Of a stretch of 64,000 bases of DNA, positions 1-64,000 are shown piece after piece. Source of the DNA: Opitutales bacterium. GTDB lineage: Bacteria > Verrucomicrobiota > Verrucomicrobiia > Opitutales > Oceanipulchritudinaceae. The stretch lies in the NCBI GenBank assembly GCA_020831525.1, contig JAFIGH010000002.1, forward strand, positions 1 through 64,000, written 5' to 3'. The notes below the pieces were generated by a model. The model saw only the letters and a program-made list of their open reading frames with translations. It was not told where the DNA came from and did not search any database. The first letter of the stretch is position 1. Each line of letters starts with the position of its first letter. The position numbers and the translations under genes were made by a program.

Positions 1-97
1 TTTTTCTTTTTGATTTTGGTTTTTTTTTTTTATATGGGTGATGGGGTTTTTGGGGGTTTGGGTTAGTGGTGTTGTGGTTTCTGGCGGCGGCGGTGCC

Positions 98-134
98 CGT
101 AGGCTGAAGCTTCAGCGAGCCTTGGTTGCGGTTG
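98..134. repeat. 37-bp direct repeat with palindromic core, copy 1
   Basis: Matches 186-222 at 34 of 37 positions. The core GCTGAAGCTTCAGC (102-115 region) is a perfect 14-bp palindrome in this copy. It resembles a small dispersed repeat rather than a coding element. Confidence 0.7.
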
Positions 135-185
135 GTGTGGTGGAGGGCGTACCTCCGTGTGCGCCGTGTGGTTGAAGTGGTGGAA

Positions 186-222
186 CGTAGGCTGAAGCTT
201 TAGCGAGGCATGGTTGCGGTTG
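186..222. repeat. 37-bp direct repeat, copy 2
   Basis: Second copy of the repeat at 98-134, with three substitutions; one (C to T) breaks the palindrome of the core to GCTGAAGCTTTAGC. The copies start 88 bp apart. Confidence 0.7.
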
Positions 223-327
223 ATGCGGTGGATCGTAGTAGCTGCCAGACCTTGGGTCGGCAGCCTTGCGGCGGGAGAGGGAGACGAAGACGAAGAAGAA
301 GACGAAGAGGGAGAGGGAGAGGAGGAG

Positions 328-2127
328 TTAGTCGGTGAGGGTGGCGATTTCGCTGACTCGGTTGAGGGCGAAGGCACCGCGGGAGCGGTAGGTGCGGGAG
401 GCGCCGTCGCGCCCGTGCAGGAGGACGGTTTCCTCGTAGGTGCCGGAAAGGGTGCCGCTGCCGGCCGTGACATTGGCGAAATCGCCGCCGGGGGCCTGCA
501 CGCGGAGGGTGATGCGGCGCTCGATACCGTAGGATTCCACACCCTGCGGGAGGGTTTGTTCGAAGCGGGCGTCAAGGTTGTCGTGGTCGGGATGGTAGGT
601 GTGGACGAAGGGATTTGCCGCGTGGTCGTCGTAAGGCGCGAAAACCGTCGTTTCGATCTCAGCCGCTTCGTTGAGGGGCCCGTTGAAGGTCCACGAGGCG
701 TTGCCGCTTGTCCACGGGAGGTGGGCTGCGCTGATGCGCCGGGCGGAGGCGAGGCGGTCGGGGTGGAGCACGCTCTGGTCCTTTGTCAGCACGGTGTTTT
801 CGTCGTCGATCATGCCGTGGTAGACGCGTTGCAGGAGGGTGGCATTGCCGCTGCCATTGTTGTGAATGATCAACCGCAGCGGAAAGGCCCGCGCCACCGC
901 GCCGAAGGATTCGTCGATCTCTTCGGCGATGTAGGCGCCGTCTTCGTCCTGGGCGAGCCCGCCGGTGCCATCCACGGCGTAGTCGACGAGATAATGCGCG
1001 ACCTCGCCGACGAGGGCATTGCCCACCCAGAGGCCCTCGGTGGAAGCGATACCGGCGCTGACGGGCAGGTCGATCAGCGTCATTCCGGCGTCGTCGCTGA
1101 CGCGGAGAATACCCGCAAAGTGGTCGCCGGGAATTCCCTCGAGGGCGAAGCGGTCGAGGCCGACGACGACCTCTATATTCGCGCCGGCCTGGCCGACGGG
1201 TGCGAGCGTGAACGCGCCGTCCTCCTCGCTGAAGCGGGTGAAGGGGAAGGTGAGGTCGCTCATGTCCTGCTCGCCGCGAAGGAGGAGGGGGACGTTGCCG
1301 GCGACGACCGGTTCGCCCGCGGGCGCCGGCCCGGAGGGCAGGAGCCGGGCCGTGACCGTCACCGGTTCTTCGATCCGGTTGCGTATGCGGATGCGGAACT
1401 GCCCGCTCCGCGTCCCGAATTGAATTCCGTTGGGGTGTTGAAGCTCCACCTCGAAGGGGCCGAAGTAACGGTTGTATTCCTCCGAGCGCACCCAGTAGGC
1501 TTGGTTGCGGTGAAGCGGGGTATTGCGCAACTGCGGGGCGTGGATACGCTGCGGGTTTGTCGCACTGAAGGGACCGCCGACGTAGCGGTAGATCTCGGCA
1601 TGGTCGTGCAGGGAGCGCGCCGGGCCGAGGAAATCGCCCCACGTCGGCGGGCTGGTGCGGGGCGTGGGAAAGCCGATGAAATTCATGCCCGAGCTGGTCC
1701 ACCGCTGCGCCGGCGGCACGGGCTTGCCGACGAGGGTCCATGTGTAGTCGGGTGTGCCGTCGGCCACGCGCACGAGGGCCGCCGCGTTGCCCGGCAGCCG
1801 TTGCATGGGCGAGGCGCCCGCCCAGTAACGGTCCCAGCGCAGCCACTCCGTGCTGCCCGACTGCGGGGCCTGCAAGGAATCAAAAAACTGCAGCGCCGGC
1901 CCCGGCGGCGACCAAACCCAGATTTCTTCAATCGGGTTCTCAGGATCGCTGCCCACCAGCTGGTTGAGCGTGGCGTGCGAGGCGTCGATGTGTAAGTAGA
2001 CGGCGTTCCAACCCGCTTTCAGTTCAAATTGCTCGGTGGTCCACTGGGCGTGGGCCGTCAGACACGTTAGGAACAAGGCCGCAGTGAGAGCGTGGCCGCG
2101 GAAGCGGGCCGGGCTGTGCGATTTCAT
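328..2127 (-). CDS. Secreted protein of unknown function, 599 aa
   Basis: Start chosen at 2127 because the protein then opens with a clean signal peptide (KSHSPARFRGH, then a hydrophobic core, cleavage after AHA near residue 27). The upstream in-frame extension is Cys/Pro-rich and unlikely. The mature N-terminus begins with FELKAGWNAVYLHID, followed by Trp-rich stretches, a middle region rich in beta-type sequence, and a C-terminus ending in EIATLTD. No catalytic motif or transmembrane anchor is recognised. It is followed by repeat DNA and preceded by a 459-bp gap. Probably an extracellular beta-rich protein; function not assigned. Confidence 0.75.
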   Translation of the reverse strand: MKSHSPARFRGHALTAALFLTCLTAHAQWTTEQFELKAGWNAVYLHIDASHATLNQLVGSDPENPIEEIWVWSPPGPALQFFDSLQAPQSGSTEWLRWDRYWAGASPMQRLPGNAAALVRVADGTPDYTWTLVGKPVPPAQRWTSSGMNFIGFPTPRTSPPTWGDFLGPARSLHDHAEIYRYVGGPFSATNPQRIHAPQLRNTPLHRNQAYWVRSEEYNRYFGPFEVELQHPNGIQFGTRSGQFRIRIRNRIEEPVTVTARLLPSGPAPAGEPVVAGNVPLLLRGEQDMSDLTFPFTRFSEEDGAFTLAPVGQAGANIEVVVGLDRFALEGIPGDHFAGILRVSDDAGMTLIDLPVSAGIASTEGLWVGNALVGEVAHYLVDYAVDGTGGLAQDEDGAYIAEEIDESFGAVARAFPLRLIIHNNGSGNATLLQRVYHGMIDDENTVLTKDQSVLHPDRLASARRISAAHLPWTSGNASWTFNGPLNEAAEIETTVFAPYDDHAANPFVHTYHPDHDNLDARFEQTLPQGVESYGIERRITLRVQAPGGDFANVTAGSGTLSGTYEETVLLHGRDGASRTYRSRGAFALNRVSEIATLTD

Positions 2128-2586
2128 GTTGTGACCGGAAGATATGGAAGGACAGGCACCGTTCCGGTGGGAACGGACTGGAGAAGGCATTGAATCCAGT
2201 CCCGTTGAACAAAATGTGGAGATGCCGCACTGCGGACAGCGTAACACCGGACAATGATGTGTTCGCGTTACCGGAAGGAAGCCGGGGATGTTGTAACACC
2301 GGATAACGGGGTTGTGTCAAGAAAACTTATCGAAAAAATAAGTAGACTTAATGCCCCAGACAACGCTGCTGCTGACCCCGGTTGTATCCGGATAAGCCGG
2401 TGAGGCGAATGCAGCGTGGCTTCCTGCCCGCTGTTCGCACAGAAACTCCTCATGCAATGGCGGCTTATAGGGGCGGCCACCGGTTTTGGCGGGAATCGAG
2501 AAGCGATCGTGCAGCGGGGGCGAGGAAAGCCGGACCACAACGGCCGCCGGAGCCGACTTTGTGGTCCGAGGAGTTCTCCGCCGTTG
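2128..2586. other. Intergenic region with GTAACACCGG repeats and an inverted repeat
   Basis: No gene is supported. It holds two copies of GTAACACCGGAYAA (2241-2254 and 2293-2306) 52 bp apart, upstream of the 599-aa secreted protein, and a perfect 10-bp inverted repeat CGGACCACAA / TTGTGGTCCG (2531-2540 and 2559-2568) just past the stop of the next minus-strand gene, where it could act as a transcription end signal although no T-run follows. Confidence 0.5.
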
Positions 2587-3312
2587 TTACGGAGAAGTCC
2601 GCGAATAGGCGGCACGGCGGTTTGCTTCGAAATCGCGGAAGATACGGGCGCGCAACGAGTCGTCGGGCTCCGGCGTGACCGCTGGACGGCGGTACACGGG
2701 GGGACGGTGCCATACCCGCGGCGCATAGGGATAGAAAGAGGGGCATGGAACGCTGAAATACCGTCCTGTCCGGCGGATATCCGGCGAACGCGGCCATGAA
2801 TCCGGTGGAACCGCCGCGCGGTGCGGCGACTCTGCAGCCCTGTGCTCGCGTTCGATTTCGCGCGAGAGCGCGTACAGAGTGGGTTCGATAGAAATTCCGG
2901 GATAGTCCGCCGCAAATTGGCGCCAGAAGGCGAGTCGTTCGTCCGCCGGCAACCGCCGGAAGTCCGGATCGGCGAGAGTGGCGAGCCGCAAGGCTTCGCC
3001 CTCTTCCCGACGGCTGTCGGCATCTGCGGCGGCCTTTTCCTCCCTGCGGGCTTCGTGGGCCTTGCGCGAGAGGAAAGCGTCGATGGTCATCAAATCCACC
3101 GTTTGAACGCGGCCCTCGCGCAGGAATATGCGCCCGCGCGGGTACTGAAGGACCTCCCGGTCGCCCATCCATGCGGTGCCGGTCGGCGGACCGAGAACGC
3201 GGATCGCCTTGTCGCGGGAGTCGCCGCGCTCCGGACTGACGGCTTGCGGGCTTCCGTGGGCGAGCGCTGCGGCAGCGAGGATAACGGTAAGGATGCGAAC
3301 GACAGGAGCCAT
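2587..3312 (-). CDS. Small secreted protein, BamE/SmpA-like N-terminus
   Basis: 241 aa from the ATG at 3312, which gives a signal peptide (MAPVVRILTVILAAAALAHG). Residues about 28-65 (AIRVLGPPTGTAWMGDREVL, then YPRGRIFLREGRV) resemble the short repeat of BamE/SmpA-type lipoproteins, in which a two-strand motif describes a glycine-rich turn and a basic strand. The middle is helical and charged (Glu/Arg-rich), and the C-terminal third is Pro/Tyr/Arg-rich. No lipobox is present, so it is likely periplasmic rather than a true BamE. Function unknown. Confidence 0.65.
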   Translation of the reverse strand: MAPVVRILTVILAAAALAHGSPQAVSPERGDSRDKAIRVLGPPTGTAWMGDREVLQYPRGRIFLREGRVQTVDLMTIDAFLSRKAHEARREEKAAADADSRREEGEALRLATLADPDFRRLPADERLAFWRQFAADYPGISIEPTLYALSREIEREHRAAESPHRAAVPPDSWPRSPDIRRTGRYFSVPCPSFYPYAPRVWHRPPVYRRPAVTPEPDDSLRARIFRDFEANRRAAYSRTSP

Positions 3313-3398
3313 CGTGTTGCAGCTTCGCACCGGCCCGGCCCGATGGCAAGTATGTTTGCCGATTCCGGCGGACCCGTTGCGCCGCGCGTTTGCGCCTG

Positions 3399-3893
3399 TC
3401 AATCCGTCACGTAGAGCTTTGGCGTGATGGCCCAGCGCAGTGCCCAGAACTCGTTGCCTGCATTCATGTGGATGGAAGGCACGGATTCGAGGCAGACAAG
3501 GCTGCCTTTTTTCATGCGCATGCCCATTCCGAGGTCGCGCCCACTGAGGAGGCGGGCGACGAGAAGGCTGAGGTGCGGGTTGTGCCCGACGATGAGGAGC
3601 GACTCTTCTGTTTCGCGCGCGATACGAACGGCTTCGTCCGTGTCGTCCTCGGGCGTGAGGCCGTTCACCGGCTCCGCCGCGACGCGCGTTTCCATTGCTT
3701 CGAGGCACAACACCGCGGTCTCCACCGCGCGCCGGTAGGGACTGTGGATCACGCGTCCGATATCGTTGATGCCCGTTTTGCGGAGGAAACGGCCCAACTG
3801 TTCCGCCGTCCGGCGGCCCTTCTTTGTGAGCGCCCTTTCCGGGTCGGGGTGGGTGGCTTCGGCTTCCGCGTGGCGTAAGATATAAAGTCGCAT
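3399..3893 (-). CDS. sixA: SixA-like phosphohistidine phosphatase
   Basis: 164 aa, the usual length of SixA. The histidine-phosphatase signature LRHAEA lies at residues 6-11 (phosphate-accepting His) and the second catalytic His is in IVGHNPHLSLL near residue 102. SixA proteins remove phosphate from histidine phosphotransfer proteins or, in some species, PTS components. It is divergent from the LacI-type regulator and shares a 175-bp intergenic region with it; the spacing gives no sign of an operon with the gene behind it. Confidence 0.88.
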   Translation of the reverse strand: MRLYILRHAEAEATHPDPERALTKKGRRTAEQLGRFLRKTGINDIGRVIHSPYRRAVETAVLCLEAMETRVAAEPVNGLTPEDDTDEAVRIARETEESLLIVGHNPHLSLLVARLLSGRDLGMGMRMKKGSLVCLESVPSIHMNAGNEFWALRWAITPKLYVTD

Positions 3894-4005
3894 GATACCT
3901 ATGTCATAGATTCGACAGGCGCGGAGGCCATAACATTCTGCAAGGCCGTGTGACCGCTGCCCGCGGTTTCCGCCGAAGATTGGGCGTGTTTTCGTTTGCC
4001 CTCAC

Positions 4006-4020
4006 TGCATAGTCAATGCA
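4006..4020 (+). promoter_or_regulatory. Putative LacI operator, lacI-type gene (autoregulation)
   Basis: TGCAT-AGTCA-ATGCA: a perfect inverted repeat with a 5-bp spacer, 48 bp before the regulator's start codon. The nine other sites in the locus have a 4-bp spacer, so this one is a variant. Suggests autoregulation; the match is seen, the binding is inferred. Confidence 0.6.
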
Positions 4021-4068
4021 TGCAAACGGTATTCAAGAATGACAAACTCCCCATTTTAACGCTCAGCC

Positions 4069-5145
4069 ATGCCACGCGCCAGTCAACACGAAATCGCCCG
4101 TATCCTCAACCTATCGCAACCCACGGTTTCCCGGTCGCTTGCTAATCATCCTGCCATCAACGCGGAGACGAAGGCGCTTGTCTGGGAGACGGCGGTGCGT
4201 CTCGGCTACCAGCAGAAGGTCAACCAACTGCGCAAAACCGGGCGCGGCGCGAAACCCCTCGTTGTGGGTATCGTTATTTCCATTCCGCACGAGCACCAGA
4301 GTAAGTCGGAGACGTTTCAGCTCGTGCTCAAGGGCATCTCCGAGAAGAGCGCCTCGGAAAACCTCTTGCTCGATGTTTTGCACCACGAACCCAAGGATGT
4401 GAAGAGCAAGTCGCTGCTGCGCCGGATCAAGCAAGCGGGCTGGCACGGCTGCATCCTCGTCCACCCGATGTCGCCGGAGGTCGTGCAGACCATTGCCCGC
4501 ACGGTGGCCACGGTGTCGATCATCGAGAACTACAGGAACGGCCACATCGACTGCGTGGATGTCGACCAGTCGGAGGGGATCTGCGGAATGGTCCGGCAGT
4601 TGATTGAAGCGGGGCACAAACGAATCGGATTCTACAGCTGGGTGTATCAGCTGGAGACTCCATGGGTGCAGCACCGTCTCGGCAGTTTCGTCGAAGGACT
4701 CTACCGTTGCGGCCTCGAGTTCAATGCGGGCGATTGCATTAACATCCATCTTTCGGAGACCCTCGAACCGAATGAAGCCGCCGCGCGCGCGGCGGAGCGG
4801 ATACGCAACGGAGTGACCGCCTTTTGCTGCGCCGCAGACCACCAGGCCTACAGCCTCATGACCGACTTGGCAGGGCAGGGCATCCGTGTTCCGAAGGATT
4901 GCTCAGTCACCGGTTTCGACGGGATCGATGTGCCGCAGGACCTTCCCGCGGTGGCGACCGTGCGGGTGCCCTACGACGAACTGGGGCGGTCTTCCGTCAA
5001 CCAGCTGTTGCGCCGCCTCGAACAGCCTACGGCACCCCGGCGCCACCTTCTGGTCGACGGTGAGTTGATCGTCGGCGGGTCGGTTGCGCCTCCGCCGTCC
5101 CCGCGCGCGGCGGCGAAGAAGAAGGCGCGGTCGAGACAAGCTTGA
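4069..5145 (+). CDS. LacI-family transcriptional regulator
   Basis: 358 aa. The N-terminal helix-turn-helix is clear (ASQHEIARILNLSQPTVSRS, residues 4-23, then SLANHPAIN and the hinge helix region). Residues about 63-335 form the periplasmic-binding-protein-like effector domain (begins LVVGIVISIPHEH; CSVTGFDGIDVPQDLPAVAT near residue 290). The C-terminal tail is Lys/Arg/Ala-rich. Such proteins bind palindromic operators and release or change on binding a sugar. It is the first gene of a polysaccharide-use locus, and a repeated palindrome of the sort LacI proteins bind lies upstream of its own gene and of the downstream units, so it is the best candidate for the locus regulator. Confidence 0.92.
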   Translation: MPRASQHEIARILNLSQPTVSRSLANHPAINAETKALVWETAVRLGYQQKVNQLRKTGRGAKPLVVGIVISIPHEHQSKSETFQLVLKGISEKSASENLLLDVLHHEPKDVKSKSLLRRIKQAGWHGCILVHPMSPEVVQTIARTVATVSIIENYRNGHIDCVDVDQSEGICGMVRQLIEAGHKRIGFYSWVYQLETPWVQHRLGSFVEGLYRCGLEFNAGDCINIHLSETLEPNEAAARAAERIRNGVTAFCCAADHQAYSLMTDLAGQGIRVPKDCSVTGFDGIDVPQDLPAVATVRVPYDELGRSSVNQLLRRLEQPTAPRRHLLVDGELIVGGSVAPPPSPRAAAKKKARSRQA

Positions 5146-5177
5146 AGAGCGGCGGGGAAGTGCCAGGCCTCCCCCCA

Positions 5178-5214
5178 ACAAAAAAAGCGCCCGGCAGCAT
5201 GGGCCGCCGGGCGC
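5178..5214 (-). terminator. Rho-independent terminator of the PEP-CTERM gene
   Basis: Perfect 9-bp stem GCGCCCGGC / GCCGGGCGC (5187-5195 and 5206-5214), loop of 10, followed on the minus strand by a run of seven T. Confidence 0.85.
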
Positions 5215-5247
5215 GTGAGAAGGATAATAGACCTCTTGTATCTTGGC

Positions 5248-5835
5248 TCAGCGCCGGCGACGGCGCAGGAGCACAAGACCGAGACCCACGGCGGCGAAGA
5301 TGAGCGCGTAGGTGCCCGGCTCGGGGATAAGCGTCGGGTTCATGAAGTCGAGGCTGGAGCCCTCCGCGACATTGAAGAGTACGCCGACTTGGTAAATGTT
5401 CGAACCGTCGCCAGTGGGGGTGAACGTGATCGTGTTCAGGCCTTCCGACAGCGGTGCGTTCGGGAATTCATCGAGCCATGCGTAGGTCGACGAAAAACCT
5501 TTCGACCAGATAAGGGCGGTCGGCGCGGCCCCCACGAGGGAGAGATTGTCGATCTCCACCGTGAAGGTGTATTCCATGCCGGGTGTCAGGGTACCGGCGA
5601 ATTCTTGGTAGAAATTCACCTCCGTGTTGGTCGCGGCGTTGACTGTCGCGGCATTTCCGCTGATGGAGACGTATCCGGCGCCGACGGGATCGCCGATTTC
5701 ACCGGGGCCGCCGCCGCCGTCAAAGACGAACCAACTATCAATGCCGGCGGCGAAGTCGGCGTTCATCATCAGATTTCCAAACAGCGACGAGGCCGGGAGC
5801 AGCCCGATCGCGAGGAGTGTGTGTAGTTTTTTCAT
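5248..5835 (-). CDS. PEP-CTERM protein, 195 aa
   Basis: Signal peptide at residues 1-20 (MKKLHTLLAIGLLPASSLFG), a beta-rich middle that looks like a small jelly-roll (MMNADFAAGIDSWFVFDGGG near residue 23), and a textbook PEP-CTERM tail: IPEPGTYALIFAAVGLGLVL followed by LRRRRR. PEP-CTERM tails direct proteins to an exosortase at the outer surface or into extracellular polymer; no exosortase gene is in this window. AAAGGAAT before the ATG is a plausible ribosome site. A terminator follows and a palindromic operator (5915-5928) lies 80 bp upstream, placing it in the LacI-type regulon. The domain may bind carbohydrate, as many jelly-roll PEP-CTERM proteins are suspected to do. Confidence 0.85.
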   Translation of the reverse strand: MKKLHTLLAIGLLPASSLFGNLMMNADFAAGIDSWFVFDGGGGPGEIGDPVGAGYVSISGNAATVNAATNTEVNFYQEFAGTLTPGMEYTFTVEIDNLSLVGAAPTALIWSKGFSSTYAWLDEFPNAPLSEGLNTITFTPTGDGSNIYQVGVLFNVAEGSSLDFMNPTLIPEPGTYALIFAAVGLGLVLLRRRRR

Positions 5836-5914
5836 ATCATTCCTTTACCGAGGATTTTGGTTAGCGTTTCGTGTTTTCCGCGCTGGAAAATAGCCCCAGC
5901 GCCGGAGAGTGTTT

Positions 5915-5928
5915 TGCATAATAATGTA
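5915..5928 (-). promoter_or_regulatory. Putative LacI operator, PEP-CTERM gene
   Basis: TGCATAATAATGTA, one base from a perfect TGCAT-N4-ATGCA palindrome; 80 bp upstream of the PEP-CTERM start. Confidence 0.65.
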
Positions 5929-6028
5929 TTGTTCTGCAAGGGAAATCTGTCGCACGGCAAAAACTTCTGCATGATTTCGCCGAAGACAGAGATCCCGGAT
6001 TCAATCGACCGATCTCGTGGTCCCGTGG

Positions 6029-8965
6029 TTAGAAGGAGAGCCCGAAATTCATGCGCCAGGACATGCCCGGTGCTCGGATGAGGCCGTATTGCGAGCGGTC
6101 GTTGAAGAGATTATCGACATTGAGCTGTATGTAGGCGTCGTGTTCACGGATGTTCCACGAGTATTTGACCATGGCATTGATGGTGAGGCGTGGATCGGTG
6201 AAGGCCTTGATTGTTTCGCCGGTTTCGTTTTGCTTGCGCTGGCCGGCGGAGGTGAAGGCGGAGGCGTATTCACGCTTGCTCTCCCATGTGCCGCCGAGGC
6301 CGAGTTGCAGACCGTCGAGGAACTCCTCGAAGGTGTAGGAGGCCCATGCGCTGACGACGTGTTTCGGCGTGTCGTCGAGGGCCTCGCCCTTGCCCCAGCC
6401 GATGCCGGACCAGCTTGCGGTGTCGGAGTTGGGCAGACCCGGCGTGTCGCCGCCCGGATAGGCGACCTCTGGGTCGACACCCGCGAGCCCCCAGTTGGAG
6501 TTGGGAAAGTACCAGGATGCCCAGCGGTCCCAGTTGCCCTCTGCATAGTCATAGGTGACAAAGTTGCCCGGATTGACGACTTCGCGCTTCACGTGCGAAT
6601 AGTTCAAAACGATCTGCAGGTTGTCCCGGGGAGAGAGAATCATCTGCACCTCGATGCCCTCCGATTTGTCGGAAATGGCTTGGAAGAAATCACCCTCGGC
6701 CCAGTCCTGCGCGGCGGTGTTGACGACCGGGTCGTCGCGGCCTTCGTAGAGGAAGCCCGGCCACGGGTCGTTGTCGGTGCGTTCTTCGCGCGGAAGGGCG
6801 AATTCGTCCTTGAGGGCGGCGAAGACGGCGTCGAGGTAGGCGGCGCCCTCGGGCGTGGAGGCGTTGATGTAGGTGAACTCGGAGCGCCCGTCTTCGCTCA
6901 TCTGCTCGAAAATCGCGCCGGAGGCCCGTGCCGCGGCCCACTCATCAGCGGCGGCTTCGAGGTAGCGGTTGCCCGCCTGCCGCTCGAGATTCACTTCGTC
7001 GAGGCGGTAAACGATGTCAGCATTGCGGTCGAAGTTGCCTTTGATCGGCGCCGGTGCCCACCAGTAGCTGAAGGGCACACCTTCGCGTTCGATGCGGAAG
7101 GCGCTCACCGTGGCGGAGAGGCGGCTGTCGAAGAAGTCGAACTTCAGGCCGACTTCCCGTGCCTTCGCGACGGAGGATTCAAGGGCTTGGCCAATGCCGT
7201 CGCGCTGGCCGTCAAAATTGGGCTCCACGCCCTCGGACTGAAGGGCGAAGATATTGATGCCCTTGGTGATTTCAAAGCTGGCGCCGAACTGGGTCGTCGT
7301 CTTGCTCACCGTTGTGTCGGGGAAGAACTGGCGGCCCGCGCGCGAGCCGATGAGTTCAAAGAATCCGTCTTTCGAAGAAGTCTCGTCGCGGCGGATACCG
7401 CCGATGAGGAAGAGGCGCTCGTTTATGAAGCGGCCTGAGTAAACGAGGTATAGACCGGTGTTCTCGGTTTTGTCGCCGGACAGTTGGGTCGCCCGGAAAG
7501 GCAGGTTGGGCGAGCCGTCGTACTGCGTGTCGAAGCGGATCGGTTCCGGGTCGGTCGGATTGCGGTAGCGGAAGTTGTCGTTGTCCGGGCTGCCCGCTGT
7601 TCCGAAGCCGACATTGTCGTTTTGTTGCAGCTCATACGAGAACCCGACAAGGAGGTTGTGCTCCGAATTGAGCCAGCGGCTTCCTTCGAAGTAGCGGTCG
7701 CGGAGATTCACTTCCGCGCGGACCTGATCCCACTCCGTGTGTTCTTCGGAGCCCACCCAGTTGTATTGAAGGACGGCGTTGTCCACGTCGACGACAACGT
7801 CGGTGTCCCGCCCGTCGATGATCTGCCGGGCGCGGATGGTGGCGAGGTGCGGCTGCGCGCGCGGCGCGGCGGAGTTGGTCGCGATGCCGCCGAAGACATC
7901 GCGCCAGCGGAAGCGCCGGTCGGAATGGTTGTAACCGACCATGAGGTTGATTTTTTCGCCGATGCCCTGCTGCCAGTCGAGGTTGAAGTTCCACGCGTCG
8001 GTGATGAGGAAGGTGTCCGGACCGGACCAACGGAAGGTGCGCGGGTTCTTCCCCTCGAATTCAAGCATCCCGAAAGTCTCCAGCCGGTCGGCTTGGAAAA
8101 TGGGAATACCCGTGATCGTGGGTGAGCGCACGCTGAGGAATCCGATGCCGTTGTCGTGCGCCTTTCCTGCTTCGAAATCGAGCGTGATCTTCGTCCGCCG
8201 GAACGGTGACCACTCCAGGACGGGAGAGATGAACCAGCGGTCGTGCGTGTTGAAATCGGTGAAGTGTTCGCGGTCTTCGTAGGCCGCCGTGAGGCGGTAG
8301 CCGAGATTGCCCGGGAGCGGACCCGTGACATCCAGCGTAGCCCGCCGCCATTCGTCCGATCCGTAGCCGAGCGTGATGTGCTGCTCGCTGTGGGGCAGCG
8401 GTGCCTTCGGGAGATAATTGACGACGCCGCCGAAATTACCCACCCCGTAAAGCAGGGCACTCGGGCCGCGCACGACTTCCACACGCTCAATGTTGATGGT
8501 GTCGGTGGCGTGCTGGCGGCGGAATCCCTTACGAAGTGTGTTGTTGGTGACGAATCCGCGGATCTTGAAAGAGGAATCCGTCTTGTTGGCCGTGCTGCCT
8601 TCGGGGTTGTTCACATTGCCGAAGCCGCCTGTGCCGCCCCCGCTGAAGGCGTCGTTCTGCGACTGCAGGACGATCCCCGCGCTGTAGCGCAGGCTTTCGC
8701 GCAGGTCCGAGGAACCGGTGTCGCGGATAAATTCGGAGGTCAGCACCTCGATTGTCAGCGGCATGTCCTGGATGAGCACGCTCAGGCGCGATCCGGTGAC
8801 GGCGTTGGCCGCGTAGTAGCCGCGGTCGCCGTCGGTCACGACTTCAAAGGGCGAAAGCTCGTAGACGGCGTCATCATCCTGGGCCGTGAGCGGTGCCGCA
8901 AAAGCGGTCAGGAGTCCGAGAAAACACGCGGCGGCCGCGCGGCGGGGTAGAGTCAAGGATTTCAT
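6029..8965 (-). CDS. TonB-dependent outer-membrane receptor
   Basis: 978 aa, typical of the family. Signal peptide to about residue 28; then YELSPFEVVTDGDRGYYAAN, the TonB-box-like segment common in Opitutae receptors. The plug domain spans roughly residues 55-200 (VVRGPSALLYGVGNFGGVVN is the classic plug motif near residue 170). The rest is a beta-barrel ending in aromatic residues (MSWRMNFGLSF). Such receptors import oligosaccharides, siderophores or cobalamin across the outer membrane using TonB energy. No SusD partner is present, as usual outside Bacteroidota. An operator-like palindrome about 90 bp upstream puts it under the same control as the glucanases, so a beta-glucan oligosaccharide is the likely substrate (inference). 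No Shine-Dalgarno sequence is evident before the ATG. Confidence 0.93.
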   Translation of the reverse strand: MKSLTLPRRAAAACFLGLLTAFAAPLTAQDDDAVYELSPFEVVTDGDRGYYAANAVTGSRLSVLIQDMPLTIEVLTSEFIRDTGSSDLRESLRYSAGIVLQSQNDAFSGGGTGGFGNVNNPEGSTANKTDSSFKIRGFVTNNTLRKGFRRQHATDTINIERVEVVRGPSALLYGVGNFGGVVNYLPKAPLPHSEQHITLGYGSDEWRRATLDVTGPLPGNLGYRLTAAYEDREHFTDFNTHDRWFISPVLEWSPFRRTKITLDFEAGKAHDNGIGFLSVRSPTITGIPIFQADRLETFGMLEFEGKNPRTFRWSGPDTFLITDAWNFNLDWQQGIGEKINLMVGYNHSDRRFRWRDVFGGIATNSAAPRAQPHLATIRARQIIDGRDTDVVVDVDNAVLQYNWVGSEEHTEWDQVRAEVNLRDRYFEGSRWLNSEHNLLVGFSYELQQNDNVGFGTAGSPDNDNFRYRNPTDPEPIRFDTQYDGSPNLPFRATQLSGDKTENTGLYLVYSGRFINERLFLIGGIRRDETSSKDGFFELIGSRAGRQFFPDTTVSKTTTQFGASFEITKGINIFALQSEGVEPNFDGQRDGIGQALESSVAKAREVGLKFDFFDSRLSATVSAFRIEREGVPFSYWWAPAPIKGNFDRNADIVYRLDEVNLERQAGNRYLEAAADEWAAARASGAIFEQMSEDGRSEFTYINASTPEGAAYLDAVFAALKDEFALPREERTDNDPWPGFLYEGRDDPVVNTAAQDWAEGDFFQAISDKSEGIEVQMILSPRDNLQIVLNYSHVKREVVNPGNFVTYDYAEGNWDRWASWYFPNSNWGLAGVDPEVAYPGGDTPGLPNSDTASWSGIGWGKGEALDDTPKHVVSAWASYTFEEFLDGLQLGLGGTWESKREYASAFTSAGQRKQNETGETIKAFTDPRLTINAMVKYSWNIREHDAYIQLNVDNLFNDRSQYGLIRAPGMSWRMNFGLSF

Positions 8966-9055
8966 AAGCTTTGGATTGGGTTGGTGGGCGGAGTCCGTCC
9001 GCGAGGTATTTCGCGTCCTATCATTCCGGGCACGGACATCGGGTCAATATAAAAA

Positions 9056-9069
9056 TGCATAAATCTGCA
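9056..9069 (-). promoter_or_regulatory. Putative LacI operator, TonB receptor gene
   Basis: TGCATAAATCTGCA: 12 of 14 match to TGCATAATTATGCA. On the minus strand it lies about 8 bp upstream of TTGACC (9042-9047), a possible -35 element, in front of the receptor gene. Confidence 0.6.
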
Positions 9070-9070
9070 T

Positions 9071-9098
9071 AAAAAAAACGCCCGCGGGCACGCGGGCG
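9071..9098 (-). terminator. Rho-independent terminator
   Basis: Stem CGCCCGCG / CGCGGGCG (9079-9086 and 9091-9098) with a 4-base loop, followed on the minus strand by eight T. It ends the unit containing the first GH16 and the 280-aa secreted protein. Confidence 0.85.
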
Positions 9099-9146
9099 TC
9101 TCTTACGGGTGCGGAAAGAGTATCCGCGCCACCGGTTGCCCGGCCG

Positions 9147-9989
9147 TTACCGCATGAGAAAAGCCCACGCGCCGGAGAATTCCTCCCCCGGATCGGGCAT
9201 GTAGACCCAGCGGGCGAGGTCGAAGACATATACCCAAGGGGCGTGGGCGACGTGCAGAACGCCGAGAAAGTCTCCCGTGTCGACATTGCCGTTGGCGTCG
9301 ACGAGCATGCCCGCGTAGAACACGTCCGGCTCACCATTGGCTTCACCTTCGATAAACGCCTCGATGTTACGGAAGGTAATCGTCCCGGAGTCCATGTCGC
9401 TGCCGTCGAACTCCGTCGTGATTTCGAAGCCGACCTGCAGGACCTGGAAGCTGTCGTCGACCGAGAGATCGGGGAAGGTGACGCTCAGCTCAAAGGGTTC
9501 GTTGACCGGACCGATGTTGTGGAACTGCGTGTGGTCGGGCTTGGTTTGGAACTCCCAGCCAAGCTCGTTGAAGCCGAGCATCTTGACGAAGGCGCGCACG
9601 ATCATGTTGGACGTGTCGGCACCCGTCCGCGTGGCGCTGGCTTCGCCGCGGAAGACGATGACGTCGCCCGCCTCGAAAAGTTCGTTCGCCGTGGGGCTTC
9701 CCACCGGACCGGCACCGAACTCCTGGAAGAGAAACGACTCGATCTTGTCGCTCGTTTCATCGTCCCATGACATGAAGGTGACGGCATCGCCGTCGATGGA
9801 GACCCGGTCGGGCACATCGAGGGTGGCAAAACCGACCCATTCGGTGACGGGCTGGAACTGGTTGGCCCCGGCGATCCAGTCTCCGTCTACGGAAAAGTCG
9901 TTCGGGTCGACAAGGAGCGGGGTGTTGGCTTGCGCAAAGGCGGCGCAGAGGACACCTGCGAGGGTAAGCATGTGGATTCGTTTTTTCAT
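9147..9989 (-). CDS. Secreted protein with W/Y-rich C-terminal module, 280 aa
   Basis: Signal peptide (MKKRIHMLTLAGVLCAAFAQA). Residues about 25-215 are beta-rich and resemble a jelly-roll carbohydrate-binding domain, but no family is certain. The last 50 residues form a Trp/Tyr-rich module, VDTGDFLGVLHV then PWVYVFDLARWVYMPDPGEE, closely matching the tail of the GH16 enzyme encoded just upstream (DTGDWLGLLFV, PWVYSPSLGWLYLPESGEE). The gene begins 33 bp after that GH16 gene on the same strand and is followed by a terminator, so the two form an operon. A role in glucan binding at the surface is inferred from context. Confidence 0.8.
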   Translation of the reverse strand: MKKRIHMLTLAGVLCAAFAQANTPLLVDPNDFSVDGDWIAGANQFQPVTEWVGFATLDVPDRVSIDGDAVTFMSWDDETSDKIESFLFQEFGAGPVGSPTANELFEAGDVIVFRGEASATRTGADTSNMIVRAFVKMLGFNELGWEFQTKPDHTQFHNIGPVNEPFELSVTFPDLSVDDSFQVLQVGFEITTEFDGSDMDSGTITFRNIEAFIEGEANGEPDVFYAGMLVDANGNVDTGDFLGVLHVAHAPWVYVFDLARWVYMPDPGEEFSGAWAFLMR

Positions 9990-10022
9990 TGTGTTATCGT
10001 ATTATGGGTTGAAACAAAATTC

Positions 10023-11180
10023 TCATTCATTGGCGGCGTGCCGGGGAGCCCATAGCCAGTCGCCGACGGATTCTTCACCGCTCTCCGGCAGGTAGAGCCA
10101 TCCGAGGGAGGGCGAGTAGACCCACGGGTCTTCCTCGACAAAGAGGAGGCCGAGCCAGTCGCCCGTGTCGGCATAACCAGAGGGGCCGAGGGGCCAACCG
10201 CGCCACTCCGCAGCCGCTTCGGCCGGTGCGTAGACGCGAATGTATTCCACCTCCATGCGCTGCGGCCACTCGCCGTCGTGGTCGATGCCCGAAAGACCGT
10301 AGGGCGAGACGCCCGGGTATAAGTCGGTATTGAAATGTCCTCCCCAGGTGCCGCCCACGGCGATGTTGAGGAGCAGGTGAAACGGTTGGTCAAAGGGCCA
10401 GATTTCGAAAACCTCTTCCGGCGGCGGCGGATTGCGTGAGGGAATGAGAGACTCCTTTGTCACGGAAAAGTAGACCTCTCCGTCGACATCCATTTCGATG
10501 CCTTCTTCGGTCCACACCATCGTATATGTGTGGAACTCGTCGCTGGCGGAGGTCAGAAGCGTGCTCCCGCCGGTCGGGGCGGCAGTGGTGGGCATGCCGT
10601 TGCGCAGCTTCGTGTGCAGCGTGCCGTGAATGTTTTCGGGGATGCCCCCGTAAACCTCGTGGAAGACGGGATCGGTCTCGTAGCCGACATGTTCCATAAT
10701 GTCGATCTCGCCGTTGTCCGGCCAGAAGGCCCCCGGAAAGACGGCGTTTTCCGATAGCATCCAGATCGCCGGCCACGTGCCCGTCGTGTTCGGAATGCGC
10801 GCCCGCACCTCGAAGCGACCGTATTGCCACGCATGCAATCCGCGCGTGACAAGCCGGGCCGAGGTATAAATTGGCGAGCGGGAACTATCGGTGTCCTGCT
10901 GGACTTCAATGATGAGGCGGCCGTCCTCCACCCGCACATTCTCCGGGTCGCTTGTGTAGGTCTGCACTTCGTTATTGCCCCAGCCCCCCGCGCCAAGGTC
11001 GTAGGTCCAGTTCTCCGGATTCGGTGCTCCGTCCACGTCAAATTCGTCCGACCACACCAATTCCCAGCCTGCGGGGACGGAAGCTGCCGCAGCATGCGCC
11101 GCGGCGGCGCTCAGGATCACGACGGAAACGGAAAGGAGTGACGCGAGGTTTCGGGTAGAGTCATGGGGTATCCAAGACAT
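10023..11180 (-). CDS. GH16 beta-glucanase (laminarinase type) with W/Y-rich tail
   Basis: About 385 aa from the ATG at 11180. An alternative ATG at 11189 falls inside the operator. Signal peptide ends near AAAHAAAAS. The catalytic domain starts with WELVWSDEFDVDG; the GH16 active site is NGEIDIMEHVG (nucleophile and acid/base Glu flank Asp), preceded by GTWPAIWMLSE. This is the laminarinase subgroup pattern of beta-1,3(4)-glucanases, which cleave glucan internally. After the lectin-like fold (ends MEVEYIRVYAP) comes a 50-residue W/Y-rich module shared with the next gene. The putative -10 region and operator (11185-11198) sit directly against the start codon, so the mRNA may have almost no leader. 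Confidence 0.9.
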   Translation of the reverse strand: MSWIPHDSTRNLASLLSVSVVILSAAAAHAAAASVPAGWELVWSDEFDVDGAPNPENWTYDLGAGGWGNNEVQTYTSDPENVRVEDGRLIIEVQQDTDSSRSPIYTSARLVTRGLHAWQYGRFEVRARIPNTTGTWPAIWMLSENAVFPGAFWPDNGEIDIMEHVGYETDPVFHEVYGGIPENIHGTLHTKLRNGMPTTAAPTGGSTLLTSASDEFHTYTMVWTEEGIEMDVDGEVYFSVTKESLIPSRNPPPPEEVFEIWPFDQPFHLLLNIAVGGTWGGHFNTDLYPGVSPYGLSGIDHDGEWPQRMEVEYIRVYAPAEAAAEWRGWPLGPSGYADTGDWLGLLFVEEDPWVYSPSLGWLYLPESGEESVGDWLWAPRHAANE

Positions 11181-11184
11181 AGGC

Positions 11185-11198
11185 TGCATAATTATGTA
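11185..11198 (-). promoter_or_regulatory. Putative LacI operator, GH16 operon
   Basis: TGCATAATTATGTA, one mismatch from a perfect palindrome. On the minus strand TTGACC (about 11206-11211) lies upstream with AT-rich DNA between, so the site would cover the -10 region, a repressor-like position. Confidence 0.7.
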
Positions 11199-11417
11199 TT
11201 TTTTTGAGGGGTCAAGGGAAAATGGAGGATTTTCCAAAAATTATTGATGGGCTATAACGGGCTTGAAGCGAACAAACGCTTGAATATACGACAGACGCTG
11301 CCGTAGTGGATGCACCGGCAGCGCAATAGCCCGCGCTCCGGCATTCGCGCGAATAATCGCGCATGTCGGCGCTTCGGGTCCTGCACCTCCGTCGCCGGTC
11401 GCATTGTCGTGGCGCGG

Positions 11418-14393
11418 CTACAGCGACCTGAGGTAGGCGACAAGGGCGTCGCGCTCTTGCGTGGTCATTGTACGGAACTCCTCGCGTGCCCCTTCGGCTT
11501 CGCCGCCGTGCCAGAGAATGGCCTCTTCCAGTGTGCGGGCGCGTCCGTCGTGAAGGTAGGCTTCCTCGCCGCCGACGGCTGCCGTGTGGCCGATGTTCCA
11601 AAGGGGAGCGGTGCGCCACTCCGATCCACCCGCCGTGCCCTCGCCGAGGTTGTCCGCGAGGTCCGGCCCCATGTCGTGGAGGAGCAGATCGGTGTAGGGG
11701 CGGATGGTCTGGTTGCGGAGTTCGGCGGAGGGGTGGTACGGCCCCGTCGTCAGCTCCGGCACGTGGCACTGCACGCAGCCTGCCCGCACGAACATTTCGT
11801 GGCCGAGGATCGTCACCGGGCTGTTGAGATCGCGCCGCGCCTGCACACCGAGCACGGCGATGTAGAGGGTGAGGTCGTCGAGGTCTTTGTCGTTGAGTTC
11901 GGGTCCGTCGTATCCGGGATAGACCGTGGTCGTCACGCCCATGTCGTTGTAGAAGGCGGAGGCAACCTGCTGGCGCAGGTTGGCGGAGCCGCCCTTGTGG
12001 CCGAAGCGCCCGAGGCGCGGATCGCCTGTCTCGGGGTCGGTCACGATGCGCGGGCGGCCGGAGATGCCGTCGTTGCTGTCATCGTCCGGATCGGCAAGGG
12101 CAAGGATGGTTTCCTCGGCGACGGCTTCGAGGAGGCCGAGTCCGACGAGGGGACGCGCCATACGCACGGAGTAAAATTCCGGGGCTTCGCCTTCAAAGGT
12201 GTATTCCGGCTTGCGGAGTTCGTAGGGCGTTCCGTCGCCGTATTGGCCGTCGATGTAGGTGTAGCCGGAAATGCGCACGGTTGCCTCGGGCGTTCCCGTG
12301 GTCGATTGCGTCTGCACGGTCTCACCGAGGACCGGGTGCGGCGTGCCGGCGGCGTCCGCCCCGGCGCGGATGACGGCAAAGTGCATCGGTTCACCCACCG
12401 GTGACGGGAAGGAGCGGCCGTTATTGACATGGCATTCCACGCAACTGCGCGCGTTGAAGGCGGGCCCGAGTTTGCCGATGTGCTCGGTGAATGCGGGGTT
12501 GCCCGGTTCCGAGTGTGAGCCGTCACCGAAATCGGTGTGGTGCAGGCGGCGGCCGAGGAGAAAGGCCTCCGCGCTCTGGGGGGCGGCGTTTCCGGCAAAC
12601 TGCTTGAAGAGGTGCTCCGGTTCGTGCGTATAGCGGTAGGGAAGTGTTGTTTCGCCCCCGAGCCAACCTTCTTCGGGAATGGGATAGGAATCCAGTCGCT
12701 CCCCTTGATTATTGTAGGGGAGACCGGCGGTTTGGGCCGTTTGCCATGGCACGATGCCCCGGCCGACAATGTAGAGTAGAGTGGTGCCGTAGTAGTTGGT
12801 GCGTCCGTTTGCCGGTCCGTCGAGGAAGAGGCTGATTTCCATTTCAATGCGGTCACCCATCTGGAGCGCACGGTTGAACTGGTGGTTGCGGTCGATCGTC
12901 ACCGAGTAGGTGTTGGTGGCCGGGTCGATGAGGGTTCCCAAGGTGTTGAAGTGGTATTCGGCAACCGTCCCCAGTCCGCGGAAAAACACTCTGAATTCCG
13001 GGGCACTGAGCGGAATGACGGTGGTGTAATTGTAGGTGATCGTCGTTCCGCCCTTGGCGACGCGGTCGATGATTTCCACGCCCAGCGTGCGCTCTTCCCA
13101 GTAAAAGGGCAGGAAGTGGTCGTAGGCATCAAAGTTGTTCACCGGGACCGTCCCGGTCCCTTCGCGGGCATGGCGGTCGCGCGCCCTGTCCCCGATGTAG
13201 GTGATCAGGGCTTCGTCCGTTTCTATCTGGTAATCCGGCTCCAGCGGCGTTGACGCGCTGAAGAGCGGAACAATGTCGAAAGGTCCAATGGGATCGCCGG
13301 GTTCCCCGGGGTCTGTCGGTTCTCCGGGGAAACCGATGCGCATGAAGACTGCGTTCGATGTCATCGGCACAACGACGGAGCGCGTGGCGCCCGTGCCTGT
13401 GACGACCGGTCCGAACGGGCTCCACGAGGCGGGATCGCCCGGATTGTGCGACACCATGGGTTGGTAGGGCACTCCGGTGCGCGAGAGCCAGCTGATCTCG
13501 AGGACGCGTTGCCGTTCCGGTTCGAGAACGAACGTCTCACCCGGCGTGGGCTCGTCGGTCGAAGCCAGCGAAACATCGTCGATGAATACCTCGCCCTCGC
13601 CGCCGGCGACCGCGCCGGTGACGAACCGGAACCGTATGAGCGCGTCGGTCGCGCCGACCGGGGCCGCCAACCCGTCCACGCGGATCTCCTGCCACGAGCC
13701 TGTCGTCGCCGTGAAATTCACCAAACCGGTGCCGTCCGCGACACCGCCGTCGGCGTTCAGCCACTGCACTTCATACTGCTGGATGTAGCTTGGGCCCACG
13801 CTGACCTGCTTTGCATGAAATGAAAAATCGTAGGTTTTACCGCCTGTGACAGCCGAGCCCGCCTCGGACAAACGCTGTGAGAGCAGTCCCTCGTTGGCGG
13901 AAGCCGTCGTATTGATGATGCGCGCGCGCATGCTGTAGCTTCCCGTGCGGGCGTCCGCATCGCTGCGGACCGGCGGCTGCGATGCGACCGCCGTCCAGTC
14001 CTCCGCCTGCGGACCGGAGCCTTCTTCAAAGCCGCCGTTCACGACAATGGACGGACCCGCGGCGGAGCCGGGCACCGTTTCCAGAATCCGGTAGTGGCGC
14101 GGCCCAGGCGCGTCAAAGTCGTTGACAGAAAGCATGCCGCCGCTGCCGGAGCGGACCGCGCCAAGGTTGTTCCATGGGCCTGATGCCGTCGCCGCCCATT
14201 GCGCTTGGTAGGTGCGCCCGGTCTGCGAGGGCCAGCTGAGGCTTTGTCCCGGCCGCGCCTCCGGTGTGTCCGGCATGCTGTGAGCCACAAAGGGCAGAAA
14301 GCCGGCGAAGATCAGGAGCGAAACGGCATGCGGCATGCGGCGGATCAGCCGAAGAGTGAAGCTGCGGGGACTGGAGGGGCTAATGGAGTGCAT
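11418..14393 (-). CDS. Di-haem oxidoreductase (DHOR/DUF1111) with carbohydrate-binding-like domain
   Basis: 991 aa from 14393; this start keeps a basic n-region (RLIRR) before the hydrophobic core (VSLLIFAGFLPFVAHS). Residues about 45-105 and 285-355 are two related beta modules (LSWPSQTGRTYQAQW and ISWLSRTGVPYQP). Residues about 110-275 (VVNGGFEEGSGPQAEDW to EVFIDDVSLAS) look like a CBM4/9-type jelly-roll. From about residue 385 is a di-haem oxidoreductase with two haem sites, CVECH (about 650) and CVQCH (about 873), and GHEMFVRAGCVQCH typical of the family. Members are related to MauG and cytochrome c peroxidases. An operator-like palindrome overlaps the start codon, so the redox enzyme is co-regulated with glucan-degrading genes. 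Substrate unknown. Confidence 0.85.
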   Translation of the reverse strand: MHSISPSSPRSFTLRLIRRMPHAVSLLIFAGFLPFVAHSMPDTPEARPGQSLSWPSQTGRTYQAQWAATASGPWNNLGAVRSGSGGMLSVNDFDAPGPRHYRILETVPGSAAGPSIVVNGGFEEGSGPQAEDWTAVASQPPVRSDADARTGSYSMRARIINTTASANEGLLSQRLSEAGSAVTGGKTYDFSFHAKQVSVGPSYIQQYEVQWLNADGGVADGTGLVNFTATTGSWQEIRVDGLAAPVGATDALIRFRFVTGAVAGGEGEVFIDDVSLASTDEPTPGETFVLEPERQRVLEISWLSRTGVPYQPMVSHNPGDPASWSPFGPVVTGTGATRSVVVPMTSNAVFMRIGFPGEPTDPGEPGDPIGPFDIVPLFSASTPLEPDYQIETDEALITYIGDRARDRHAREGTGTVPVNNFDAYDHFLPFYWEERTLGVEIIDRVAKGGTTITYNYTTVIPLSAPEFRVFFRGLGTVAEYHFNTLGTLIDPATNTYSVTIDRNHQFNRALQMGDRIEMEISLFLDGPANGRTNYYGTTLLYIVGRGIVPWQTAQTAGLPYNNQGERLDSYPIPEEGWLGGETTLPYRYTHEPEHLFKQFAGNAAPQSAEAFLLGRRLHHTDFGDGSHSEPGNPAFTEHIGKLGPAFNARSCVECHVNNGRSFPSPVGEPMHFAVIRAGADAAGTPHPVLGETVQTQSTTGTPEATVRISGYTYIDGQYGDGTPYELRKPEYTFEGEAPEFYSVRMARPLVGLGLLEAVAEETILALADPDDDSNDGISGRPRIVTDPETGDPRLGRFGHKGGSANLRQQVASAFYNDMGVTTTVYPGYDGPELNDKDLDDLTLYIAVLGVQARRDLNSPVTILGHEMFVRAGCVQCHVPELTTGPYHPSAELRNQTIRPYTDLLLHDMGPDLADNLGEGTAGGSEWRTAPLWNIGHTAAVGGEEAYLHDGRARTLEEAILWHGGEAEGAREEFRTMTTQERDALVAYLRSL

Positions 14394-14402
14394 AAGTGTG
14401 TA
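14389..14402 (-). promoter_or_regulatory. Putative LacI operator, di-haem oxidoreductase gene
   Basis: TGCATAAGTGTGTA, 11 of 14 to the consensus; overlaps the ATG at 14393, with TATACA just upstream as a possible -10. Confidence 0.5.
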
Positions 14403-14484
14403 TAATCAGGTAATAGGGGTGTGGGGCAAGGGAAAAATCAGCTCTCCATGAGAATTTTCTGTGACCGGAAGGGAAAACAATACA

Positions 14485-14512
14485 GGCCGGTGTCCCGCAA
14501 GGAGCACCGGCC
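14485..14512 (-). terminator. Terminator of the 210-aa PEP-CTERM gene
   Basis: Stem GGCCGGTG / CACCGGCC (14485-14492, 14505-14512), loop of 12, followed on the minus strand by TGTATTGTTTTCC. Paralogous to the hairpin at 15477-15502. Confidence 0.65.
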
Positions 14513-14541
14513 CGTTTGATAAACCGAAAACACTCTTGAAG

Positions 14542-15174
14542 TCAGGAGCGCTTCGCGCGGCGCCGTGCGGCGACGAGCCCGAGCGCGAGGAGGCCGAGCA
14601 AAGCGGCGTAGACCGAGGGCTCGGGGATGGCGGTAACGGTAATGTTGTCAATGGTGACGCCTCCGCCTGATCCGTCAAAAGCGCCGGTCACCAAGTTGAA
14701 TTCGAGGAACAGAGTATCCGCATTGGCGGGAACGCCGGATACGTCGAGTTGAATTGTCGTGAAATCAGCTGTGAGTTGGTTTTCAAGATTGAAGAAGTTT
14801 ACCGCATTGCTCGCACCGCCCGGGCCCATCGTGTTCGTGAGTAGGTGAAATACACCACCGACCAAGGGTTGCGAGATGCGCGCATCGAACTCAATCACAA
14901 GCGAATCCATACCCATAAAGTCCGTTCCAGGCAATGGATTCTGAAAGGCAAAATTGAGTCCCGGACCATCGGAGAAGCCCGCGATTTCCATAGCTCCTCC
15001 CGGATTGCCGCCCGTTTCGAGCCAAGTCTTGTTGTCGTTGGTTGCACTAGCGACGGGATTCCATGCGTCGATGGACAAAGCATCTTCGAAGGTTTCGTTG
15101 AAGATTACGGATGCGGATAAGGAGAGGGCGCAGGACAGCGTTCCCGTGGTGATAATGGATAGGAGTTTCATCAT
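14542..15174 (-). CDS. PEP-CTERM protein, 210 aa
   Basis: Signal peptide MMKLLSIITTGTLSCALSLS; a beta-sandwich middle (VIFNETFEDALSIDAWNPV near residue 23; GGGVTIDNITVTAI near 175), and a PEP-CTERM tail IPEPSVYAALLGLLALGLVA then ARRRAKRS. The fold pattern (start with a fold-opening FNETFED, end with IDNITV) is that of carbohydrate-binding or lectin-like jelly-rolls exported with exosortase tails. It lies next to a decayed copy of itself, and each has its own terminator hairpin and operator-like palindrome. The presumed operator is at 15243-15256, in the leader region. Confidence 0.85.
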   Translation of the reverse strand: MMKLLSIITTGTLSCALSLSASVIFNETFEDALSIDAWNPVASATNDNKTWLETGGNPGGAMEIAGFSDGPGLNFAFQNPLPGTDFMGMDSLVIEFDARISQPLVGGVFHLLTNTMGPGGASNAVNFFNLENQLTADFTTIQLDVSGVPANADTLFLEFNLVTGAFDGSGGGVTIDNITVTAIPEPSVYAALLGLLALGLVAARRRAKRS

Positions 15175-15242
15175 ATTTTATAGGTTTTGGATTGGTTTTG
15201 AACGATGTCGCGTGGAAGGAGTTACCGTCACGACGCTGGATA

Positions 15243-15256
15243 TGCAAATATATGCA
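15243..15256 (-). promoter_or_regulatory. Putative LacI operator, 210-aa PEP-CTERM gene
   Basis: TGCAAATATATGCA: outer TGCA ends are inverted; reads TGCATATATTTGCA toward the gene. TTGACT lies upstream on the minus strand (about 15267-15272). Confidence 0.6.
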
Positions 15257-15465
15257 CAAGTTGGAGTCAAGGCATGTTTTTCCTTTTTTGCAAAATTCTG
15301 CCACCGGGCACACCGGAGATCGCTGCGCGTGCGCACTTCTATACTGGATTTTAGAAGCCGAGCGATCCGCCTTCAGGCCAAAAGACGCTTTGGCGGGATC
15401 TTTTTGAGGGGCCGGGTTTTTCAAGATATGCAATAAAATACAAATATTGAAAATAGAGGCATTGG

Positions 15466-15502
15466 CAAAGAAAAAAGCCGGTGCTCGGCATGGAGCACCG
15501 GC
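15466..15502 (-). terminator. Strong terminator behind the PEP-CTERM pseudogene
   Basis: Perfect 10-bp stem GCCGGTGCTC / GAGCACCGGC (15477-15486, 15493-15502), 6-base loop, followed on the minus strand by TTTTTTCTTT. Better preserved than the equivalent hairpin of the intact paralogue. Confidence 0.88.
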
Positions 15503-15534
15503 CCGGTGGATAAACCAAGAACGCTGGAAGTCAG

Positions 15535-15873
15535 TCAGGAGCGCTTCGCGCGGCGGCGCGCGAGAACGAATCCGAGCGCGGGCAGGCCGATCAACGCAGC
15601 GTAGACCGAGCGCTCGGGGATGGTTGTGACTTGCATTGTCGATAGCAATGGCACCGCCGGCGTCATCCACGGCACCGCCTGCGATTTCGAACTGAAGAAA
15701 CATTGCGTCGGCATTCGGCGGAACGCTGATTGTATTGACGGGATCGGGATCGTTTAAGTCTCCGAACTGCAACCCGTTGAAGCTGTCGACGGAAATGTCG
15801 CCTTGGGTTGCGCCGAAATGGAAAGGGCGCAGGCCGTAGTCCCGAGAGTGAAGATGGATAGGAATTCCATCAT
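15535..15873 (-). pseudogene. Decayed duplicate of the 210-aa PEP-CTERM gene
   Basis: Three pieces align to the intact neighbour but in different frames. The start (15873) gives MMEFLSIFTLGTTACALSIS, matching MMKLLSIITTGTLSCALSLS. A middle piece reads VPPNADAMFLQFEIAGGAV and DDAGGAIAIDN, matching VPANADTLFLEFNLVTGAF and DGSGGGVTIDN. The end reads VTTIPERSVYAALIGLPALG then FVLARRRAKRS and stops at 15535-15537. So most of the jelly-roll is deleted and at least two frameshifts separate the parts; the PEP motif itself has become PER. The terminator and operator were duplicated with it. Confidence 0.85.
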
Positions 15874-15943
15874 AGTATTTTTTGGTTATGCATTGATTTC
15901 GGATGCGCGTCAGGATACCGATTTGCATCCATGATGCCTTTCA

Positions 15944-15957
15944 TGCAAAATTATGCA
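15944..15957 (-). promoter_or_regulatory. Putative LacI operator in front of the PEP-CTERM pseudogene
   Basis: TGCAAAATTATGCA, one base from the perfect palindrome TGCATAATTATGCA. Retained although the gene behind it is broken. Confidence 0.65.
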
Positions 15958-16135
15958 TACAAGGAGGCGCAAGATTCTTTTCTCTTTTCCGTACGAGATT
16001 CCGTCAGGGATTTCCGCGGAAGCCGCTGCGGGCGGCCTTTCTCAGCCTCATTAGCGGGGTCAAAAATACGTGGGAAAGTAGCTGAGGGCTTGGTTAAGGT
16101 GTGAAAATCCGGATTTGTTTCTTGACGGCGAATCA

Positions 16136-16149
16136 TACGTAAGTATGCA
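16136..16149 (+). promoter_or_regulatory. Putative LacI operator, second GH16 operon
   Basis: TACGTAAGTATGCA, 11 of 14 to the consensus and overlapping a perfect CATAC-GTAA-GTATG palindrome (16134-16147). It lies between TTGACG (16122-16127, possible -35) and the gene, a repressor-like position. Confidence 0.6.
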
Positions 16150-16208
16150 TCATCAATTATAGCTTTCGCCGCCCCCGCCTGTTGGTGCGACATTCAACCC
16201 CGCTCCCG

Positions 16209-17120
16209 ATGATTACGATTCCTGTGAACAAACGCTTCACCGCCGCCCGCCGCAGGGCGGTGGCCGTCCTTTTCCCCGCGGTTCTCGCCGCGTCCGTAGC
16301 GGCGGGCACCGATTGGCGCCTCGTCTGGTCCGATGAGTTCGAGACGGACGGTTTGCCCGACCCCGCGAAGTGGGGCTATGACCTCGGCACCGGCGCCTCC
16401 GTCGGCCTCGTTGGGTGGGGAAACAATGAAGCCCAGTACTACACCGACCGCACCGAGAACGCGCGGGTCGAGAACGGCATCCTCATCATCGAGGCGAGGC
16501 GCGAGCAAATGCAGAACTCGCAGTACACCTCCGCGCGTATGGTCACGCGCAACCGCGGCGATTGGCTCTACGGGCGAATCGAGGTGCGGGCGAAAATGCC
16601 CTATGGGCGGGGCACATGGCCGGCGATCTGGATGCTGCCGACGGACTGGGAGTACGGCGGATGGCCGCACAGCGGTGAAATCGACATCATGGAGCACGTG
16701 GGCTTTGACCACGGGCGTGTCCACGGCACGGTCCATACCGATGCATTCAATCACATGCAAGGCACGGAGCGCGGCGGGTCCACCATGGTCCCGGACCTGC
16801 ATGAGGCGTTTTACACCTACGCCATTGAGTGGGACGAGGACCGCATCCGGTGGTTCGTCGATGATGTGGAGTATTTCGAATTTGAGCGCCAGGACGGGTG
16901 GGGCAGTTCGGAGTGGCCCTTTGACCGGCGGTTCCACCTTATTCTCAATATCGCCATCGGCGGGAACTGGGGTGGTCAGCAGGGGATCGACAACGACATT
17001 TTTCCGCAGCGCATGGAAGTTGAGTATGTGCGCGTTTTTGAGGCCGCCGACGCGGCTGAACCGGAACCCGTGCGCGGTGCGTGGATCCATTTCTTCAATC
17101 CCGGCTACGAGGGAAACTGA
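16209..17120 (+). CDS. GH16 beta-glucanase (laminarinase type)
   Basis: About 303 aa from the ATG at 16209 (an upstream ATG at 16182 is possible). Signal peptide through VLAASVAAG. Catalytic domain from WRLVWSDEFETDGLPD to MEVEYVRVFEAA, with GTWPAIWMLP and the active site SGEIDIMEHVGF (two Glu around Asp). The enzyme should hydrolyse beta-1,3 or mixed-linkage glucan internally. Unlike its paralogue at 10-11 kb, it stops soon after the catalytic domain (RGAWIHFFNPGYEGN) and has lost, or never had, the W/Y-rich tail. It leads an operon with the lipoprotein glycosidase (9 bp gap) and probably the phosphorylase. Confidence 0.92.
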   Translation: MITIPVNKRFTAARRRAVAVLFPAVLAASVAAGTDWRLVWSDEFETDGLPDPAKWGYDLGTGASVGLVGWGNNEAQYYTDRTENARVENGILIIEARREQMQNSQYTSARMVTRNRGDWLYGRIEVRAKMPYGRGTWPAIWMLPTDWEYGGWPHSGEIDIMEHVGFDHGRVHGTVHTDAFNHMQGTERGGSTMVPDLHEAFYTYAIEWDEDRIRWFVDDVEYFEFERQDGWGSSEWPFDRRFHLILNIAIGGNWGGQQGIDNDIFPQRMEVEYVRVFEAADAAEPEPVRGAWIHFFNPGYEGN

Positions 17121-17129
17121 GGGCGGAGA

Positions 17130-18494
17130 ATGAACGGTCTGCTTTGTGATCTGTGGGTTCGGTCCGGTAGGGAGTGTTTTCCTGCCGTCCTGGTGGCGTT
17201 TTATGCCGCCGCGCTCGCTCCGCTTCTTCTTTTGGCGGCGTGCGCCCCGGCGAGGGAGAGCGAACCGTTCTCTGTCCATGTTGAGCGCGCCCCGGGCGGT
17301 CAGTTCACTCTTTTGCGCAACGGCGAGCCCTTCATTATGAAGGGGGCGGGCGGCCGCAGCCGGATCGAGGAACTGGTGGCGGCAGGGGGAAACACCGTTC
17401 GCACGTGGGGAGTTGACGATCTCGAGCGGGAGATCGCGGGAATGCCCTTTCTTGATTACATGCACGCTCAAGGGCTTGCCGTGCTTGCGGGAATCTGGGT
17501 GCAGCACGAGCGTCACGGATTCGACTACAGCGACCCCGATGACCTCGAGCGGCAGCGGCGGACGGTGCGCGAAGCTGTGGAAACCTACCGCGACCATCCT
17601 GCCATAGTCGTTTGGGGACTCGGCAACGAGATGGAAGCTTTTCGCGGCGATGCCGACGACACGCCCGTCTGGCAGGAGGTGAACATCCTCGCGCGCATCG
17701 TGAAGGAAGTGGATCCAAGCCGACCCGTCATGACCACGGTCGCAGGGGTGACGCCGGAGAAGGTCGCCAGTGTGCTCCGTCATGCGCCGGAGGTCGATAT
17801 TCTCGGAGTGAACGCCTACGCGGCGGCCATCCGGACGGGCGAAATTCTTAACGAAGCGGGATGGGACCGACCCTTTGTTCTTGCCGAATTCGGTCCGCGG
17901 GGGCACTGGGAGGTGCCGCTCACGCCGTGGGGCTCGCCCGTCGAGCCGACCTCAGAGGAAAAGGCTCGGTATTACCTGAACACCTACGAGACAGTCATGG
18001 AAGACGCGGGCGACCGTTGTCTCGGTACTTTTGCTTTCCTCTGGGGCCACAAGCAGGAGGTGACACACACATGGTATGGTATGTTTCTTTCCGGCGGCGA
18101 GAAGCTGCCCGCGGTCGATGTCATGACGTATGCATGGAGCGGGCGCTACCCGGAAGTTCGCTGCCCCGTGCTTCGCACTGTTGACTTCGACGGAAACGGC
18201 CGCGTTGTCCCTCCCGGCACGCGTTGGGACGTATCGGCGGAAGCTGTCGACCCCCAGGGGCTTCCTCTCGAGTTTGCATGGGAGGTGGTCTCCGAGCAGT
18301 CGGATCCCGCCGTGGGCGGCGACCGCGAGGAACCACCCCCGCGCCACCCCGACGCCATCCTCGCCGCCGACGAAAATTCCGCCGCCGTGCGTGCTCCGGA
18401 TACTCCCGGCGCATACCGGCTTTTCATTACCGTGAGAAACACCGAAAACTCCGCCACGGTGGCGAATTTTCCCTTCAAGGTTGAAGCACCTTGA
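17130..18494 (+). CDS. Lipoprotein glycoside hydrolase, clan GH-A TIM barrel
   Basis: 454 aa. A GGAG sequence precedes the ATG. Lipoprotein signal with lipobox LAAC (Cys near residue 38). The barrel starts GQFTLLRNGEPFIMKGAGGR; acid/base Glu in VVWGLGNEME (about residue 168) and nucleophile Glu in PFVLAEFGPRG (about residue 253) are the Asn-Glu and Glu pair of GH-A enzymes (GH2, GH5 and GH158 are alike at this level; the exact family cannot be told by eye). Residues about 345-454 form a PKD/Ig-like domain. Membrane-anchored and co-transcribed with GH16, it probably trims glucan oligosaccharides in the periplasm or at the surface. Confidence 0.8.
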   Translation: MNGLLCDLWVRSGRECFPAVLVAFYAAALAPLLLLAACAPARESEPFSVHVERAPGGQFTLLRNGEPFIMKGAGGRSRIEELVAAGGNTVRTWGVDDLEREIAGMPFLDYMHAQGLAVLAGIWVQHERHGFDYSDPDDLERQRRTVREAVETYRDHPAIVVWGLGNEMEAFRGDADDTPVWQEVNILARIVKEVDPSRPVMTTVAGVTPEKVASVLRHAPEVDILGVNAYAAAIRTGEILNEAGWDRPFVLAEFGPRGHWEVPLTPWGSPVEPTSEEKARYYLNTYETVMEDAGDRCLGTFAFLWGHKQEVTHTWYGMFLSGGEKLPAVDVMTYAWSGRYPEVRCPVLRTVDFDGNGRVVPPGTRWDVSAEAVDPQGLPLEFAWEVVSEQSDPAVGGDREEPPPRHPDAILAADENSAAVRAPDTPGAYRLFITVRNTENSATVANFPFKVEAP

Positions 18495-18533
18495 GCTTTC
18501 CCCGCCTCTTCAACGCTCAACACAGTTCCCTAT

Positions 18534-21500
18534 ATGAAACATTCGGTATTGGATTCGCCCGCTGTGGCGGCGAATGGAATCGACGCCTCCGCGGCTGTTC
18601 CGGCAAACATGATTCTCGATCTTGAAGACGACAGCTATGTTGTCATCGAAGCATACGACCGCATCCCGCCGTTCTTTTGCTCACTCACGAGTGACGCCGA
18701 CATTTGGGTATTCATTTCCTCGACCGGTTCGCTCACGGCCGGGCGCAAGGATCCCGACAGTTCGATTCTGCCTTACGAGACGGTCGACCGGATCCACGAC
18801 AGCGGTGCGCACACCGGCCCCGTGGCGATTTTGCGCTGGCGCGAGAATGGCGGGTGGCGTGTCTGGGAACCGTTTTGCGGCGAGGGAAAGGCCGACGGAA
18901 ACGTAAGGCGCCGCCTCATGAAGAATGTTGCGGGTACGCGAATGGTATTCGAGGAGACTCTGGTTGATGAAGGGTTGTCGTTTTCCTCAACGCTCATGAT
19001 CAGCGGACGTTTCGGGCTCGTGCGTGAATGCCGGGTGCGCAACTCCGGGGATAAGGGGCGGTGCCTTGAAGTCCTGCACGGGATGCGCAATCTCGTGGCC
19101 AGCGGGATCACGCGGCAGTTGCAGAACGAAATGAGCTGCCTCACTGATGCCTACAAGCAGAATGAAATCCTCGAGCCTGAGGGGCTCGGTGTTTTCAGCA
19201 TGGCGTCAGGAGTTACGGACCACCCCGTGCCCTACGAAGTCCTGCGCGCCACTGTGGCGTGGTCGTGCGGACTGCCTGGGGGCAGCCGGAGCGTCGATCC
19301 CTCCGCTCCGGACCAGTTCCGCGCCGGAAAGAGTCCGGCGGTGTCGGCGGCATCCCGCGGCGTGCGTGCCCACTGGTTCGAGTGGGCGGAGATCAGCGTG
19401 CCCGCCGCCGAGGACGTTCGCTGGAAACAGATTGCCGATACCGGGCTCAGTCAGGGTGCGGTGGCGCGAATCCAGCGCCTCATGAAAACGGGTCTGCCCG
19501 TGCGGGATGTCGAAGAGGATGTTCTCCAGGGCGAGGATTCGCTGCGCCGTCGGCTCGCGGCGGCGGACGGGTACCAGGAAACGGCGGACAATCTGGCTAC
19601 GGCGCACCACCTCGCCAATGTTCTTTTCAATGTCATGCGCGGCGGAACTTTTCCCGGCGGCTACGAGATGGCGCGCGACGACTTCCGCGCCTTTCTCGTC
19701 TCGTCCAACCGGGCGCTCGCCGCCAAGCACGAAGACTGGCTGAAGGGCCTCCCGGAGCGCGTCCACCGCGACACGCTTCTGCAGGGCGTGAAGGAACAGG
19801 GCTGCGTGCAGTTGGAGCGTGTGTTTTTTGAATACCTGCCGCTCTCCTTCAGCCGCCGCCACGGTGACCCCAGCCGCCCGTGGAACCGCTTCCGCATCGA
19901 AACCCGCGATGAAGAGGGGAGGGACATTCTCACGTTCCAAGGCAACTGGCGCGACATCTTTCAGAATTGGGAGGCCCTCGCGCTCAGCTTTCCGGCTTAC
20001 CTTGAGAGCATGATTTCCAAGTTTGTGAACGCATCATCGGTGGACGGATACAACCCGTACCGGATCATGCGTGACGGCATCGACTGGGAAGAACCCGAAC
20101 CGGAAAATCCATGGGCGGCCTTTGGCTACTGGGGCGATCACCAGATTATCTATTTGCTCAAGTTGCTCGAAGCGTATTCCGCACACAACGACGGAGCGCT
20201 TCCGGGTCTATTGAATACAAGACGCTTTACCTACGCGAACGTTCCCTACCGCATCAAACCCTTCGAGGAGATTCTACAGGATTCCCGCAACACGCTCGAA
20301 TGCGATACGGAGCTAGCCGCGCGCTTGCGCAAGGACGCGGCGACGCGCGGATCGGACGAGAAGCTCGTTACCGGCGTGGACGGTATGCCCGCCCTCGTTA
20401 GCTTCATGGAGAAACTCCTCGTTCCGCTCCTCGCAAAGTGGAGCAATTTCCTGCCCGGCGGCGGCATCTGGATGAACACGCAGCGGCCCGAGTGGAACGA
20501 TGGAAACAACGCTCTGGTCGGCAACGGACTCTCCATGGTCACACTGTGCTACCTGCGACGGCACCACTCTTTCCTGCTTGGCCTTCTGGAGCAGTTGCCG
20601 GAGGCGGCATTTGCGGTCTCCGCGCCGGTCGCGGAGTGGATGCGTGCCGTCCATTGCGCACTCGCCGACGGAAACCCTGCGGCAGACTGCGGCGATGCCG
20701 TGCGCCGGTTTGCCATTCTCCGTGCTCTCGGGACTGCCGCCTCCGCGCACCGGGAAGCCGTCTACGGGCGCGATTTCACGGAGGATGCGGCGGAGATCTC
20801 CGCAGGCGAACTGACCGGACTTCTGCAGACCTTTCAAGCGTGGACGGATGAGACGATCCGCCGCAACAAACGCGCCGACGGACTCTACCACGCCTACAAT
20901 CTGATGTTGATCACGGATGAGGGGGCGGATATCGGTAACCTCGACCCGATGCTCGAAGGCCAGGTAGCCGCCCTAAGCGCCGGGCTGCTCAGCGCCGGAG
21001 AGGCCATCGAGCTTCTCGACAGTCTCCGCGTTAGCCCGCTCTATTGCCCGCGCCGACGGAGCTATATTCTGTATCCGGACCGTGCCATTATCCCGTTCCT
21101 CCGGAAGAACCGTCTTGATGCGCAGGCGCTTCGTGCCAGCCCTTTGCTGGCCGCGATGATGAAACGCGGGGACCACCGAATCGTGTACCCGGAGAGCGAT
21201 ACGGTGTGGCGCTTTCATCCCGACTTCACCAACGAAGGCGACTTACGTGCGCGGCTCGACGTGGTCGAGCGCGAGGGTGCCTACGGAAAGGTCGGGCCGG
21301 AAGACCGCCGGTGTATCCACGATCTCTACGAAGGTGTTTTCAACCACCACTCATTTACGGGAAGGAGCGGTTCGATGTTCGCCTACGAAGGCCTCGGAAG
21401 TATCTACTGGCACATGGTATCAAAGCTCCTTCTCGCGACCCAGGAGGTTCTTGTTGACGCTTGTAAGCAAGGGGCGCCGATCTCCGTTTACGAAGGCCTC

Positions 21501-22019
21501 GACAGGCACTACGAAGCCATCCGTGATGGTCTCGGCTTCCGCAAGTCTGCCGAGGATTACGGTGCCTTTCCGACCGATCCATATTCACACACGCCTGCCC
21601 ACGCGGGTGCGCAGCAGCCGGGAATGACCGGACAAGTAAAGGAAGAGATCCTCACCCGGCGCGGCGAACTGGGTGTGCGCGTCGAACGGGGCTCTATCCA
21701 TTTCGCGCCGGTCCACCGTCTTCTCGGCGAGGAGTTTCTTCCGGGAGACGGAGGGGTGTTTAGATTCATTGATGCCACGGGCCTTCGCGCAAGCCTACCC
21801 CTGCGGGCCGACAGCCTTGCCTTTACCCTGTGCCAGACGCCGGTTGTCTATCGCCGCACCGATGCCGCGACCGGTCCTTCCATCCGCGTCCACTCCGCCG
21901 ACGGACGGGAGGAGCGGATCGAGGGCGATAAACTCGGAACGTCGTGGAGCCAGTCGGTCTTCCGGCGCGACGGGAGCGTCCGCTTAATCGAAGTCGAACT
22001 CCCCGCAGGGCATTTATGA
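18534..22019 (+). CDS. Probable beta-1,3-oligoglucan phosphorylase (GH149/GH161-like)
   Basis: 1161 aa, no signal peptide, so cytoplasmic. The N-terminal region (from MILDLEDDSYVVIEAYDRIP) is a beta-sandwich as in GH94-related phosphorylases; the C-terminal half carries the (alpha/alpha)6-barrel with WAAFGYWGDHQIIYLLKLLE (the Asp is a good catalytic acid candidate, near residue 536) and WMNTQRPEWNDGNNALVGNG (near 650). The length and these motifs fit the GH149/GH161 enzymes that release glucose-1-phosphate from beta-1,3-glucan oligomers; this is from memory of the families, not an alignment. Following GH16 and a glycosidase and preceding a sugar symporter, it fits the last step of laminarin use. 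Confidence 0.7.
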   Translation: MKHSVLDSPAVAANGIDASAAVPANMILDLEDDSYVVIEAYDRIPPFFCSLTSDADIWVFISSTGSLTAGRKDPDSSILPYETVDRIHDSGAHTGPVAILRWRENGGWRVWEPFCGEGKADGNVRRRLMKNVAGTRMVFEETLVDEGLSFSSTLMISGRFGLVRECRVRNSGDKGRCLEVLHGMRNLVASGITRQLQNEMSCLTDAYKQNEILEPEGLGVFSMASGVTDHPVPYEVLRATVAWSCGLPGGSRSVDPSAPDQFRAGKSPAVSAASRGVRAHWFEWAEISVPAAEDVRWKQIADTGLSQGAVARIQRLMKTGLPVRDVEEDVLQGEDSLRRRLAAADGYQETADNLATAHHLANVLFNVMRGGTFPGGYEMARDDFRAFLVSSNRALAAKHEDWLKGLPERVHRDTLLQGVKEQGCVQLERVFFEYLPLSFSRRHGDPSRPWNRFRIETRDEEGRDILTFQGNWRDIFQNWEALALSFPAYLESMISKFVNASSVDGYNPYRIMRDGIDWEEPEPENPWAAFGYWGDHQIIYLLKLLEAYSAHNDGALPGLLNTRRFTYANVPYRIKPFEEILQDSRNTLECDTELAARLRKDAATRGSDEKLVTGVDGMPALVSFMEKLLVPLLAKWSNFLPGGGIWMNTQRPEWNDGNNALVGNGLSMVTLCYLRRHHSFLLGLLEQLPEAAFAVSAPVAEWMRAVHCALADGNPAADCGDAVRRFAILRALGTAASAHREAVYGRDFTEDAAEISAGELTGLLQTFQAWTDETIRRNKRADGLYHAYNLMLITDEGADIGNLDPMLEGQVAALSAGLLSAGEAIELLDSLRVSPLYCPRRRSYILYPDRAIIPFLRKNRLDAQALRASPLLAAMMKRGDHRIVYPESDTVWRFHPDFTNEGDLRARLDVVEREGAYGKVGPEDRRCIHDLYEGVFNHHSFTGRSGSMFAYEGLGSIYWHMVSKLLLATQEVLVDACKQGAPISVYEGLDRHYEAIRDGLGFRKSAEDYGAFPTDPYSHTPAHAGAQQPGMTGQVKEEILTRRGELGVRVERGSIHFAPVHRLLGEEFLPGDGGVFRFIDATGLRASLPLRADSLAFTLCQTPVVYRRTDAATGPSIRVHSADGREERIEGDKLGTSWSQSVFRRDGSVRLIEVELPAGHL

Positions 22020-22023
22020 GGCC

Positions 22024-22044
22024 CCCGCCTGCATCGCAGGCGGG
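22024..22044 (+). terminator. Terminator-like hairpin after the phosphorylase
   Basis: Perfect stem CCCGCCTGC / GCAGGCGGG with a 3-base loop, 5 bp after the stop codon; only a weak T-rich tail (TCGTTTCGGTT) follows. Confidence 0.55.
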
Positions 22045-22293
22045 TGAAGGTCGTTTCGGTTCATGGGCCGGGATGCTGTCGGTAGGGAGTTGTTGCCGTT
22101 CGCTGAAGCGGCGGATGGTCAACGGCTTCCGATATTCTCCGGGGCTGCAGTCTGTTGAAGTATAGATATGCATTTCAAGATGATTAAAGTCATTTCTTCT
22201 CGGTCGTTGGGTCCATTGGAGCATCTATAAATAAGATTTAAAGCGTTCGATAGCTTGACAAGGCAAGGCTCGTCCATCAATCAACGAGGCGAA

Positions 22294-22307
22294 CGCATAA
22301 AAACGCA
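22294..22307 (+). promoter_or_regulatory. Weak operator-like site before the symporter gene
   Basis: CGCATAAAAACGCA, 10 of 14 to the locus consensus and not a true inverted repeat; it lies 8 bp before the ATG. Confidence 0.35.
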
Positions 22308-22314
22308 TTGAACG

Positions 22315-23763
22315 ATGAGTCTGCCCCGACACTGCGCCACCGCCGCCGCCGACCGGATACCAAATCTCCAGAAAATCGCCTACGGGCTTGGAGCCTTGGT
22401 GAACAATCTGTTAGGGGCGGCCATCGGCGTTATGGCCATCGTGCTCAACCTCGGCCTCGGCATGAATCCGGCGGTCGTCGGTCTGCTCATGGCCTTGCCC
22501 CGTCTCACCGACGCGCTGACCGACCCGGTGATGGGATATATCTCGGACCAAACCCGCACGCGCTGGGGACGCCGCCGACCGTTTATTTTCTTCGGTGCCA
22601 TCGCTGCCGGGATCATCTTCGCCCTGCTTTGGCAACTGCCGCCGGGGCATAGCGAGACCTTCTATTTCTGGTTCTTCCTTATCGGTTCCTTGTTCTTTTA
22701 CCTCGCTTACACGGTCTTCGCGACGCCGTGGGTAGCGCTCGGTTATGAGATGACACCCGATTACAACGAGCGCACGCGCCTCATGGGTGTGGCCAACTGG
22801 ATGGGGCAGATCGCATGGGTAGCCGCGCCGTGGTTCTACTGGATCATGGAGAATAAAAATTTCTTCGATGATTCCGTCTCAGGAGCACGGGGCCTGGCCA
22901 TCATGATCGGGGTCTTCGCCGTGGCGGTCGGCATCATCCCCGCTGTTTTCTGCCGCGAGCGCATGGGCAAGGCGGAAATGGCGGAAAAAACGGAATTGAT
23001 CGAGAGCGGCCTACAAGCCATCTGGCGCAATGTGGTTTCGTTTTTCAAGGGCTTTCTCATCACGATCAAATTTACGCCCTTTCTTAAACTGTGCGGCGCC
23101 ACGTTTCTCGTTTTCAACGGCTTCATGCTCGTTTCGGCGTTCTCTTCGTACGTGATTATTTACTACGTCCACGGAGGCGACAAAGGCGCCGGGTCACAGC
23201 TGATCGGCTGGAACGGAACGGCCTCCGCCATCGCCACCTTCTGCGTCATTCCCCTTGTCACATGGATCTCGACGCGCCTCGGCAAGCGGCGCGCCTTTTT
23301 CATCGCCATCGGCATTTCCATTTTCGGCTACGGGCTGAAGTTCTTCTGCTACAGCCAGACCACGCCGCTCCTCCTCCTCGCCGCCACGCCCTTCATTGCT
23401 TTTGGTCTCGGCGGGCTCTTTACGCTCATGGGGTCGATGATCGCGGATGTCTGCGACTTTGACGAACTCGAAACCGGACGCCGCCGCGAGGGCATGTTCG
23501 GCTCCATCTTCTGGTGGGTCGTCAAACTTGGCATGGCCCTCGCTCTTGGATTTTCGGGCTTTCTTCTCAACGCCACGGGTTTCGACGTCGAAATGGGAGG
23601 CGACCAGCCGGAGCGCACGCTCCTGCTCATGCGCATCTTCGACTGCATCATACCGATGGTCGCCTCCGGTATCGCCATCTGGCTCGTCGCCTCCTACCGC
23701 ATCACCGAGGACAAGGCGCGCGAGATCCGCACAAAACTCGAAGCCCGCCGCGGCAAGGTGTGA
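22315..23763 (+). CDS. GPH-family sugar:cation symporter (MFS)
   Basis: 482 aa with about twelve hydrophobic segments. The MelB/GPH signature DALTDPVMGYISDQTRTRWG then RRRPFIFFGA lies at residues about 63-92 after the second helix; WVALGYEMTPDYNERTRL (about 139) is the second conserved loop. GPH carriers import glycosides, pentosides or hexuronides with H+ or Na+. Located directly behind the phosphorylase, it would bring glucan di- or oligosaccharides across the inner membrane (inference). Confidence 0.9.
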   Translation: MSLPRHCATAAADRIPNLQKIAYGLGALVNNLLGAAIGVMAIVLNLGLGMNPAVVGLLMALPRLTDALTDPVMGYISDQTRTRWGRRRPFIFFGAIAAGIIFALLWQLPPGHSETFYFWFFLIGSLFFYLAYTVFATPWVALGYEMTPDYNERTRLMGVANWMGQIAWVAAPWFYWIMENKNFFDDSVSGARGLAIMIGVFAVAVGIIPAVFCRERMGKAEMAEKTELIESGLQAIWRNVVSFFKGFLITIKFTPFLKLCGATFLVFNGFMLVSAFSSYVIIYYVHGGDKGAGSQLIGWNGTASAIATFCVIPLVTWISTRLGKRRAFFIAIGISIFGYGLKFFCYSQTTPLLLLAATPFIAFGLGGLFTLMGSMIADVCDFDELETGRRREGMFGSIFWWVVKLGMALALGFSGFLLNATGFDVEMGGDQPERTLLLMRIFDCIIPMVASGIAIWLVASYRITEDKAREIRTKLEARRGKV

Positions 23764-23863
23764 GATAATTTCCGCGCGAAGCGGTCCGAAATCGAGATCT
23801 TACGGTTAGGGCTATTCCGGATACGGGTCCGTCCGTTGTCTTATTTGAATGGTCGTGCCGGGA

Positions 23864-25072
23864 TTACTCTCCGTTGCCGATACCTTGCAGTGCGGCATCC
23901 TCGGTAACCTCCGGACCGCGGTAGTAGAACGCGTCATCCGCGCTGTAGCCTTTGCCGGAGAGAACGTATTTGGGCTCGCGATCGACGTCCCAGAGGCCCC
24001 AGTTGTCGTCGCGTTCCTTCCACGGTTCGTCGAAGGCGGCGAAATAGAACACGGCGGCGGGGCGGCTGAAGCCGTCGCCGGGATTTTCGCCGTTCACGCC
24101 GTAGGCCCATGCCGTCATATCATTGAAATACCAGGCTTGGTTTACCGGATGGGCCTGATGACGGGCGAAATCCTTTACAAACGCCTCATCAAGGTAGGCC
24201 GAGGGCACGCTTTGCCAGCCGGTTTCACCGATCACGATTGGAATGGCGTGACCCGCCGCATTGAGCGCGCTGCGCACGGCATGAAAGTTTTCGCGGGCGT
24301 AGGTATAGGCGGCGTCCATCATGGCCCGTGCGCGGCGGGGTTCGGGTACGGACAGCTGGCGGAAATCCCAAAGCTCGAATCCGGAATCCCAGTAGGCGTA
24401 GGTGTGGACAGCAGCGAAGTCGATGTGCCGCCAGACTTCGGCAATGTCGCTGCCGGGTTCAGCCGCGTAGGGCTCCCAGTTGTCGTTTACGGTGAGGGGT
24501 TGCCGCACCCGCTCCCGGACGTACTGGATGTAAGCCACCATATCTTCCGGCGGAACGGCGACGAAGGACCAGCTCACAAGCACCTCGTTACCTACGCTGA
24601 CGGCCGCGATGATGTCGGGATGGGCGTTGGCCAGTTCGATGGCCGCGGCCAGCTCGCGCATGTTCCCGGTATGGTTCTCCGCGTCGGCGCCTTCCACATA
24701 TGCGCCCAGCTGCACTTTGATCTTGAGATTGTGTTCATGGATCAGCTCCACCACGGCACGTCCGTGTTCCCCTGAGCTGAAGACGCGGATCAACCCGAAC
24801 CCCGCCTCTTCCAGTAGACGCAGGTCTTCGAGAATCTCCTCCCGGTCGGGATGGACTCCGGTCTCCGGGCTCTGCCCCCGGCGGAAGCCCGAGTAGGAGA
24901 GGGCGGGGCGTTCCCAGATCTCCGGATCGAGCGGGCGGAGGGCTGTGGCCGCCATCGCCTCGCCGACTCGGGGAGAGGGCGGCGCGGCGTCCGGCGCCGG
25001 ACCGCGGCAACCGGCGGACAAGAGGACGAGAAGGGAAGCGAGGGCGGCGGTCCGGAGGGTGGCAGTTTTCAT
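23864..25072 (-). CDS. GH17-like beta-1,3-glucanase or glucanosyltransferase
   Basis: 402 aa. N-terminal signal with a Cys (LLVLLSAGCRG), a probable lipoprotein though the lipobox is imperfect. The barrel starts ALSYSGFRRGQSPETG; GH17 hallmarks are SVGNEVLVSW (acid/base Glu, about residue 190) and IVIGETGWQS (nucleophile Glu, about residue 282). GH17 enzymes cut or transglycosylate beta-1,3-glucan. The last about 50 residues (AAFDEPWKERDDNWGLWDVD) are typical of bacterial members. It faces the symporter gene convergently and has a perfect operator-like palindrome upstream. Confidence 0.88.
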   Translation of the reverse strand: MKTATLRTAALASLLVLLSAGCRGPAPDAAPPSPRVGEAMAATALRPLDPEIWERPALSYSGFRRGQSPETGVHPDREEILEDLRLLEEAGFGLIRVFSSGEHGRAVVELIHEHNLKIKVQLGAYVEGADAENHTGNMRELAAAIELANAHPDIIAAVSVGNEVLVSWSFVAVPPEDMVAYIQYVRERVRQPLTVNDNWEPYAAEPGSDIAEVWRHIDFAAVHTYAYWDSGFELWDFRQLSVPEPRRARAMMDAAYTYARENFHAVRSALNAAGHAIPIVIGETGWQSVPSAYLDEAFVKDFARHQAHPVNQAWYFNDMTAWAYGVNGENPGDGFSRPAAVFYFAAFDEPWKERDDNWGLWDVDREPKYVLSGKGYSADDAFYYRGPEVTEDAALQGIGNGE

Positions 25073-25146
25073 TGGGATGGATTTTGATAGGGTGTAAGAA
25101 TGAGCAGGCGTAGACTTTCCCGTCCGGACCCCGTTGTCAATGGGAA

Positions 25147-25160
25147 TGCATTAAAATGCA
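25147..25160 (-). promoter_or_regulatory. Putative LacI operator, GH17 gene
   Basis: TGCAT-TAAA-ATGCA: perfect half-sites with a 4-bp spacer. On the minus strand it is followed after about 6 bp by TTGACA (25134-25139 region), a good -35 element for the GH17 gene. Confidence 0.72.
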
Positions 25161-25235
25161 TAATTTCGGCGGGCACCCGCCTCGCGGGTAATGATGGCGC
25201 TTGACGCGGGTGCGGCGGGCGGAAAACGTCGTTGT

Positions 25236-25553
25236 ATGGCTGGAGTCGGCAAATTACTGAAACAGGCCGCCAAGATGCAGAAAAAGCTCGAGGCGGTGCA
25301 GACGGAATTAGCGGAGAAGACGATTGACGTCTCGAGTGGCGGGGGGGCGGTGACCGTCACCATCACGCTCCAGCAGGAGGTCCGTGCGGTGAAGTTCGAC
25401 CCGGAATTTCTCAAGGAGGATCCCGAGGTCGTGGAGGAAGCCGTCACGGAGGCGATGCGCGAGGCGGTCACAAAGTCCAAACAACTCAATGAGGAGGCCG
25501 TCGCGGAGGTGACGCAGAGCATGCAGATGCCCGGTCTTCCCGGACTGTTTTGA
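25236..25553 (+). CDS. ybaB: YbaB/EbfC nucleoid-associated protein
   Basis: 105 aa from the ATG at 25236 (MAGVGKLLKQAAKMQKKLEA), the normal length for the family; the longer frame back to 25191 lacks conservation. Typical features: a Lys/Gln-rich first helix, DVSSGGGAVTVTITLQQEV in the middle, and MQMPGLPGLF at the end. EbfC proteins bind DNA as dimers and usually precede recR; here the recR start overlaps the stop codon by 4 bases, so the pair is translationally coupled. Confidence 0.93.
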   Translation: MAGVGKLLKQAAKMQKKLEAVQTELAEKTIDVSSGGGAVTVTITLQQEVRAVKFDPEFLKEDPEVVEEAVTEAMREAVTKSKQLNEEAVAEVTQSMQMPGLPGLF

Positions 25554-26143
25554 CGCCGTATTTTGAGAAGCTGCACCAGTGCCTGAAGCGGCTCCCGGGC
25601 TTGGGCTACCGGTCGGCCGAGCGGCTCGCGCTGCACCTGCTTGTGGAAAGACCGGAGCGCCTGCCCGATCTGCTCGATGCCCTGCGCGCGGCCGGCGAGC
25701 GGGTGCGCCGCTGCGCTGAGTGCGGCAACCTGTGCGAGGACGATCTGTGCGCGGTGTGCGCCGATGCACGGCGCGACCGCACCCATCTCTGCGTGGTCGA
25801 GTCGGTGCCCGATTTGCTCGCGATCGAGCGCAGTTCCGCCTTTCGCGGGGTCTATCATGTGCTCCACGGCAAGCTTTCGCCGATCAACAATGTCGGGCCG
25901 GAGCAGCTCAACATGGAGGGGCTGGAGGCGCGGTGTGCCGGAGCGGACCTTCGCGAGGTCACCCTAGCGATGTCCAACGACATTGAGGGCGAGGCGACCT
26001 GCCATTACATTCAGGACACATTTCTGAAAGGGAGGGAGGTGCGCGTCACGCGCATCGGTTTTGGCCTTCCGAGCGGGGGCGGCATTGTCTTTGCCGACGC
26101 CACAACCCTCCGCAGCGCCCTTGAGGGCCGCCGGGAATACTGA
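25550..26143 (+). CDS. recR: Recombination mediator RecR
   Basis: 197 aa, the normal length. Starts with TTG at 25550 inside the ybaB stop (TTGA overlap). N-terminal helix-hairpin-helix (CLKRLPGLGYRSAERLALHL), a four-cysteine zinc site (CAECGNLCEDDLCAVC, residues about 57-72), and the Toprim domain (VVESVPDLLAIE near residue 82). RecR loads RecA at gaps with RecFO. An approximately 300-bp region of dispersed repeats follows it. Confidence 0.95.
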   Translation: MTPYFEKLHQCLKRLPGLGYRSAERLALHLLVERPERLPDLLDALRAAGERVRRCAECGNLCEDDLCAVCADARRDRTHLCVVESVPDLLAIERSSAFRGVYHVLHGKLSPINNVGPEQLNMEGLEARCAGADLREVTLAMSNDIEGEATCHYIQDTFLKGREVRVTRIGFGLPSGGGIVFADATTLRSALEGRREY

Positions 26144-26250
26144 GGCGTCGCTTTGCTGGACTCACAGTTCGGAGTCTGCGAACCCACGCCGGACCGGGTT
26201 ACGGGCAAAAGCACCCGTGATTCGTTGATTGAGGTGTGCGCCTGCCTGAA

Positions 26251-26314
26251 CGGAGCACGGACATTCTTGTCCGTGTGCCGCGGAAAAGCCACGGGTTGGA
26301 AAACCCGTGCTCCG
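26251..26314. repeat. Paired-hairpin repeat, copy A1
   Basis: Outer ends CGGAGCACGG and CGTGCTCCG are inverted repeats. Inside are two hairpins: CACGGACA-TTCT-TGTCCGTG and CACGGGTT-GGAA-AACCCGTG, each with a perfect 8-bp stem. Folded, it would be a three-way junction. Confidence 0.88.
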
Positions 26315-26340
26315 TTGGACGAAGCGCGCGCGGATCAAAA

Positions 26341-26404
26341 CGGAGCACGGACATTCCTGTCCGTGGGCCGCGGACAGGTCACGGGTTGGAAAACCCATGC
26401 TCCG
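26341..26404. repeat. Paired-hairpin repeat, copy A2
   Basis: Same design as A1: ends CGGAGCACGG and CATGCTCCG, hairpins CACGGACA-TTCC-TGTCCGTG and CACGGGTT-GGAA-AACCCATG. The 26-bp spacer to the previous copy (TTGGACGAAGCGCGCGCGGA and following bases) is also similar to the spacer of the cluster at 58.5 kb. Confidence 0.88.
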
Positions 26405-26451
26405 TTGGGGAAGCGCGCACGTGTCGAAACGGAGCACGCAACGCCCGCCCG

Positions 26452-27792
26452 CTACGCCTCCGCTCCCTCACGAAGCCCGTCAAGCACCTCGAAAAACCGC
26501 GGAAATGTCTTGGCGCAGCAGCCGGGGTCGGCAATACGGAGCCACGGTTCGCCGTCGCCGCGGATGTCCGCGCAGCCGAGGATGCCGAAGCTCATGGCGA
26601 CCCGGTGGTCCTCGTAGGTTTGGATGGTGGCGCCCCCTTTGAGCGCGAGGGCGCGCAGGGCTTCGCGGTCAGGGGTGATTCTGATCCAGTCCGCTCCCTC
26701 TTCGATGCCTTGGCCGAGCCTCCGCAGCTCAGTCGCCATGGCGTGGATACGGTCGGTTTCCTGGTGGCGGGTGTGGCCGATGCCGCGGATGGTGAAGGGT
26801 GCGGGCAGGAGGGGCGCGACGGCGGCGAGGGTGAGAAAGGTGTCGGAGAATGTCTCGAAATCAACTACGGCGGGCGTGTCCGACACTTCGGTCCGGGAGA
26901 TTCGCAAACCGTCGGTTGAGTTCTCTCCGCGGACACCGTAGGCGGCGGCGACATTGATAAAACGTGCGTCCCCTTGCATTAGCGGGCCGCCGATTCCGTC
27001 GATTTCGACGCTGCCACCCGCGGCAAGGGGCAGGGCCATGAAGTAGCTCGCGGCGGTCACGTCAGGCTCCACTGCGTATCCTGCTTCCGGAAAATAGTAG
27101 GGACCGGGATCGACGGTCAGGTGTCCGCTGTTCACGTCTCCTCTTACGGTCACCCCCGCGCGGCGCATCATTTCCGCCGTCAATTCCACGAACGCGGGGC
27201 GCGTGCCGGGGCACTGGATACGGACGTGCTCCGGAGCCCGCGCAGCGGAAAGAAGAAGACCCGAGACCATCTGGCTGCTCGCCGAGGCGTTGACACGGAG
27301 GGAACTGCCGCTCCAACCGTCGGTGTGCATCGTAAAGGGGAAGCACCAGTCCCCGTCGGTGAAAGTGAATCGCGCGCCAAGATCCCCCAGCGCCTCCAGA
27401 AGACCCCGCATGGGCCGTTCGCGCATGGCGGGATCGCCGTCGAGGCGATAACGCCCGCCGGGGTGGTGCACGAGCAGGGCTGTGAGGAAACGCGCCACCG
27501 TACCCGCGTTGCCGACATGCAATTCCGCGTGGTCCCGCGGGATCGCCCCTCCCGCCCCGTCGACTTCGATCCACGACTCGTCCGGTGCGAGACGCACGCC
27601 GAAGCCAAGGGCGCGCAGCGCGTCGAGCATGAGCCGGGAGTCGCGGCTCAGGAGCGGTTGCAGGAGGCGGGTCGTGCCGTCCGCCAGCGCCGCCATGACG
27701 AGCGCGCGGTTAGTCACGCTTTTGGAGCCGGGCAGCGTCACGCGTCCGTGCGCGGGTTTGCGGAAAGGAATGATCGGGAGCGGGTCAACCAT
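26452..27792 (-). CDS. aroA: EPSP synthase (3-phosphoshikimate 1-carboxyvinyltransferase)
   Basis: 446 aa. The substrate-binding motif LPGSKSVTNRALVMAALADG lies at residues 20-39, and LHVGNAGTVARFLTAL (about residue 92) is the second signature. EPSP synthase joins shikimate-3-phosphate and PEP in chorismate synthesis. The C-terminal RHQETDRIHAMATELRRLG carries the conserved catalytic Arg and Glu. The stop codon sits right beside the dispersed repeats. Its neighbours sucD/sucC lie upstream on the same strand with a 66-bp gap, so it may be separately transcribed. Confidence 0.96.
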   Translation of the reverse strand: MVDPLPIIPFRKPAHGRVTLPGSKSVTNRALVMAALADGTTRLLQPLLSRDSRLMLDALRALGFGVRLAPDESWIEVDGAGGAIPRDHAELHVGNAGTVARFLTALLVHHPGGRYRLDGDPAMRERPMRGLLEALGDLGARFTFTDGDWCFPFTMHTDGWSGSSLRVNASASSQMVSGLLLSAARAPEHVRIQCPGTRPAFVELTAEMMRRAGVTVRGDVNSGHLTVDPGPYYFPEAGYAVEPDVTAASYFMALPLAAGGSVEIDGIGGPLMQGDARFINVAAAYGVRGENSTDGLRISRTEVSDTPAVVDFETFSDTFLTLAAVAPLLPAPFTIRGIGHTRHQETDRIHAMATELRRLGQGIEEGADWIRITPDREALRALALKGGATIQTYEDHRVAMSFGILGCADIRGDGEPWLRIADPGCCAKTFPRFFEVLDGLREGAEA

Positions 27793-27858
27793 GGGGCGAA
27801 ACCCGGTTGCAGCGGTGAGACGGAATTTTGCTTTGTCCGGGGAAACGGTTGTCCGTCT

Positions 27859-28734
27859 CTATCCCTTGTATACCGAAAGCAGGGTCTCAGCGATGTCGCT
27901 CGGCGTCGGGGCGACGGCGATTCCGGCGTCTTTGAGCGCCTTGATCTTGGCGTCGGCACCGCCGCTGCCGCCGCTCACGATAGCGCCCGCGTGACCCATG
28001 CGGCGGCCCGGAGGCGCCGTCGTGCCCGCGATGAAGGCGGCTACCGGCTTCTTCACGTGCTCCTTGATGTAGGCGGCGGCTTCCTCCTCGGCGGTGCCCC
28101 CGATTTCGCCGATCATGATGATCGCCTCGGTTGCCGGATCTTCGTTGAAGAGGCGGATGGCGTCGGTGTGGCTGGTTCCGTTGATGGGATCACCGCCGAT
28201 GCCGATGCAGGTGCTCTGGCCATGACCGAGTTGCGTGAGCTGGAACATCGCTTCGTAGGTCAGTGTGCCCGAGCGGCTCACGACGCCGACCTTGCCGGGT
28301 TTGGCAATGTAACCGGGCATGATACCGATATTGCACTCGCCGGGCGTCATGATGCCGGGGCAGTTCGGCCCGATGAGCCGTGTGTTGGACTTGATGAGCG
28401 CGTCCTTCACAAGCGCCATGTCGCGCACCGGAATGCCTTCCGTGATGCATATGATCAGCTCGATTCCGGCGTCGATGGCTTCGAGGATGGAATCGGCGGC
28501 AAAGGGCGGCGGAACGAAGATGACGCTGGTGTTGGCGCCTTCCTTTTCGACGGCTTCGCGCACCGTGTTGAAAATGGGCACTTTGTCTTCGAAGCGCTGT
28601 CCGCCCTTGCCCGGCGTGACGGCGGCGACGTAGTTGGTGCCGTATTCGATGTTGCGGTTCGCGTGCAGGCTGCCGAATGTACCGGTGATGCCCTGCCCGA
28701 CGACGCGGGTGTCTTTTCCTACAAGAACTGCCAT
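27859..28734 (-). CDS. sucD: Succinyl-CoA ligase, alpha subunit
   Basis: 291 aa, normal length. CoA-binding domain at the N-terminus ([18 protein letters not shown]); the phosphohistidine loop [17 protein letters not shown] lies near residue 246 and the preceding [20 protein letters not shown] is standard. Interconverts succinyl-CoA and succinate with nucleotide triphosphate formation in the TCA cycle. Follows sucC in an operon (52 bp). Confidence 0.96.
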
Positions 28735-28786
28735 GGGAAGAAATGTCTGTGTGTTGTGATTGGACGGGTTCGGTTTGAGGCGGGCC

Positions 28787-29986
28787 TCAGCTCTTGCGGG
28801 CTTCCTCCACCCGTTTGACGACTTTTTCGGCGGCGTCCTTGAGGCTGTCCGCCGGGGTGATGGCGAGTCCGCTTTCAGAAAGGAGCTTCTTGCCTTCCTC
28901 GACTTCGTTGCCCTCGAGGCGGACGACGAGAGGAACGTCGATGGAGACGGTCTTCGCCGCTGCGATGATGCCCTTGGCGATACGTTGACAGCTCATGATG
29001 CCGCCGAAGATGTTCACGAGAATGCCTTCGACTTGCTTGTCGCTGAGAATGATCCGGAAGGCCTCGGTGACGGCTTCTTCGCTCGCTCCGCCGCCGACGT
29101 CGAGAAAGTTGGCCGGGTTGCCGCCGAAGTGTTTGATGATGTCCATCGTCGCCATGGCGAGGCCCGCGCCGTTGACGAGGCACGCGATGTTGCCGTCGAG
29201 CGCGATGTAGCTGAGACCGTGTTTTGAGGCTTCGACTTCCTTCGGGTCTTCTTCGTCGAGGTCGCGCAGGGCGCGGATGTCGGCGTGGCGGAAGAGGGCG
29301 TTTTCGTCGAAGCCCACTTTGGCGTCGAGCGCGATGATACGCCCGTCCGTTGTCTTCACGAGCGGGTTGATTTCCGCGAGGCTGGCGTCCTTTTCCCAAT
29401 ACAGGCGGTAGAGACCGGTGAGGAGGGTGTCGAGCTGCTTGAGGTCTTCTTTTTCGGAGAAGCCGAGACCGTAGGCGATCTTGCGCTTGTGGTAGGGTTG
29501 CAGACCGGCGGCGGGATCGATGGTCACGCGCGTGATTTTCTCGGGGGTTTCCTCCGCAACCTTTTCGATTTCCACGCCGCCTTCGGTCGAGGCGATGATG
29601 ATCGGGCGGGAGGTGGCCCGGTCGAGCAGGATCGCGAGGTAATATTCTTTCGCGATGTCACAGGGCTCGTTGAAGTAGACCGTCTTTACTTTGCGGCCCG
29701 CTTCGCCCGTCTGGTGGGTGACGAGGACGTTGCGCAACATGCGCTTCGCCGCCTCCAGCGCTTCGGCGTGGTCCTTGCAGATTTTCACGCCGCCTTTGTA
29801 ACCATCCTTGAAGGTGCCCTTGCCGCGCCCTCCGGCGTGGATCTGCGCCTTGACCACAACAGGGCCGTCGGGCAGTTCGGAGAGGGCCGCCTTGAATTCA
29901 TCGGGGCCGCGGGCGGGCTGGCCCTTCGTTACTGGAATACCGAAATCGGCGAAGAGCGCCTTGGCTTGATACTCGTGGATATTCAT
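28787..29986 (-). CDS. sucC: Succinyl-CoA ligase, beta subunit
   Basis: 399 aa from the ATG at 29986 ([20 protein letters not shown]), the universal start of SucC; the longer frame is upstream non-coding. ATP-grasp domain ([20 protein letters not shown], residues about 40-60; [19 protein letters not shown] near 198) and C-terminal CoA-ligase domain ([16 protein letters not shown] near 320). Works with SucD in the TCA cycle. Confidence 0.96.
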
Positions 29987-30081
29987 GGGAAATGGATTGT
30001 CAGGTTCGCGCCGCGGGGGGGCGGAAAAGCATTCTATAAAGTGGGTTTGTCCGGTTCGATGCAAGCAAGGACGGTCGGAAA

Positions 30082-30831
30082 TCAACCGGAAATCCCCGCC
30101 GCCGCGAGCGCGGCGGCCTGGGCCGCGATGAGTTCGGCGATTCCTTTTTCCGCAAGGGCGACGAGGGCCGCTGATTCTTCGCGGGAGAAGGTCGCTTCTT
30201 CGCCGGAGGCTTGCAGTTCGACAAAGCGCCCGCTTCCGGTCATGACAATGTTGGCATCAACCTCGGCGTCGCGGTCCTCCACGTAGCAGAGATCAAGCAG
30301 TGCGCGGCTGCCCACGACGCCCGCGCTCACCGCGGCGACGGGTTCGCGGAGCGGATTCTCCTTGATGCGTCCTTCGCCGAGCGCCTTTTCCACTGCGATC
30401 CGGGCGGCCACGTAGGCACCGGTGATGGCCGCCGTACGCGTGCCGCCGTCGGCCTGGAGCACGTCGCAGTCAATCCAGAGCGTGTGGCCGGGGAGCTTCT
30501 TCAGGTCGGCGACAGCGCGAAGACTGCGTCCGATGAGACGCTGGATTTCCACGGTGCGTCCGTCCTGTTTTCCGCGCGAGATGTCCCGTGCTTTCCGTTG
30601 CAGGGTGGAGTAGGGGAGCATGCCGTATTCAGCCGTCATCCAGCCGCCTTCCACGCTTTGCTCGCGCATCCAGCGCGGAACCTGCGCCTCGAGCGTGGCC
30701 GCGCAGATCACGCGCGTCAGGCCGAAGGCGATGAGGACCGAGCCGCCCGCGTGCGGTGCGATGCCGGGCTCGATGGTCACCGGGCGCAGCGCGTCGTCCG
30801 CGCGCCCGTCGATTCGTTGGGGATTATCCAT
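30082..30831 (-). CDS. rph: Ribonuclease PH
   Basis: 249 aa from the ATG at 30831, chosen because GCGGAG lies 5 bases upstream and RNase PH proteins begin close to [13 protein letters not shown]. Contains [18 protein letters not shown] (the conserved phosphate and RNA-binding loop) and [14 protein letters not shown]. Trims tRNA 3' ends with phosphate. The tail past residue 235 is Ala-rich. Upstream of the sucCD operon on the same strand. Confidence 0.95.
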
Positions 30832-30908
30832 TTCTCCGCAAGGTAGGGACGGCACCTCAGGAATTGCACGCGAAAACGGGCGGGATCAGACGATTTTAGC
30901 AAACACGT

Positions 30909-31931
30909 TTACTTGTCGGAGCAAACATCCTTCCGCAGATCCCGGAAAGTGCGTAGGCTTCCCCAGTCGCCGCCCCGCAGTTTTCTCGGCCCGGAAATCC
31001 GTTTCGGGAAGGCGGACTGGTGTCGGCAAAACCATTCCTCAATGAAGAGACTGCTTCCTAGAATGGCGCCTGCCGTCATGTAGCGCACACGCTGCCGCAG
31101 CGATGCGAAAGGTGTGAGGGTGCCGTAGCGCTCCCGCGCCTCCCGCCAAAGTTCTTCCGGTATTGTCGCATCGGTCGGCTTGTCCCTACCGGGGGCGGTG
31201 CCCTTTGCGTAGAGGAGCACGCCGTAGCGCGCGAGGGCTTTCGTGGTGTCGGACCCGCCGTCGATCCGGCAGATGCCGTCCTTAGCCGCGCGCAGCCCCG
31301 CTGCCGCTTCCGCGAAACCGCACCAGCGGTAATCCAATGGATCGTCGACGATACCCGCCCGCACGGCGTTGAGGTCGATATATGCCGCCACCACCGCCAC
31401 AGGCAGACCTTTGCCCTCCACCAAAACGCTCTTGAAACGGCCCGACCACAGCGTGCCGTGGCGCTCGTGTGTGCGATTGTACCAAATGGAGTAGCGTTGC
31501 TGAAGCAACTTCGCAAACATCGACAAATCGCACATTCGACCAAGTAACATTGCCCGCATGCGCTCCCGCGGCTCGTCGCCCTCGGCAAGTGCCCTTTCGA
31601 TGGTTTCCAAACGCAGCGCGTGGCGGCTTCGCTCCCTGCCCCCGTAAAGTGCGGCGCTCCGGCGCAGCAGCTCCCCGTCCGCGAGATCCGGCCGTTCCGA
31701 AGGGACTTCGACAAGCAGATGCACGTGGTTACCCATGATACAGAACGTCACCACGCGTATCCCGCAAAAAAGCGCCACCGCCCGCATTTGCCGCCGGAAC
31801 ATCTCCTTCTCCTCCGGCCCAAACAGCATCGCCTGTCCCGCCGTCCGCGCAATCACATGATACGTCGCCGTCCGGCCCCGGAACAGCACCCGCCGCACCG
31901 GACGGATCGAAGTTTCACTTACCGTAGACAT
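30909..31931 (-). CDS. RAYT-type transposase (IS200-like), copy 1
   Basis: 340 aa from the ATG at 31931 (31958 is an alternative). Residues about 20-130 are a Y1/IS200-type transposase domain: GRTATYHVIARTAGQAMLF, then CIMGNHVHLLVEVP with the HUH metal motif, then QRYSIWYNRTHERHGTLWSG with the catalytic-Tyr region and AYIDLNAVRAGIVDDPLDYR. The C-terminus ends GDWGSLRTFRDLRKDV, nearly identical in pattern to the second copy at 42-43 kb. RAYTs are single-copy genes that act on REP-like hairpin repeats rather than forming normal insertion sequences. An ATTAACC-G-GGTTAAT palindrome lies just upstream (31974-31988). Confidence 0.88.
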   Translation of the reverse strand: MSTVSETSIRPVRRVLFRGRTATYHVIARTAGQAMLFGPEEKEMFRRQMRAVALFCGIRVVTFCIMGNHVHLLVEVPSERPDLADGELLRRSAALYGGRERSRHALRLETIERALAEGDEPRERMRAMLLGRMCDLSMFAKLLQQRYSIWYNRTHERHGTLWSGRFKSVLVEGKGLPVAVVAAYIDLNAVRAGIVDDPLDYRWCGFAEAAAGLRAAKDGICRIDGGSDTTKALARYGVLLYAKGTAPGRDKPTDATIPEELWREARERYGTLTPFASLRQRVRYMTAGAILGSSLFIEEWFCRHQSAFPKRISGPRKLRGGDWGSLRTFRDLRKDVCSDK

Positions 31932-31973
31932 AGCGGCCAATCTGCAAGTGGCGTTCATTAAGTCAAGATAAAT

Positions 31974-31988
31974 ATTAACCGGGTTAAT
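31974..31988. promoter_or_regulatory. Palindrome upstream of RAYT copy 1
   Basis: ATTAACC-G-GGTTAAT, perfect 7-bp arms; another GGTTAAT occurs about 25 bp further. AT-rich DNA of this kind also precedes the second RAYT gene. Could be a regulatory or transposase site; function unknown. Confidence 0.45.
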
Positions 31989-32113
31989 TAAAATTTATTA
32001 ATAACACGGTTAATAGATGTTTACGGACAGGATGTTGGAGAAAGGGATTGCGGCATGGCGGTGGAGCGGACAGGGGTTTGCGTTTTTTTTGAATCAAGGG
32101 AGTTTAGGCAGCG

Positions 32114-33598
32114 ATGGCAAAGGATTGGTTAGCAGGCGTGGACGACGCCTATGACGTGATTGTGGTGGGCAGCGGACTCGGTGGGTTGACGAGCGCGAAT
32201 GTGCTTGCGAAGGCCGGGCACCGGGTGCTCCTGCTTGAGCATCATTATCAGTTCGGGGGCTTGGCGACGTGGTTCAAACGTCCCGGCGGGCATATTTTCG
32301 ATATTTCGCTGCACGGATTCCCGGTGGGGATGATCAAGTCGTGCCGTAAGTATTGGACGCGCGAGATCGCGGACAGCATCCATCAGTTGGAAGACGTGCG
32401 GTTCATCAACCCGCAGATGAACATCGGCACGACCTTCGACCGGACGGATTTCACGCGGATTCTTGTCGAGACCTTCGGGATTGCCCGTGACTGCGTCGAG
32501 GCGTTCTACACGCGCCTCCGTGAGATGAATTTCTACGACGACCATTCGCAGACTACGGGCGAGCTGTTCGAAGAGTATTTTCCCGGCCGCAACGATGTGC
32601 ATCGCCTGCTCATGGAGCCGATTTCGTATGCCAACGGCTCGTCGATGGAGGATCCGGCAATCACCTACGGGATCGTCTTCTCCAACTTCATGAGCAAAGG
32701 TGTCTATATCTTCAAGGGAGGCACCGACACGTTGGTCAAGAAGATGACGGAGGAACTGCGCCGCAACGGTGCGGAGATCCGCAAGTGTGCGCTGGTTGAG
32801 GAGATTCTCACGGAGGCGGGGCCGGTCGGACGTCCGCAGGTAACCGGGGTGGTGGCGCGCAGCCAGAATACGGGCGAGGCGCTTCCCCCGCGGACAATCC
32901 GGTGCCGCGCTGTGGTCTCTAACGCGAATATCAAGAACACCGTCCTGCGTCTCGCCGGTCCGGAGCGTTTTCCGCCCGCATACGTGGACGAAGTGAGCAG
33001 GGTGCGCGTGAACACGAGTTCGTGCCAAGTTTACATGGGACTGCGACGGGGCGAGTCCATCCCTTTCAGCGGGGACCTCGTTTTCACTTCGGAGGCGGAG
33101 CGATTTTCGATGGAGGAGCTAACGGGCATGCGCACAAGCAGCCGCACCTTCTCCTTTTATTACCCGGACACCCGCCCGCACCTGAAGGAACCGCGCTTTG
33201 CGGTCGTGGCGTCGATCAATGCGCGCTGGGATGACTGGGCGGACCTCGACGAAGCTGACTACGAGCGCGAGAAGCAGGCGCTTATCGATGGCTCGGTGGC
33301 GGCCTTGGAGAAGCTGATTCCCGGCGTTTCGGAAAAGATCGAGCATTTGGAGGCGGCCACGCCCCGCACCGTCAACCGCTACACGCGCCACATCGGCGGT
33401 ACGTCCTTCGGCACGAAGTTCGAAGGGCTGAAGGCGTCTCAGGATCTTCCGGACCAATTGCCGGGACTTTTCCATGCGGGGTCGGTGGGAATCATCATGT
33501 CCGGATGGCTTGGGACGATCAACTACGGAGTGATCACCTCCAACCGCGTCGACAAATTCCTCGCCGAGGCCGCGCGCCCGCATACTGTAAACCACTGA
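32114..33598 (+). CDS. FAD-dependent oxidoreductase, phytoene-desaturase type
   Basis: 494 aa. The dinucleotide-binding motif [20 protein letters not shown] lies at residues 15-34, followed by [16 protein letters not shown]. The C-terminal flavin motif is [20 protein letters not shown] near residue 455. Family members desaturate or isomerise carotenoids or act on other long-chain substrates. The FabZ-like gene starts 6 bp after it, so the two form an operon, and a lipid or polyene substrate is likely; which one cannot be said. Confidence 0.82.
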
Positions 33599-33604
33599 AA
33601 ACCC

Positions 33605-34054
33605 ATGGACGAACGCATTCTGCAAACCATCCCGCACCGCCCGCCGTTCCTTTTCATCGACGAAATCCTTGAGGTGACGGAGACGTCGGCGCGTTGCCGC
33701 CGTTTTGTCGATCCAGAGGAAGCGCACTTCGCCGGACACTATCCGGGCAATCCGATCATGCCCGGCGTGCTCTTATGTGAAGCGGTCTTTCAGACAGCGG
33801 CGGTCTACATGGTCCGCCGACAGCAGCGCGCGGGGGATGCCAAGGCGGCAGACAAGACTCCCGTCCTTGCCCGCGTCGGCGACGCCCGCTTCAAACGCAT
33901 GGTCGTTCCGGGCGACACCATTGAAATTGAAGCGACCTACAAAGAAGCTGTCGGACCCTTCCACTTCATGAAGGGGCGCGTCCTCAAAGACGGCAAACCG
34001 GCTGTGACCGTTGAGTTTGCGCTGGCGCTCGTGGACAAGGCCGCCGCGGACTGA
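33605..34054 (+). CDS. FabZ-like 3-hydroxyacyl-ACP dehydratase
   Basis: 149 aa, the hotdog-fold length. Contains IPHRPPFLFIDEILEVTETS at residues 9-28 and the active site HFAGHYPGNPIMPGVLLCEA (catalytic His in HFAGHYPG near residue 44; Glu in CEA near 60). Insertions after about residue 75 (RQQRAGDAKAADKTP) set it apart from housekeeping FabZ. Coupled with the FAD oxidoreductase gene, it may belong to a small fatty-acid- or polyene-modifying pathway instead of general fatty-acid synthesis. Confidence 0.82.
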   Translation: MDERILQTIPHRPPFLFIDEILEVTETSARCRRFVDPEEAHFAGHYPGNPIMPGVLLCEAVFQTAAVYMVRRQQRAGDAKAADKTPVLARVGDARFKRMVVPGDTIEIEATYKEAVGPFHFMKGRVLKDGKPAVTVEFALALVDKAAAD

Positions 34055-34079
34055 GGGATCCGCGGTTTTCCGCCGACGG

Positions 34080-37000
34080 TCACAGCCGCACCGCTTTTTT
34101 CGCGCGGGACTGCGTCTTCTTTACGATGCGCACCCCGAGGAGGGAGTAGGGCGTGAACTCGACGGTGCCTCCGCGCAGGTTGCCTCCGGGAACCGGTTCG
34201 TCCTCGAGATCGACGAGGTGCGCGGAGAGTCCGGACGCGAGGCGCAGGCGCGCCTGCCCCCGTTTGCCGAGAGTTTCATGCAGGCGCAGGACCCATGACC
34301 CGTCGGCGAGGGGTTTGGCCCATGCGGGGATGAGCGAATCGCCGCCTTCGAACCCGCCGAAGCCAGCGTCGAGGGCCGCCCCACGGTAGAGGAGCGGAGC
34401 CGTGAAGAGGGTGTCGGCAAGCATGGCGGGCTGGTCGGCGCGTGGGGCGCACGCGTCGAAGCGGCCGACGGCAAGACGAATATCGTGGGTGCCGATGTCG
34501 CTGTAGTCGTGGCCGTAGGGGCTTTGGCGCAGGGCACGGTTTTCCCCCGCGCGGGTGACAAACGCGCTGCGAAGGAGGCTAACATGAAGCAAACCGGATT
34601 GGCAGCCGAAACCGTATTTCGCCTCGGTGACAACAAAAAGCCCTTCCGCGCCGCTGTCGTCGGTGGCCACGGCCCAGCGCGAGGCCGGGACCTCAAAGGC
34701 GGCTTCGTCGGAAGGACGGCCCGGTTGCGCTGCGCGCAGCGTGCTGCCAAAGGGTGTGCCGTAGCGGGCGCGCGACCCTTTGAAGGGCGTCGGCAGCGCA
34801 AGCTTTAGAAGGCTCTTGTAGTCGTGCCAGTCCACTTTGTAGCGGACGCGCAGCACAGATTCCCCCGCGGAAAGGGTGTAGTAGGTGACGACGCTGCTCT
34901 TTTCGCTCAGCGCTTGCTCGTAAGCGATCATGGCGCGCACGCCGTTGTCTTCCTCGATCCACGAGCGGCAAGGGCCGGCGGGCGGACGGCTTTGCGCAAG
35001 ATCTGGGCGGTCGATATCCCATGCTTCGTAGAGCGCCGGATGGTCGGGAAAGGTGAGCAGACCGGCCCCTTCTCCTTCAAACGCCACCGTATGCCCGTCG
35101 ACGGTAAGGGAGCGGACACGGCCGCTTCCGTCGAAGAGTGCGCAGACCCGCTCATTCACCAACCGGTGGTCCGACACTTCGACGCGGGGCAGTTCGACGC
35201 GCGATTCCGCGACGCCGACGCCGCTCAGCGCGGGGAGAAGGTGAACAGAGGATCCGCCGTCACCGTCCATGACAACGGGGCGTTCGTGCGGAACGGGGTT
35301 GAAAAGGCAGTCGGAGCCCTTTGCGGAAGTGAGCGAGCGCGCCGTGGCCGCTCCCGCCTTTTCCGTGATCGCGTGCAACTCGGGAATCGCTTCGTCGTAG
35401 ACCTCTTGAATGGAACTGCCGGGGATGTAGTCGTGGAACTGGGCGAAAACCACCCGCTTCCACGCTTGCGTGTCGACGGGACCGCAGCCGAGGACGGAAT
35501 GCGCGGCCTCCCATGTCTGGAGCGCCCGCTCGGCGGCGCGGAAGGCATTTTTGAGGAGGGCGTGCGTCGTCTGCACGCCGCGGTGGTACTCGAGATACAC
35601 CTCACCTTGGTAGACGGGCAGCCGGTCGCGGATACGGTCCATGCGCGCGAAGAACTTATCGATGCGCCCCCACTTTGCGGGCGGCAGACCGGCGAGATCG
35701 CGCACCCGCCGCGCGCGCTCGCACATCTCCTCCGTGACGCCGCCGCCGCCGTCGCCGTAACCGGTGGGTAGAAGGTATTCGCCGTGGATATCGGCCTGTT
35801 GGAAGGTCTCCGCCGTACGTTTGAGCTGCTTGGGCAACACCTCCGTATTGTAACCGCAGCTTTGGAGGATGTGTGCGGTCACCTCGCTGCCGTCGTTGCC
35901 GCGCCAGACAAAGCTGCTGTGCGGGAAGCGGGTGATGTTGCTCCACGCGAGCTTTGTCGTGAAAAAGTGATCCACGCCCGCGCCCTTGAGGATCTGGGGC
36001 AGGCACGGGCTGTATCCAAACACATCCGGAAGCCACAGGACGGTGCTCGCCTTGCCCGTCAATTCGCGGAAGCCCTCCTGCCCGAGGACGACGGACCGGG
36101 CTAGTGCTTCGCCGCAGGGCAGTTGTGTGTCCGATTCAACATAGGCCGCGCCGGTCGGCTCCCATACGCCCTTGGTGATTAGGCCGTGCACCCGCTTCAT
36201 AAGCTTGGGTGAGCGGCGTGCGACGGCTTCGTAACTGGCGGGCTGGGAATAGCCGAAGCGTGTCTCCGGATATTGCTCGAGAATGCGCGACATCGTGGCG
36301 AATGTATGCACCGCCTTGAAGTCGCCCACGCGCTCGGGCCAGAGCCACACGAGATCAATGTGGGCGTGGCCGGTGAGGATGCACTCGGGCATGCCCGCCT
36401 CGATCGGGAATGCGGCATAGATGGCGGCGAGCTTCTCCTTCATGGCGGGCAGCCCATCGGTGTTGAGCGCCGCGACGGCATCGTCGAGCATACCCATCAT
36501 GCGGCGGAAGCGGGGTGACATCTCGTAGACCGGTGGGCGGAAGGCGAAGCCCTCGCCGAACCTTTCGTCCCGCTCACGGCCGTTGTATTCGAGAGCGAGC
36601 GTTTCGTAGAGGACGAGGAAATCGTGGTAAACCTCCCATGCGAGGTCGTCGCGCGCGAGAAGCCGGGGATGGTGATAGGCGCTTCCTTCTTCGGAAATGC
36701 CCTGGGCCTCGCCGGTCACCCAAATGCCCGTGCGCGCGCACGTCGCCTCAACCCAGAGCACCCGTGCCTTTGGCGGCAGCGGCGCGCGCTGGTGCCCGGG
36801 ATCGAGTCCATACCACGGCACTCCATCGACATACACAGTGGCCTCGCCTTGATCGCGCCACTGGAGGTAGCGTGTGCCGTCGCCCCGGCGGGCGGGCGGC
36901 AGTTCGACCTTGAACCACACTTGGTCAAACATGCGGCCCCAGTGGTGGGGCGTGCGGGTGACCGGCGTGCGTTTTGCCTTCCTTGCCTCGTCAAAGGATA

Positions 37001-37136
37001 GATGGTCGCGGGTCGACCGTGTGCGCGAGACCGCGGTGACTTCGCCAAGATCGCGCCAGATCATCTCACGCACGCGTTCCAGCGCCTTGCGGAGCCGCGG
37101 CGGAGTCAATTGCTGCAGGGGATTGCGGGGAAGCAT
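34080..37136 (-). CDS. GH38 alpha-mannosidase
   Basis: 1018 aa from 37136 (MLPRNPLQQLTPPRLRKALE), no signal peptide. The metal-binding motif GHAHIDLVWLWPERVGD lies near residue 255 and the nucleophile in TVLWLPDVFGYSPCLPQILK near 377. Length and order (N-terminal Ig-like domain, (alpha/beta)7 barrel, three-helix bundle, C-terminal beta domains) are those of bacterial class II alpha-mannosidases. The C-terminus SRAKKAVRL is basic. It follows the DapL and TonB-domain genes on the same strand after a 120-bp gap and faces the FabZ-like gene. Confidence 0.93.
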   Translation of the reverse strand: MLPRNPLQQLTPPRLRKALERVREMIWRDLGEVTAVSRTRSTRDHLSFDEARKAKRTPVTRTPHHWGRMFDQVWFKVELPPARRGDGTRYLQWRDQGEATVYVDGVPWYGLDPGHQRAPLPPKARVLWVEATCARTGIWVTGEAQGISEEGSAYHHPRLLARDDLAWEVYHDFLVLYETLALEYNGRERDERFGEGFAFRPPVYEMSPRFRRMMGMLDDAVAALNTDGLPAMKEKLAAIYAAFPIEAGMPECILTGHAHIDLVWLWPERVGDFKAVHTFATMSRILEQYPETRFGYSQPASYEAVARRSPKLMKRVHGLITKGVWEPTGAAYVESDTQLPCGEALARSVVLGQEGFRELTGKASTVLWLPDVFGYSPCLPQILKGAGVDHFFTTKLAWSNITRFPHSSFVWRGNDGSEVTAHILQSCGYNTEVLPKQLKRTAETFQQADIHGEYLLPTGYGDGGGGVTEEMCERARRVRDLAGLPPAKWGRIDKFFARMDRIRDRLPVYQGEVYLEYHRGVQTTHALLKNAFRAAERALQTWEAAHSVLGCGPVDTQAWKRVVFAQFHDYIPGSSIQEVYDEAIPELHAITEKAGAATARSLTSAKGSDCLFNPVPHERPVVMDGDGGSSVHLLPALSGVGVAESRVELPRVEVSDHRLVNERVCALFDGSGRVRSLTVDGHTVAFEGEGAGLLTFPDHPALYEAWDIDRPDLAQSRPPAGPCRSWIEEDNGVRAMIAYEQALSEKSSVVTYYTLSAGESVLRVRYKVDWHDYKSLLKLALPTPFKGSRARYGTPFGSTLRAAQPGRPSDEAAFEVPASRWAVATDDSGAEGLFVVTEAKYGFGCQSGLLHVSLLRSAFVTRAGENRALRQSPYGHDYSDIGTHDIRLAVGRFDACAPRADQPAMLADTLFTAPLLYRGAALDAGFGGFEGGDSLIPAWAKPLADGSWVLRLHETLGKRGQARLRLASGLSAHLVDLEDEPVPGGNLRGGTVEFTPYSLLGVRIVKKTQSRAKKAVRL

Positions 37137-37256
37137 TTCGCATTGAGATAAGCGCCCAGCCGGAACCGGATGTCCAGCGCGGATTTGCCCCCCCCCCATG
37201 GCAATGGCTATGGATCGTTGGCGGGTGCTCCCGTGCGGCGCATGCCCGCGGCGTTG

Positions 37257-37889
37257 TCAAAACTCGATGCGCTCCACGATAGTGGCCCGTATGGGAACAC
37301 CGGCAGGACTCCGAACGGGGCGGTACCGGCTTTCGAGGAGAGCCTCACGAGCGGGTTCAACATTGTCCTCGGCAGTGGTTTCGATAAGTTCGGCGCGAAG
37401 CACGTTGCCGCGTTCGTCGATATCGACGCGGAAGACTGCGTGAGAGCCGAGGATTTCGTCGATGTCGGCCCAGTGGGGAAAGACGGGAACGGGACGGTGC
37501 GTGCGTACCGGCGGTTCGGCGGCGAAGGCGGCGGGCAATTGCTTCGGGAAGGATTCGGCTGGAAGGACCGGCTCAGGTTCCGGTTTGTCGGGCGGGGGCG
37601 TGGCGCGGGGTGGATCGGCATCATAGGGGGCACTGGCTTCCGCCGCTTCAGGCGTTCGGTCCACCGGCGGCGCGGGCACAGCTTCGGAGGAAGCCTCGGG
37701 CACCGGCGAACTCACCGACGTGTCCGGCGTGTCATCTCTGGTCGGGGGTGGCTCGCCCGGGACAATGACGGTGCCTTCGAGACCACTGCGTTCCGGGGCG
37801 GGCGTCTCCGTCCGGGGCATGCGGCATCCGCACAGGGAGACAATAACCGCCGCGAAGAGGACGGCGGCGGTGAAGCGGTAGCACCGCAT
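37257..37889 (-). CDS. Lipoprotein with TonB-like C-terminal domain
   Basis: 210 aa from 37889. Signal peptide with a Cys after VSLCGC, an imperfect lipobox. Then a Pro-rich linker (residues about 40-110), a common form for proteins spanning the periplasm, and a TonB-type domain at the end: VFRVDIDERGNVLRAELIET, then AREALLESRYRPVRS and ATIVERIEF. It starts 7 bp after the dapL stop, so the two are co-transcribed. Could be a periplasm-spanning energy transducer or a cell-envelope protein; not a canonical TonB, because it is a lipoprotein and lacks the N-terminal membrane helix with basic motif. Confidence 0.75.
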   Translation of the reverse strand: MRCYRFTAAVLFAAVIVSLCGCRMPRTETPAPERSGLEGTVIVPGEPPPTRDDTPDTSVSSPVPEASSEAVPAPPVDRTPEAAEASAPYDADPPRATPPPDKPEPEPVLPAESFPKQLPAAFAAEPPVRTHRPVPVFPHWADIDEILGSHAVFRVDIDERGNVLRAELIETTAEDNVEPAREALLESRYRPVRSPAGVPIRATIVERIEF

Positions 37890-37896
37890 CGGGGAC

Positions 37897-39123
37897 TCAG
37901 CGCCCGAAGACCGGGCGCATCCGTTCGATGGCCTCCTCGACATTTTCGCGTGAGTTGAAGGCACTGAGGCGGACGTGCCCTTCGCCGCAGGTGCCAAAGC
38001 CCGCTCCGGGGGTGCAGACAACGGCGGCTTCATTTAGAAGACGATCAAAGAAATCCCATGAGCTTCCGCCGACTTGGATCCAGATATAGGGAGCGTTGTC
38101 GCCGCCCACACAGTCAAAACCCCACGAGTTGAGCGCCTCGCGGAGGAGCCGCGCGTTCTTCATGTAGTGGGAAATGAGGCGTGTCGTCTCGCGCTTGCCT
38201 TCTTCGGAATAGACGGCGGCGGCGGCGCGCTGCACGGGGTAGGCGACACCGTTGAACTTCGTTGTGTGGCGGCGGTTCCAGAGGGCGTGGAGCGGTACTT
38301 CCGCGCCTTTGGCGTCAACGCCTTTGAGTTCCCTCGGGACAACAGTGTAGGCGCAGCGGACCCCTGTAAATCCGGCGTTCTTGGAGAAACTGCGGAATTC
38401 GACGGCGCATTCGCGCGCGCCCTCGATCTCGTAGATGGAGCGCGGTATGGCCGGGTCCTGCACAAACGCCTCGTAGGCCCCGTCATAGAGGATGAGGGCT
38501 CCGTTTGCGCGCGCGTAGTCGATCCACCGCTTGAGGTCTCCGCGCGAGGCGACGGCACCCGTTGGATTATTCGGAAAACATAGGTAGACCAAGTCGACTG
38601 CTTCTTGCGGGAGAGCCGGGATATAGCGGTTGTCCGGCGTGCAGTCCAGGTAGACGACGCCCGCGTAGCGCCCGTCGGCAAAAGCCCCGGTGCGCCCGGC
38701 CATGACGTTGGTATCAAGGTAGACGGGATAGACGGGGTCGGGGATGGCGATGCGGCACTCATCGCTGAAGATTTCCTGAATGTTCGCACTGTCGCATTTG
38801 GAGCCGTCGGAAACAAAAATCTCGTCGGGGCTGATGTCGCAACCGCGCGCCGCGTACGCGTGCTCCGCAATGTTTTCGCGAAGAAACGGATAGCCCTGTT
38901 CCGGACCGTAGCCGCGGAAGGTGGCACGGTCGCCCATCTCGTCGACGGCGGCCTTGAAGGCTTCGCGGCAGACGGCGGGAAGCGGTTCGGTCACGTCGCC
39001 GATGCCCATGCGGATCACCCGTTTGTCCGGGTTGTCGGAGGTGTAGGCGTTTACGCGCTTGGCGATATCGCTAAAGAGGTAACTCGCCTTGAGTTTGCGA
39101 TAATGGTCGTTGATGCGGATCAT
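37897..39123 (-). CDS. dapL: LL-diaminopimelate aminotransferase
   Basis: 408 aa, the DapL length. Starts [20 protein letters not shown], the typical opening, followed by [18 protein letters not shown] lysine in [20 protein letters not shown] near residue 245; [20 protein letters not shown] near 185. It converts tetrahydrodipicolinate directly to LL-diaminopimelate, the lysine and cell-wall route of Verrucomicrobiota and Chlamydiae. Divergent from panC with a short (about 80-bp) gap. Confidence 0.95.
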
Positions 39124-39203
39124 AATAGGCTTCCGGAGCGCGCGGGTTTCGTTCTTGAGCCCCGGCGCTTTTGGTGGCTTTGAAGAATAGGAAGCTGAAT
39201 CGA

Positions 39204-40046
39204 ATGCAAGTCATTGAATCCGTCAACGATATGCAGTCGCTCGCCGTGGCGCTGCGCTCACAGGGTAAGCTCATTGCGCTCGTGCCGACGCGCGGCAGCC
39301 TGCACGCAGGCCACCGCCGCCTCGTTGAGGTGGCGAAAAAGGAGGCCGACCGCGTCGTCCTATCCATTTTCGTCAATCCCCATGAGTTCGGCCCCAACGA
39401 GGACCTTGCCCAGTTCCCGCGCGACCGGGAGGGGGACCTCGCATTCTGCCGGGAAGCGGAGGTTGACTCTGTTTTCATCCCGCCCGACGCCGAAATGTAT
39501 CCGCCCGGGTATTCGACATGGGTCGAGGAGACGCGGCGCGCGGCGGGCATGTGCGGACTTTCGCGTCCGCACTATTTCCGCGGGGCCTGCACGGCGTTCG
39601 TGAAACTCTTCAATATCGTGCGCCCGGACTCCGTCGTCATGGGCTGGCGCGACGCTCAACTCGCTTCCGTCGTGCGCAAAACCATCGAGGATCTCAACTT
39701 CCCGGTCGACATCACCATGGTCGAGACGGCGCGCGCGGAAGACGGCGTCGCCCTCAACGCACGCAATGCCTACTTTGACGACTTCCAGCGCCGCGACGCC
39801 CCCGTGATCTACCAATCCCTCCTCAAGGGTAAGGCACTTGTCGACGGCGGGATCACCAACGTCGACCGCGTCCTCGCCGAGATCACCCACCACATGTCGC
39901 AGAACCGGCGCATTCGCCTCATTTATGTCAGCGCCGTCGACCGAATGACGATGGAACCGGTGCGGCAGATTGAGCCGGGGCGCACGCTCCTTGCCGCTGC
40001 CGCATGGTGCGACCAAGTGCGCCTCATTGATAATGTGCTGGTGTAA
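39204..40046 (+). CDS. panC: Pantothenate synthetase-like protein (PanC), divergent active site
   Basis: 280 aa from the ATG at 39204, the normal length. The overall pattern is PanC (pantoate + beta-alanine + ATP to pantothenate): [20 protein letters not shown] keeps both catalytic His of the HxGH motif, and [19 protein letters not shown] follows. But several conserved residues differ from the classic enzyme: VPTMG is VPTRG, FVNPxQF is FVNPHEF, KDxQQ is RDAQL ([13 protein letters not shown]), and SSRN is NARN ([11 protein letters not shown]). It may use another substrate or bind ATP differently. nadB follows 27 bp later, so an operon of cofactor genes is likely. Confidence 0.8.
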
Positions 40047-40073
40047 AGGACCCGTAACGCTTTAGTTGCGAAA

Positions 40074-41684
40074 ATGGCACACGAGTTCGATGTCGTTATC
40101 GTCGGCAGCGGTATCGCCGGTCTCTCCTGCGCGCTTAAGGCGGCCGGAGCCGGTCTGCGCGTATGCGTTCTCACGAAAAAGGAGCGCGCCGAGTCAAACA
40201 CCAACTACGCCCAGGGGGGTATCGCCGCCGTCACCTCGCAAAGCGATGACATCGAGCTGCATGTGAACGACACCCTCACGGCGGGCGATGGTCTCTGCCG
40301 CGAAAATGTTGTGCGCACCATTCTCGCCGAGGGACCCGCGCGCATACAGGAGTTGATCGACCTCGGCGTCGGTTTTTCGCAGTTGGAGGACGGGCGTGTT
40401 TCACTCCACCGCGAGGGCGGGCACTCCAAGCGGCGCATCCTCCACGTGCGCGACATGACGGGCAAAGCCATCGAAGAGGCCCTCGTCAACGCTGTAGAAA
40501 ACCACCAGCGTATCGACGTGCGCGAGCACGTCCTTTGTGTCGATCTAATCACCTCGCGCAAGCTCGCCCAAGCCGGGCGCGCCGTTGAGGCTGAGCCCAA
40601 CCGCGTCCTCGGCATCTACGCCTTCGACGCCGGGCGCGGGCGGGTCGACACCTACCGCGCGCCTGCCGTCGTCCTCTGCACCGGCGGGGTGGGGCAGGTC
40701 TACCTCTATTCGACCAATCCCTCCATCGCCACAGGTGACGGGATCGCTATGGCCTACCGCGCGGGGGCGGAGATCCGTAACATGGAATGCATCCAGTTCC
40801 ACCCCACCGCACTCTACACCGCGGATGATGAGCGTTTCCTTGTCAGCGAGGCCGTGCGCGGCGAAGGGGCCGTCCTGCGCAACCTCCGCGGCGTAGCCTT
40901 TATGAAGAGCTACGATGAACGTGCCGACCTCGCTCCGCGCGATATTGTTGCCCGCGCCATCGACAGTGAGATGAAGCGTTCCGGCGCGCGCCACGTGTGG
41001 CTCGACATCACCGGGCGTCCCGAAGCCGAACTGCGCCGCCTCTTTCCCACCATCTTCGAGCGCTGTCTCGCCCACGGCATCAATATGGCCGTCGACCGAA
41101 TCCCCGTCGTCCCCGCCATGCACTACCTCTGCGGCGGTATCGCCACCGACCTTGATGCCCGCAGCACCGTCGACGGCCTTTTCGCATGCGGCGAGGCCGC
41201 ATGCACCGGCCTGCACGGCGCAAACCGCCTTGCCAGCAACAGTCTTCTCGAAGCCGTCGTCATGGCTGACCGCGCGGCCCGTGTGGCCGCCTCTTATGTC
41301 GCTTCCGTTCCCGCCTCTGCCGCCGATATCCCGCCGTGGATGGACGGTAACCTCCAGGACTCCGACGAACGCGTCGTCCTCATTCACAACGGCGACGAAC
41401 TCAAGCGCACTCTCTGGGACTACGTCGGCATTGTCCGCACGACCAAACGCCTCGACCGCGCCCTCACCCGCGTCGAGCGCCTTCGTCGCGAAATCCACGA
41501 ATACTACTGGAATTTCAAAGTCGAGCCCTCCCTCCTCGAACTGCGCAACCTCGTCGAAGTCGCCGAACTCATCATCCGCTGCGCCCGCCAGCGTCAGGAA
41601 AGCCGTGGCCTTCACTACACCCTCGACTTCCCCAACCGCCACGCCTGTCCCGCCGACACGGTCATCCGCCGCGCTGAAGGGTAA
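40074..41684 (+). CDS. nadB: L-aspartate oxidase
   Basis: 536 aa, normal for NadB. FAD-binding motif DVVIVGSGIAGLSCALKAAG (residues 5-24); NTNYAQGGIAAVTSQSDD (about 43-60) is the family signature; the active-site Arg and His are in HPTALYTADDERFLVSEAVR (near 243-262) and GANRLASNSLLEAVVMADRA (near 386). First step of de novo NAD synthesis, oxidising aspartate to iminoaspartate. Follows the panC-like gene; a RAYT gene follows 71 bp on. Confidence 0.95.
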   Translation: MAHEFDVVIVGSGIAGLSCALKAAGAGLRVCVLTKKERAESNTNYAQGGIAAVTSQSDDIELHVNDTLTAGDGLCRENVVRTILAEGPARIQELIDLGVGFSQLEDGRVSLHREGGHSKRRILHVRDMTGKAIEEALVNAVENHQRIDVREHVLCVDLITSRKLAQAGRAVEAEPNRVLGIYAFDAGRGRVDTYRAPAVVLCTGGVGQVYLYSTNPSIATGDGIAMAYRAGAEIRNMECIQFHPTALYTADDERFLVSEAVRGEGAVLRNLRGVAFMKSYDERADLAPRDIVARAIDSEMKRSGARHVWLDITGRPEAELRRLFPTIFERCLAHGINMAVDRIPVVPAMHYLCGGIATDLDARSTVDGLFACGEAACTGLHGANRLASNSLLEAVVMADRAARVAASYVASVPASAADIPPWMDGNLQDSDERVVLIHNGDELKRTLWDYVGIVRTTKRLDRALTRVERLRREIHEYYWNFKVEPSLLELRNLVEVAELIIRCARQRQESRGLHYTLDFPNRHACPADTVIRRAEG

Positions 41685-41755
41685 ACTACCCCTTTCTTTC
41701 CTCTCTCCTATTTCTAAGATCAGTTTTCAAGATTAATTTTCAACGTAATTAACTG

Positions 41756-43066
41756 TTGACACAGACTTCGGTTTGGGTGGAGATGAGTTGCATGACAAGA
41801 ACAAGAGAGTCCTCCGACGATGACGCGAATGTGGAAATTGCGCCCGGCACTGCGGTATCGCACCGTGTGCCGCGGAAGTCGCGGCGTGTGCCGCGTGCGG
41901 TGGTGCCGGAGGGTCGGGACGGGTATTATCATGTGGTGAGCCGGATCAACGGTCGGGCGCGGTTGTTCACGGACACGCGGCGGGAGACCTTCCGGGACCT
42001 GATGCGGCGGGCGGCGGGGTTCTGCGGTGTGGAGATCCTGACGTACTGTCTGATGGGCAACCACTTTCACCTCCTTGTGCGCGTGCCGGGGCAGGTGGGG
42101 GAGATCGATGACACGGAGTTGCTGCGGCGGGCGGGGCTGTTGTACGGGAAGCCGACGGCGCGGAGCCGTCAACCGCTGACGCTGGCGGGGATCCGGGCGG
42201 TGCTGGAAGGGGACAATCAGGCGGACCGTGACGCGATGCGGGAGCTGTTGATCGGCCGCATGGGCTCTTTGCCGATGTTCGTGAAGATTCTGAAGCAGCG
42301 CTTCGCGTTGCAATACAACCGTGAGAGCGGACGTGTGGGGACTTTGTGGGAAGGTCCGTTCCGGAGCGTGCTGGTGGAGCCGACGCGCGCGGCGCTGTCG
42401 GTGGTGGGGGCGTATATCGATCTGAATCCGGTGCGTGCGGGACTTGTGGAGGACCCTGCGGATTATCGTTTCAGCGGTTACGGCGAGGCTTTGGGGACGG
42501 GGAAGCCGACGGGGCATGCGCTGCTGCGGCGCATGGTGTTGCTGGGGCGGGCAACTGCGGTCGCTTCCGCCGCTGCGGGCGGAAGCGGAAAGGAGCGGCG
42601 CGCTTCAGCCGCAGGCGGCGGAGAGGAGGCGGGTGATACCGGTGAATCCGCGGTTGAAGCAGGCGGCTCCATCGATACCGCGTCGGTAGGGGGCGGCTCA
42701 CGTGCTCTCGCGGAGCGGTCGACCAAGGCGGAGCTGAAGGCGGCGTTGGCGGAGTACCGGCGGTTGTTGTATTGGCAGGGGGCGGGACGGCGGCGTGTGA
42801 CGGACGGCGTGATTGATCGGGAGCGCGTGGAGGCAGTGCTGAAGTCGGGCGGGAAAGTATCGTTGGCGGAGCTGTTGCGCTGCCGGGTGCGTTATCTGAC
42901 GGACGGCGCTGTGATCGGGGGCAAGGAGTGGATTGAGCGTTGGCTGCGGGAGCGGAAGGTAGCGCGCAAGACGGCGCCGAAGCGGATGCGTTTCGCGGAC
43001 TGGGGCGGGCTGTGCAGCCTGCGCGATCTGCGCAAAGATGTGGTGGTGGCGGAGTCAGTAGGGTGA
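41756..43066 (+). CDS. RAYT-type transposase (IS200-like), copy 2
   Basis: 436 aa; the start could also be one of several ATGs within 40 bp. Transposase domain: DGYYHVVSRINGRARLF, YCLMGNHFHLLVRVPGQ (HUH motif HFH), QRFALQYNRESGRVGTLWEG and AYIDLNPVRAGLVEDPADYR. Compared with copy 1 it has a Gly/Ala/Glu-rich low-complexity insert (residues about 260-320). The C-terminus ADWGGLCSLRDLRKDVVVAE matches copy 1. The gene body has little C in third position and more G than its neighbours, hinting at transfer. Possibly active on the dispersed hairpin repeats. Confidence 0.87.
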   Translation: MTQTSVWVEMSCMTRTRESSDDDANVEIAPGTAVSHRVPRKSRRVPRAVVPEGRDGYYHVVSRINGRARLFTDTRRETFRDLMRRAAGFCGVEILTYCLMGNHFHLLVRVPGQVGEIDDTELLRRAGLLYGKPTARSRQPLTLAGIRAVLEGDNQADRDAMRELLIGRMGSLPMFVKILKQRFALQYNRESGRVGTLWEGPFRSVLVEPTRAALSVVGAYIDLNPVRAGLVEDPADYRFSGYGEALGTGKPTGHALLRRMVLLGRATAVASAAAGGSGKERRASAAGGGEEAGDTGESAVEAGGSIDTASVGGGSRALAERSTKAELKAALAEYRRLLYWQGAGRRRVTDGVIDRERVEAVLKSGGKVSLAELLRCRVRYLTDGAVIGGKEWIERWLRERKVARKTAPKRMRFADWGGLCSLRDLRKDVVVAESVG

Positions 43067-43128
43067 CAGTCTCGTTGACTTGGAATAAGCGCTTTCCGAT
43101 CTTCGCTTCGGAACGGCGAGCGATTCCA

Positions 43129-43599
43129 TCAAAGCGTGGCTGAAGGCGGCGTTTGGAGACGGATGTTCCGCCGTGCCTCGCCGATGGACCGGAAGGTGAT
43201 GTGCCATGTGTCGTGAGGGAGGGTGTCGCGGAGGCGTTCGGGCCATTCGAGTAGAAGGATGTAGGGCGGGCGCAGGCAGTCGTCGAGCATGAGGCTGTCG
43301 AGGTCGTCCGGTCCGTTGAGGCGGTAGGCGTCCATGTGGACGAGTTGGCGGGAGGTCCCGGTGTAAGGCACGAAGATGGCGAAGGTGGGGCTGGTGATAT
43401 CCTCCTTGATGCCCATGCCCCGTGCGAATCCGCGCGCGAACGTGGTCTTGCCTGCACCGAGGTCGCCGCGCAGGGCCACCCATGTGTCGTCGGGAACGAC
43501 GTGAGCGAGTCGCACGCCGAGGCCCTCGGTCTCCGCGGCGGAGGCGGTGGTGATGCCTGCCCGGAGTGTTTTGGTGATGTTCTCGGGGAATGTATCCAC
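43129..43599 (-). CDS. tsaE: tRNA threonylcarbamoyladenosine protein TsaE
   Basis: 156 aa. P-loop in VALRGDLGAGKTTFARGFAR (residues 43-62), switch motif EDITSPTFAIFVPY, and HMDAYRL followed by LLEWPERL (residue 118 on), the TsaE pattern. ATPase that drives the TsaBD complex making t6A37 in tRNAs reading ANN codons. Last gene of the leftward pyr-thiL operon; 6 bp after thiL. Confidence 0.94.
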   Translation of the reverse strand: MDTFPENITKTLRAGITTASAAETEGLGVRLAHVVPDDTWVALRGDLGAGKTTFARGFARGMGIKEDITSPTFAIFVPYTGTSRQLVHMDAYRLNGPDDLDSLMLDDCLRPPYILLLEWPERLRDTLPHDTWHITFRSIGEARRNIRLQTPPSATL

Positions 43600-43605
43600 G
43601 GTTTC

Positions 43606-44568
43606 CTACGCGCGCAAGTGGGTGTAGCCGGTGAGGTTTTCGACCGGTCTGCCGGCCGTATCAAGGACTGGTGGCCCGCCTTTGCCGCGGGCGCGGAGCT
43701 TTCCGATGCGCATGAGCGGGGTGGCGAAGGCGCCGCGCCACGCGCGCTCGAAGGCAGCGGGATCGGCGGTGCCGTCGACGGTGAAAAGGAGTTCGTAATC
43801 TTCTCCGTCGTTACAGCCGTGCCAGAAAGAGGGCTTGCCGCTCTCCGTTGCGGCTTCGCGCGCGGCGTCGGAAAGCGGAACGGCCGCGGTGTCGAGGACG
43901 GCACCGAGGCCCTCGCGGAGGAGGGCGTTGAGATCTTTGCCGAGGCCGTCGGTGAGGTCGATACAGGCACGGGTATCCGGACGGTCGGCGAGCCACCGGC
44001 CCTCGGCGAGGCGGGGGACGAAGGTCAGGTGGTGGCCGCGAAGGCTGCCGCCGAGCGAACCGGTGACGTAGAGATAGTCGCCGGGTTGGGCGGTAGAGCG
44101 CAGGAGCGGGCGCTCTGCCTGGCCGGTGATAGCAAGGCTGAAGCCGGGTCCTTCGGCGGATTCGGTGATGTCGCCGCCGACGAGGGCGGTGGCGTATTGA
44201 CGGGCGCACCCGGCGAGACCCCGGCAGAAACGTTCAAGCCATGCGAGGGATGTGGCGGGCGGAAGAAACGCGCTCATGACGGCATAGCGCGGTTCGCCGC
44301 CCATGGCCGCGATGTCGCTGAGGTTGCGCAGAAGGAGTTTGGCCCCGGCGCGGGCGGGATCGGTCGTATCGTCGAAGTGCCGTGTGTAGAGGAGGCTGTC
44401 GGCGGCGAAAAGGTTGCCTGCCGGCCGGGAAAGCACGGCGCAGTCATCGCCCATGCCTTCCGGGGCGGGCGGCATGGCGTCGCCCAGCCATGAGCGGATC
44501 TCTTCGAGCAGCGCGACTTCGCCGAGGGCGGCGACACAGGCGTCCTTGCTGTCGGCGAACGGGCTCAT
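43606..44568 (-). CDS. thiL: Thiamine-monophosphate kinase
   Basis: 320 aa from 44568; the start codon overlaps the upstream gene's stop (ATGA). Motifs: GMGDDCAVLSRPAGNLFAAD (about residues 31-50), LLLRNLSDIAAMGGEPRYA and ALVGGDITESAEGPGFS, with ACIDLTDGLGKDLNALL near 200. Makes thiamine diphosphate from ThMP. Sits between a CPBP protease gene and tsaE in the leftward operon. Confidence 0.94.
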   Translation of the reverse strand: MSPFADSKDACVAALGEVALLEEIRSWLGDAMPPAPEGMGDDCAVLSRPAGNLFAADSLLYTRHFDDTTDPARAGAKLLLRNLSDIAAMGGEPRYAVMSAFLPPATSLAWLERFCRGLAGCARQYATALVGGDITESAEGPGFSLAITGQAERPLLRSTAQPGDYLYVTGSLGGSLRGHHLTFVPRLAEGRWLADRPDTRACIDLTDGLGKDLNALLREGLGAVLDTAAVPLSDAAREAATESGKPSFWHGCNDGEDYELLFTVDGTADPAAFERAWRGAFATPLMRIGKLRARGKGGPPVLDTAGRPVENLTGYTHLRA

Positions 44569-45431
44569 GTCTGCATGTAGATCATGACAACCGAGTTCAG
44601 GTTGAATGCGGCATGGAAGAAAATGGGTACTTTGATGTCGCCGGTCCACTCGTAGGAAAGGCACAGGAGCGCGCCGAGGACGGCGAGGGGGAGAAAACTT
44701 TGAATGTTGAAGTGAATGAGACCGAAGAGGAGTCCGTTGAGAACGGCGGCGGCGGGGAGCGCCATGTGGCCGCGCAGGTAGCGGAAGATTCCGGCGCGGA
44801 AGACGTACTCTTCGGCGACCGGGGCCATGACCACGGCGAGAATCGAAAGCCCGACGATGTGCAAGACATTTTCGGCCTCCTGGAACATTTCCACGGGGGC
44901 CTGCGGAGCGAGTTCAATGTCAAGGCCGAGTCCGCGCAGCCATGAGATGAGGAAGAGCCACGCGGCGCTGAAGAGCGTGACGACGGGCCATGCCGCGAGA
45001 AGGGCGAATATACCGAGCTGCCCCGCCGTGAGGAGCGGCTTGGGCTCGAGGCTGAGCGGTCGCTCCCGCCAGTCACTGAACTGCGCGCGGAAGACAATAA
45101 AGACGGCGAGGAATCCGCCCTGCATGAGAAATCCGGAGAGGATCGCCATACCGGCGGAGGGATCGGTGCGCTCGCCGTCCTCGCCGCGCGGCGTGAAGGC
45201 ATGCAGGAAGAGCCCGACGGCGATGACGCAGAGGAGGAGGGCGAAAATAAAAGTGAGGAAGTCCGGCAGGCGTATGTGCCATACGGATACGCCGGGAAAC
45301 GGTTTGTCGCGCCGCGTGAAATTCCAGATGAGAAAGGAAACCAGTGCGCCAAGGCCGGCGAAGAACAGAATCGCCGCGTAAACGGCGAGGGCCGGGGGCA
45401 CGCTATCGGTGGAGAAGGGGTCGGCGTCCAT
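44565..45431 (-). CDS. CPBP-family membrane protease
   Basis: 288 aa with about eight hydrophobic segments. The CPBP/Abi signature is VAEEYVFRAGIFRYL (Glu-Glu and Arg), FGLIHFN (His) and FFHAAFN (His) in the last 90 residues. Homologues are intramembrane metalloproteases related to Rce1 and also found in bacteriocin immunity; substrate unknown here. Four bases overlap with thiL and 12 bp separate it from pyrC, so it is in the pyr operon. Confidence 0.87.
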   Translation of the reverse strand: MDADPFSTDSVPPALAVYAAILFFAGLGALVSFLIWNFTRRDKPFPGVSVWHIRLPDFLTFIFALLLCVIAVGLFLHAFTPRGEDGERTDPSAGMAILSGFLMQGGFLAVFIVFRAQFSDWRERPLSLEPKPLLTAGQLGIFALLAAWPVVTLFSAAWLFLISWLRGLGLDIELAPQAPVEMFQEAENVLHIVGLSILAVVMAPVAEEYVFRAGIFRYLRGHMALPAAAVLNGLLFGLIHFNIQSFLPLAVLGALLCLSYEWTGDIKVPIFFHAAFNLNSVVMIYMQT

Positions 45432-45443
45432 CTTTCGGAAGCT

Positions 45444-46760
45444 TCAGACCGTGACGGCGGGCGCGTTCTCCGGGATGCGTTCGCCGTCCCATACGGTGGT
45501 TCCGTTGACAAGCGTGCGGCGGATACAGCCGCGGAGGCTGTGTCCGTGCCACGGACAGTTGCGCGAACGGCTCTGGAAGCGCGCGGCATCGACTGTCCAC
45601 GCTTCGTCGGGGTCGAAGAGAACAACGTCTCCGGGTGCGCCGGGAGAAAGCGTTCCGGCATCGAGACCGAGGATTTCGGCGGGCTTGTGGGTGAGCCGGG
45701 AAATAACGAAGGGCAGGTCGGCGCGGCCGGAGTGGTGAAACACTTCGAGAAAGACAGCGAGGGCCGTTTCCATGCCAATGATTCCGAAGGGCGCGTGATC
45801 GAACTCGCAGTCCTTTTCGTCGGGCGTATGCGGGGCGTGATCTGTCGCGAAAATATCGATACTGCCGTCCAGGACGCCTTCAATGATTGCCTCACGGTCG
45901 GCCTCGGTGCGCAGGGGCGGGTTCATCTTGAAGTTGGTGTCGTAGGTCTTGCACGCTTCGTCGGTGAAGAAGACATGGTGCGGCATGGCCTCGCCGGTGA
46001 CGCGGATGCCCCGCTTCTTGGCGCGGCGGATGATGTCGACGCCGTAGGCGCTGCTTACGTGCTGGAGGTGGATGTGCGCACCGGTGTGGCGCGAGAGCAC
46101 GACGTTCCGCGCAATGACGATGTCCTCGGCGGAGGCGGGCCAACCCTTGAGGCCGAGACGCAGAGACCAGTAGCCCTCGTTCATGACGGCGCCTTCCGTC
46201 ATGGAGGCGTCCTGGCAGTGGTCCATGACGACAAGGCCGCACATTTTGGCGTATTCCACGGCGCGGCGCATGATCTCGTTGCTCTGCACGCAGGCTCCGT
46301 CGTCGGTCACGGCGATCACGCCCGCGCGCTTGAGGGAGCCGATGGGGGCGAGTTGTTCGCCCTTCATCCCAAGCGTGAGGCAGCCGGTGGGGTAGACTTT
46401 GACAACGGCGCGCCGCGCGGCGGCGTCGCGGATGCGCTGGATGGTGCCGGGATTGTCGGCGGGCGGGCTTGTGTTGGGCATGCAGACGACCGTCGTGAAG
46501 CCGCCCGCCGCAGCCGAGCGTGTGCCCGAGCCGATGTCTTCTTTCTGGGTCTGGCCTGGGTCGCGCAGGTGCACGTGGATGTCGACGAGGCCGGGCGCGA
46601 CGACGAGCCCGCGCGCGTCGATGACCTCGGCCTCCGCGCGCTCGCCGTCGGTCAGAGATTCGACGATGCGCCCGGCGCGAATAAAGACATCGCCGGTAGC
46701 GTCGCGACGGTTGGCGGGGTCGATGACGCGACCGCCTTGTATCCATACTGTCTTATCCAT
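45444..46760 (-). CDS. pyrC: Dihydroorotase
   Basis: 438 aa from 46760. Zinc-binding HVHLRDPG (residues about 60-67), FTTVVCMPNTSPP (about 91), and the later His and Asp ligands in IFATDHAPHTPDEKDCEFDH (about 298). This is the class I type (PyrC as in Gram-positives). Third step of UMP synthesis. Its first codons overlap the 3' end of pyrB by 8 bp, showing translational coupling. Confidence 0.95.
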   Translation of the reverse strand: MDKTVWIQGGRVIDPANRRDATGDVFIRAGRIVESLTDGERAEAEVIDARGLVVAPGLVDIHVHLRDPGQTQKEDIGSGTRSAAAGGFTTVVCMPNTSPPADNPGTIQRIRDAAARRAVVKVYPTGCLTLGMKGEQLAPIGSLKRAGVIAVTDDGACVQSNEIMRRAVEYAKMCGLVVMDHCQDASMTEGAVMNEGYWSLRLGLKGWPASAEDIVIARNVVLSRHTGAHIHLQHVSSAYGVDIIRRAKKRGIRVTGEAMPHHVFFTDEACKTYDTNFKMNPPLRTEADREAIIEGVLDGSIDIFATDHAPHTPDEKDCEFDHAPFGIIGMETALAVFLEVFHHSGRADLPFVISRLTHKPAEILGLDAGTLSPGAPGDVVLFDPDEAWTVDAARFQSRSRNCPWHGHSLRGCIRRTLVNGTTVWDGERIPENAPAVTV

Positions 46761-47712
46761 TCGAAAGTCCTTTCCCCCGGGCGGCGGCACTCATGCAGAG
46801 GTAGAGCACGGCCATGCGCGTGACGATGCCGTTGGTCACCTGTTCGAGGATGACGGATTGCGGTCCGTCGGCGATGGAGCTGTCGATCTCCACGCCGCGG
46901 TTGATGGGACCGGGGTGCATGATGAGGGCATCCGGCTTGAGCCATGCGGCGCGCTCGGCATCGAGCCCGAAAAGGGCTTTGTATTCAGAGAGGCTAGGGA
47001 AGTGGGAGGAGGACTGCCGCTCATGCTGGATGCGCAGAAGCATGACGACATCGGCGTCGCTCAGCGCGCTCTTGAGGTCGTGCGCAACCGTTGCGCCGAA
47101 CGATGCGAACTCCTCCGGCAGGAGGGTGGCCGGGCCCGCGAGGGTGACCTCCGCGCCCAGCTTTTTGAGCGCCCAGAGGTTGGAGCGCGCCACACGGCTG
47201 AAGAGGATGTCGCCGAGAATGGTGACCTTGCGTCCCTCCAGGGAGCCGAGCTTCTCGCGCATGGTGAAGGTGTCGAGGAGCGCCTGCGTGGGGTGCTCGT
47301 GCGCGCCGTCGCCTGCGTTGACGACGGGGATGTCCAGAATGCGCGCGAGGTAGTGGGGCGAACCCGCCGCGGCGTGGCGCAGGATAATCATGTCGGCGTT
47401 CAGGGCTTGGATGACCTGCGCGGTGTCGCGGAGTGATTCGCCCTTGACGAGGCTGCTTGCCTTTTGCTCGACGAGGGTGACGTCCGCGCCGAGCCGTTTG
47501 GCGGCGATCTCAAAGGCGATGCGTGTGCGCGTGCTCGGCTCGATGAATAGATTGATGATCGTCTTGCCGCGCAGGGTGGGGAGCTTCTTTTGGCTACGCC
47601 CGAGCGTCTGCTTGAACTGCGTGGCGAGGGAGTGGATCACGTCGATCTCGTCGCGGCTTAGTTCCTCGATGGAGATCAGGTCCTTGCGGGTCCAGGTGTC
47701 GGCGTCGGTCAT
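46753..47712 (-). CDS. pyrB: Aspartate carbamoyltransferase, catalytic subunit
   Basis: 319 aa. Carbamoyl-phosphate loop INLFIEPSTRTRIAFEIAAK (residues about 50-69), HPTQALLDTF (about 138) and MHPGPINRGVEI near 266, the standard PyrB pattern. No pyrI regulatory subunit in the window; this and PyrR in the same operon suggest PyrR-type control. Follows pyrR (15 bp). Confidence 0.95.
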   Translation of the reverse strand: MTDADTWTRKDLISIEELSRDEIDVIHSLATQFKQTLGRSQKKLPTLRGKTIINLFIEPSTRTRIAFEIAAKRLGADVTLVEQKASSLVKGESLRDTAQVIQALNADMIILRHAAAGSPHYLARILDIPVVNAGDGAHEHPTQALLDTFTMREKLGSLEGRKVTILGDILFSRVARSNLWALKKLGAEVTLAGPATLLPEEFASFGATVAHDLKSALSDADVVMLLRIQHERQSSSHFPSLSEYKALFGLDAERAAWLKPDALIMHPGPINRGVEIDSSIADGPQSVILEQVTNGIVTRMAVLYLCMSAAARGKGLSNG

Positions 47713-47727
47713 GTCGGCAAAGCGGGT

Positions 47728-48276
47728 TCAGGCGTGGCCGGGGGCAGTCTTCAGGTCGGGGAGGCGGACACGGAAGTGGGCGGGGGCGTCCGCCGCGGCA
47801 GGTTCGACGACGACGCGCTGGTCCGGCTCGAGCGGCAGCTTGAGGCCGACGAAATCGGCGCACACGGGGAAATGGCGGTGACCGGTGTCGATGAGCACGG
47901 CAAGGCGCACCTCGGCGGGGCGACCGTGGTCGAAGAGTTCGTTGAGCGCCGCGCGCACGGTCCGCCCGGTGGCAAAGACATCGTCGATGAGGAGGACGCG
48001 CGCGCCCTCCGTGTCAAAGGCGAGATCGGTCGGCTGGAAGGCTTTGGGAATGGGCTTGAGCCCGACATCGTCGCGGTGGAAGGAGGCGTTGAGGATGCCC
48101 ACGCGCTTGATCGCGGGAACCGCTTCCACCATCGCCCGGCCAAGCGCGATCCCGCCGTCGGCCACGGCCACCGCCTCAAAGCCGGGATTTGCCTCAAGGA
48201 AGGCGCCGACCTCGCGGCACACCGCGTCGAAAGCGGCGCGCACACGTTCCGGAGGAATTTCCCGCGATGGTTCCAT
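47728..48276 (-). CDS. pyrR: PyrR, pyrimidine regulator / uracil phosphoribosyltransferase
   Basis: 182 aa from 48276. PRPP-binding loop RVLLIDDVFATGRTVRAALN (residues about 99-118); GILNASFHRDDVGLKPIPKA (about 68) and DTGHRHFPVCADFVGLKLPL are PyrR marks, though the usual Arg of DRGHRELP is Thr here. PyrR binds pyr mRNA in the presence of UMP/UTP to control attenuation, and also converts uracil to UMP. First gene of the operon pyrR-pyrB-pyrC-CPBP-thiL-tsaE. A hairpin lies in its leader (48338-48359), but no clear PyrR-binding consensus or T-run was seen. Confidence 0.92.
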   Translation of the reverse strand: MEPSREIPPERVRAAFDAVCREVGAFLEANPGFEAVAVADGGIALGRAMVEAVPAIKRVGILNASFHRDDVGLKPIPKAFQPTDLAFDTEGARVLLIDDVFATGRTVRAALNELFDHGRPAEVRLAVLIDTGHRHFPVCADFVGLKLPLEPDQRVVVEPAAADAPAHFRVRLPDLKTAPGHA

Positions 48277-48337
48277 GGCGGAAAACGTGCGCCCCCTGTT
48301 CCCCGCGCGCAACGGGAAAATACCGCCGGTCGTGTCT

Positions 48338-48359
48338 ATCCGTGCGCGAAGGCACGGAT
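48338..48359 (-). other. Hairpin in the pyrR leader
   Basis: Perfect 8-bp stem ATCCGTGC / GCACGGAT (48338-48345, 48352-48359) with a 6-base loop GCGAAG, 60 bp before pyrR. It might be part of an attenuator or the end of the antitoxin transcript; there is no T-run. Confidence 0.45.
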
Positions 48360-48384
48360 CGTCCGCCGACAACCGCAGCCGGCC

Positions 48385-48447
48385 TCAATTCCACGGATTG
48401 GCGATGCGGACGCCCGTGCCGCGGAAGTCGTCCTCGTTGCGGGTGAC
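48385..48447 (-). pseudogene. VapC (PIN-domain toxin) C-terminal remnant
   Basis: Directly after the antitoxin stop codon the minus strand reads VTRNEDDFRGTGVRIANPWN and a stop. This is the normal C-terminus of VapC toxins (TRN..DF...G......NPW). Everything before it, including the catalytic Asp residues, is missing; the remnant overlaps the last antitoxin base. So the toxin has been deleted down to about 20 codons. Confidence 0.75.
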
Positions 48448-48701
48448 TACTTCAATTCGATGTCCCGCCCGGCACTTCGGTCCCGCTCAAAGGCAAGCAC
48501 CGTGCCGCGCAACGGCGACTCGCGGAGCGCTTCGCTGAGCGGCTTGCGCGGATGCGCCCATTGCCGGAACGCCTTCGACGACACCATGACCACCGTCGGC
48601 TTGCCGTGCCGAGTGATTGTCTGCGGCCCGTCGCGCAGGGCGCAGTTGATCAACTCACTCATCCGGTTCCTGGCGTCCTGTACCTGCCATACACCTTTCA
48701 T
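48447..48701 (-). CDS. Phd/YefM-family antitoxin, orphan
   Basis: 84 aa from 48701. MKGVWQVQDARNRMSELINC is the Phd/YefM N-terminal DNA-binding fold (strand then helix); PQTITRHGKPTVVMVSSKAF is its conserved second part. The C-terminal toxin-binding tail (residues about 50-84) is intact (LRGTVLAFERDRSAGRD). The toxin gene behind it is only a fragment, so the protein may now act as an autorepressor or neutralise a toxin elsewhere. Confidence 0.82.
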   Translation of the reverse strand: MKGVWQVQDARNRMSELINCALRDGPQTITRHGKPTVVMVSSKAFRQWAHPRKPLSEALRESPLRGTVLAFERDRSAGRDIELK

Positions 48702-48824
48702 TGCATGAATTCCGGACCGTCCAGACAGATATGCAAGCGGGAAGCGGCCAAATATCCCCCCGTTGATTGACGGCGTCCGCTCGACCACTGTTGACCCTCC
48801 GCATTCGGTGTGTTCCCATAGGGC

Positions 48825-49760
48825 ATGCTATACCGCGAATTTGGAAAGACGGGCTTCAAGGTGTCGGCGATTGGCCTCGGCACATGGAATATCGGCGGCC
48901 AGTGGGGCGCAATCGACGACACCACGGCGTGGACAACGATCCGCAAGGCCCTTGATTGCGGGGTCACGCTCTTCGACGCGGCGGAGTCCTACGGGTTCCC
49001 CTACGGCACCTCGGAGGAGCGGCTCGGGCGGGCGCTCGCGGGTGACCGCCACCGTGTGCGCATCGTTACGAAGGTAGGCAACTGGGGCAAGCGGGAGGGC
49101 ACGCCCGTGCCGAAAAACAACCCGCACATGCTGCGGCTCTGCGCGCACGCCTGCCTGCACCGCCTCCGCACCGACTGGATTGACACGCTCCTCTGCCACG
49201 AGGGCAATATCGAGGATCCCTCCGCCTACCTCGAAGCCTTCGAGGACCTCAAGCGCACGGGGCACATCCTCAGTTACGGCATCTCCACGGACAGTCTCGA
49301 CGTGCTGCGGCGCTTTAATGCGGACGGCGGCTGCTCCGTCGTGCAGGTCAACTATTCGCTCCTCAACCGTGCCGCCGAAGCGGAGTTCCTCCCGTATTGC
49401 GAAGAGCACGGCATCGCCGTGATGGTGCGCGGTCCGCTCGCTATGGGCCTGCTCTCGGGCCGGTATTCGGCGCAGACCCGGTTCGAAGATTCGGTGCGGG
49501 CTAACTGGCACAAAGATCCGGCCAAGGAAAAGCAACTGCGGGAACGCCTCGCCGCCGTCGACCGGCTGAAGACTTTCGTCGAGCCCGGCCCCGCCATGAT
49601 CCGCGCCGCGCTTCAATACACCATTTCGCATTCCTCCGGGCCGGTCGCCATCCCCGGCGCGAAGTCCCCCGCCCAAGCCGAACTCAACGCCTCGGCGGGC
49701 GAGCGGCTCCTCGACGACGCCGAACGCGGTCGCCTCCTCGACCCGCTCGGGAAGTGTTGA
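48825..49760 (+). CDS. Aldo/keto reductase
   Basis: 311 aa. Opens MLYREFGKTGFKVSAIGLGT as in many AKRs. Catalytic Tyr in LFDAAESYGFPYGTSEERLG (about residue 57), Lys in VTKVGNWGK and His in TLLCHEGN (about 123); NADPH-binding VAIPGAKSPAQAELNA near the end. NADPH-dependent reduction of aldehydes or ketones, substrate unknown. Closest to the YhdN/Tas-like group by pattern. Stands alone, with an AraC-type gene downstream. Confidence 0.9.
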   Translation: MLYREFGKTGFKVSAIGLGTWNIGGQWGAIDDTTAWTTIRKALDCGVTLFDAAESYGFPYGTSEERLGRALAGDRHRVRIVTKVGNWGKREGTPVPKNNPHMLRLCAHACLHRLRTDWIDTLLCHEGNIEDPSAYLEAFEDLKRTGHILSYGISTDSLDVLRRFNADGGCSVVQVNYSLLNRAAEAEFLPYCEEHGIAVMVRGPLAMGLLSGRYSAQTRFEDSVRANWHKDPAKEKQLRERLAAVDRLKTFVEPGPAMIRAALQYTISHSSGPVAIPGAKSPAQAELNASAGERLLDDAERGRLLDPLGKC

Positions 49761-49812
49761 TTTCGCACAAAAGATCAAGTTTAGGGAGAACCGGATGTGA
49801 TAGATTCGGTTC

Positions 49813-50706
49813 ATGGAATTATTGGTGAATCACATAGCCCGGTCCCTGAAGCGGATTGAGGAGAGGCTCCGTGAGCCTCCGGACATACGGGACGTGGCAG
49901 GCGCAGTCGGGATGTCAGTGTGGTATTTCCAAAGGATTTTTGCAGCGATTACGGGAGAGCCCGTCGGCGCCTACATCCGCCGCAGACGATTGACGGAAGC
50001 GGCGCGTGAATTGCGCCGGGAGCGTGGGCGGCGCGTTCTCGATATCGCGCTGGACTACGGCTTTGATTCGCACGAGGCCTTTACGCGCGCATTTGCCTCG
50101 CTTGCGGGCATGCCGCCCTCCGCTTTCCGCCGGCGTGCGTCGGTTGACTGGATTTGGTGCCGGGCGCCCGGCGACCCGCGTTCACTTCAACCCATACGAA
50201 AGAGAAAAGACATGTATCCGAATATCATCAAACTACCTGAAATTCGCCTTGTTGGCCTGACCGTTCGTTTTGTTGCACCGGGGAACGAAGGGGCGGACAA
50301 TATGGAGGTTATTCCGCCCCTTTGGGAAGACCTGCTGAAGCGGGAGGACGAGATCGAAGCGGTGTCGCGGGACTGTTCCTACGGTGCCTGCCGGGAAATT
50401 CCGAAGGCGCAGCGGCACCGTGACGGCGAGTTTCTGTATATGGCGGGTTTCGAAGTCGGTCCCGGGACTCCAGTGCCTCAGGGAATGGACTGCTGGGTGA
50501 TCCCGGCGGCGACCTATGCTTGTTTTGTCCACCGTGGGCCCGTCAGCCAACTCGGCGAGACGATGAGTGCGATCTACGGCAATTGGCTTCCGCGGTCGGA
50601 ATACCTGCCGGGCGGAACACCCGAACTGGAGCGTTATGACAACCGTTTTAAAGGAAACGCCGCGGACAGCGAACTCGACATTCTCGTTCCGGTCGTTCCG
50701 TCGTAG
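49813..50706 (+). CDS. AraC-family regulator with GyrI-like effector domain
   Basis: 297 aa. Two helix-turn-helices at residues about 8-100 ([20 protein letters not shown] and [20 protein letters not shown], then FRRR) followed by a GyrI/AraC effector-binding domain (residues about 140-297; [20 protein letters not shown] ... [20 protein letters not shown]). Members bind hydrophobic or cationic drugs or small metabolites and switch genes on. No neighbour shows what it controls; the preceding aldo/keto reductase is a candidate. Confidence 0.9.
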
Positions 50707-50845
50707 GGCGGCCCGCCTGCGTCGGCGCCGACCGCGCCGACGACCGCCCGCAATCGGCTTTTGTAGCCGCCTCCGCGACGAAAATCCGCGTCGCCGCGCC
50801 CAAAGGGTTGATGCGTCCGGAAAAGTTGCGCAAGGTCGGGGCAAT

Positions 50846-51988
50846 ATGGCGGAATCCGGTGGATACCAAGTGATCGCGCGGCGGTGGCGGCCGAAGGGGT
50901 TCGACGACCTCGTCGGGCAGGACCACATCGTGCGCACCCTCAAAAACGCGATCCAGTCGGGTCGCATCGCGCATGCTTACCTCTTTGTCGGCCCGCGCGG
51001 CACGGGCAAGACCTCGACGGCGCGCGTCTTCGCCAAAGCGCTCAACGCGGAGGGCGGGCCGCGGGTCGATCCGCCGCACGATTCGGCCACAAGCCAGGCG
51101 ATCATGCAGGGCAACTGCCTCGATGTGATCGAGATCGACGGTGCCTCGAACAACTCCGTGGACCAAGTGCGCGACCTGCGCGAGTCCTGCCAGTATTCGC
51201 CCGCGCAGTGCACCTTCAAGATCTACATCATCGACGAGGTGCACATGCTCACGGCGCAGGCCTTCAACGCGCTTCTCAAGACGCTCGAAGAACCGCCGCC
51301 GCACGTGAAATTCTTTTTTGCCACGACCGAGGCACAGAAAGTTCTGCCGACCATCGTTTCGCGCTGCCAGCGCTTTGAGTTCCGCCCCATTTCAGACGAG
51401 GTCATTGTCGAACGGCTCGCGGAGATCGCCGCGTCGGAGGGAATTAAAGCGGAGCATGAAGCCCTCGCCGCCGTCGCCCGTCTTGCCAACGGCGGAATGC
51501 GCGACGCGCAGAGCATTCTCGACCAGATGATCTCCTTTTGCGGTGAATCCGTCACGGCCAAGGACGTGCTGGATGTCTACGGTCTCGCCGGACCCGAGAC
51601 CGTGGCGGCGCTGGCGAAAGCCATCGCGGCGGCGGATTATCCGGCCATCCTCGAAGGCGTGGATTCGCTCGTAAGCGAGGGGCGCGACCTCTACCGCGCG
51701 CTTCTCGACATTGAGGAACTCGTCCGCGCCGCCCTCCTCGACGCCGTGGCGAACAAGGGCACGAGCACCCGCCTCGGCGAGCCGCTGCCCGTCGAGTCAC
51801 TCATGCGCATGCTCGACGCGCTGCACGAAAGCGAAACCGCCGTGCAGCGCGGCCTCTCCGAGAAAGTGAACTTCGAACTCGCCCTCCTCAAAGCTGTCGA
51901 CGCCAGCCGTGCGCGTGCCATCGACAGCGTCATCCGCGAGATTTCCAAAATCGCCGCCGCCGCCCCCGAAAAAAAAAACGTGAGTTGA
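50846..51988 (+). CDS. dnaX: DNA polymerase III gamma subunit (dnaX, 0-frame product)
   Basis: 380 aa from the ATG at 50846 ([20 protein letters not shown]). AAA+ clamp-loader ATPase: Walker A in [20 protein letters not shown] (about residue 44), DEVHML Walker B (about 131), sensor regions [20 protein letters not shown]. Normally a C4 zinc finger lies between Walker A and [10 protein letters not shown]; here that stretch ([20 protein letters not shown]) has lost the cysteines. The frame ends just after an A10 run (51969-51978) with GTG AGT TGA, giving a gamma-like short form; slipping by one base at the run leads to the extension at 51985-52494. Confidence 0.9.
51969..51978 (+). other. A10 slippery sequence in dnaX
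   Basis: Ten A residues, read GAA-AAA-AAA-AAC in the 0 frame. A -1 ribosomal shift or insertion of an extra A by RNA polymerase gives [12 protein letters not shown] and opens the downstream frame. The stop follows within 8 bases in the 0 frame. Such poly-A sites make gamma and tau in E. coli (-1 shift) and Thermus (transcript slippage). Confidence 0.72.
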
Positions 51989-52494
51989 CCCCGTCCGGCG
52001 GCGCTCCGGCGACCACCGCAGAGGCAAAGCCCGCCAAAGCGCCCGCGCCCGCGGCAAAGAAGACCCCCGCCGCCCCGGAAAAGCGCGAAAGCTCCGTCGC
52101 CCGCCCGATTGAGCGGCCCCCGGCGGCCCCGGCCGCAGACAAGTCCCCGGCGGCGGCCCCGCCCCCGGACGGCTGGACGGAACCGCCGCCACCGGTCGCC
52201 GTCGCTCCCGCTGCGAACCATCCGCCGCTTCCGCCCTCCTCTGAAGACGACGACCGCTACGCGGCGATCGACGAAAGCTCCATGGCGGAGGAAGAGCCCG
52301 GCGACTGGATCCACTCCGTCAGCCTCGCGGAACTCGCGAAGGAGGATCTCGGCCCGTCCGGTGTGCGCCGCGAAGTCCTTGCCCTTGAGGCAGCCGTCCA
52401 AAGGGTGCCCGCCGACGTCCGCAACATGCTCGAAAGCGAACTCAAAGCAACCTTCCGCGAAGTGCGGCCCTACACGAAGCCGAGGGACGGTTGA
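51985..52494 (+). CDS. dnaX: tau-like extension of dnaX (-1 frame)
   Basis: About 169 codons in the -1 frame relative to dnaX, entered only through the A10 run; with the gamma part, the full product would be about 549 aa. The first 90 residues are Pro/Ala/Lys-rich linker ([20 protein letters not shown]), typical before tau's C-terminal domain; the last 80 (from [10 protein letters not shown] through [20 protein letters not shown] and [12 protein letters not shown]) are compact and charged. It is too long and regular to be chance. Could be a sequencing error in the run, but the linker-then-domain design argues for a real second product. Confidence 0.6.
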
Positions 52495-52573
52495 GTGCGG
52501 CGGTTGACGGGTCCTGTCCGCTGTTGGACCTTGACCCCTGCCTTCAGCGCGGATGCGCTGGGGGTTTGCGCAG

Positions 52574-53830
52574 ATGAACACTTTACTCGTAGCTTTTGTA
52601 GTCTTGCTGGTGGCGAAGCTCGCCGCGCAGCTGTGGTTGGAATTGGAAAACCGGCGCTCCGTCCTCGCCGCGGCGGGGGAGGTGCCCGGCCCGTTCCGGG
52701 AGTTTATCGACGAGGCGACCTACGACAAATCCGTGGCCTACACGCTTGCGAAGGGCCGATTCGGCATGTGGGAGATCGCCTTCAACGCGGCGGTTCTCGC
52801 CGTCGTCATCCTGAGCGGGTTTCTGCCGTGGATCTGGACGGAGTTCGAGGGCATCTGGGGCAGCGGGGTGTGGGCCGACGCCCTCACTCTCTTCGGCATC
52901 GGGATTGTCCTTGGCCTGCCGGGACTTCCGCTGGAATACTACGAACAGTTCAAGCTGGAGGAGCGCTTCGGTTTCAACCGCAGCACGGTGGGCCTTTGGA
53001 TCACGGATAAAGTCAAAGGCCTGATTATCGGTGCGGTCCTCGGCATTCCGCTGCTTGCGCTCATTCTGTGGCTTGTCGGCCTCTCGCCGCTGTGGTGGCT
53101 GTGGGCGTTTGCCGTGGTTTTTGTTTTTCAGCTCGTCATGGTCGTAGTCTATCCGACCGTGATCATGCCGCTTTTCAACAAGTTCGAGGAACTGAAGGCG
53201 GGGGAACTGAAGGACCGGCTCTTTGACCTCGCGGCGCGCACGGGCTTCAAGGCGCGTACCATCCTCGTCATGGACGGCAGCAAGCGTTCGGCGCATTCCA
53301 ACGCGTTTTTCACGGGTTTCGGGCGCTTCCGCCGCATCGTGCTATTCGACACGCTCATGGAGCAGCTCGACGAGCGGCAGCTCGAAGCCGTCCTCGCCCA
53401 TGAAATCGGGCACTACAAGCTGGGCCACATTCCGCGCATCCTCCTCGTCGCGGCGGGCGGCCTCTTTCTGGCCTTTGCCGCCATCGGCTGGCTCGCCGCC
53501 AGCCCGTGGTTTGTCGAGGCCTTCGGGTTTGCCTACGAGGCGGGTCGCGTCGCCCCCGCGCTCCTGCTCTTCAGTCTCCTCAGCGGGCTTGTCACGTTCT
53601 GGTTTTCGCCGCTCTCCAACATCCTCTCCCGCAAGCACGAATACGAGGCCGACGCCTTCGCCCGCGAGGCCATGGAAAAGGATCCCGTGCCGCTTATCGG
53701 CGCGCTGCGTAAGTTGAGCGAGAAAAACCTCAGCAACCTCACCCCGGCCCCCGTCTACAGCCGCTTCTACTACTCGCACCCGACGCTGCTCGAACGCGAG
53801 ACCGCGCTCCGCGGCACGGCGGAAACCTGA
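52574..53830 (+). CDS. M48-family (Ste24-like) membrane metalloprotease
   Basis: 418 aa from 52574. Several membrane segments in the first 220 residues ([20 protein letters not shown] is the Ste24 start; [20 protein letters not shown] is the CAAX-protease N-terminal domain). Zinc motif [14 protein letters not shown] near residue 273 and the third ligand region [10 protein letters not shown] near 353. Ste24/HtpX-type peptidases cut membrane or misfolded proteins on the cytoplasmic side; in bacteria the substrate is usually unknown. The zinc-ribbon gene follows 12 bp later. Confidence 0.92.
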
Positions 53831-53841
53831 GGAACCCGCCG

Positions 53842-54075
53842 ATGATTGGCGTCAGCTTTGAAGCGTTTGTGGTTTTCTTTCTTGTCGCCGGACTGCTCGG
53901 TGTGGTCGCCCTCTGGCTCTTCTACGACCTGCGTGACAAGAGCTACTACGACCGGCAGCGCAGCCTCCGCGCCCACCACTGTGTGCGCTGTGGCGCGCTC
54001 TACGCCAACCGCTCCGAGGCCGAGGTGGCTACCTGTCCGAAGTGCGGATTCGAGAACGCCTCCCTGCGCTTTTGA
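53842..54075 (+). CDS. Small membrane protein with zinc ribbon, 77 aa
   Basis: One N-terminal membrane helix (FVVFFLVAGLLGVVALWLFY, residues 9-28), then a charged linker and a zinc ribbon with two Cys pairs: HCVRCGALY (about residue 46) and ATCPKCGFEN (about 63). No enzyme is likely; it may help a partner, and the 12-bp gap from the M48 protease suggests they are co-expressed. Function not known. Confidence 0.75.
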   Translation: MIGVSFEAFVVFFLVAGLLGVVALWLFYDLRDKSYYDRQRSLRAHHCVRCGALYANRSEAEVATCPKCGFENASLRF

Positions 54076-54120
54076 GCTTGCCGGGAAGAAAATCCCCGGT
54101 CTCATTCTCCTGCCTTTGAT

Positions 54121-54194
54121 TGCCCGATAGTGTAACGGTAGCACGACAGATTCTGGTTCTGTTTGTTCAGGTTCGAATCCTGATCGGGCAGCCA
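54121..54194 (+). tRNA. tRNA-Gln (anticodon CTG)
   Basis: TGCCCGA acceptor arm pairs with TCGGGCA before G and an encoded CCA at 54192-54194. D-arm GTGTAACGGTAGCAC, anticodon arm ACAGA-TTCTGGT-TCTGT with CTG as anticodon, T-arm TCAGG-TTCGAAT-CCTGA. All stems are perfect. The CTG form reads CAG codons. Confidence 0.95.
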
Positions 54195-54239
54195 TTCCAT
54201 GCGGAGGCAATGCTTCTGTTGCGTTTGGCCCGCGCCGGC

Positions 54240-56615
54240 CTACGGAAACAAGAAGTGCCACGCGTCCTCCGCGGGCGCATAGAAGAAATGCGCGAGACGG
54301 TGGTCGATCCAGAGCCAGCCGTCTTCGGGGCTCCAATACCAGTAGCTGCCGAGGCGGTTTTCCGGCGCGTAGACGTAGCCGAAGCCGTCGTGGCGGTACC
54401 AACGTCCGCCGACGGGGTGGAAGGTTCCCCACACCGTATCCGCCGCGTGGTCTAGGGCGGCCCCTTCGTGCGGCGAGAAGGTCCATGTACGTTCGGCGGC
54501 GGGGACGAAACGGTCGATGGCGTTGAAGTCGAAGCTGTAGATCGTCTCGCTTGACTGCCCAAAGCTAGTTTCACGGCGCTGCACCGTCCGGACGACCGTG
54601 TCATCATCTTGGACGGCAAAAGCAAAGAAGAGATCCACGTCAGCTTCGGACCGGGGGTGAACAAGATCGTGGCCGCGGACCCAGTGAATGCCGTCCCATG
54701 TTCGCAATCCCCCGCTGTCGACGGCGCTTCCGTCCGGGAGCGCGGTGAGAATGCCGTGCAGACCGCGTTCGGAACGCAGTGTCCACTCGCTGCCGTCAGG
54801 TGATGTCAGGAACTCATTTGCTGCTCCGAAAACGGAGCGGTCGATTTCGTAATCCGGGTTGTTGGAATAGGCGCGCGTGACGATCCACGTTCCGTTGACG
54901 CGGGCGACGTCGCGGAAGGCGATGCCGGTATCCTCGCTCGTCAGCAAAGTTTCCCAGTTGCGGAGATCCTGTGAGCGCATGAGCCGGCCAAACGGCTCGC
55001 CGTCACGGAATTCACTGCCGACGAGGTAAAACTCTCCGTCGATACGGCGGACGCGGATTATCGGCATCGTTTCGGGGAACGAATGGCTTTCCCATGTCTC
55101 ACCATCGGTGGTCCATTCAATAATCGTCTTCCCCTCGTGTACGCCCGCGACGACGAGGTGTTCACCCACCCGGGCGAAGAACCGGCAGGCCTCCGGCGGC
55201 ATCTCCCGGACGACAGACCACTCGTCCGCTGATGGAGAGTATTCCCAAACCGCGGCATTACCATCGCCGTTGTCACGGGTTGCAGCCCACATGCGGTCAT
55301 ACGCTTCGGTGATGCTGAAGAAGCCGGTGACGGCGGGAATGCCCAAGCGGGAGCGGTCGAAACTCATCCATCCGGTGTCTGCCGCCAGTGACGTCTCCCA
55401 TGAACTTCCGCCGCCGGAGACCGTATACACTGTTCTGGCAGTGGCTGCGAACGAGATATCGCCCAGCATGCCGAAACTGGTGAGGAAAAAACGCGAGGGA
55501 TCGGGGCGCCCGAGGTTGATCGTTTCGGATTGCCCGTCGACGGTGCGTTGCAACGCCGAAGCGGTGGAAGTTTCGTTGCCGTAGCTTTCCGAGAGCAGAT
55601 CGAGTTGGACAGATTGCCCGTCAACAATACCGGCGGCACTGCGTGGAAACGCGACTGTGAACCGTTCGGGGTTGACGGATAAGCTTCCGGTGGGGGCCGT
55701 ACTGAATACTTCGAAGTCAGTTGTGTGAAGCAAGTAGTCGAACCCGTAGCGCCAATCAGTAATCACCATCTGCGCATAGCGCCCGACCACGTGAAATCCG
55801 TCGTCCCAACGACGTATGCGCGGGTCCCAGATCCAGAGCACGCCGGGGAATCCTCCCGGAGTCAGACCGAACGGCTCTATCACCCTCCATGTTTCCAGAT
55901 CGTCGCTGTGCAGGGCTACGTGTTCCTGCGGACCGAAATACGTTCCGTAGGACATGAAGATGAGGACGTGGCCGGAGCCCGCTGTGGGCTGGACGGATGC
56001 CAGCGGCGCGACCCTCCCCGCTTCATCCGGGGCCGGGTCGACGGTTTCCCACGCCGCGCCGTCCGTTGAGGCCTTCATTTCCGTTCCTTCCACCGCGACC
56101 CACCGGCCGCCGATGCGGTCAAGCAGCCGGGCATCCGCGCCGAGGTTTGCCGCATGGCTCTCCCACGATTGGAGCGAATTTTCGTCGGCAAATGCGAAAA
56201 CGCGGCCGCCCTCCGCCGAATCGTCATTCTTAAGCAGCGCGAACGTGCCGTCGCCGTAGGCATCGGGGATGCCCGGCGCGGGGATCCGCCGCCAAGAGAT
56301 CCGGTCTTCGGAGGTGAAGACAACGCCGTCCTCCTCCGCAAACCAGAGCGGCCCGACCCGCGTGCCCGCGAAATACCGGTGCCCCTTGGGATCGGGGGTC
56401 CACTCCGCGCCGTTCAACGAACGGTAGGCCGCGCCATCGGAGAGCAGCCGGAAGGCACCCTCCGCAAAGCGCACGGCGTCAAGACCGTCGTCCGCGAACG
56501 GTCCGCGCGGGAGCACCGTGGTGTTGTGGAGATAGGCCGTCTCCGCGGCAGCGGATGAAATCATGGCACCCGCAAGGGGGGCTGCCGTCATCATTGCAAG
56601 CATGCACATTCGCAT
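54240..56615 (-). CDS. Large secreted protein with propeller-like repeats and W/Y-rich tail
   Basis: 791 aa from 56615 (MRMCMLAMMTAAPLAGAMIS), a signal peptide ending near SSAAAE. The body shows recurring segments of the type GPLWFAEEDGVVFTSEDRIS and WTTDGETWESHSFPETMPII, with Ser/Thr-x-Asp-Gly-x-x-Trp turns, as in sialidase/BNR or WD-like propellers (about residues 30-700). The last 60 residues (GRWYRHDGFGYVYAPENRLG, then SYWYWSPEDGWLWIDHRLAH) are W/Y-rich and resemble the tails of the GH16 operon proteins. It may be a surface glycan-binding protein; no catalytic residues were recognised. The stop lies 46 bp past the tRNA-Gln. Confidence 0.75.
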   Translation of the reverse strand: MRMCMLAMMTAAPLAGAMISSAAAETAYLHNTTVLPRGPFADDGLDAVRFAEGAFRLLSDGAAYRSLNGAEWTPDPKGHRYFAGTRVGPLWFAEEDGVVFTSEDRISWRRIPAPGIPDAYGDGTFALLKNDDSAEGGRVFAFADENSLQSWESHAANLGADARLLDRIGGRWVAVEGTEMKASTDGAAWETVDPAPDEAGRVAPLASVQPTAGSGHVLIFMSYGTYFGPQEHVALHSDDLETWRVIEPFGLTPGGFPGVLWIWDPRIRRWDDGFHVVGRYAQMVITDWRYGFDYLLHTTDFEVFSTAPTGSLSVNPERFTVAFPRSAAGIVDGQSVQLDLLSESYGNETSTASALQRTVDGQSETINLGRPDPSRFFLTSFGMLGDISFAATARTVYTVSGGGSSWETSLAADTGWMSFDRSRLGIPAVTGFFSITEAYDRMWAATRDNGDGNAAVWEYSPSADEWSVVREMPPEACRFFARVGEHLVVAGVHEGKTIIEWTTDGETWESHSFPETMPIIRVRRIDGEFYLVGSEFRDGEPFGRLMRSQDLRNWETLLTSEDTGIAFRDVARVNGTWIVTRAYSNNPDYEIDRSVFGAANEFLTSPDGSEWTLRSERGLHGILTALPDGSAVDSGGLRTWDGIHWVRGHDLVHPRSEADVDLFFAFAVQDDDTVVRTVQRRETSFGQSSETIYSFDFNAIDRFVPAAERTWTFSPHEGAALDHAADTVWGTFHPVGGRWYRHDGFGYVYAPENRLGSYWYWSPEDGWLWIDHRLAHFFYAPAEDAWHFLFP

Positions 56616-56898
56616 TGTAAACTGAAGATACGATACCTCGCCCGGAACGGATGCAAGCAAGGAACGAAATTTTCGGGAAACGGGCGTAGCGGCGGTCGTC
56701 AGACCGCGAAGCGGCTGGGCGGAAAGGTATGCGGTATGCGCGAAGCGCCGTGGACTGCTGTGAGGATCGCCGCCTTCGGAGTCCGGGCAATAGAAGTGCC
56801 GCGCGTCCTCCGTGCTCGGACGGACCCTTGCCGCTTCGCCGTCCAAAGGTCTTGCGCGCGCGGCTGCGGGTGGGTTGGGTAACAGACGATTTGTGCCG

Positions 56899-57492
56899 AT
56901 GACTTCTGTGAATCCACCACCGTTTGACGCGCGCGCCCACCGCGGGAACGACAACTACACCGGCGGGGTGTTTGCGCGGCGCGTGCTCTGGGGCCTTGGG
57001 GCGCTGCTCTTCCGCTGGAGCCCGCGTCCGCTCTACGGTTGGCGCAACGCGCTTCTCCGCCTCTTCGGGGCAAAGCTGGGCAAGGCCGTTCGCTTTTATC
57101 CGTCGGCGGAGGTGTTTTATCCGTGGAACCTCGAGGCGGGCGATTACACGACCGTCGGTCCGCGCGTGCAGGTGTATTCGCTCGGCAAGATAACGCTCGG
57201 GCCGGAGTGCCTCATTTCGCAAAATGTCCACATCTGCGCGGGGAGCCATGACTACACGAAGCCGAATCTCCCGCTCGTGACGCCGCCGGTGACGGTCGGA
57301 CGCGGCGTGTGGATGTGCGCCGACGCCTTTGTCGGTCCCGGCGTGACGGTCGGTGACTACGCCATCCTTGCCGCGCGCGCGGTTGTCGTGCGCGATGTCG
57401 CGGCGGGCGCGGTTGCGGCGGGCAATCCGGCGCGGGCCGTGCGCCACCGCACAGGGTTTGGGCCGGGGGAGGGCGCGGATGCCCGTGCCTGA
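56899..57492 (+). CDS. WcaF-like hexapeptide acetyltransferase
   Basis: 197 aa from 56899. Left-handed beta-helix acyltransferase: ALLRLFGAKLGKAVRFYPSA then VFYPWNLEAGDYTTVGPRVQ and CLISQNVHICAGSHDYTKPN (catalytic His in GSHD), with VGPGVTVGDYAILAARAVVV repeats. The pattern is that of WcaF/putative colanic acid acetyltransferases, which O-acetylate sugars of an exopolysaccharide. The HAD gene overlaps its end by 14 bp, so the two are translationally coupled. Confidence 0.87.
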   Translation: MTSVNPPPFDARAHRGNDNYTGGVFARRVLWGLGALLFRWSPRPLYGWRNALLRLFGAKLGKAVRFYPSAEVFYPWNLEAGDYTTVGPRVQVYSLGKITLGPECLISQNVHICAGSHDYTKPNLPLVTPPVTVGRGVWMCADAFVGPGVTVGDYAILAARAVVVRDVAAGAVAAGNPARAVRHRTGFGPGEGADARA

Positions 57493-58477
57493 CGACTCCC
57501 TCTTGGCGGAAGCGCTGGCTGCCTGCCGCCCGGACGGAGCGGTACTGGTCGATGAGGCCTTCTTGGACGCAACACCGCTGATCACAGAAGGGGCGCTGCG
57601 CAGCGCGAGTCCCTTTGAGGTGGGTGTGCGCGAGGCGGGACGGCGGCTGGGTGCGGGACGGCGGATCGTCTTCGATCTCGACGACACGCTCCTCAACACC
57701 GACTTCACGGCGAAGGACGGCTGGTTTCCCGATCCGCTCGAAAACGCGCCGGGCGTGGACGCATGGCGCTACGCCGCCATGCGGCGCGATCCATGGCGCA
57801 CGCTGCGCAACGGCTGGCGGCTGCCGCGCCGCTACAGCTACAGCCCGCGCACCTACCCGTTCCTCGGCAATCCGCGTGTGCGCGCGCAGTGGCGGCCTGG
57901 CGTATTCGCCTTTCTCACCGGCCTGCGCGAGGGCGGTGCGGAACTGTACCTCGCCTCGGCCACCGCCCGCGCCCGCTGGCGCTACCTCGGCACACGCTTT
58001 CCGCTGCTCAACGCGTTGTTTCCCGACGGGCACGCGGCCTGCGCCGAGGACCTCCTCGCCGCGGCCCTCGAAGCGGAAAGCGCGCAGGCGGACGCAGCGA
58101 CGGCGGGCGGCTTTTTCTACGGGAAGACGCCGGGTCTTCTCCGGCGTGCCTTTGGTATCGAAGCATTTGATACGCTTGTCGACGACTCGGCCTACGTCGC
58201 CCGCGCCTACGCCGCGCTCGGCGCGGAGAATAGCGTGCTGCACGTTCCACCCGGCGATCCCCACGGTGACGCCGTCGCACGTATCGCGGCGGAGCTGGCA
58301 CGCCGTTTTGCCAGTAAAGACGCCGCCGCGGCGGCATCCTCCGCCCTCACCGGCGGCGAAGTAAAGCCGCTCGCCGTCCACCGCTTCGAGGACCCCTTCT
58401 ACTATCCCACGCTGCACATTCCCGAGCGCCACGACCGCGTGGCGGAGGTTCTGCGGCGGACTATCCGGAATGGGTGA
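57479..58477 (+). CDS. HAD-superfamily hydrolase
   Basis: 332 aa from 57479 (MPVPDDSLLAEALAACRPDG), inside the end of the acetyltransferase gene. The HAD signature IVFDLDDTLLNTDF lies at residues about 63-76; LYLASATARARWRYLG (motif II Ser/Thr) near 160 and DTLVDDSAYVARAYAALG (motif IV Asp-Asp) near 237. Some plant-type proteins share the domain arrangement with a C-terminal extension. Probably a phosphatase acting on a sugar phosphate of the same pathway; substrate not known. Confidence 0.85.
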   Translation: MPVPDDSLLAEALAACRPDGAVLVDEAFLDATPLITEGALRSASPFEVGVREAGRRLGAGRRIVFDLDDTLLNTDFTAKDGWFPDPLENAPGVDAWRYAAMRRDPWRTLRNGWRLPRRYSYSPRTYPFLGNPRVRAQWRPGVFAFLTGLREGGAELYLASATARARWRYLGTRFPLLNALFPDGHAACAEDLLAAALEAESAQADAATAGGFFYGKTPGLLRRAFGIEAFDTLVDDSAYVARAYAALGAENSVLHVPPGDPHGDAVARIAAELARRFASKDAAAAASSALTGGEVKPLAVHRFEDPFYYPTLHIPERHDRVAEVLRRTIRNG

Positions 58478-58549
58478 TTTCGTATGCGAAGTGGAGATAG
58501 CCGGAGGTAATGCCTGTGCTCCGTCGAGCGAAACGTGCACGGATTAAAA

Positions 58550-58609
58550 CGGAGCACGGGCATTCCTGTCCGTGGCGGTTTTGGCACGGGTAAGAAAACC
58601 CGTGCTCCG
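58550..58609. repeat. Paired-hairpin repeat, copy B
   Basis: CGGAGCACGGG ... CCCGTGCTCCG ends, with hairpins built on CACGGGCATTCCTGTCCGTG and CACGGGTAAGAAAACCCGTG. A partial copy lies before (GTGCTCCGTCGAGCGAAACG, from about 58516) and after (from 58602), with a spacer (TCGAGCGAA then CGTGCACGG) matching the spacer of the 26-kb cluster. Confidence 0.87.
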
Positions 58610-58943
58610 TCGAGCGAATCGTGCACGGCTTGGATCGCGGAACTTGTCGAGCGGACGAAGAAAGAAAAGTGATCTGGCGGGCGAAAATCCTGGAGCTTTT
58701 GCGAGAGCAGGGCCATGAAGTCCAACGGGAACGGTGCGCGGATAAGACGGGTGTACGCGAGCACTGCCAATGTAGCACCAGGCCGTAGCCGCCGACCGCG
58801 AACGCCGGACTGCCGGCCCAAAGGCCAGATTAGGATAATAATCAACGTTTATTACTGACAGGGTCGACGAAGAGTGGATAACCGTCCTATTCCCGACGAG
58901 GAATTCATTAACCGAAAGCAAGCTCGAAGTGAAAGATAAGTGA

Positions 58944-59144
58944 GGTAGTGTAGGTTGCTGTCGGGGCTATTTTGCGGATGCAAGTGTCGACCAATTGCGC
59001 ACAGATGGCGGAATACAGTTTTCAACGTCCAGAAGGTCTCGAGCTGAAGGATCCCTTCACATTCGGAAGAATGATTATTCAATCAAAATACGTCCCGACG
59101 GAGGCCTCGATGTTACGGTGCATGTCGATTTGGAAGTCCGGTAA
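58944..59144 (+). pseudogene. Possible small coding remnant, about 66 codons
   Basis: Open frame without an ATG, ending TAA at 59142-59144. Its translation is well ordered: GYFADASVDQLRTDGG, SLHIRKNDYSIKIRPDGG, LDVTVHVDLEVR. Repeated Asp-Gly-Gly turns between alternating hydrophobic strands look protein-like, so this may be the end of a lost gene. It could also be chance. Confidence 0.25.
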
Positions 59145-59241
59145 TTGTTCTTCTTCCGCCACCGGGATCGACGCACGTGGACCTTCCAGCTGCGCCCGGC
59201 GGAGCGCGAGCCGCCGGATTTGTCGAAGGTGCCGGAGGGGC

Positions 59242-60252
59242 TCAGTCACGGCGGGGACGGAGGGTCCAGGTCTCTTCGAGGCGGATGGTTCCCCCGGGCG
59301 GAAGGGTCTCGTAGGGGCCGTGGAATTCGATTTCAAGCAAAGCGTCCGCGCGGTTGTTATGCTTTTGCAGGAAAACTTCCACACTCGCGTGTTCGGGATG
59401 AACGCGCGCCGCTTCGGTGAAGGGCATGGCCTTTTCGAGAATGAGGTCGTCGAAGAAAATCTCCGCCCGCGCTGTCGGCACGCCCATGAAGGCTTTGTTC
59501 GCGACGGGTTCGGCGACTTCGGCCGCGCCTTCGTTGGCAAACGTGAACCAGCGGCCGTCGGCGGACACCTCGCCGTGAAAACGGTGGGGGTGGCTGTACC
59601 AAATGTCTTCTTCGCCGAACCCGTTTAAATCGACGCGGAAGGGCGTGTCCGCGTGAAAGCGGGTGTTGCTCCAGAGCCCCCACGAGACGGGCGCGTCGCG
59701 TATATTTTCGGCCTCGGCCGCGAGCCAGACGACATTGTCCGCACGCAGCTCGACGAACTTTGTCAGGCGCAGGCCGGAGACGGGGCTCGGGGGTCCGCAC
59801 AGGACCACCCGGACCGGCGATTGTTCGAGGATTTCGTTGTCACCAAAAACCAAATAGGGATCCGGGGGCCACCACTGTCCCGCCCGTTGCGGAAGGAGGT
59901 CCTGCCGGTTCCACCACTCGCTTTGCGCGGCGACCCAGTAGATGTGGCCGTTGAAACCGCGCCACGGGGCGTCTGCGCGAAGCTCCGGCCAGGCTTCGGG
60001 CTGCCAGCCGGACGGGTCCGATTTGAGCAGGTTCGACCCGCCCCGGTGGCGCAGAAGCACCACCCGTCCGCCGACCTGCGGAAGCACGCCGACTTCGAGA
60101 TCGCCGTGGCGGAGGACGATCAGGTGTGCCTCGGCCCCGGCGGGGGCGGAAGTGGCGGGCGTTTCGGGGGCCGGTCCGCAGCCCGCAAGCCATCCGAGGA
60201 GGAAAACCGCACTGCTCAAGGAGGCGGAGATGCGAGGCCGGGGGTTGTGCAT
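59242..60252 (-). CDS. DUF4380-like lipoprotein
   Basis: 336 aa from 60252. Lipobox LAGC (Cys near residue 25; FLLGWLAGCGPAP). The body is a beta-sandwich that resembles the GH-type galactose-mutarotase folds (LEVGVLPQVGGRVVLLRHRG near residue 52; GFNGHIYWVAAQSEWWNRQD near 100; RLTKFVELRADNVVWLAAEA near 164). This matches what is called DUF4380 in other bacteria, a carbohydrate-related family of unknown reaction. Outer-membrane or periplasmic, by the lipobox. Confidence 0.72.
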   Translation of the reverse strand: MHNPRPRISASLSSAVFLLGWLAGCGPAPETPATSAPAGAEAHLIVLRHGDLEVGVLPQVGGRVVLLRHRGGSNLLKSDPSGWQPEAWPELRADAPWRGFNGHIYWVAAQSEWWNRQDLLPQRAGQWWPPDPYLVFGDNEILEQSPVRVVLCGPPSPVSGLRLTKFVELRADNVVWLAAEAENIRDAPVSWGLWSNTRFHADTPFRVDLNGFGEEDIWYSHPHRFHGEVSADGRWFTFANEGAAEVAEPVANKAFMGVPTARAEIFFDDLILEKAMPFTEAARVHPEHASVEVFLQKHNNRADALLEIEFHGPYETLPPGGTIRLEETWTLRPRRD

Positions 60253-60559
60253 CCCGCAAGATAAACCGATATTCGCGCCCGCCCGCAAGCCGTGAGACAG
60301 GTTGTACACGGGGTCATTTTCTTGTCTTTGGCGCCGGATGGACGGGCTCGGTTCTTCTGTGACGCAGCGTGCACGCGTTGCGGCGCGTTGCGATGCGGAC
60401 CAGTCTGCGACGAGCGCAGCCGAGCTGAGGTCCCGCACCAATTATTCTGGTGCCCGCGTGCGCACGGCCTTTCTGTGCGCAGTTGGGCATCGAGCCGGTT
60501 CAGGAAAACCGCCATACTCCGTTCGCCGGCCTTGGCACTGCGTCTGCTGTTCGGCGGGA
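60253..60559. other. Divergent gap, DUF4380-like / RidA-like genes
   Basis: 307 bp. A GCACCA-ATTATTC-TGGTGC hairpin (60435-60453) and a degenerate copy of the paired-hairpin repeat (about 60459-60522: GCACGGCCTTTCTGTGCGC and GGAAAACCGCCATACTCCG) are seen. A frame through here adds Cys-rich sequence in front of the RidA-like protein but looks non-coding. Confidence 0.45.
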
Positions 60560-61111
60560 ATGAAAACCACTCGACACTTCCGCATGGTGCGACTTCGCCA
60601 GGCGTTGCGCTACGTCCTTCTGGCCGCCCTCTGCCCGGTGTTGGCGGCGGACACCGTCGAGGATCGTTTGAGAGCCGCGAACATAACGCTGCCGGAGGTC
60701 GGTCCGCCGGTGGCGAATTACGTGGCGGCGGTTCGTTCGGAAAATCTTGTTTTTCTCGCTGGAGCCATTCCGCGCGCCGTTGACGGAAGCGTTATCGAAG
60801 GCAGGGTGGGGCGGGACGTGACCCTTGAGGAGTGTTACGAAGCCGCGCGCAACACCGGTATCCACCTCATCGCGGCGCTGCGCGCGGAGATCGGCGACCT
60901 CGAAAAGGTGCGCCGGTGGGTCAAGGTCGAGGGGTATGTGAATGCCCCCGCCGATTTTTCCCAACATCCGGCCGTCATCAATGGATGCTCCGATCTGCTC
61001 GTGGAGATTTTCGGGGACCGGGGGCGCCATGCGCGCGTCGCCCTCGGTGCGGCTTCCCTGCCCCTTAACGCCTGCGTCGAAATCGCCGCCATCGTCGAAG
61101 TGGCGGATTGA
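60560..61111 (+). CDS. Exported RidA-like (YjgF/UK114) protein
   Basis: 183 aa from 60560 (GGCGGGA before the ATG). A signal peptide precedes the domain (RLRQALRYVLLAALCPVLAA). The rest is a RidA domain: VFLAGAIPRAVDGSVIEGRV near residue 75 and CVEIAAIVEVAD at the end, with VKVEGYVNAPADFSQHPAVI in the middle. Typical RidA proteins hydrolyse imines such as 2-aminoacrylate in the cytoplasm and have Arg at about residue 105; that Arg is in NGCSDLLVEIFGDRGRHARV here (RHARVAL). Export of a RidA domain is uncommon. It faces an aminotransferase pseudogene. Confidence 0.82.
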   Translation: MKTTRHFRMVRLRQALRYVLLAALCPVLAADTVEDRLRAANITLPEVGPPVANYVAAVRSENLVFLAGAIPRAVDGSVIEGRVGRDVTLEECYEAARNTGIHLIAALRAEIGDLEKVRRWVKVEGYVNAPADFSQHPAVINGCSDLLVEIFGDRGRHARVALGAASLPLNACVEIAAIVEVAD

Positions 61112-61119
61112 GAACCGGT

Positions 61120-61447
61120 TTAGGCAAAGTGCCGCAGGGCGTCGTCCAGCGCTTCCACGAACCGGTCGACATGCCGGAGGGGCGTCGGCACCCTTGGTGT
61201 AACGCGGATGCCGCGCACCGCCGGATGGGTGACCCCGACCGTATAGAGGCGATGGCGCGCGGCGAGAAAATCGGCAAGACCTCTGGGTTCGACGCCTTCG
61301 ATCCCAACGTTGCCTACGGCCCCGTGCAGAGGTAATCGCAGTCGAGATCGCGAATCGAAAAATCGATGTGGGCGAAGGAGTGGGCCGCGCCGACGGCCAC
61401 CTCAACGCCGCGCGCATGCGCCATTGAGCAGATCGCCCGGACTGGAA
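61120..61447 (-). pseudogene. Class V aminotransferase remnant
   Basis: Two frames on the minus strand carry parts of a class V (PLP) aminotransferase C-terminal half: GVEVAVGAAHSFAHIDFSIR then DLDCDYLCTG and a stop, and, shifted, GIEGVEPRGLADFLAARHRL, VTHPAVRGIRVTPRVPTPLR and HVDRFVEALDDALRHFA with stop at 61120-61122. The active-site region and N-terminus are absent. A recent deletion plus frameshift left about 105 codons. Confidence 0.75.
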
Positions 61448-61484
61448 GAGTTTGCCGGGCGGAGGTGTACCTGTGCTTTTGGTG

Positions 61485-62183
61485 TCAATGCCCGCGTGCG
61501 GCGAGGTATTCCAGCCACGGGATGTCGGCGGGGCGGGTGAGTTTCGGGTTGGGGTAGGGGTTCTCGACGAGGGTGAGGGAGATCCCGGCGCTTTGCGCGG
61601 CGGCGGCGTCGTCGGTCACGGGGGTGTCGAGGGCGCTGTAGGCGCGGAGGATGGCTTCTGCCGGGAAGACCTGGGGCGTTTCCGTGGCCCAGAGGCGTTC
61701 GCGGGGTGGTTCGCGGAGAGCGGTCTGTTCGGGCACTTCCGGGCCGGGGGCTTCCTTGATGGTGTCGGTGACGCGGTGGGCAAGGACAGCGTTGCCTGTA
61801 CGCCGGGCGGTGTCAAGGAGGGCGCGCAGTGTATCCGGACGGATGAGCGGGCGCGCGGCGTCGTGGATGAAGGCGAAGCCCGCGACGGCGCGCGTCTGCC
61901 CGAGTGCGAGGCGGACGGAGTCGTGCCGCTGCGCTCCGCCGCGCACGTAGCTGACGGGCACGGTCAGACCGGAGAGGAGGTGCTCAAGACGGCTGAGCTG
62001 GGGTGCGTCGCGGTAGGTCACGATCATCCGCCCGACGACCCCGGCCGTGGCGAAGGCATCGGCGGACCAGCGCACGACGGCCCGGCCCGCGAGGTCCCAG
62101 AGCACTTTGTCCGCGACCGCCCCGGAGAGGCGCGATCCGCTGCCCGCGGCGAGGAGGACGGCCGTGTTGTTCAGAATTTCCAT
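61485..62183 (-). CDS. ispD: 2-C-methyl-D-erythritol 4-phosphate cytidylyltransferase
   Basis: 232 aa from 62183 (MEILNNTAVLLAAGSGSRLS), with the nucleotidyltransferase loop AAGSGSRL at residues about 12-19 and FIHDAARPLIRPDTLRALLD near 105. Also RLWATETPQVFPAEAILRAY near 165. Third step of the MEP isoprenoid pathway, giving CDP-ME. Divergent from ispE with a 58-bp gap, so both are likely to share regulation. Confidence 0.92.
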   Translation of the reverse strand: MEILNNTAVLLAAGSGSRLSGAVADKVLWDLAGRAVVRWSADAFATAGVVGRMIVTYRDAPQLSRLEHLLSGLTVPVSYVRGGAQRHDSVRLALGQTRAVAGFAFIHDAARPLIRPDTLRALLDTARRTGNAVLAHRVTDTIKEAPGPEVPEQTALREPPRERLWATETPQVFPAEAILRAYSALDTPVTDDAAAAQSAGISLTLVENPYPNPKLTRPADIPWLEYLAARGH

Positions 62184-62241
62184 CGGTTCGAAACGACTCG
62201 TTTTGACATTGTGAGGAGGACAGACATTGCATCGTGCCACA

Positions 62242-63138
62242 ATGGAAAAGAAAGCGTCCCCTGCGCGCGGCTCTCGGTTCTCGCCGGCGAAGATCAATCT
62301 GTTTCTCGCCGTCACCGGTCTTCGCTCCGACGGCTTTCATGATCTTGTCTCGATTGTCGCGCAATGTGCCTTCGGCGACCGCCTCACGCGCGAAGACGCC
62401 GGGAGCGGGGCGACGGAGGATTCGCTCGAAGTGACGGGGGCGGATGTGCCTGTGAGCGCGGAGAATCTAGTCCTGCGCGCGGCTGCGGCCTTCCGGCGCG
62501 CCGAGCCCAACCTACCGCCGCAGCGGTTTACCCTCGACAAGCGTATTCCCGTGGGGGCCGGGTTGGGCGGCGGGAGCGGGGATGCCGCCGCCGCCCTGCG
62601 CCTGCTCGCGGAGCGCATGCCGGGTATGTCGGCCACGTGGCTGGGCGGAATCGGCGCGGGTCTGGGGTCGGATGTAGCGCTTTTTCTACAGGACCATGCG
62701 GTAACCATGCGGGGCCGCGGCGACCGGGTGGAGGATTTGCCGGAGACGGCGCGCGACCGCCTGAGCGGGCTGCCCGTGCTCCTATTCGGTCCGCCCGTGG
62801 CTATGGAGACGCCGCGGGCCTACGCTCTCCTGCGCGCGCGGGGAAACTATGCCCGGCCGGCGTGGGCGGAGGAACAGGTGGCGGCGTTCGCGGAGGGAGA
62901 TCTGCCGCTTGAGGATCTTCTTTTCAACAGCTTCGCGGAGGTTGTGGAGGAGCGGTTGCCGACGATCGCGGTGGTCTTGCGCGCCGTGCGGGAGGCGGGG
63001 ATCCCGGCCCTCATGAGCGGCAGCGGCAGCGCCTGTTTCGCCCTGCCGCGTGAGGATGCCGATACGGAGAAGGTGCGCGGGATTGCCGCTGACGCATGGG
63101 GCGCGGGGGCGTTTTTTACGCCGACATTTCTTCTTTGA
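62242..63138 (+). CDS. ispE: 4-diphosphocytidyl-2-C-methyl-D-erythritol kinase
   Basis: 298 aa from 62242 (MEKKASPARGSRFSPAKINL). GHMP-kinase fold: SPAKINLFLAVTG (residues 13-25) with the catalytic Asp region LRSDGFHDL, the P-loop PVGAGLGGGSGDAAAALRLL (about 110) and ALMSGSGSACFALPRE near the end. Phosphorylates the product of IspD. Convergent 23-bp overlap with the next gene's 3' end. Confidence 0.94.
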   Translation: MEKKASPARGSRFSPAKINLFLAVTGLRSDGFHDLVSIVAQCAFGDRLTREDAGSGATEDSLEVTGADVPVSAENLVLRAAAAFRRAEPNLPPQRFTLDKRIPVGAGLGGGSGDAAAALRLLAERMPGMSATWLGGIGAGLGSDVALFLQDHAVTMRGRGDRVEDLPETARDRLSGLPVLLFGPPVAMETPRAYALLRARGNYARPAWAEEQVAAFAEGDLPLEDLLFNSFAEVVEERLPTIAVVLRAVREAGIPALMSGSGSACFALPREDADTEKVRGIAADAWGAGAFFTPTFLL

Positions 63139-64000
63139 TTTCGAGGGCGCGGGCCACGCCTGCTTCGCGGCTTTCGATGCGTCCGTCGAGCTGCTCTTCG
63201 AAGAGGCGGCGGAGCACCTGCCCGAGGGCGGGACCCGGCGTGAAACCGTGGGGCAGGAGGTCGCGTCCATTGACAAGTGGTTTCGGTGCGGCGCGTTCCA
63301 CGGCGAGGGCCTCGGCTCGTTTGCGCAGCCACGGGGCGACGTCGCCCTCGTCAAGCGGGGGGCGTCCGCGGCCGTCGGCCTCGACCACGCGCAGAAGCCG
63401 GTCGAGACGGCCGACATCGCGGGCGAGACGCCGGATGGCGGAAGGGCCGGCGTCGGTCGAACGCAGCGCCATGGGCCGCATGTGCGCGACGACAAGCTTT
63501 ACGACGTCCTCGATGAGGGACGTCTGGTTGGTGAGGCGGGCGAGAAAGGAGCGCGTCGGCGCCTCGCCCGCGCCCTCGTGCCCCGGGGAACGCCAGCGCC
63601 CGTCGATAACGGCCGTTGTGGCGGGTTTTCCGAGGTCGTGGCAGAGCACCGCCAGCCCGACGACGAGATTTTCGTGCGGATCGCCGGTGCGGTCGGCGGC
63701 AAAGGCATCGAGACTATGGAGGGTATGGTCCCACACGTCACCTTCGGGATGCCACTCCGGATCCTGCGGGCAGGCGATGAGGGCGGCCAGTTCGGGGGTG
63801 TGAGCGACCCAGCCTGTATCACGCAGAAAGGTGAGTCCGGCGGAGAGGTGCTCGCCGAGGAGGAGGAGTTTACGCCACTCCTCGAAGCAGCGCTCGCGGG
63901 CGAGGCCTTCGGGTTGGATCGTGCGGCAGAGGGCGACTGTCGCGGGGTCCGGCTCAAGGTTGAAGCGGGCGACGAACTGCATGCCGCGCAGTACCCGCAG
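63116..64000 (-). CDS. cca: tRNA nucleotidyltransferase (CCA-adding enzyme), C-terminal part
   Basis: Partial: it runs off the window edge. The last part before the edge reads LRVLRGMQFVARFNLEPDP, the end of the nucleotidyltransferase head domain (usually PLRVLRAxQFAARF), then a helical neck and body, and an HD domain: LAVLCHDLGKPATTAVIDGR with the metal ligands at HDLGK and VVAHMRPMALRS. The C-terminus ends ARALEIKEEMSA. Members add or repair CCA at tRNA 3' ends; an HD domain is common in the bacterial class. Confidence 0.87.
   Translation of the reverse strand: MRVLRGMQFVARFNLEPDPATVALCRTIQPEGLARERCFEEWRKLLLLGEHLSAGLTFLRDTGWVAHTPELAALIACPQDPEWHPEGDVWDHTLHSLDAFAADRTGDPHENLVVGLAVLCHDLGKPATTAVIDGRWRSPGHEGAGEAPTRSFLARLTNQTSLIEDVVKLVVAHMRPMALRSTDAGPSAIRRLARDVGRLDRLLRVVEADGRGRPPLDEGDVAPWLRKRAEALAVERAAPKPLVNGRDLLPHGFTPGPALGQVLRRLFEEQLDGRIESREAGVARALEIKEEMSA

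Follow-up and report, generated by a model that had tools for sequence, protein, structure and literature searches.

Regulators of the LacI/GalR family commonly direct local sugar regulons in which the regulator gene adjoins its targets, the effector domain is of the sugar-binding type, and palindromic sites lie upstream of the target genes and of the regulator gene itself (Ravcheev et al. 2014, PMC4052901). At the centre of a typical site is a CG, to which a hinge helix carrying conserved Ala and Leu residues binds (PMC2978694, PMC4052901). In the PMC4052901 set, 1173 of 1303 have a CG operator centre, and the regulators with even palindromes include 49 with another central pair and 29 with a degenerate pair. 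A text search of the same paper found no mention of Verrucomicrobiota, and literature searches turned up no reconstruction of a Verrucomicrobiota regulon for the use of beta-1,3-glucan. A further relevant system is CytR of gammaproteobacteria, which works with CRP, controls nucleoside genes and has a TGCA-type half-site, variable half-site spacing and a linker described as flexible and unstructured (PMC3454398).

The DNA analysed here, referred to as the window, is a stretch of 64 kb that carries a beta-glucan locus of approximately 21 kb, corresponding to 0.4% of the 5.3-Mb genome. The locus begins with the gene for a LacI-type regulator of 358 aa (4069–5145, + strand; Pfam Peripla_BP_3, E 1e-23) with the recognition helix SQPTVSRSLANHP. 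It is followed on the minus strand by genes for a PEP-CTERM secreted protein (5248–5835; Pfam PEP-CTERM), a TonB-dependent receptor of 978 aa (6029–8965; Pfam Plug, E 2e-13), a secreted protein of 280 aa with no Pfam match (9147–9989), the GH16 endo-beta-glucanase upstream of it, here designated GH16a (10023–11180; Pfam Glyco_hydro_16, E 4e-18), a di-haem oxidoreductase (DHOR) with an N-terminal CBM4_9-like domain (11418–14393; Pfam DHOR, E 2e-66, and CBM_4_9, E 2e-5) and another PEP-CTERM secreted protein (14542–15174; Pfam PEP-CTERM, E 1e-3, with the NCBIfam PEP-CTERM subfamilies under their cut-off). A shortened PEP-CTERM-like gene remnant was recognised next by reading the sequence (15523–15874, minus strand, ends approximate). 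Three genes in one direction on the plus strand then encode GH16b, a GH16 endo-beta-glucanase that is the first product of the operon (16209–17120; Pfam Glyco_hydro_16, E 4e-26), a GH158-type beta-glucanase (17130–18494; PDB 9oro, a GH158 structure, E 1e-91) and a GH149 1,3-beta-glucan phosphorylase (18534–22019; PDB 6hq6, E 1e-260). The locus is completed by an MFS_2-type sugar symporter (22315–23763, + strand; Pfam MFS_2, E 2e-62) and a GH17-like glucanase (23864–25072, minus strand; Pfam Glyco_hydro_17, E 1e-5, slightly under its cut-off), beyond which lie YbaB and RecR.

The phosphorylase scored 1347 bits with the NCBIfam equivalog GH149_beta_1_3, exceeding the cut-off of 1150, and is an enzyme specific for 1,3-beta-glucan. 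Because this phosphorylase and a GH158 enzyme are encoded together, beta-1,3-glucan is the likely substrate of the locus. The laminarin PULs of Bacteroidota share with it a TonB receptor and GH16, GH17, GH158 and GH149 enzymes for beta-1,3-glucan. Unlike them, the locus has a LacI-type regulator that is soluble, and it includes PEP-CTERM proteins as well as a di-haem oxidoreductase; in the genes scanned with Pfam no SusD-type partner was detected. The 280-aa protein (9147–9989), GH16a (10023–11180) and further secreted proteins at L061:1050–3020 and 12811–13581 have in common a segment of some 55 residues at the C-terminus. Its pattern, similar to DTGDWLG...PWVY...GWLYLP....W, differs from PEP-CTERM and has no Pfam match, and the segment is possibly a tag for surface sorting or anchoring.

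In the original prediction, ten copies of a paired TGCAT/ATGCA site between 4.0 and 25.2 kb had been assigned to the LacI-type protein, and all ten were found where it had placed them. On the basis of the sequence comparisons described below, the sites are very probably operators of the protein encoded at 4069–5145, which would be a sugar-sensing regulator of beta-1,3-glucan use. Most of them are located about 50–110 bp 5' of the start codon, within the published range of LacI-family sites (PMC4052901).

The predicted operators fall into two classes according to their position in the promoter. At the GH16a, DHOR, PEP-CTERM, GH16b and lacI promoters the site follows a TTG(A/C)C-like element by 5, 8, 11 or 21 bp and covers or touches the -10/start region, with the distance characteristic of each gene kept among the closest species. 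The lacI site (4006–4020, + strand, ATG 48 bp on) had been described as longer-spaced; it is indeed 15 bp long, TGCAT-AGTCA-ATGCA, with N7 between the TGCA half-sites. The putative operator of the first PEP-CTERM gene, TACATTATTATGCA in gene orientation (5915–5928, minus strand), is 79 bp 5' of the ATG, ranks third in the window by a matrix from other species (the ranks given below are by this matrix) and has the counterpart TACACGTTTATGCA at the same place in the related genome G001. That of GH16a, TACATAATTATGCA (11185–11198, minus strand), covers the predicted -10, ranks first and recurs as identical or near-identical copies in G002, G001 and G006. It stops 4 bp 5' of the likely ATG of GH16a, a start codon kept in four species. 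In the DHOR promoter, TACACACTTATGCA (14389–14402, minus strand; rank 7) overlaps the first possible start codon (ATG) of the gene and is kept in G002, G006 and G008. The second PEP-CTERM gene is preceded at 68 bp from its ATG by TGCATATATTTGCA (15243–15256, minus strand; rank 5), to which TGCAAAACTATGCA (plus-strand reading) corresponds at the same place in G002, and the candidate operator TGCATAATTTTGCA (15944–15957, minus strand; rank 2) has the G002 counterpart TGCATATTCTTGCA. The GH16b site, TACGTAAGTATGCA (16136–16149, + strand; rank 8), lies 8 bp after TTGACG and 59 bp 5' of the ATG; its G002 counterpart is TACGGAAGTATGCA, at an unchanged distance from TTGACG.

A different, conserved arrangement was found at the TonB and GH17 promoters, where the site lies 6–8 bp before TTGAC. 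The TonB site TGCAGATTTATGCA (9056–9069, minus strand) is 8 bp upstream of the -35 element TTGACC and 90 bp 5' of the ATG, and its spacing to TTGAC (7–8 bp) is kept in G002, G001, G006 and G008. The GH17 site TGCATTTTAATGCA (25147–25160, minus strand; rank 6) is 6 bp upstream of TTGACA and 74 bp 5' of the ATG, an arrangement repeated in G001 (TGCATATTTATGCA) and G006 (TGCATAAAAATGCA). The remaining site, CGCATAAAAACGCA (22294–22307, + strand), 7 bp 5' of the symporter ATG, had been called weak, and it scored only 10.8 bits (rank 11). No equivalent was found in the relatives, in two of which the symporter gene starts 36–41 bp after GH149, a gap that leaves no room for a promoter, and its role as an operator is doubtful.

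Several features of these promoters are recorded separately. In the region 14389–14420 the first ATG of DHOR lies inside the operator, 7 bp after a -10-like ATTATA, and at 11178–11198 there is, in four species, no room for a ribosome-binding site between the operator and the likely ATG of GH16a; the transcripts of GH16a and of the di-haem gene may be leaderless. A third, weaker TGCA-like half-site occurs 10 bp further on at 5925, 9046, 14399 and 25157, and some of these operators may hold overlapping tandem sites. Where the gene remnant lies, G002 has a fragment with 65% identity to the beginning of the adjacent PEP-CTERM protein, and the remnant at 15523–15874, with a strong operator of its own, is apparently a decaying duplicate.

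The sites are AT-rich and overlap predicted -10 regions, so the pattern might reflect promoters or base composition in the AT-rich gaps of a GC-rich genome, with no dedicated regulator. The bare TGCAT-N4-ATGCA pattern with up to 2 mismatches is indeed unspecific by itself, with many chance matches (34 in the 64-kb window versus 15.6 expected). The stricter pattern TRCATAATTATGYA, again with up to 2 mismatches, has 6 matches in the window versus 0.10 expected, every one in the locus. A weight matrix built from the nine 14-bp sites gave leave-one-out scores of 12.8–23.6 bits, and its matches were not equally frequent elsewhere: at a threshold of at least 14 bits there were 9 in the locus, none in the other 42.8 kb of the window and 1 in 275.8 kb of contigs taken without selection from the same genome. 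To avoid circularity, a second matrix was trained on the sites of other species alone. It placed eight of the nine 14-bp sites at ranks 1–8 of the whole window, and no position in the remaining 42.8 kb reached 10 bits. Moreover, the N6 spacing between half-sites stands out and the neighbouring spacings do not. By these controls in the window and the genome the compositional explanation is strongly disfavoured, and we regard it as very improbable.

Genome-wide, TRCATWWWWATGYA with up to 1 mismatch occurs at 11 places in 5.3 Mb, 6 of which are in the 21-kb locus (binomial P 1.9e-12). The evidence lies in this clustering and not in the count, which is no proof by itself since it does not rise above that of a reversed-pattern control in the same genome (11 versus 13). 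The extra matches C127:1817 (which falls within a gene), C165:14251 and C68:18091 appear to be due to chance and were rejected as regulon sites. On contig C1 further strong sites precede genes for a PEP-CTERM protein and a GH16; others precede a GH16/GH17 cluster, and a PEP-CTERM-like gene on contig C64. The regulon therefore exceeds the locus. The grouping of the locus under one regulator had extended to most of its units, and it is supported as a prediction, with the 22294 site doubtful; its scope is wider, taking in GH158 and GH149, which had not been named, and genes on other contigs.

The orthologues of the regulator that were found share 94, 84, 76, 73 and 54% identity with it. With the genome of the window counted, five species have a site before the TonB orthologue and four each before those of GH16a, DHOR and GH17, the genomes that retain them before the TonB, GH16, di-haem and GH17 genes being those with regulator orthologues of 73–94% identity; in G008 no site of at least 13 bits was found directly before GH16a. 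In G006 the 76% orthologue is in the middle of a 53-kb contig from which all target genes are absent. These lie on contigs 79, 73 and 101 and have the near-perfect sites TGCATAATTATGCA, TGCATAATCATGCA and TGCATAAAAATGCA, respectively. This separates the link between regulator and sites from plain neighbourhood. The prediction that the regulator binds its own gene gains from the conservation of the 15-bp lacI promoter site, which has the same form in G002, G001 and L139; the G006 lacI promoter has an imperfect site, TGCATTGATTATGCG, and a perfect N7 site is absent from some closely related lacI promoters (L138, L140 and L142). The target sites of G002 and G001 stay at 14 bp although the lacI promoter site has 15. 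The L139 contig (PXDX01000092.1), with a 73% identical regulator and the 15-bp site at its own promoter, is filed under candidate division WWE3 and is probably mis-binned Opitutales.

The protein encoded at 4069–5145 has the features of the LacI/GalR family, namely the effector domain, a TVSR-type helix-turn-helix and palindromic sites at sugar genes and at its own gene. The periplasmic-binding-protein-like effector domain is above the cut-off (Peripla_BP_3, E 1e-23), and the N-terminal helix-turn-helix is under it (Pfam LacI, 20.4 bits, cut-off 27). The SQPTVSR recognition helix is conserved among the close orthologues, and its residues are nearly invariant wherever the site is invariant. A structure model, used for the fold and the linker and containing neither DNA nor a dimer, matched over the full length PurR-DNA complexes (E 6e-19) as well as LacI DNA complexes. 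The canonical LacI hinge pattern, checked on the linkers of E. coli LacI and PurR, was matched by none of 78 homologues; another LacI-type protein of the same genome has the usual QPNAMARGL linker. The model places a short helix at residues 51–56 within a block of mean pLDDT 66, and the linker may thus have some hinge-like structure. The centre of the 14-bp operators is A/T. The protein and its sites differ from the LacI/GalR reference set in this centre, in the missing canonical hinge and in the unequal length of the sites, 15 bp at the gene of the regulator and 14 bp at the targets. The A/T centre and missing hinge are nonetheless compatible with membership of the family, given the 49 and 29 regulators published without a CG centre (PMC4052901).

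Relatives of the regulator (35–94% identity) were collected in 79 loci, nearly all from Verrucomicrobiota genomes, in which TonB (53), MFS (45), GH16 (34), GH149 (32) and GH158 (21) genes occur. A blind search covering every 4-base inverted repeat at spacings 0 to 16 returned TGCA-N6-TGCA as the top repeat in the own locus, in the close-orthologue loci (16 versus 0.5) and also in the 71 loci where the regulator is more distantly related (59 versus 3.4, P 6e-51). Upstream of lacI itself the repeat was counted 9 times in 19 loci of one clade and 13 times in 13 loci of another. In the noncoding DNA of two CFTNHP clades N6 was counted 31 and 20 times, with other spacings at 0–3; in an Opitutaceae-dominated clade N8 leads with 18 and N6 has 8. 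Instead of being a regulon motif, these N8 sites may all descend from a single site within a conserved divergent promoter. On the tree of regulators the spacing label clusters by clade (21 changes versus 39 in shuffles). The half-sites are constant and the spacing varies, with N6, N7 at the lacI promoter and N8 in Opitutaceae. No obvious relation was seen between the length of the linker and the spacing of the operator. By analogy, CytR appears as the nearest precedent for this behaviour of half-site, spacing and linker, the TGCA-type half-site and its variable spacing being common to both (PMC3454398). Unlike those of CytR, the targets here are beta-glucan genes, and the NCBIfam CytR model gave 83 bits against a cut-off of 436, which does not support orthology. 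Distant operator copies in several genomes, at L100:4715, L111:1858, L115:9464 and L061:13650, precede genes for PEP-CTERM or PEP-CTERM-like secreted proteins, which ties the PEP-CTERM sorting system to the beta-glucan regulon.

The operators could also be real and read by a different protein, a LacI-type paralogue or a global regulator, the nearby lacI being a passenger or one of several readers. The genome encodes further LacI-type proteins, some targets are distant from lacI, and CytR too uses a TGCA half-site (PMC3454398). Such a reader is nevertheless improbable, as the 79 loci link the motif to this subfamily of regulators, own promoter included, its spacing differs by clade of this very regulator, the recognition helix hardly varies where the site does not, and no TGCA-N6-TGCA was present in 55 kb of short loci around 15 distant LacI-type proteins. 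Assignment of the locus to the LacI-type protein, as originally predicted, is backed by the sites conserved in relatives, by the scattered targets of G006, by the conserved site at the regulator's promoter and by the blind search; at the level of sequence, the comparison shows which genes bear the site, its conservation, its tie to the regulator subfamily and the conserved longer form at the regulator's gene.

For the mechanism, we propose that a dimer of the regulator recognises a pair of TGCA half-sites, in most cases separated by 6 bp. In the absence of substrate it would block the GH16, di-haem, PEP-CTERM and lacI promoters by occupying their -10/start regions. The signal for release is likely a beta-1,3-gluco-oligosaccharide, or its product, that would arrive via the TonB receptor and the symporter. 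The 15-bp site at the lacI promoter would fit a weaker self-control. Most units are likely repressed by binding over the -10 region, and the indifference of the sites to helical phase (5, 8, 11 and 21 bp) is more in keeping with a block than with activation. Where the site lies directly upstream of the -35, as it does for TonB and GH17, it could either block or help the polymerase; repression is favoured there with less confidence, and activation is possible. A variant of the main reading, whose probability overlaps with it, has the regulator repress the units with a covered -10 and activate TonB and GH17, where the site is 6–8 bp upstream of the -35. The existence of two promoter classes and the 7–8 bp between the TonB site and TTGAC in five species speak for it, and members of the LacI family, Cra among them, are known to activate depending on where they bind. 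Repression can, however, also be exerted from a site immediately 5' of the -35, and the GH17 gene of G008 has no TTGAC, so that this dual mode is put forward tentatively.

The regulon adds a new example to a known principle, and the behaviour of hinge and spacing makes the subfamily a variant. More speculatively, and with low confidence, the regulator might be viewed as one of a LacI subfamily extending across Verrucomicrobiota that has lost the canonical hinge and the rule of a CG centre, keeps TGCA fixed with a spacing that shifts by clade and promoter, acts as repressor or activator according to position and governs a dispersed beta-1,3-glucan regulon. Verrucomicrobiota are known for polysaccharide breakdown, and a motif that can be searched for in any of their genomes would read out the genes used for laminarin-type glucans, including those of PEP-CTERM proteins and the di-haem enzyme. 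The subfamily would also provide a natural test of how LacI-type proteins bind without the canonical hinge and the central CG.

Follow-up and report, generated by a model that had tools for sequence, protein, structure and literature searches.

The window, that is, the whole 64,000-nucleotide stretch analyzed here, contains a set of genes grouped around a predicted di-heme redox protein. These comprise a LacI-family regulator (4069..5145, plus strand), a TonB-dependent receptor resembling siderophore receptors (6029..8965, minus; operator-like site at 9056), a secreted protein of unnamed family that belongs to the same regulon (9147..9989, minus), a GH16 glucanase (10023..11237, minus; GH16 E 4e-18; operator-like site 11185-11198), immediately upstream of this the gene for the di-heme protein (11418..14393, minus), upstream of that in turn a PEP-CTERM protein (14542..15174, minus; operator-like site at 15243), a second GH16 (16333..17133, plus; E 3.7e-26), a GH149 beta-1,3-oligoglucan phosphorylase (18534..22019, plus), an MFS_2 sugar transporter assigned by profile match (22315..23763, plus) and a GH17-like glucanase (23864..25072, minus; operator-like site at 25147). 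The 1161-residue GH149 protein, which is without any Pfam match, was identified through its full-length match to the solved beta-1,3-oligosaccharide phosphorylase of GH149 type (PDB 6hq6, E 1.3e-260). Because genes for GH149, two GH16 proteins, GH17 and an MFS_2 sugar transporter occur together, we assign this region, judged by gene content, as a beta-1,3-glucan utilization locus. The GH16 glucanase at 10023..11237 and the secreted protein at 9147..9989, both on the minus strand, resemble each other at their C-termini, where they have in common a motif of about 50 amino acids (DTGDxLGxL..PWVYxxxLxWxYxP) that is possibly a sorting or anchoring tail.

The gene for the di-heme protein is an ATG-initiated open reading frame encoding 991 amino acids, with the very coordinates and strand given in the original prediction. 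An N-terminal signal region, Sec-type by inspection of the sequence (aa 1-40, 14274..14393), is followed by a first beta module of about 70 amino acids (about aa 40-112, 14058..14276), a CBM4/16/22-like jelly-roll (aa 116-285, 13539..14048), a second beta module of about 70 amino acids (about aa 286-360, 13314..13538), a middle domain (aa 393-551, 12741..13217) and the DHOR (PF06537) di-heme domain (aa 576-991, 11421..12668). The DHOR/DUF1111 assignment made earlier is borne out by a Pfam score of 224.7 bits (E 2.4e-66, cut-off 22) and by two CxxCH heme sites, CVECH (aa 651-655, 12429..12443) and CVQCH (aa 873-877, 11763..11777). The CBM4/9-like jelly-roll also stands: the Pfam CBM_4_9 profile reaches 25.2 bits over aa 116-239, just under its curated cut-off of 25.9, and in Foldseek searches the structure model of aa 37-392 (pLDDT 81.5) matches CBM16, CBM4, CBM22 and CBM61 jelly-rolls (E ~1e-6, TM by target ~0.6-0.7). 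CBM16, CBM22 and CBM61 bind other polymers, and the fold match is therefore no proof of glucan specificity. The two small modules described before as Ig-like are real, with strands in the model and homology to one another, and match no Pfam Ig model; the module-CBM-module order is kept in about 20 Verrucomicrobiota proteins. The earlier description was thus right for the parts that it named, and missed the middle domain, the GH149 gene (18534-22019) and the GH17 gene (23864-25072).

The middle domain, of about 160 amino acids, is matched by no Pfam or NCBIfam model. Scanning 84,980 species genomes located it at 123 loci in Verrucomicrobiota, Planctomycetes, Myxococcota and Gammaproteobacteria, and at the 80 loci kept for analysis every complete copy lies directly N-terminal to a DHOR domain that has two CxxCH sites. 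What precedes the middle domain differs widely in length, from no residues at all to over 1,000 amino acids. Within it R403, R405, R407, H408, E411 and Y431 are invariant across 78 sequences, giving the signature RxRDRHxxE. Modeled together, the middle domain, a beta-sandwich, and the DHOR domain form one confident unit (pLDDT 93), which has among its top Foldseek matches the beta-1,3-glucan-binding module CBM56 (5t7a, probability 1.00, TM by target 0.63, with a weak E of 6e-3), a match that presumably falls on the middle domain of the model. CBM56 is the nearest named fold and itself occurs N-terminal to the module in several family members, but the invariant Arg, His and Glu residues of the middle domain are untypical of a binding module and no sequence relation was found: aligned by hhalign against CBM56 copies from related loci, the middle domain gave a probability of 0.5%, and we rejected it as a CBM56 by sequence.

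In a DHOR tree 77 proteins with the middle domain group together in a single clade (support 0.955), separate from the imelysin-linked DHORs. Set against 11 ordinary DHORs, they show invariant residues of their own: R615, R616, H619, H627 and E629 close to heme site 1, and E891 and R893 beyond heme site 2. Directly ahead of heme site 1 lies a subfamily-specific cluster, HHxDFxxGxHxE, which in the window protein reads HHTDFGDGSHSE (aa 618-629, 12507..12542, minus strand); its H619 and H627 are present in 77 of 78 middle-domain proteins and in none of the 11 ordinary DHORs. As far as sequence comparison can define it, the middle domain therefore marks a DHOR subfamily, for which we propose the name mid-DHOR, and the window protein belongs to it, with an RxRDRHxxE domain directly before its DHOR domain and with the HHxDFxxGxHxE cluster. 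One protein with a divergent middle domain and two CBM56 modules (L118, genome G054) lies outside the core clade and does not have the HHxDFxxGxHxE cluster.

With respect to heme chemistry, the DHOR domain keeps the cytochrome c peroxidase C-terminal motif HDG..TLEEA. In alignments His962 stands at HDG+14, where the cytochrome c peroxidases 3o5c and 1iqc have the Met that is the high-potential heme ligand of these enzymes. Held against bacterial cytochrome c peroxidases, the window protein has the HDG and has the E-heme Met replaced by His962, a replacement that leads us to predict a C-terminal heme with probable bis-His ligation, by His877 and, as distal ligand, His962. After heme site 1 no conserved His is found at what we take to be the place of the BCCP distal His, from which the N-terminal heme of mid-DHORs (His655) may be open, as in RoxA. 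No solved relative of the DHOR domain was found in the PDB by sequence, nor by fold at E<=0.001. The genome carries genes for cytochrome c assembly.

The gene had also been placed under a palindrome of the glucan regulon. An operator-like palindrome, TGCATAAGTGTGTA (14389..14402), does overlap the start codon of the DHOR gene, and its 13.3 bits make it a weak site among those of the regulon, about 0.9 such sites being expected by chance per 64 kb. The palindrome model, trained on related genomes only, finds sites at the GH16, TonB receptor, PEP-CTERM and GH17 genes and gives the DHOR gene its modest score. The placement gains from recurrence: clean palindromes lie over the start codon of the orthologous DHOR gene in two related genomes (G002 and G006) and about 40 bp ahead of the start codon in a third (G008). 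The ortholog in a fourth (G007) is without a palindrome; in that genome a GH3-CBM6 gene starts 9 bp after the DHOR gene. An apparent frame-broken PEP-CTERM gene (15540-15930, minus strand) lies under the strongest regulon palindrome (15944), and a related PEP-CTERM gene sits between this gene and the DHOR gene.

A tie to glucan enzymes recurs in other genomes. Listed by locus, the fusion partners of mid-DHORs are GH16-CBM6-CBM56 (L109), GH16-CBM56 (L112), CBM56 (L064 and L091, the latter with a GH16 detected by phmmer only), CBM6 with CBM56 (L105, L111), GH5 (L046) and GH16 (L173, L210); listed by organism, the N-terminal partners are GH16-CBM6-CBM56 in Exilibacterium, GH16-CBM56 in Rheinheimera, GH16 and CBM56 in Teredinibacter, CBM6 with CBM56 in Reinekea, two CBM56 in Microbulbifer and GH5 in a Verrucomicrobia genome. 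Of 77 mid-DHOR loci outside the family of the window, 13 have GH16/GH17/GH149-like genes or domains within 10 kb or in the same open reading frame. None of 40 control regions of 20 kb, drawn at random from related genomes, has them (Fisher p 0.003; the control is imperfect, all 40 regions being from one order), and neither does any of 8 ordinary-DHOR loci. GH149 homologs were counted in 24 of 289 sampled genomes of the phylum: in 4 of 7 middle-domain genomes and in 20 of 282 others (p 0.001). In one genome (G259) the GH149 and middle-domain genes are about 4 kb apart. Locus content, operators in relatives, GH16/CBM56/CBM6 fusions and GH149 co-occurrence thus give good support to the tie, put forward in the original prediction, between a di-heme redox enzyme and beta-1,3-glucan degradation; the chemistry put forward with it, oxidation of a sugar, an aldehyde end or peroxide or the passing on of electrons, is conjectural. 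That prediction had counted homologues outside glucan loci against itself, and such homologues do exist: 64 of the 77 loci are without a recognized glucan gene within 10 kb. The mid-DHOR genes in Legionella (L058, L066) are likewise without an obvious glucan locus or polysaccharide role. The family is therefore broader than laminarin use, but its window member, which lies in a glucan locus, does belong to it.

Of characterized systems, Xyn65 from Gilvimarinus xylanilyticus, a GH26-CBM31-CBM6-Big-DHOR beta-1,3-xylanase whose authors noted its architecture and proposed an oxidoreductase or binding role (PMC9638140), is likewise secreted, has a DHOR domain fused to carbohydrate-active modules and acts on a beta-1,3-linked polysaccharide. 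Xyn65 has its own GH26 xylanase, whereas the window protein is without a glycoside hydrolase domain and sits in a glucan regulon. The DHOR/DUF1111 proteins paired with imelysin (PMC3143127) share PF06537, two CxxCH sites and the HDGRA..TLEEAI..H motif, but lie beside imelysin and are without the middle domain, a CBM and the HHxDFxxGxHxE cluster. The rubber oxygenase RoxA is likewise secreted and is, with its two hemes, related to cytochrome c peroxidases; its target is a polymer outside the cell, polyisoprene, and it has an open, O2-bound N-terminal heme and a bis-His C-terminal heme (PMC6311187), as we predict for the window protein. In RoxA the distal His, H641, is distant from the MauG motif, unlike the His of DHOR at HDG+14, and a PDB search gave no detectable sequence match between the mid-DHOR family and RoxA. 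Cbp2D and TERTU_2913 (PMC8981238, PMC10916295) are, similarly, secreted, carbohydrate-linked multi-domain c-type cytochromes tied to polysaccharide degradation, but have small mono-heme X183/X132 domains (X183 with His/Met ligation) that likely serve electron transfer, rather than a di-heme enzyme fold.

The reading we tentatively prefer, placing it ahead of a tethered peroxide scavenger, is that the window protein is a secreted, glucan-tethered di-heme c-type oxidoreductase that acts on the glycan or its ends. The jelly-roll would hold the enzyme on laminarin-type glucan, and the middle and DHOR domains would make up one catalytic unit. The C-terminal heme (His877, with probable distal His962) would carry electrons, the N-terminal heme (His655) would stay open for peroxide or oxygen, and R403, R405, R407, H408, E411, H426, R615, R616, H619, H627 and E629 may shape a site to accept a sugar substrate or a metal. 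The enzyme would then oxidize glucan chains, chain ends or released oligosaccharides, so assisting the GH16, GH17 and GH149 enzymes. With relatives joined to or beside beta-1,3-glucan enzymes in other phyla, it may perform a hitherto unrecognized oxidative step. Algae store much carbon as laminarin-type glucan, which bacteria have been described as breaking down by hydrolysis and phosphorolysis; if our reading is right, a conserved di-heme enzyme that accompanies GH16, GH149, CBM56 and CBM6 in several phyla adds a redox step to this breakdown, and the large, functionally dark DHOR family acquires its first testable substrate. The question is in any case narrowed to one module, the middle domain with DHOR, and about a dozen mutable residues. 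A more far-reaching version, to which we give a rather low probability, would make mid-DHORs a new auxiliary-activity class of copper-independent di-heme c-type enzymes that attack beta-1,3-glucans, and perhaps beta-1,3-xylan, oxidatively, with the middle domain as part of the substrate site and with LPMOs replaced by these enzymes across phyla. Our literature searches found no paper tying DHOR to laminarin or to Verrucomicrobia, and no family member has a known activity. In the papers found, fusion of DHOR to CBMs and a glycoside hydrolase is noted once, for Xyn65 (PMC9638140); within the reach of our searches, what is new is the obligate middle domain with its invariant residues, the association with beta-1,3-glucan systems across phyla and the placement in the regulon.

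Much of the pattern follows as well from simple peroxide scavenging. A glucan-tethered peroxidase would clear H2O2 arising, for instance, in algal defence or through sugar oxidases, and so shield the glucan-degrading enzymes while leaving the sugar untouched; tethering beside glucanases makes sense for protection, and both the retained HDG..TLEEA motif and the predicted open N-terminal heme fit such an activity. We nevertheless hold this to be the less probable account, if the strongest of the competing ones. The RxRDRHxxE and HHxDFxxGxHxE motifs are conserved across phyla and absent from ordinary DHORs, which suggests a specific substrate rather than peroxide alone, and no gene for an electron-donor cytochrome was recognized adjoining the DHOR gene, where no dedicated search was made.

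Alternatively, the polysaccharide might be no more than a support, with the protein an extracellular oxidoreductase for a non-sugar substrate such as a lipid, a phenolic or another matrix compound. The analogy is with RoxA and 10S-DOX, di-heme cytochrome c peroxidase relatives that oxygenate polyisoprene or fatty acids (PMC6311187, PMC4496055); the superfamily thus includes oxygenases, and the extension of the family beyond glucan loci, Legionella included, is in line with this analogy. Repeated fusion to GH16, CBM56 and CBM6 and the linkage to GH149 point instead to the glycan itself, and we regard a non-sugar substrate as unlikely.

Slightly less probable again is a redox shuttle to or from another extracellular enzyme, an LPMO or a sugar dehydrogenase, in the manner of the CBM-linked c-type cytochrome Cbp2D of Cellvibrio, the cytochrome domain of which can reduce LPMOs (PMC8981238). 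The predicted bis-His heme would suit electron transfer, but DHOR is a di-heme fold of the enzyme type, one heme of which is predicted to be open, and it has a conserved pocket. The candidate partners were both rejected: no AA10 LPMO is encoded in the genome, and an apparent fusion at L064 to the PQQ dehydrogenase family AA12 is a lone TrAA12 match, to a 60-aa tail, that covers only the last 60 model positions.

A component of iron acquisition, finally, as in the imelysin-paired DUF1111 proteins, is very improbable: ordinary DHORs of the same order do adjoin imelysin, a pairing also reported in the literature (PMC3143127), and the TonB receptor of the locus has its siderophore-type resemblance, but no imelysin (M75) gene was recognized at the window locus, the mid-DHOR core is a clade separate from the imelysin-linked DHORs and the ordinary-DHOR loci have no glucan genes, on which grounds we set the iron-uptake reading aside.

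The N-terminal regions of mid-DHORs are diverse in composition. Among 78 members they include F5/8-type C domains (16), CBM_4_9 (11), CBM56 (8) and CBM6 (3), and in 17 of the 78 (for example L099, L101 and L111) the secreted repeat PF03640 (Lipoprotein_15) stands ahead of the middle domain. The polysaccharide-degrading shipworm symbiont Teredinibacter sp. ISS155 (G346) has 10 mid-DHOR copies, L173-L180 among them, and these paralogs bear differing binding modules: CBM6, F5/8, CBM56 and a ricin-type lectin.
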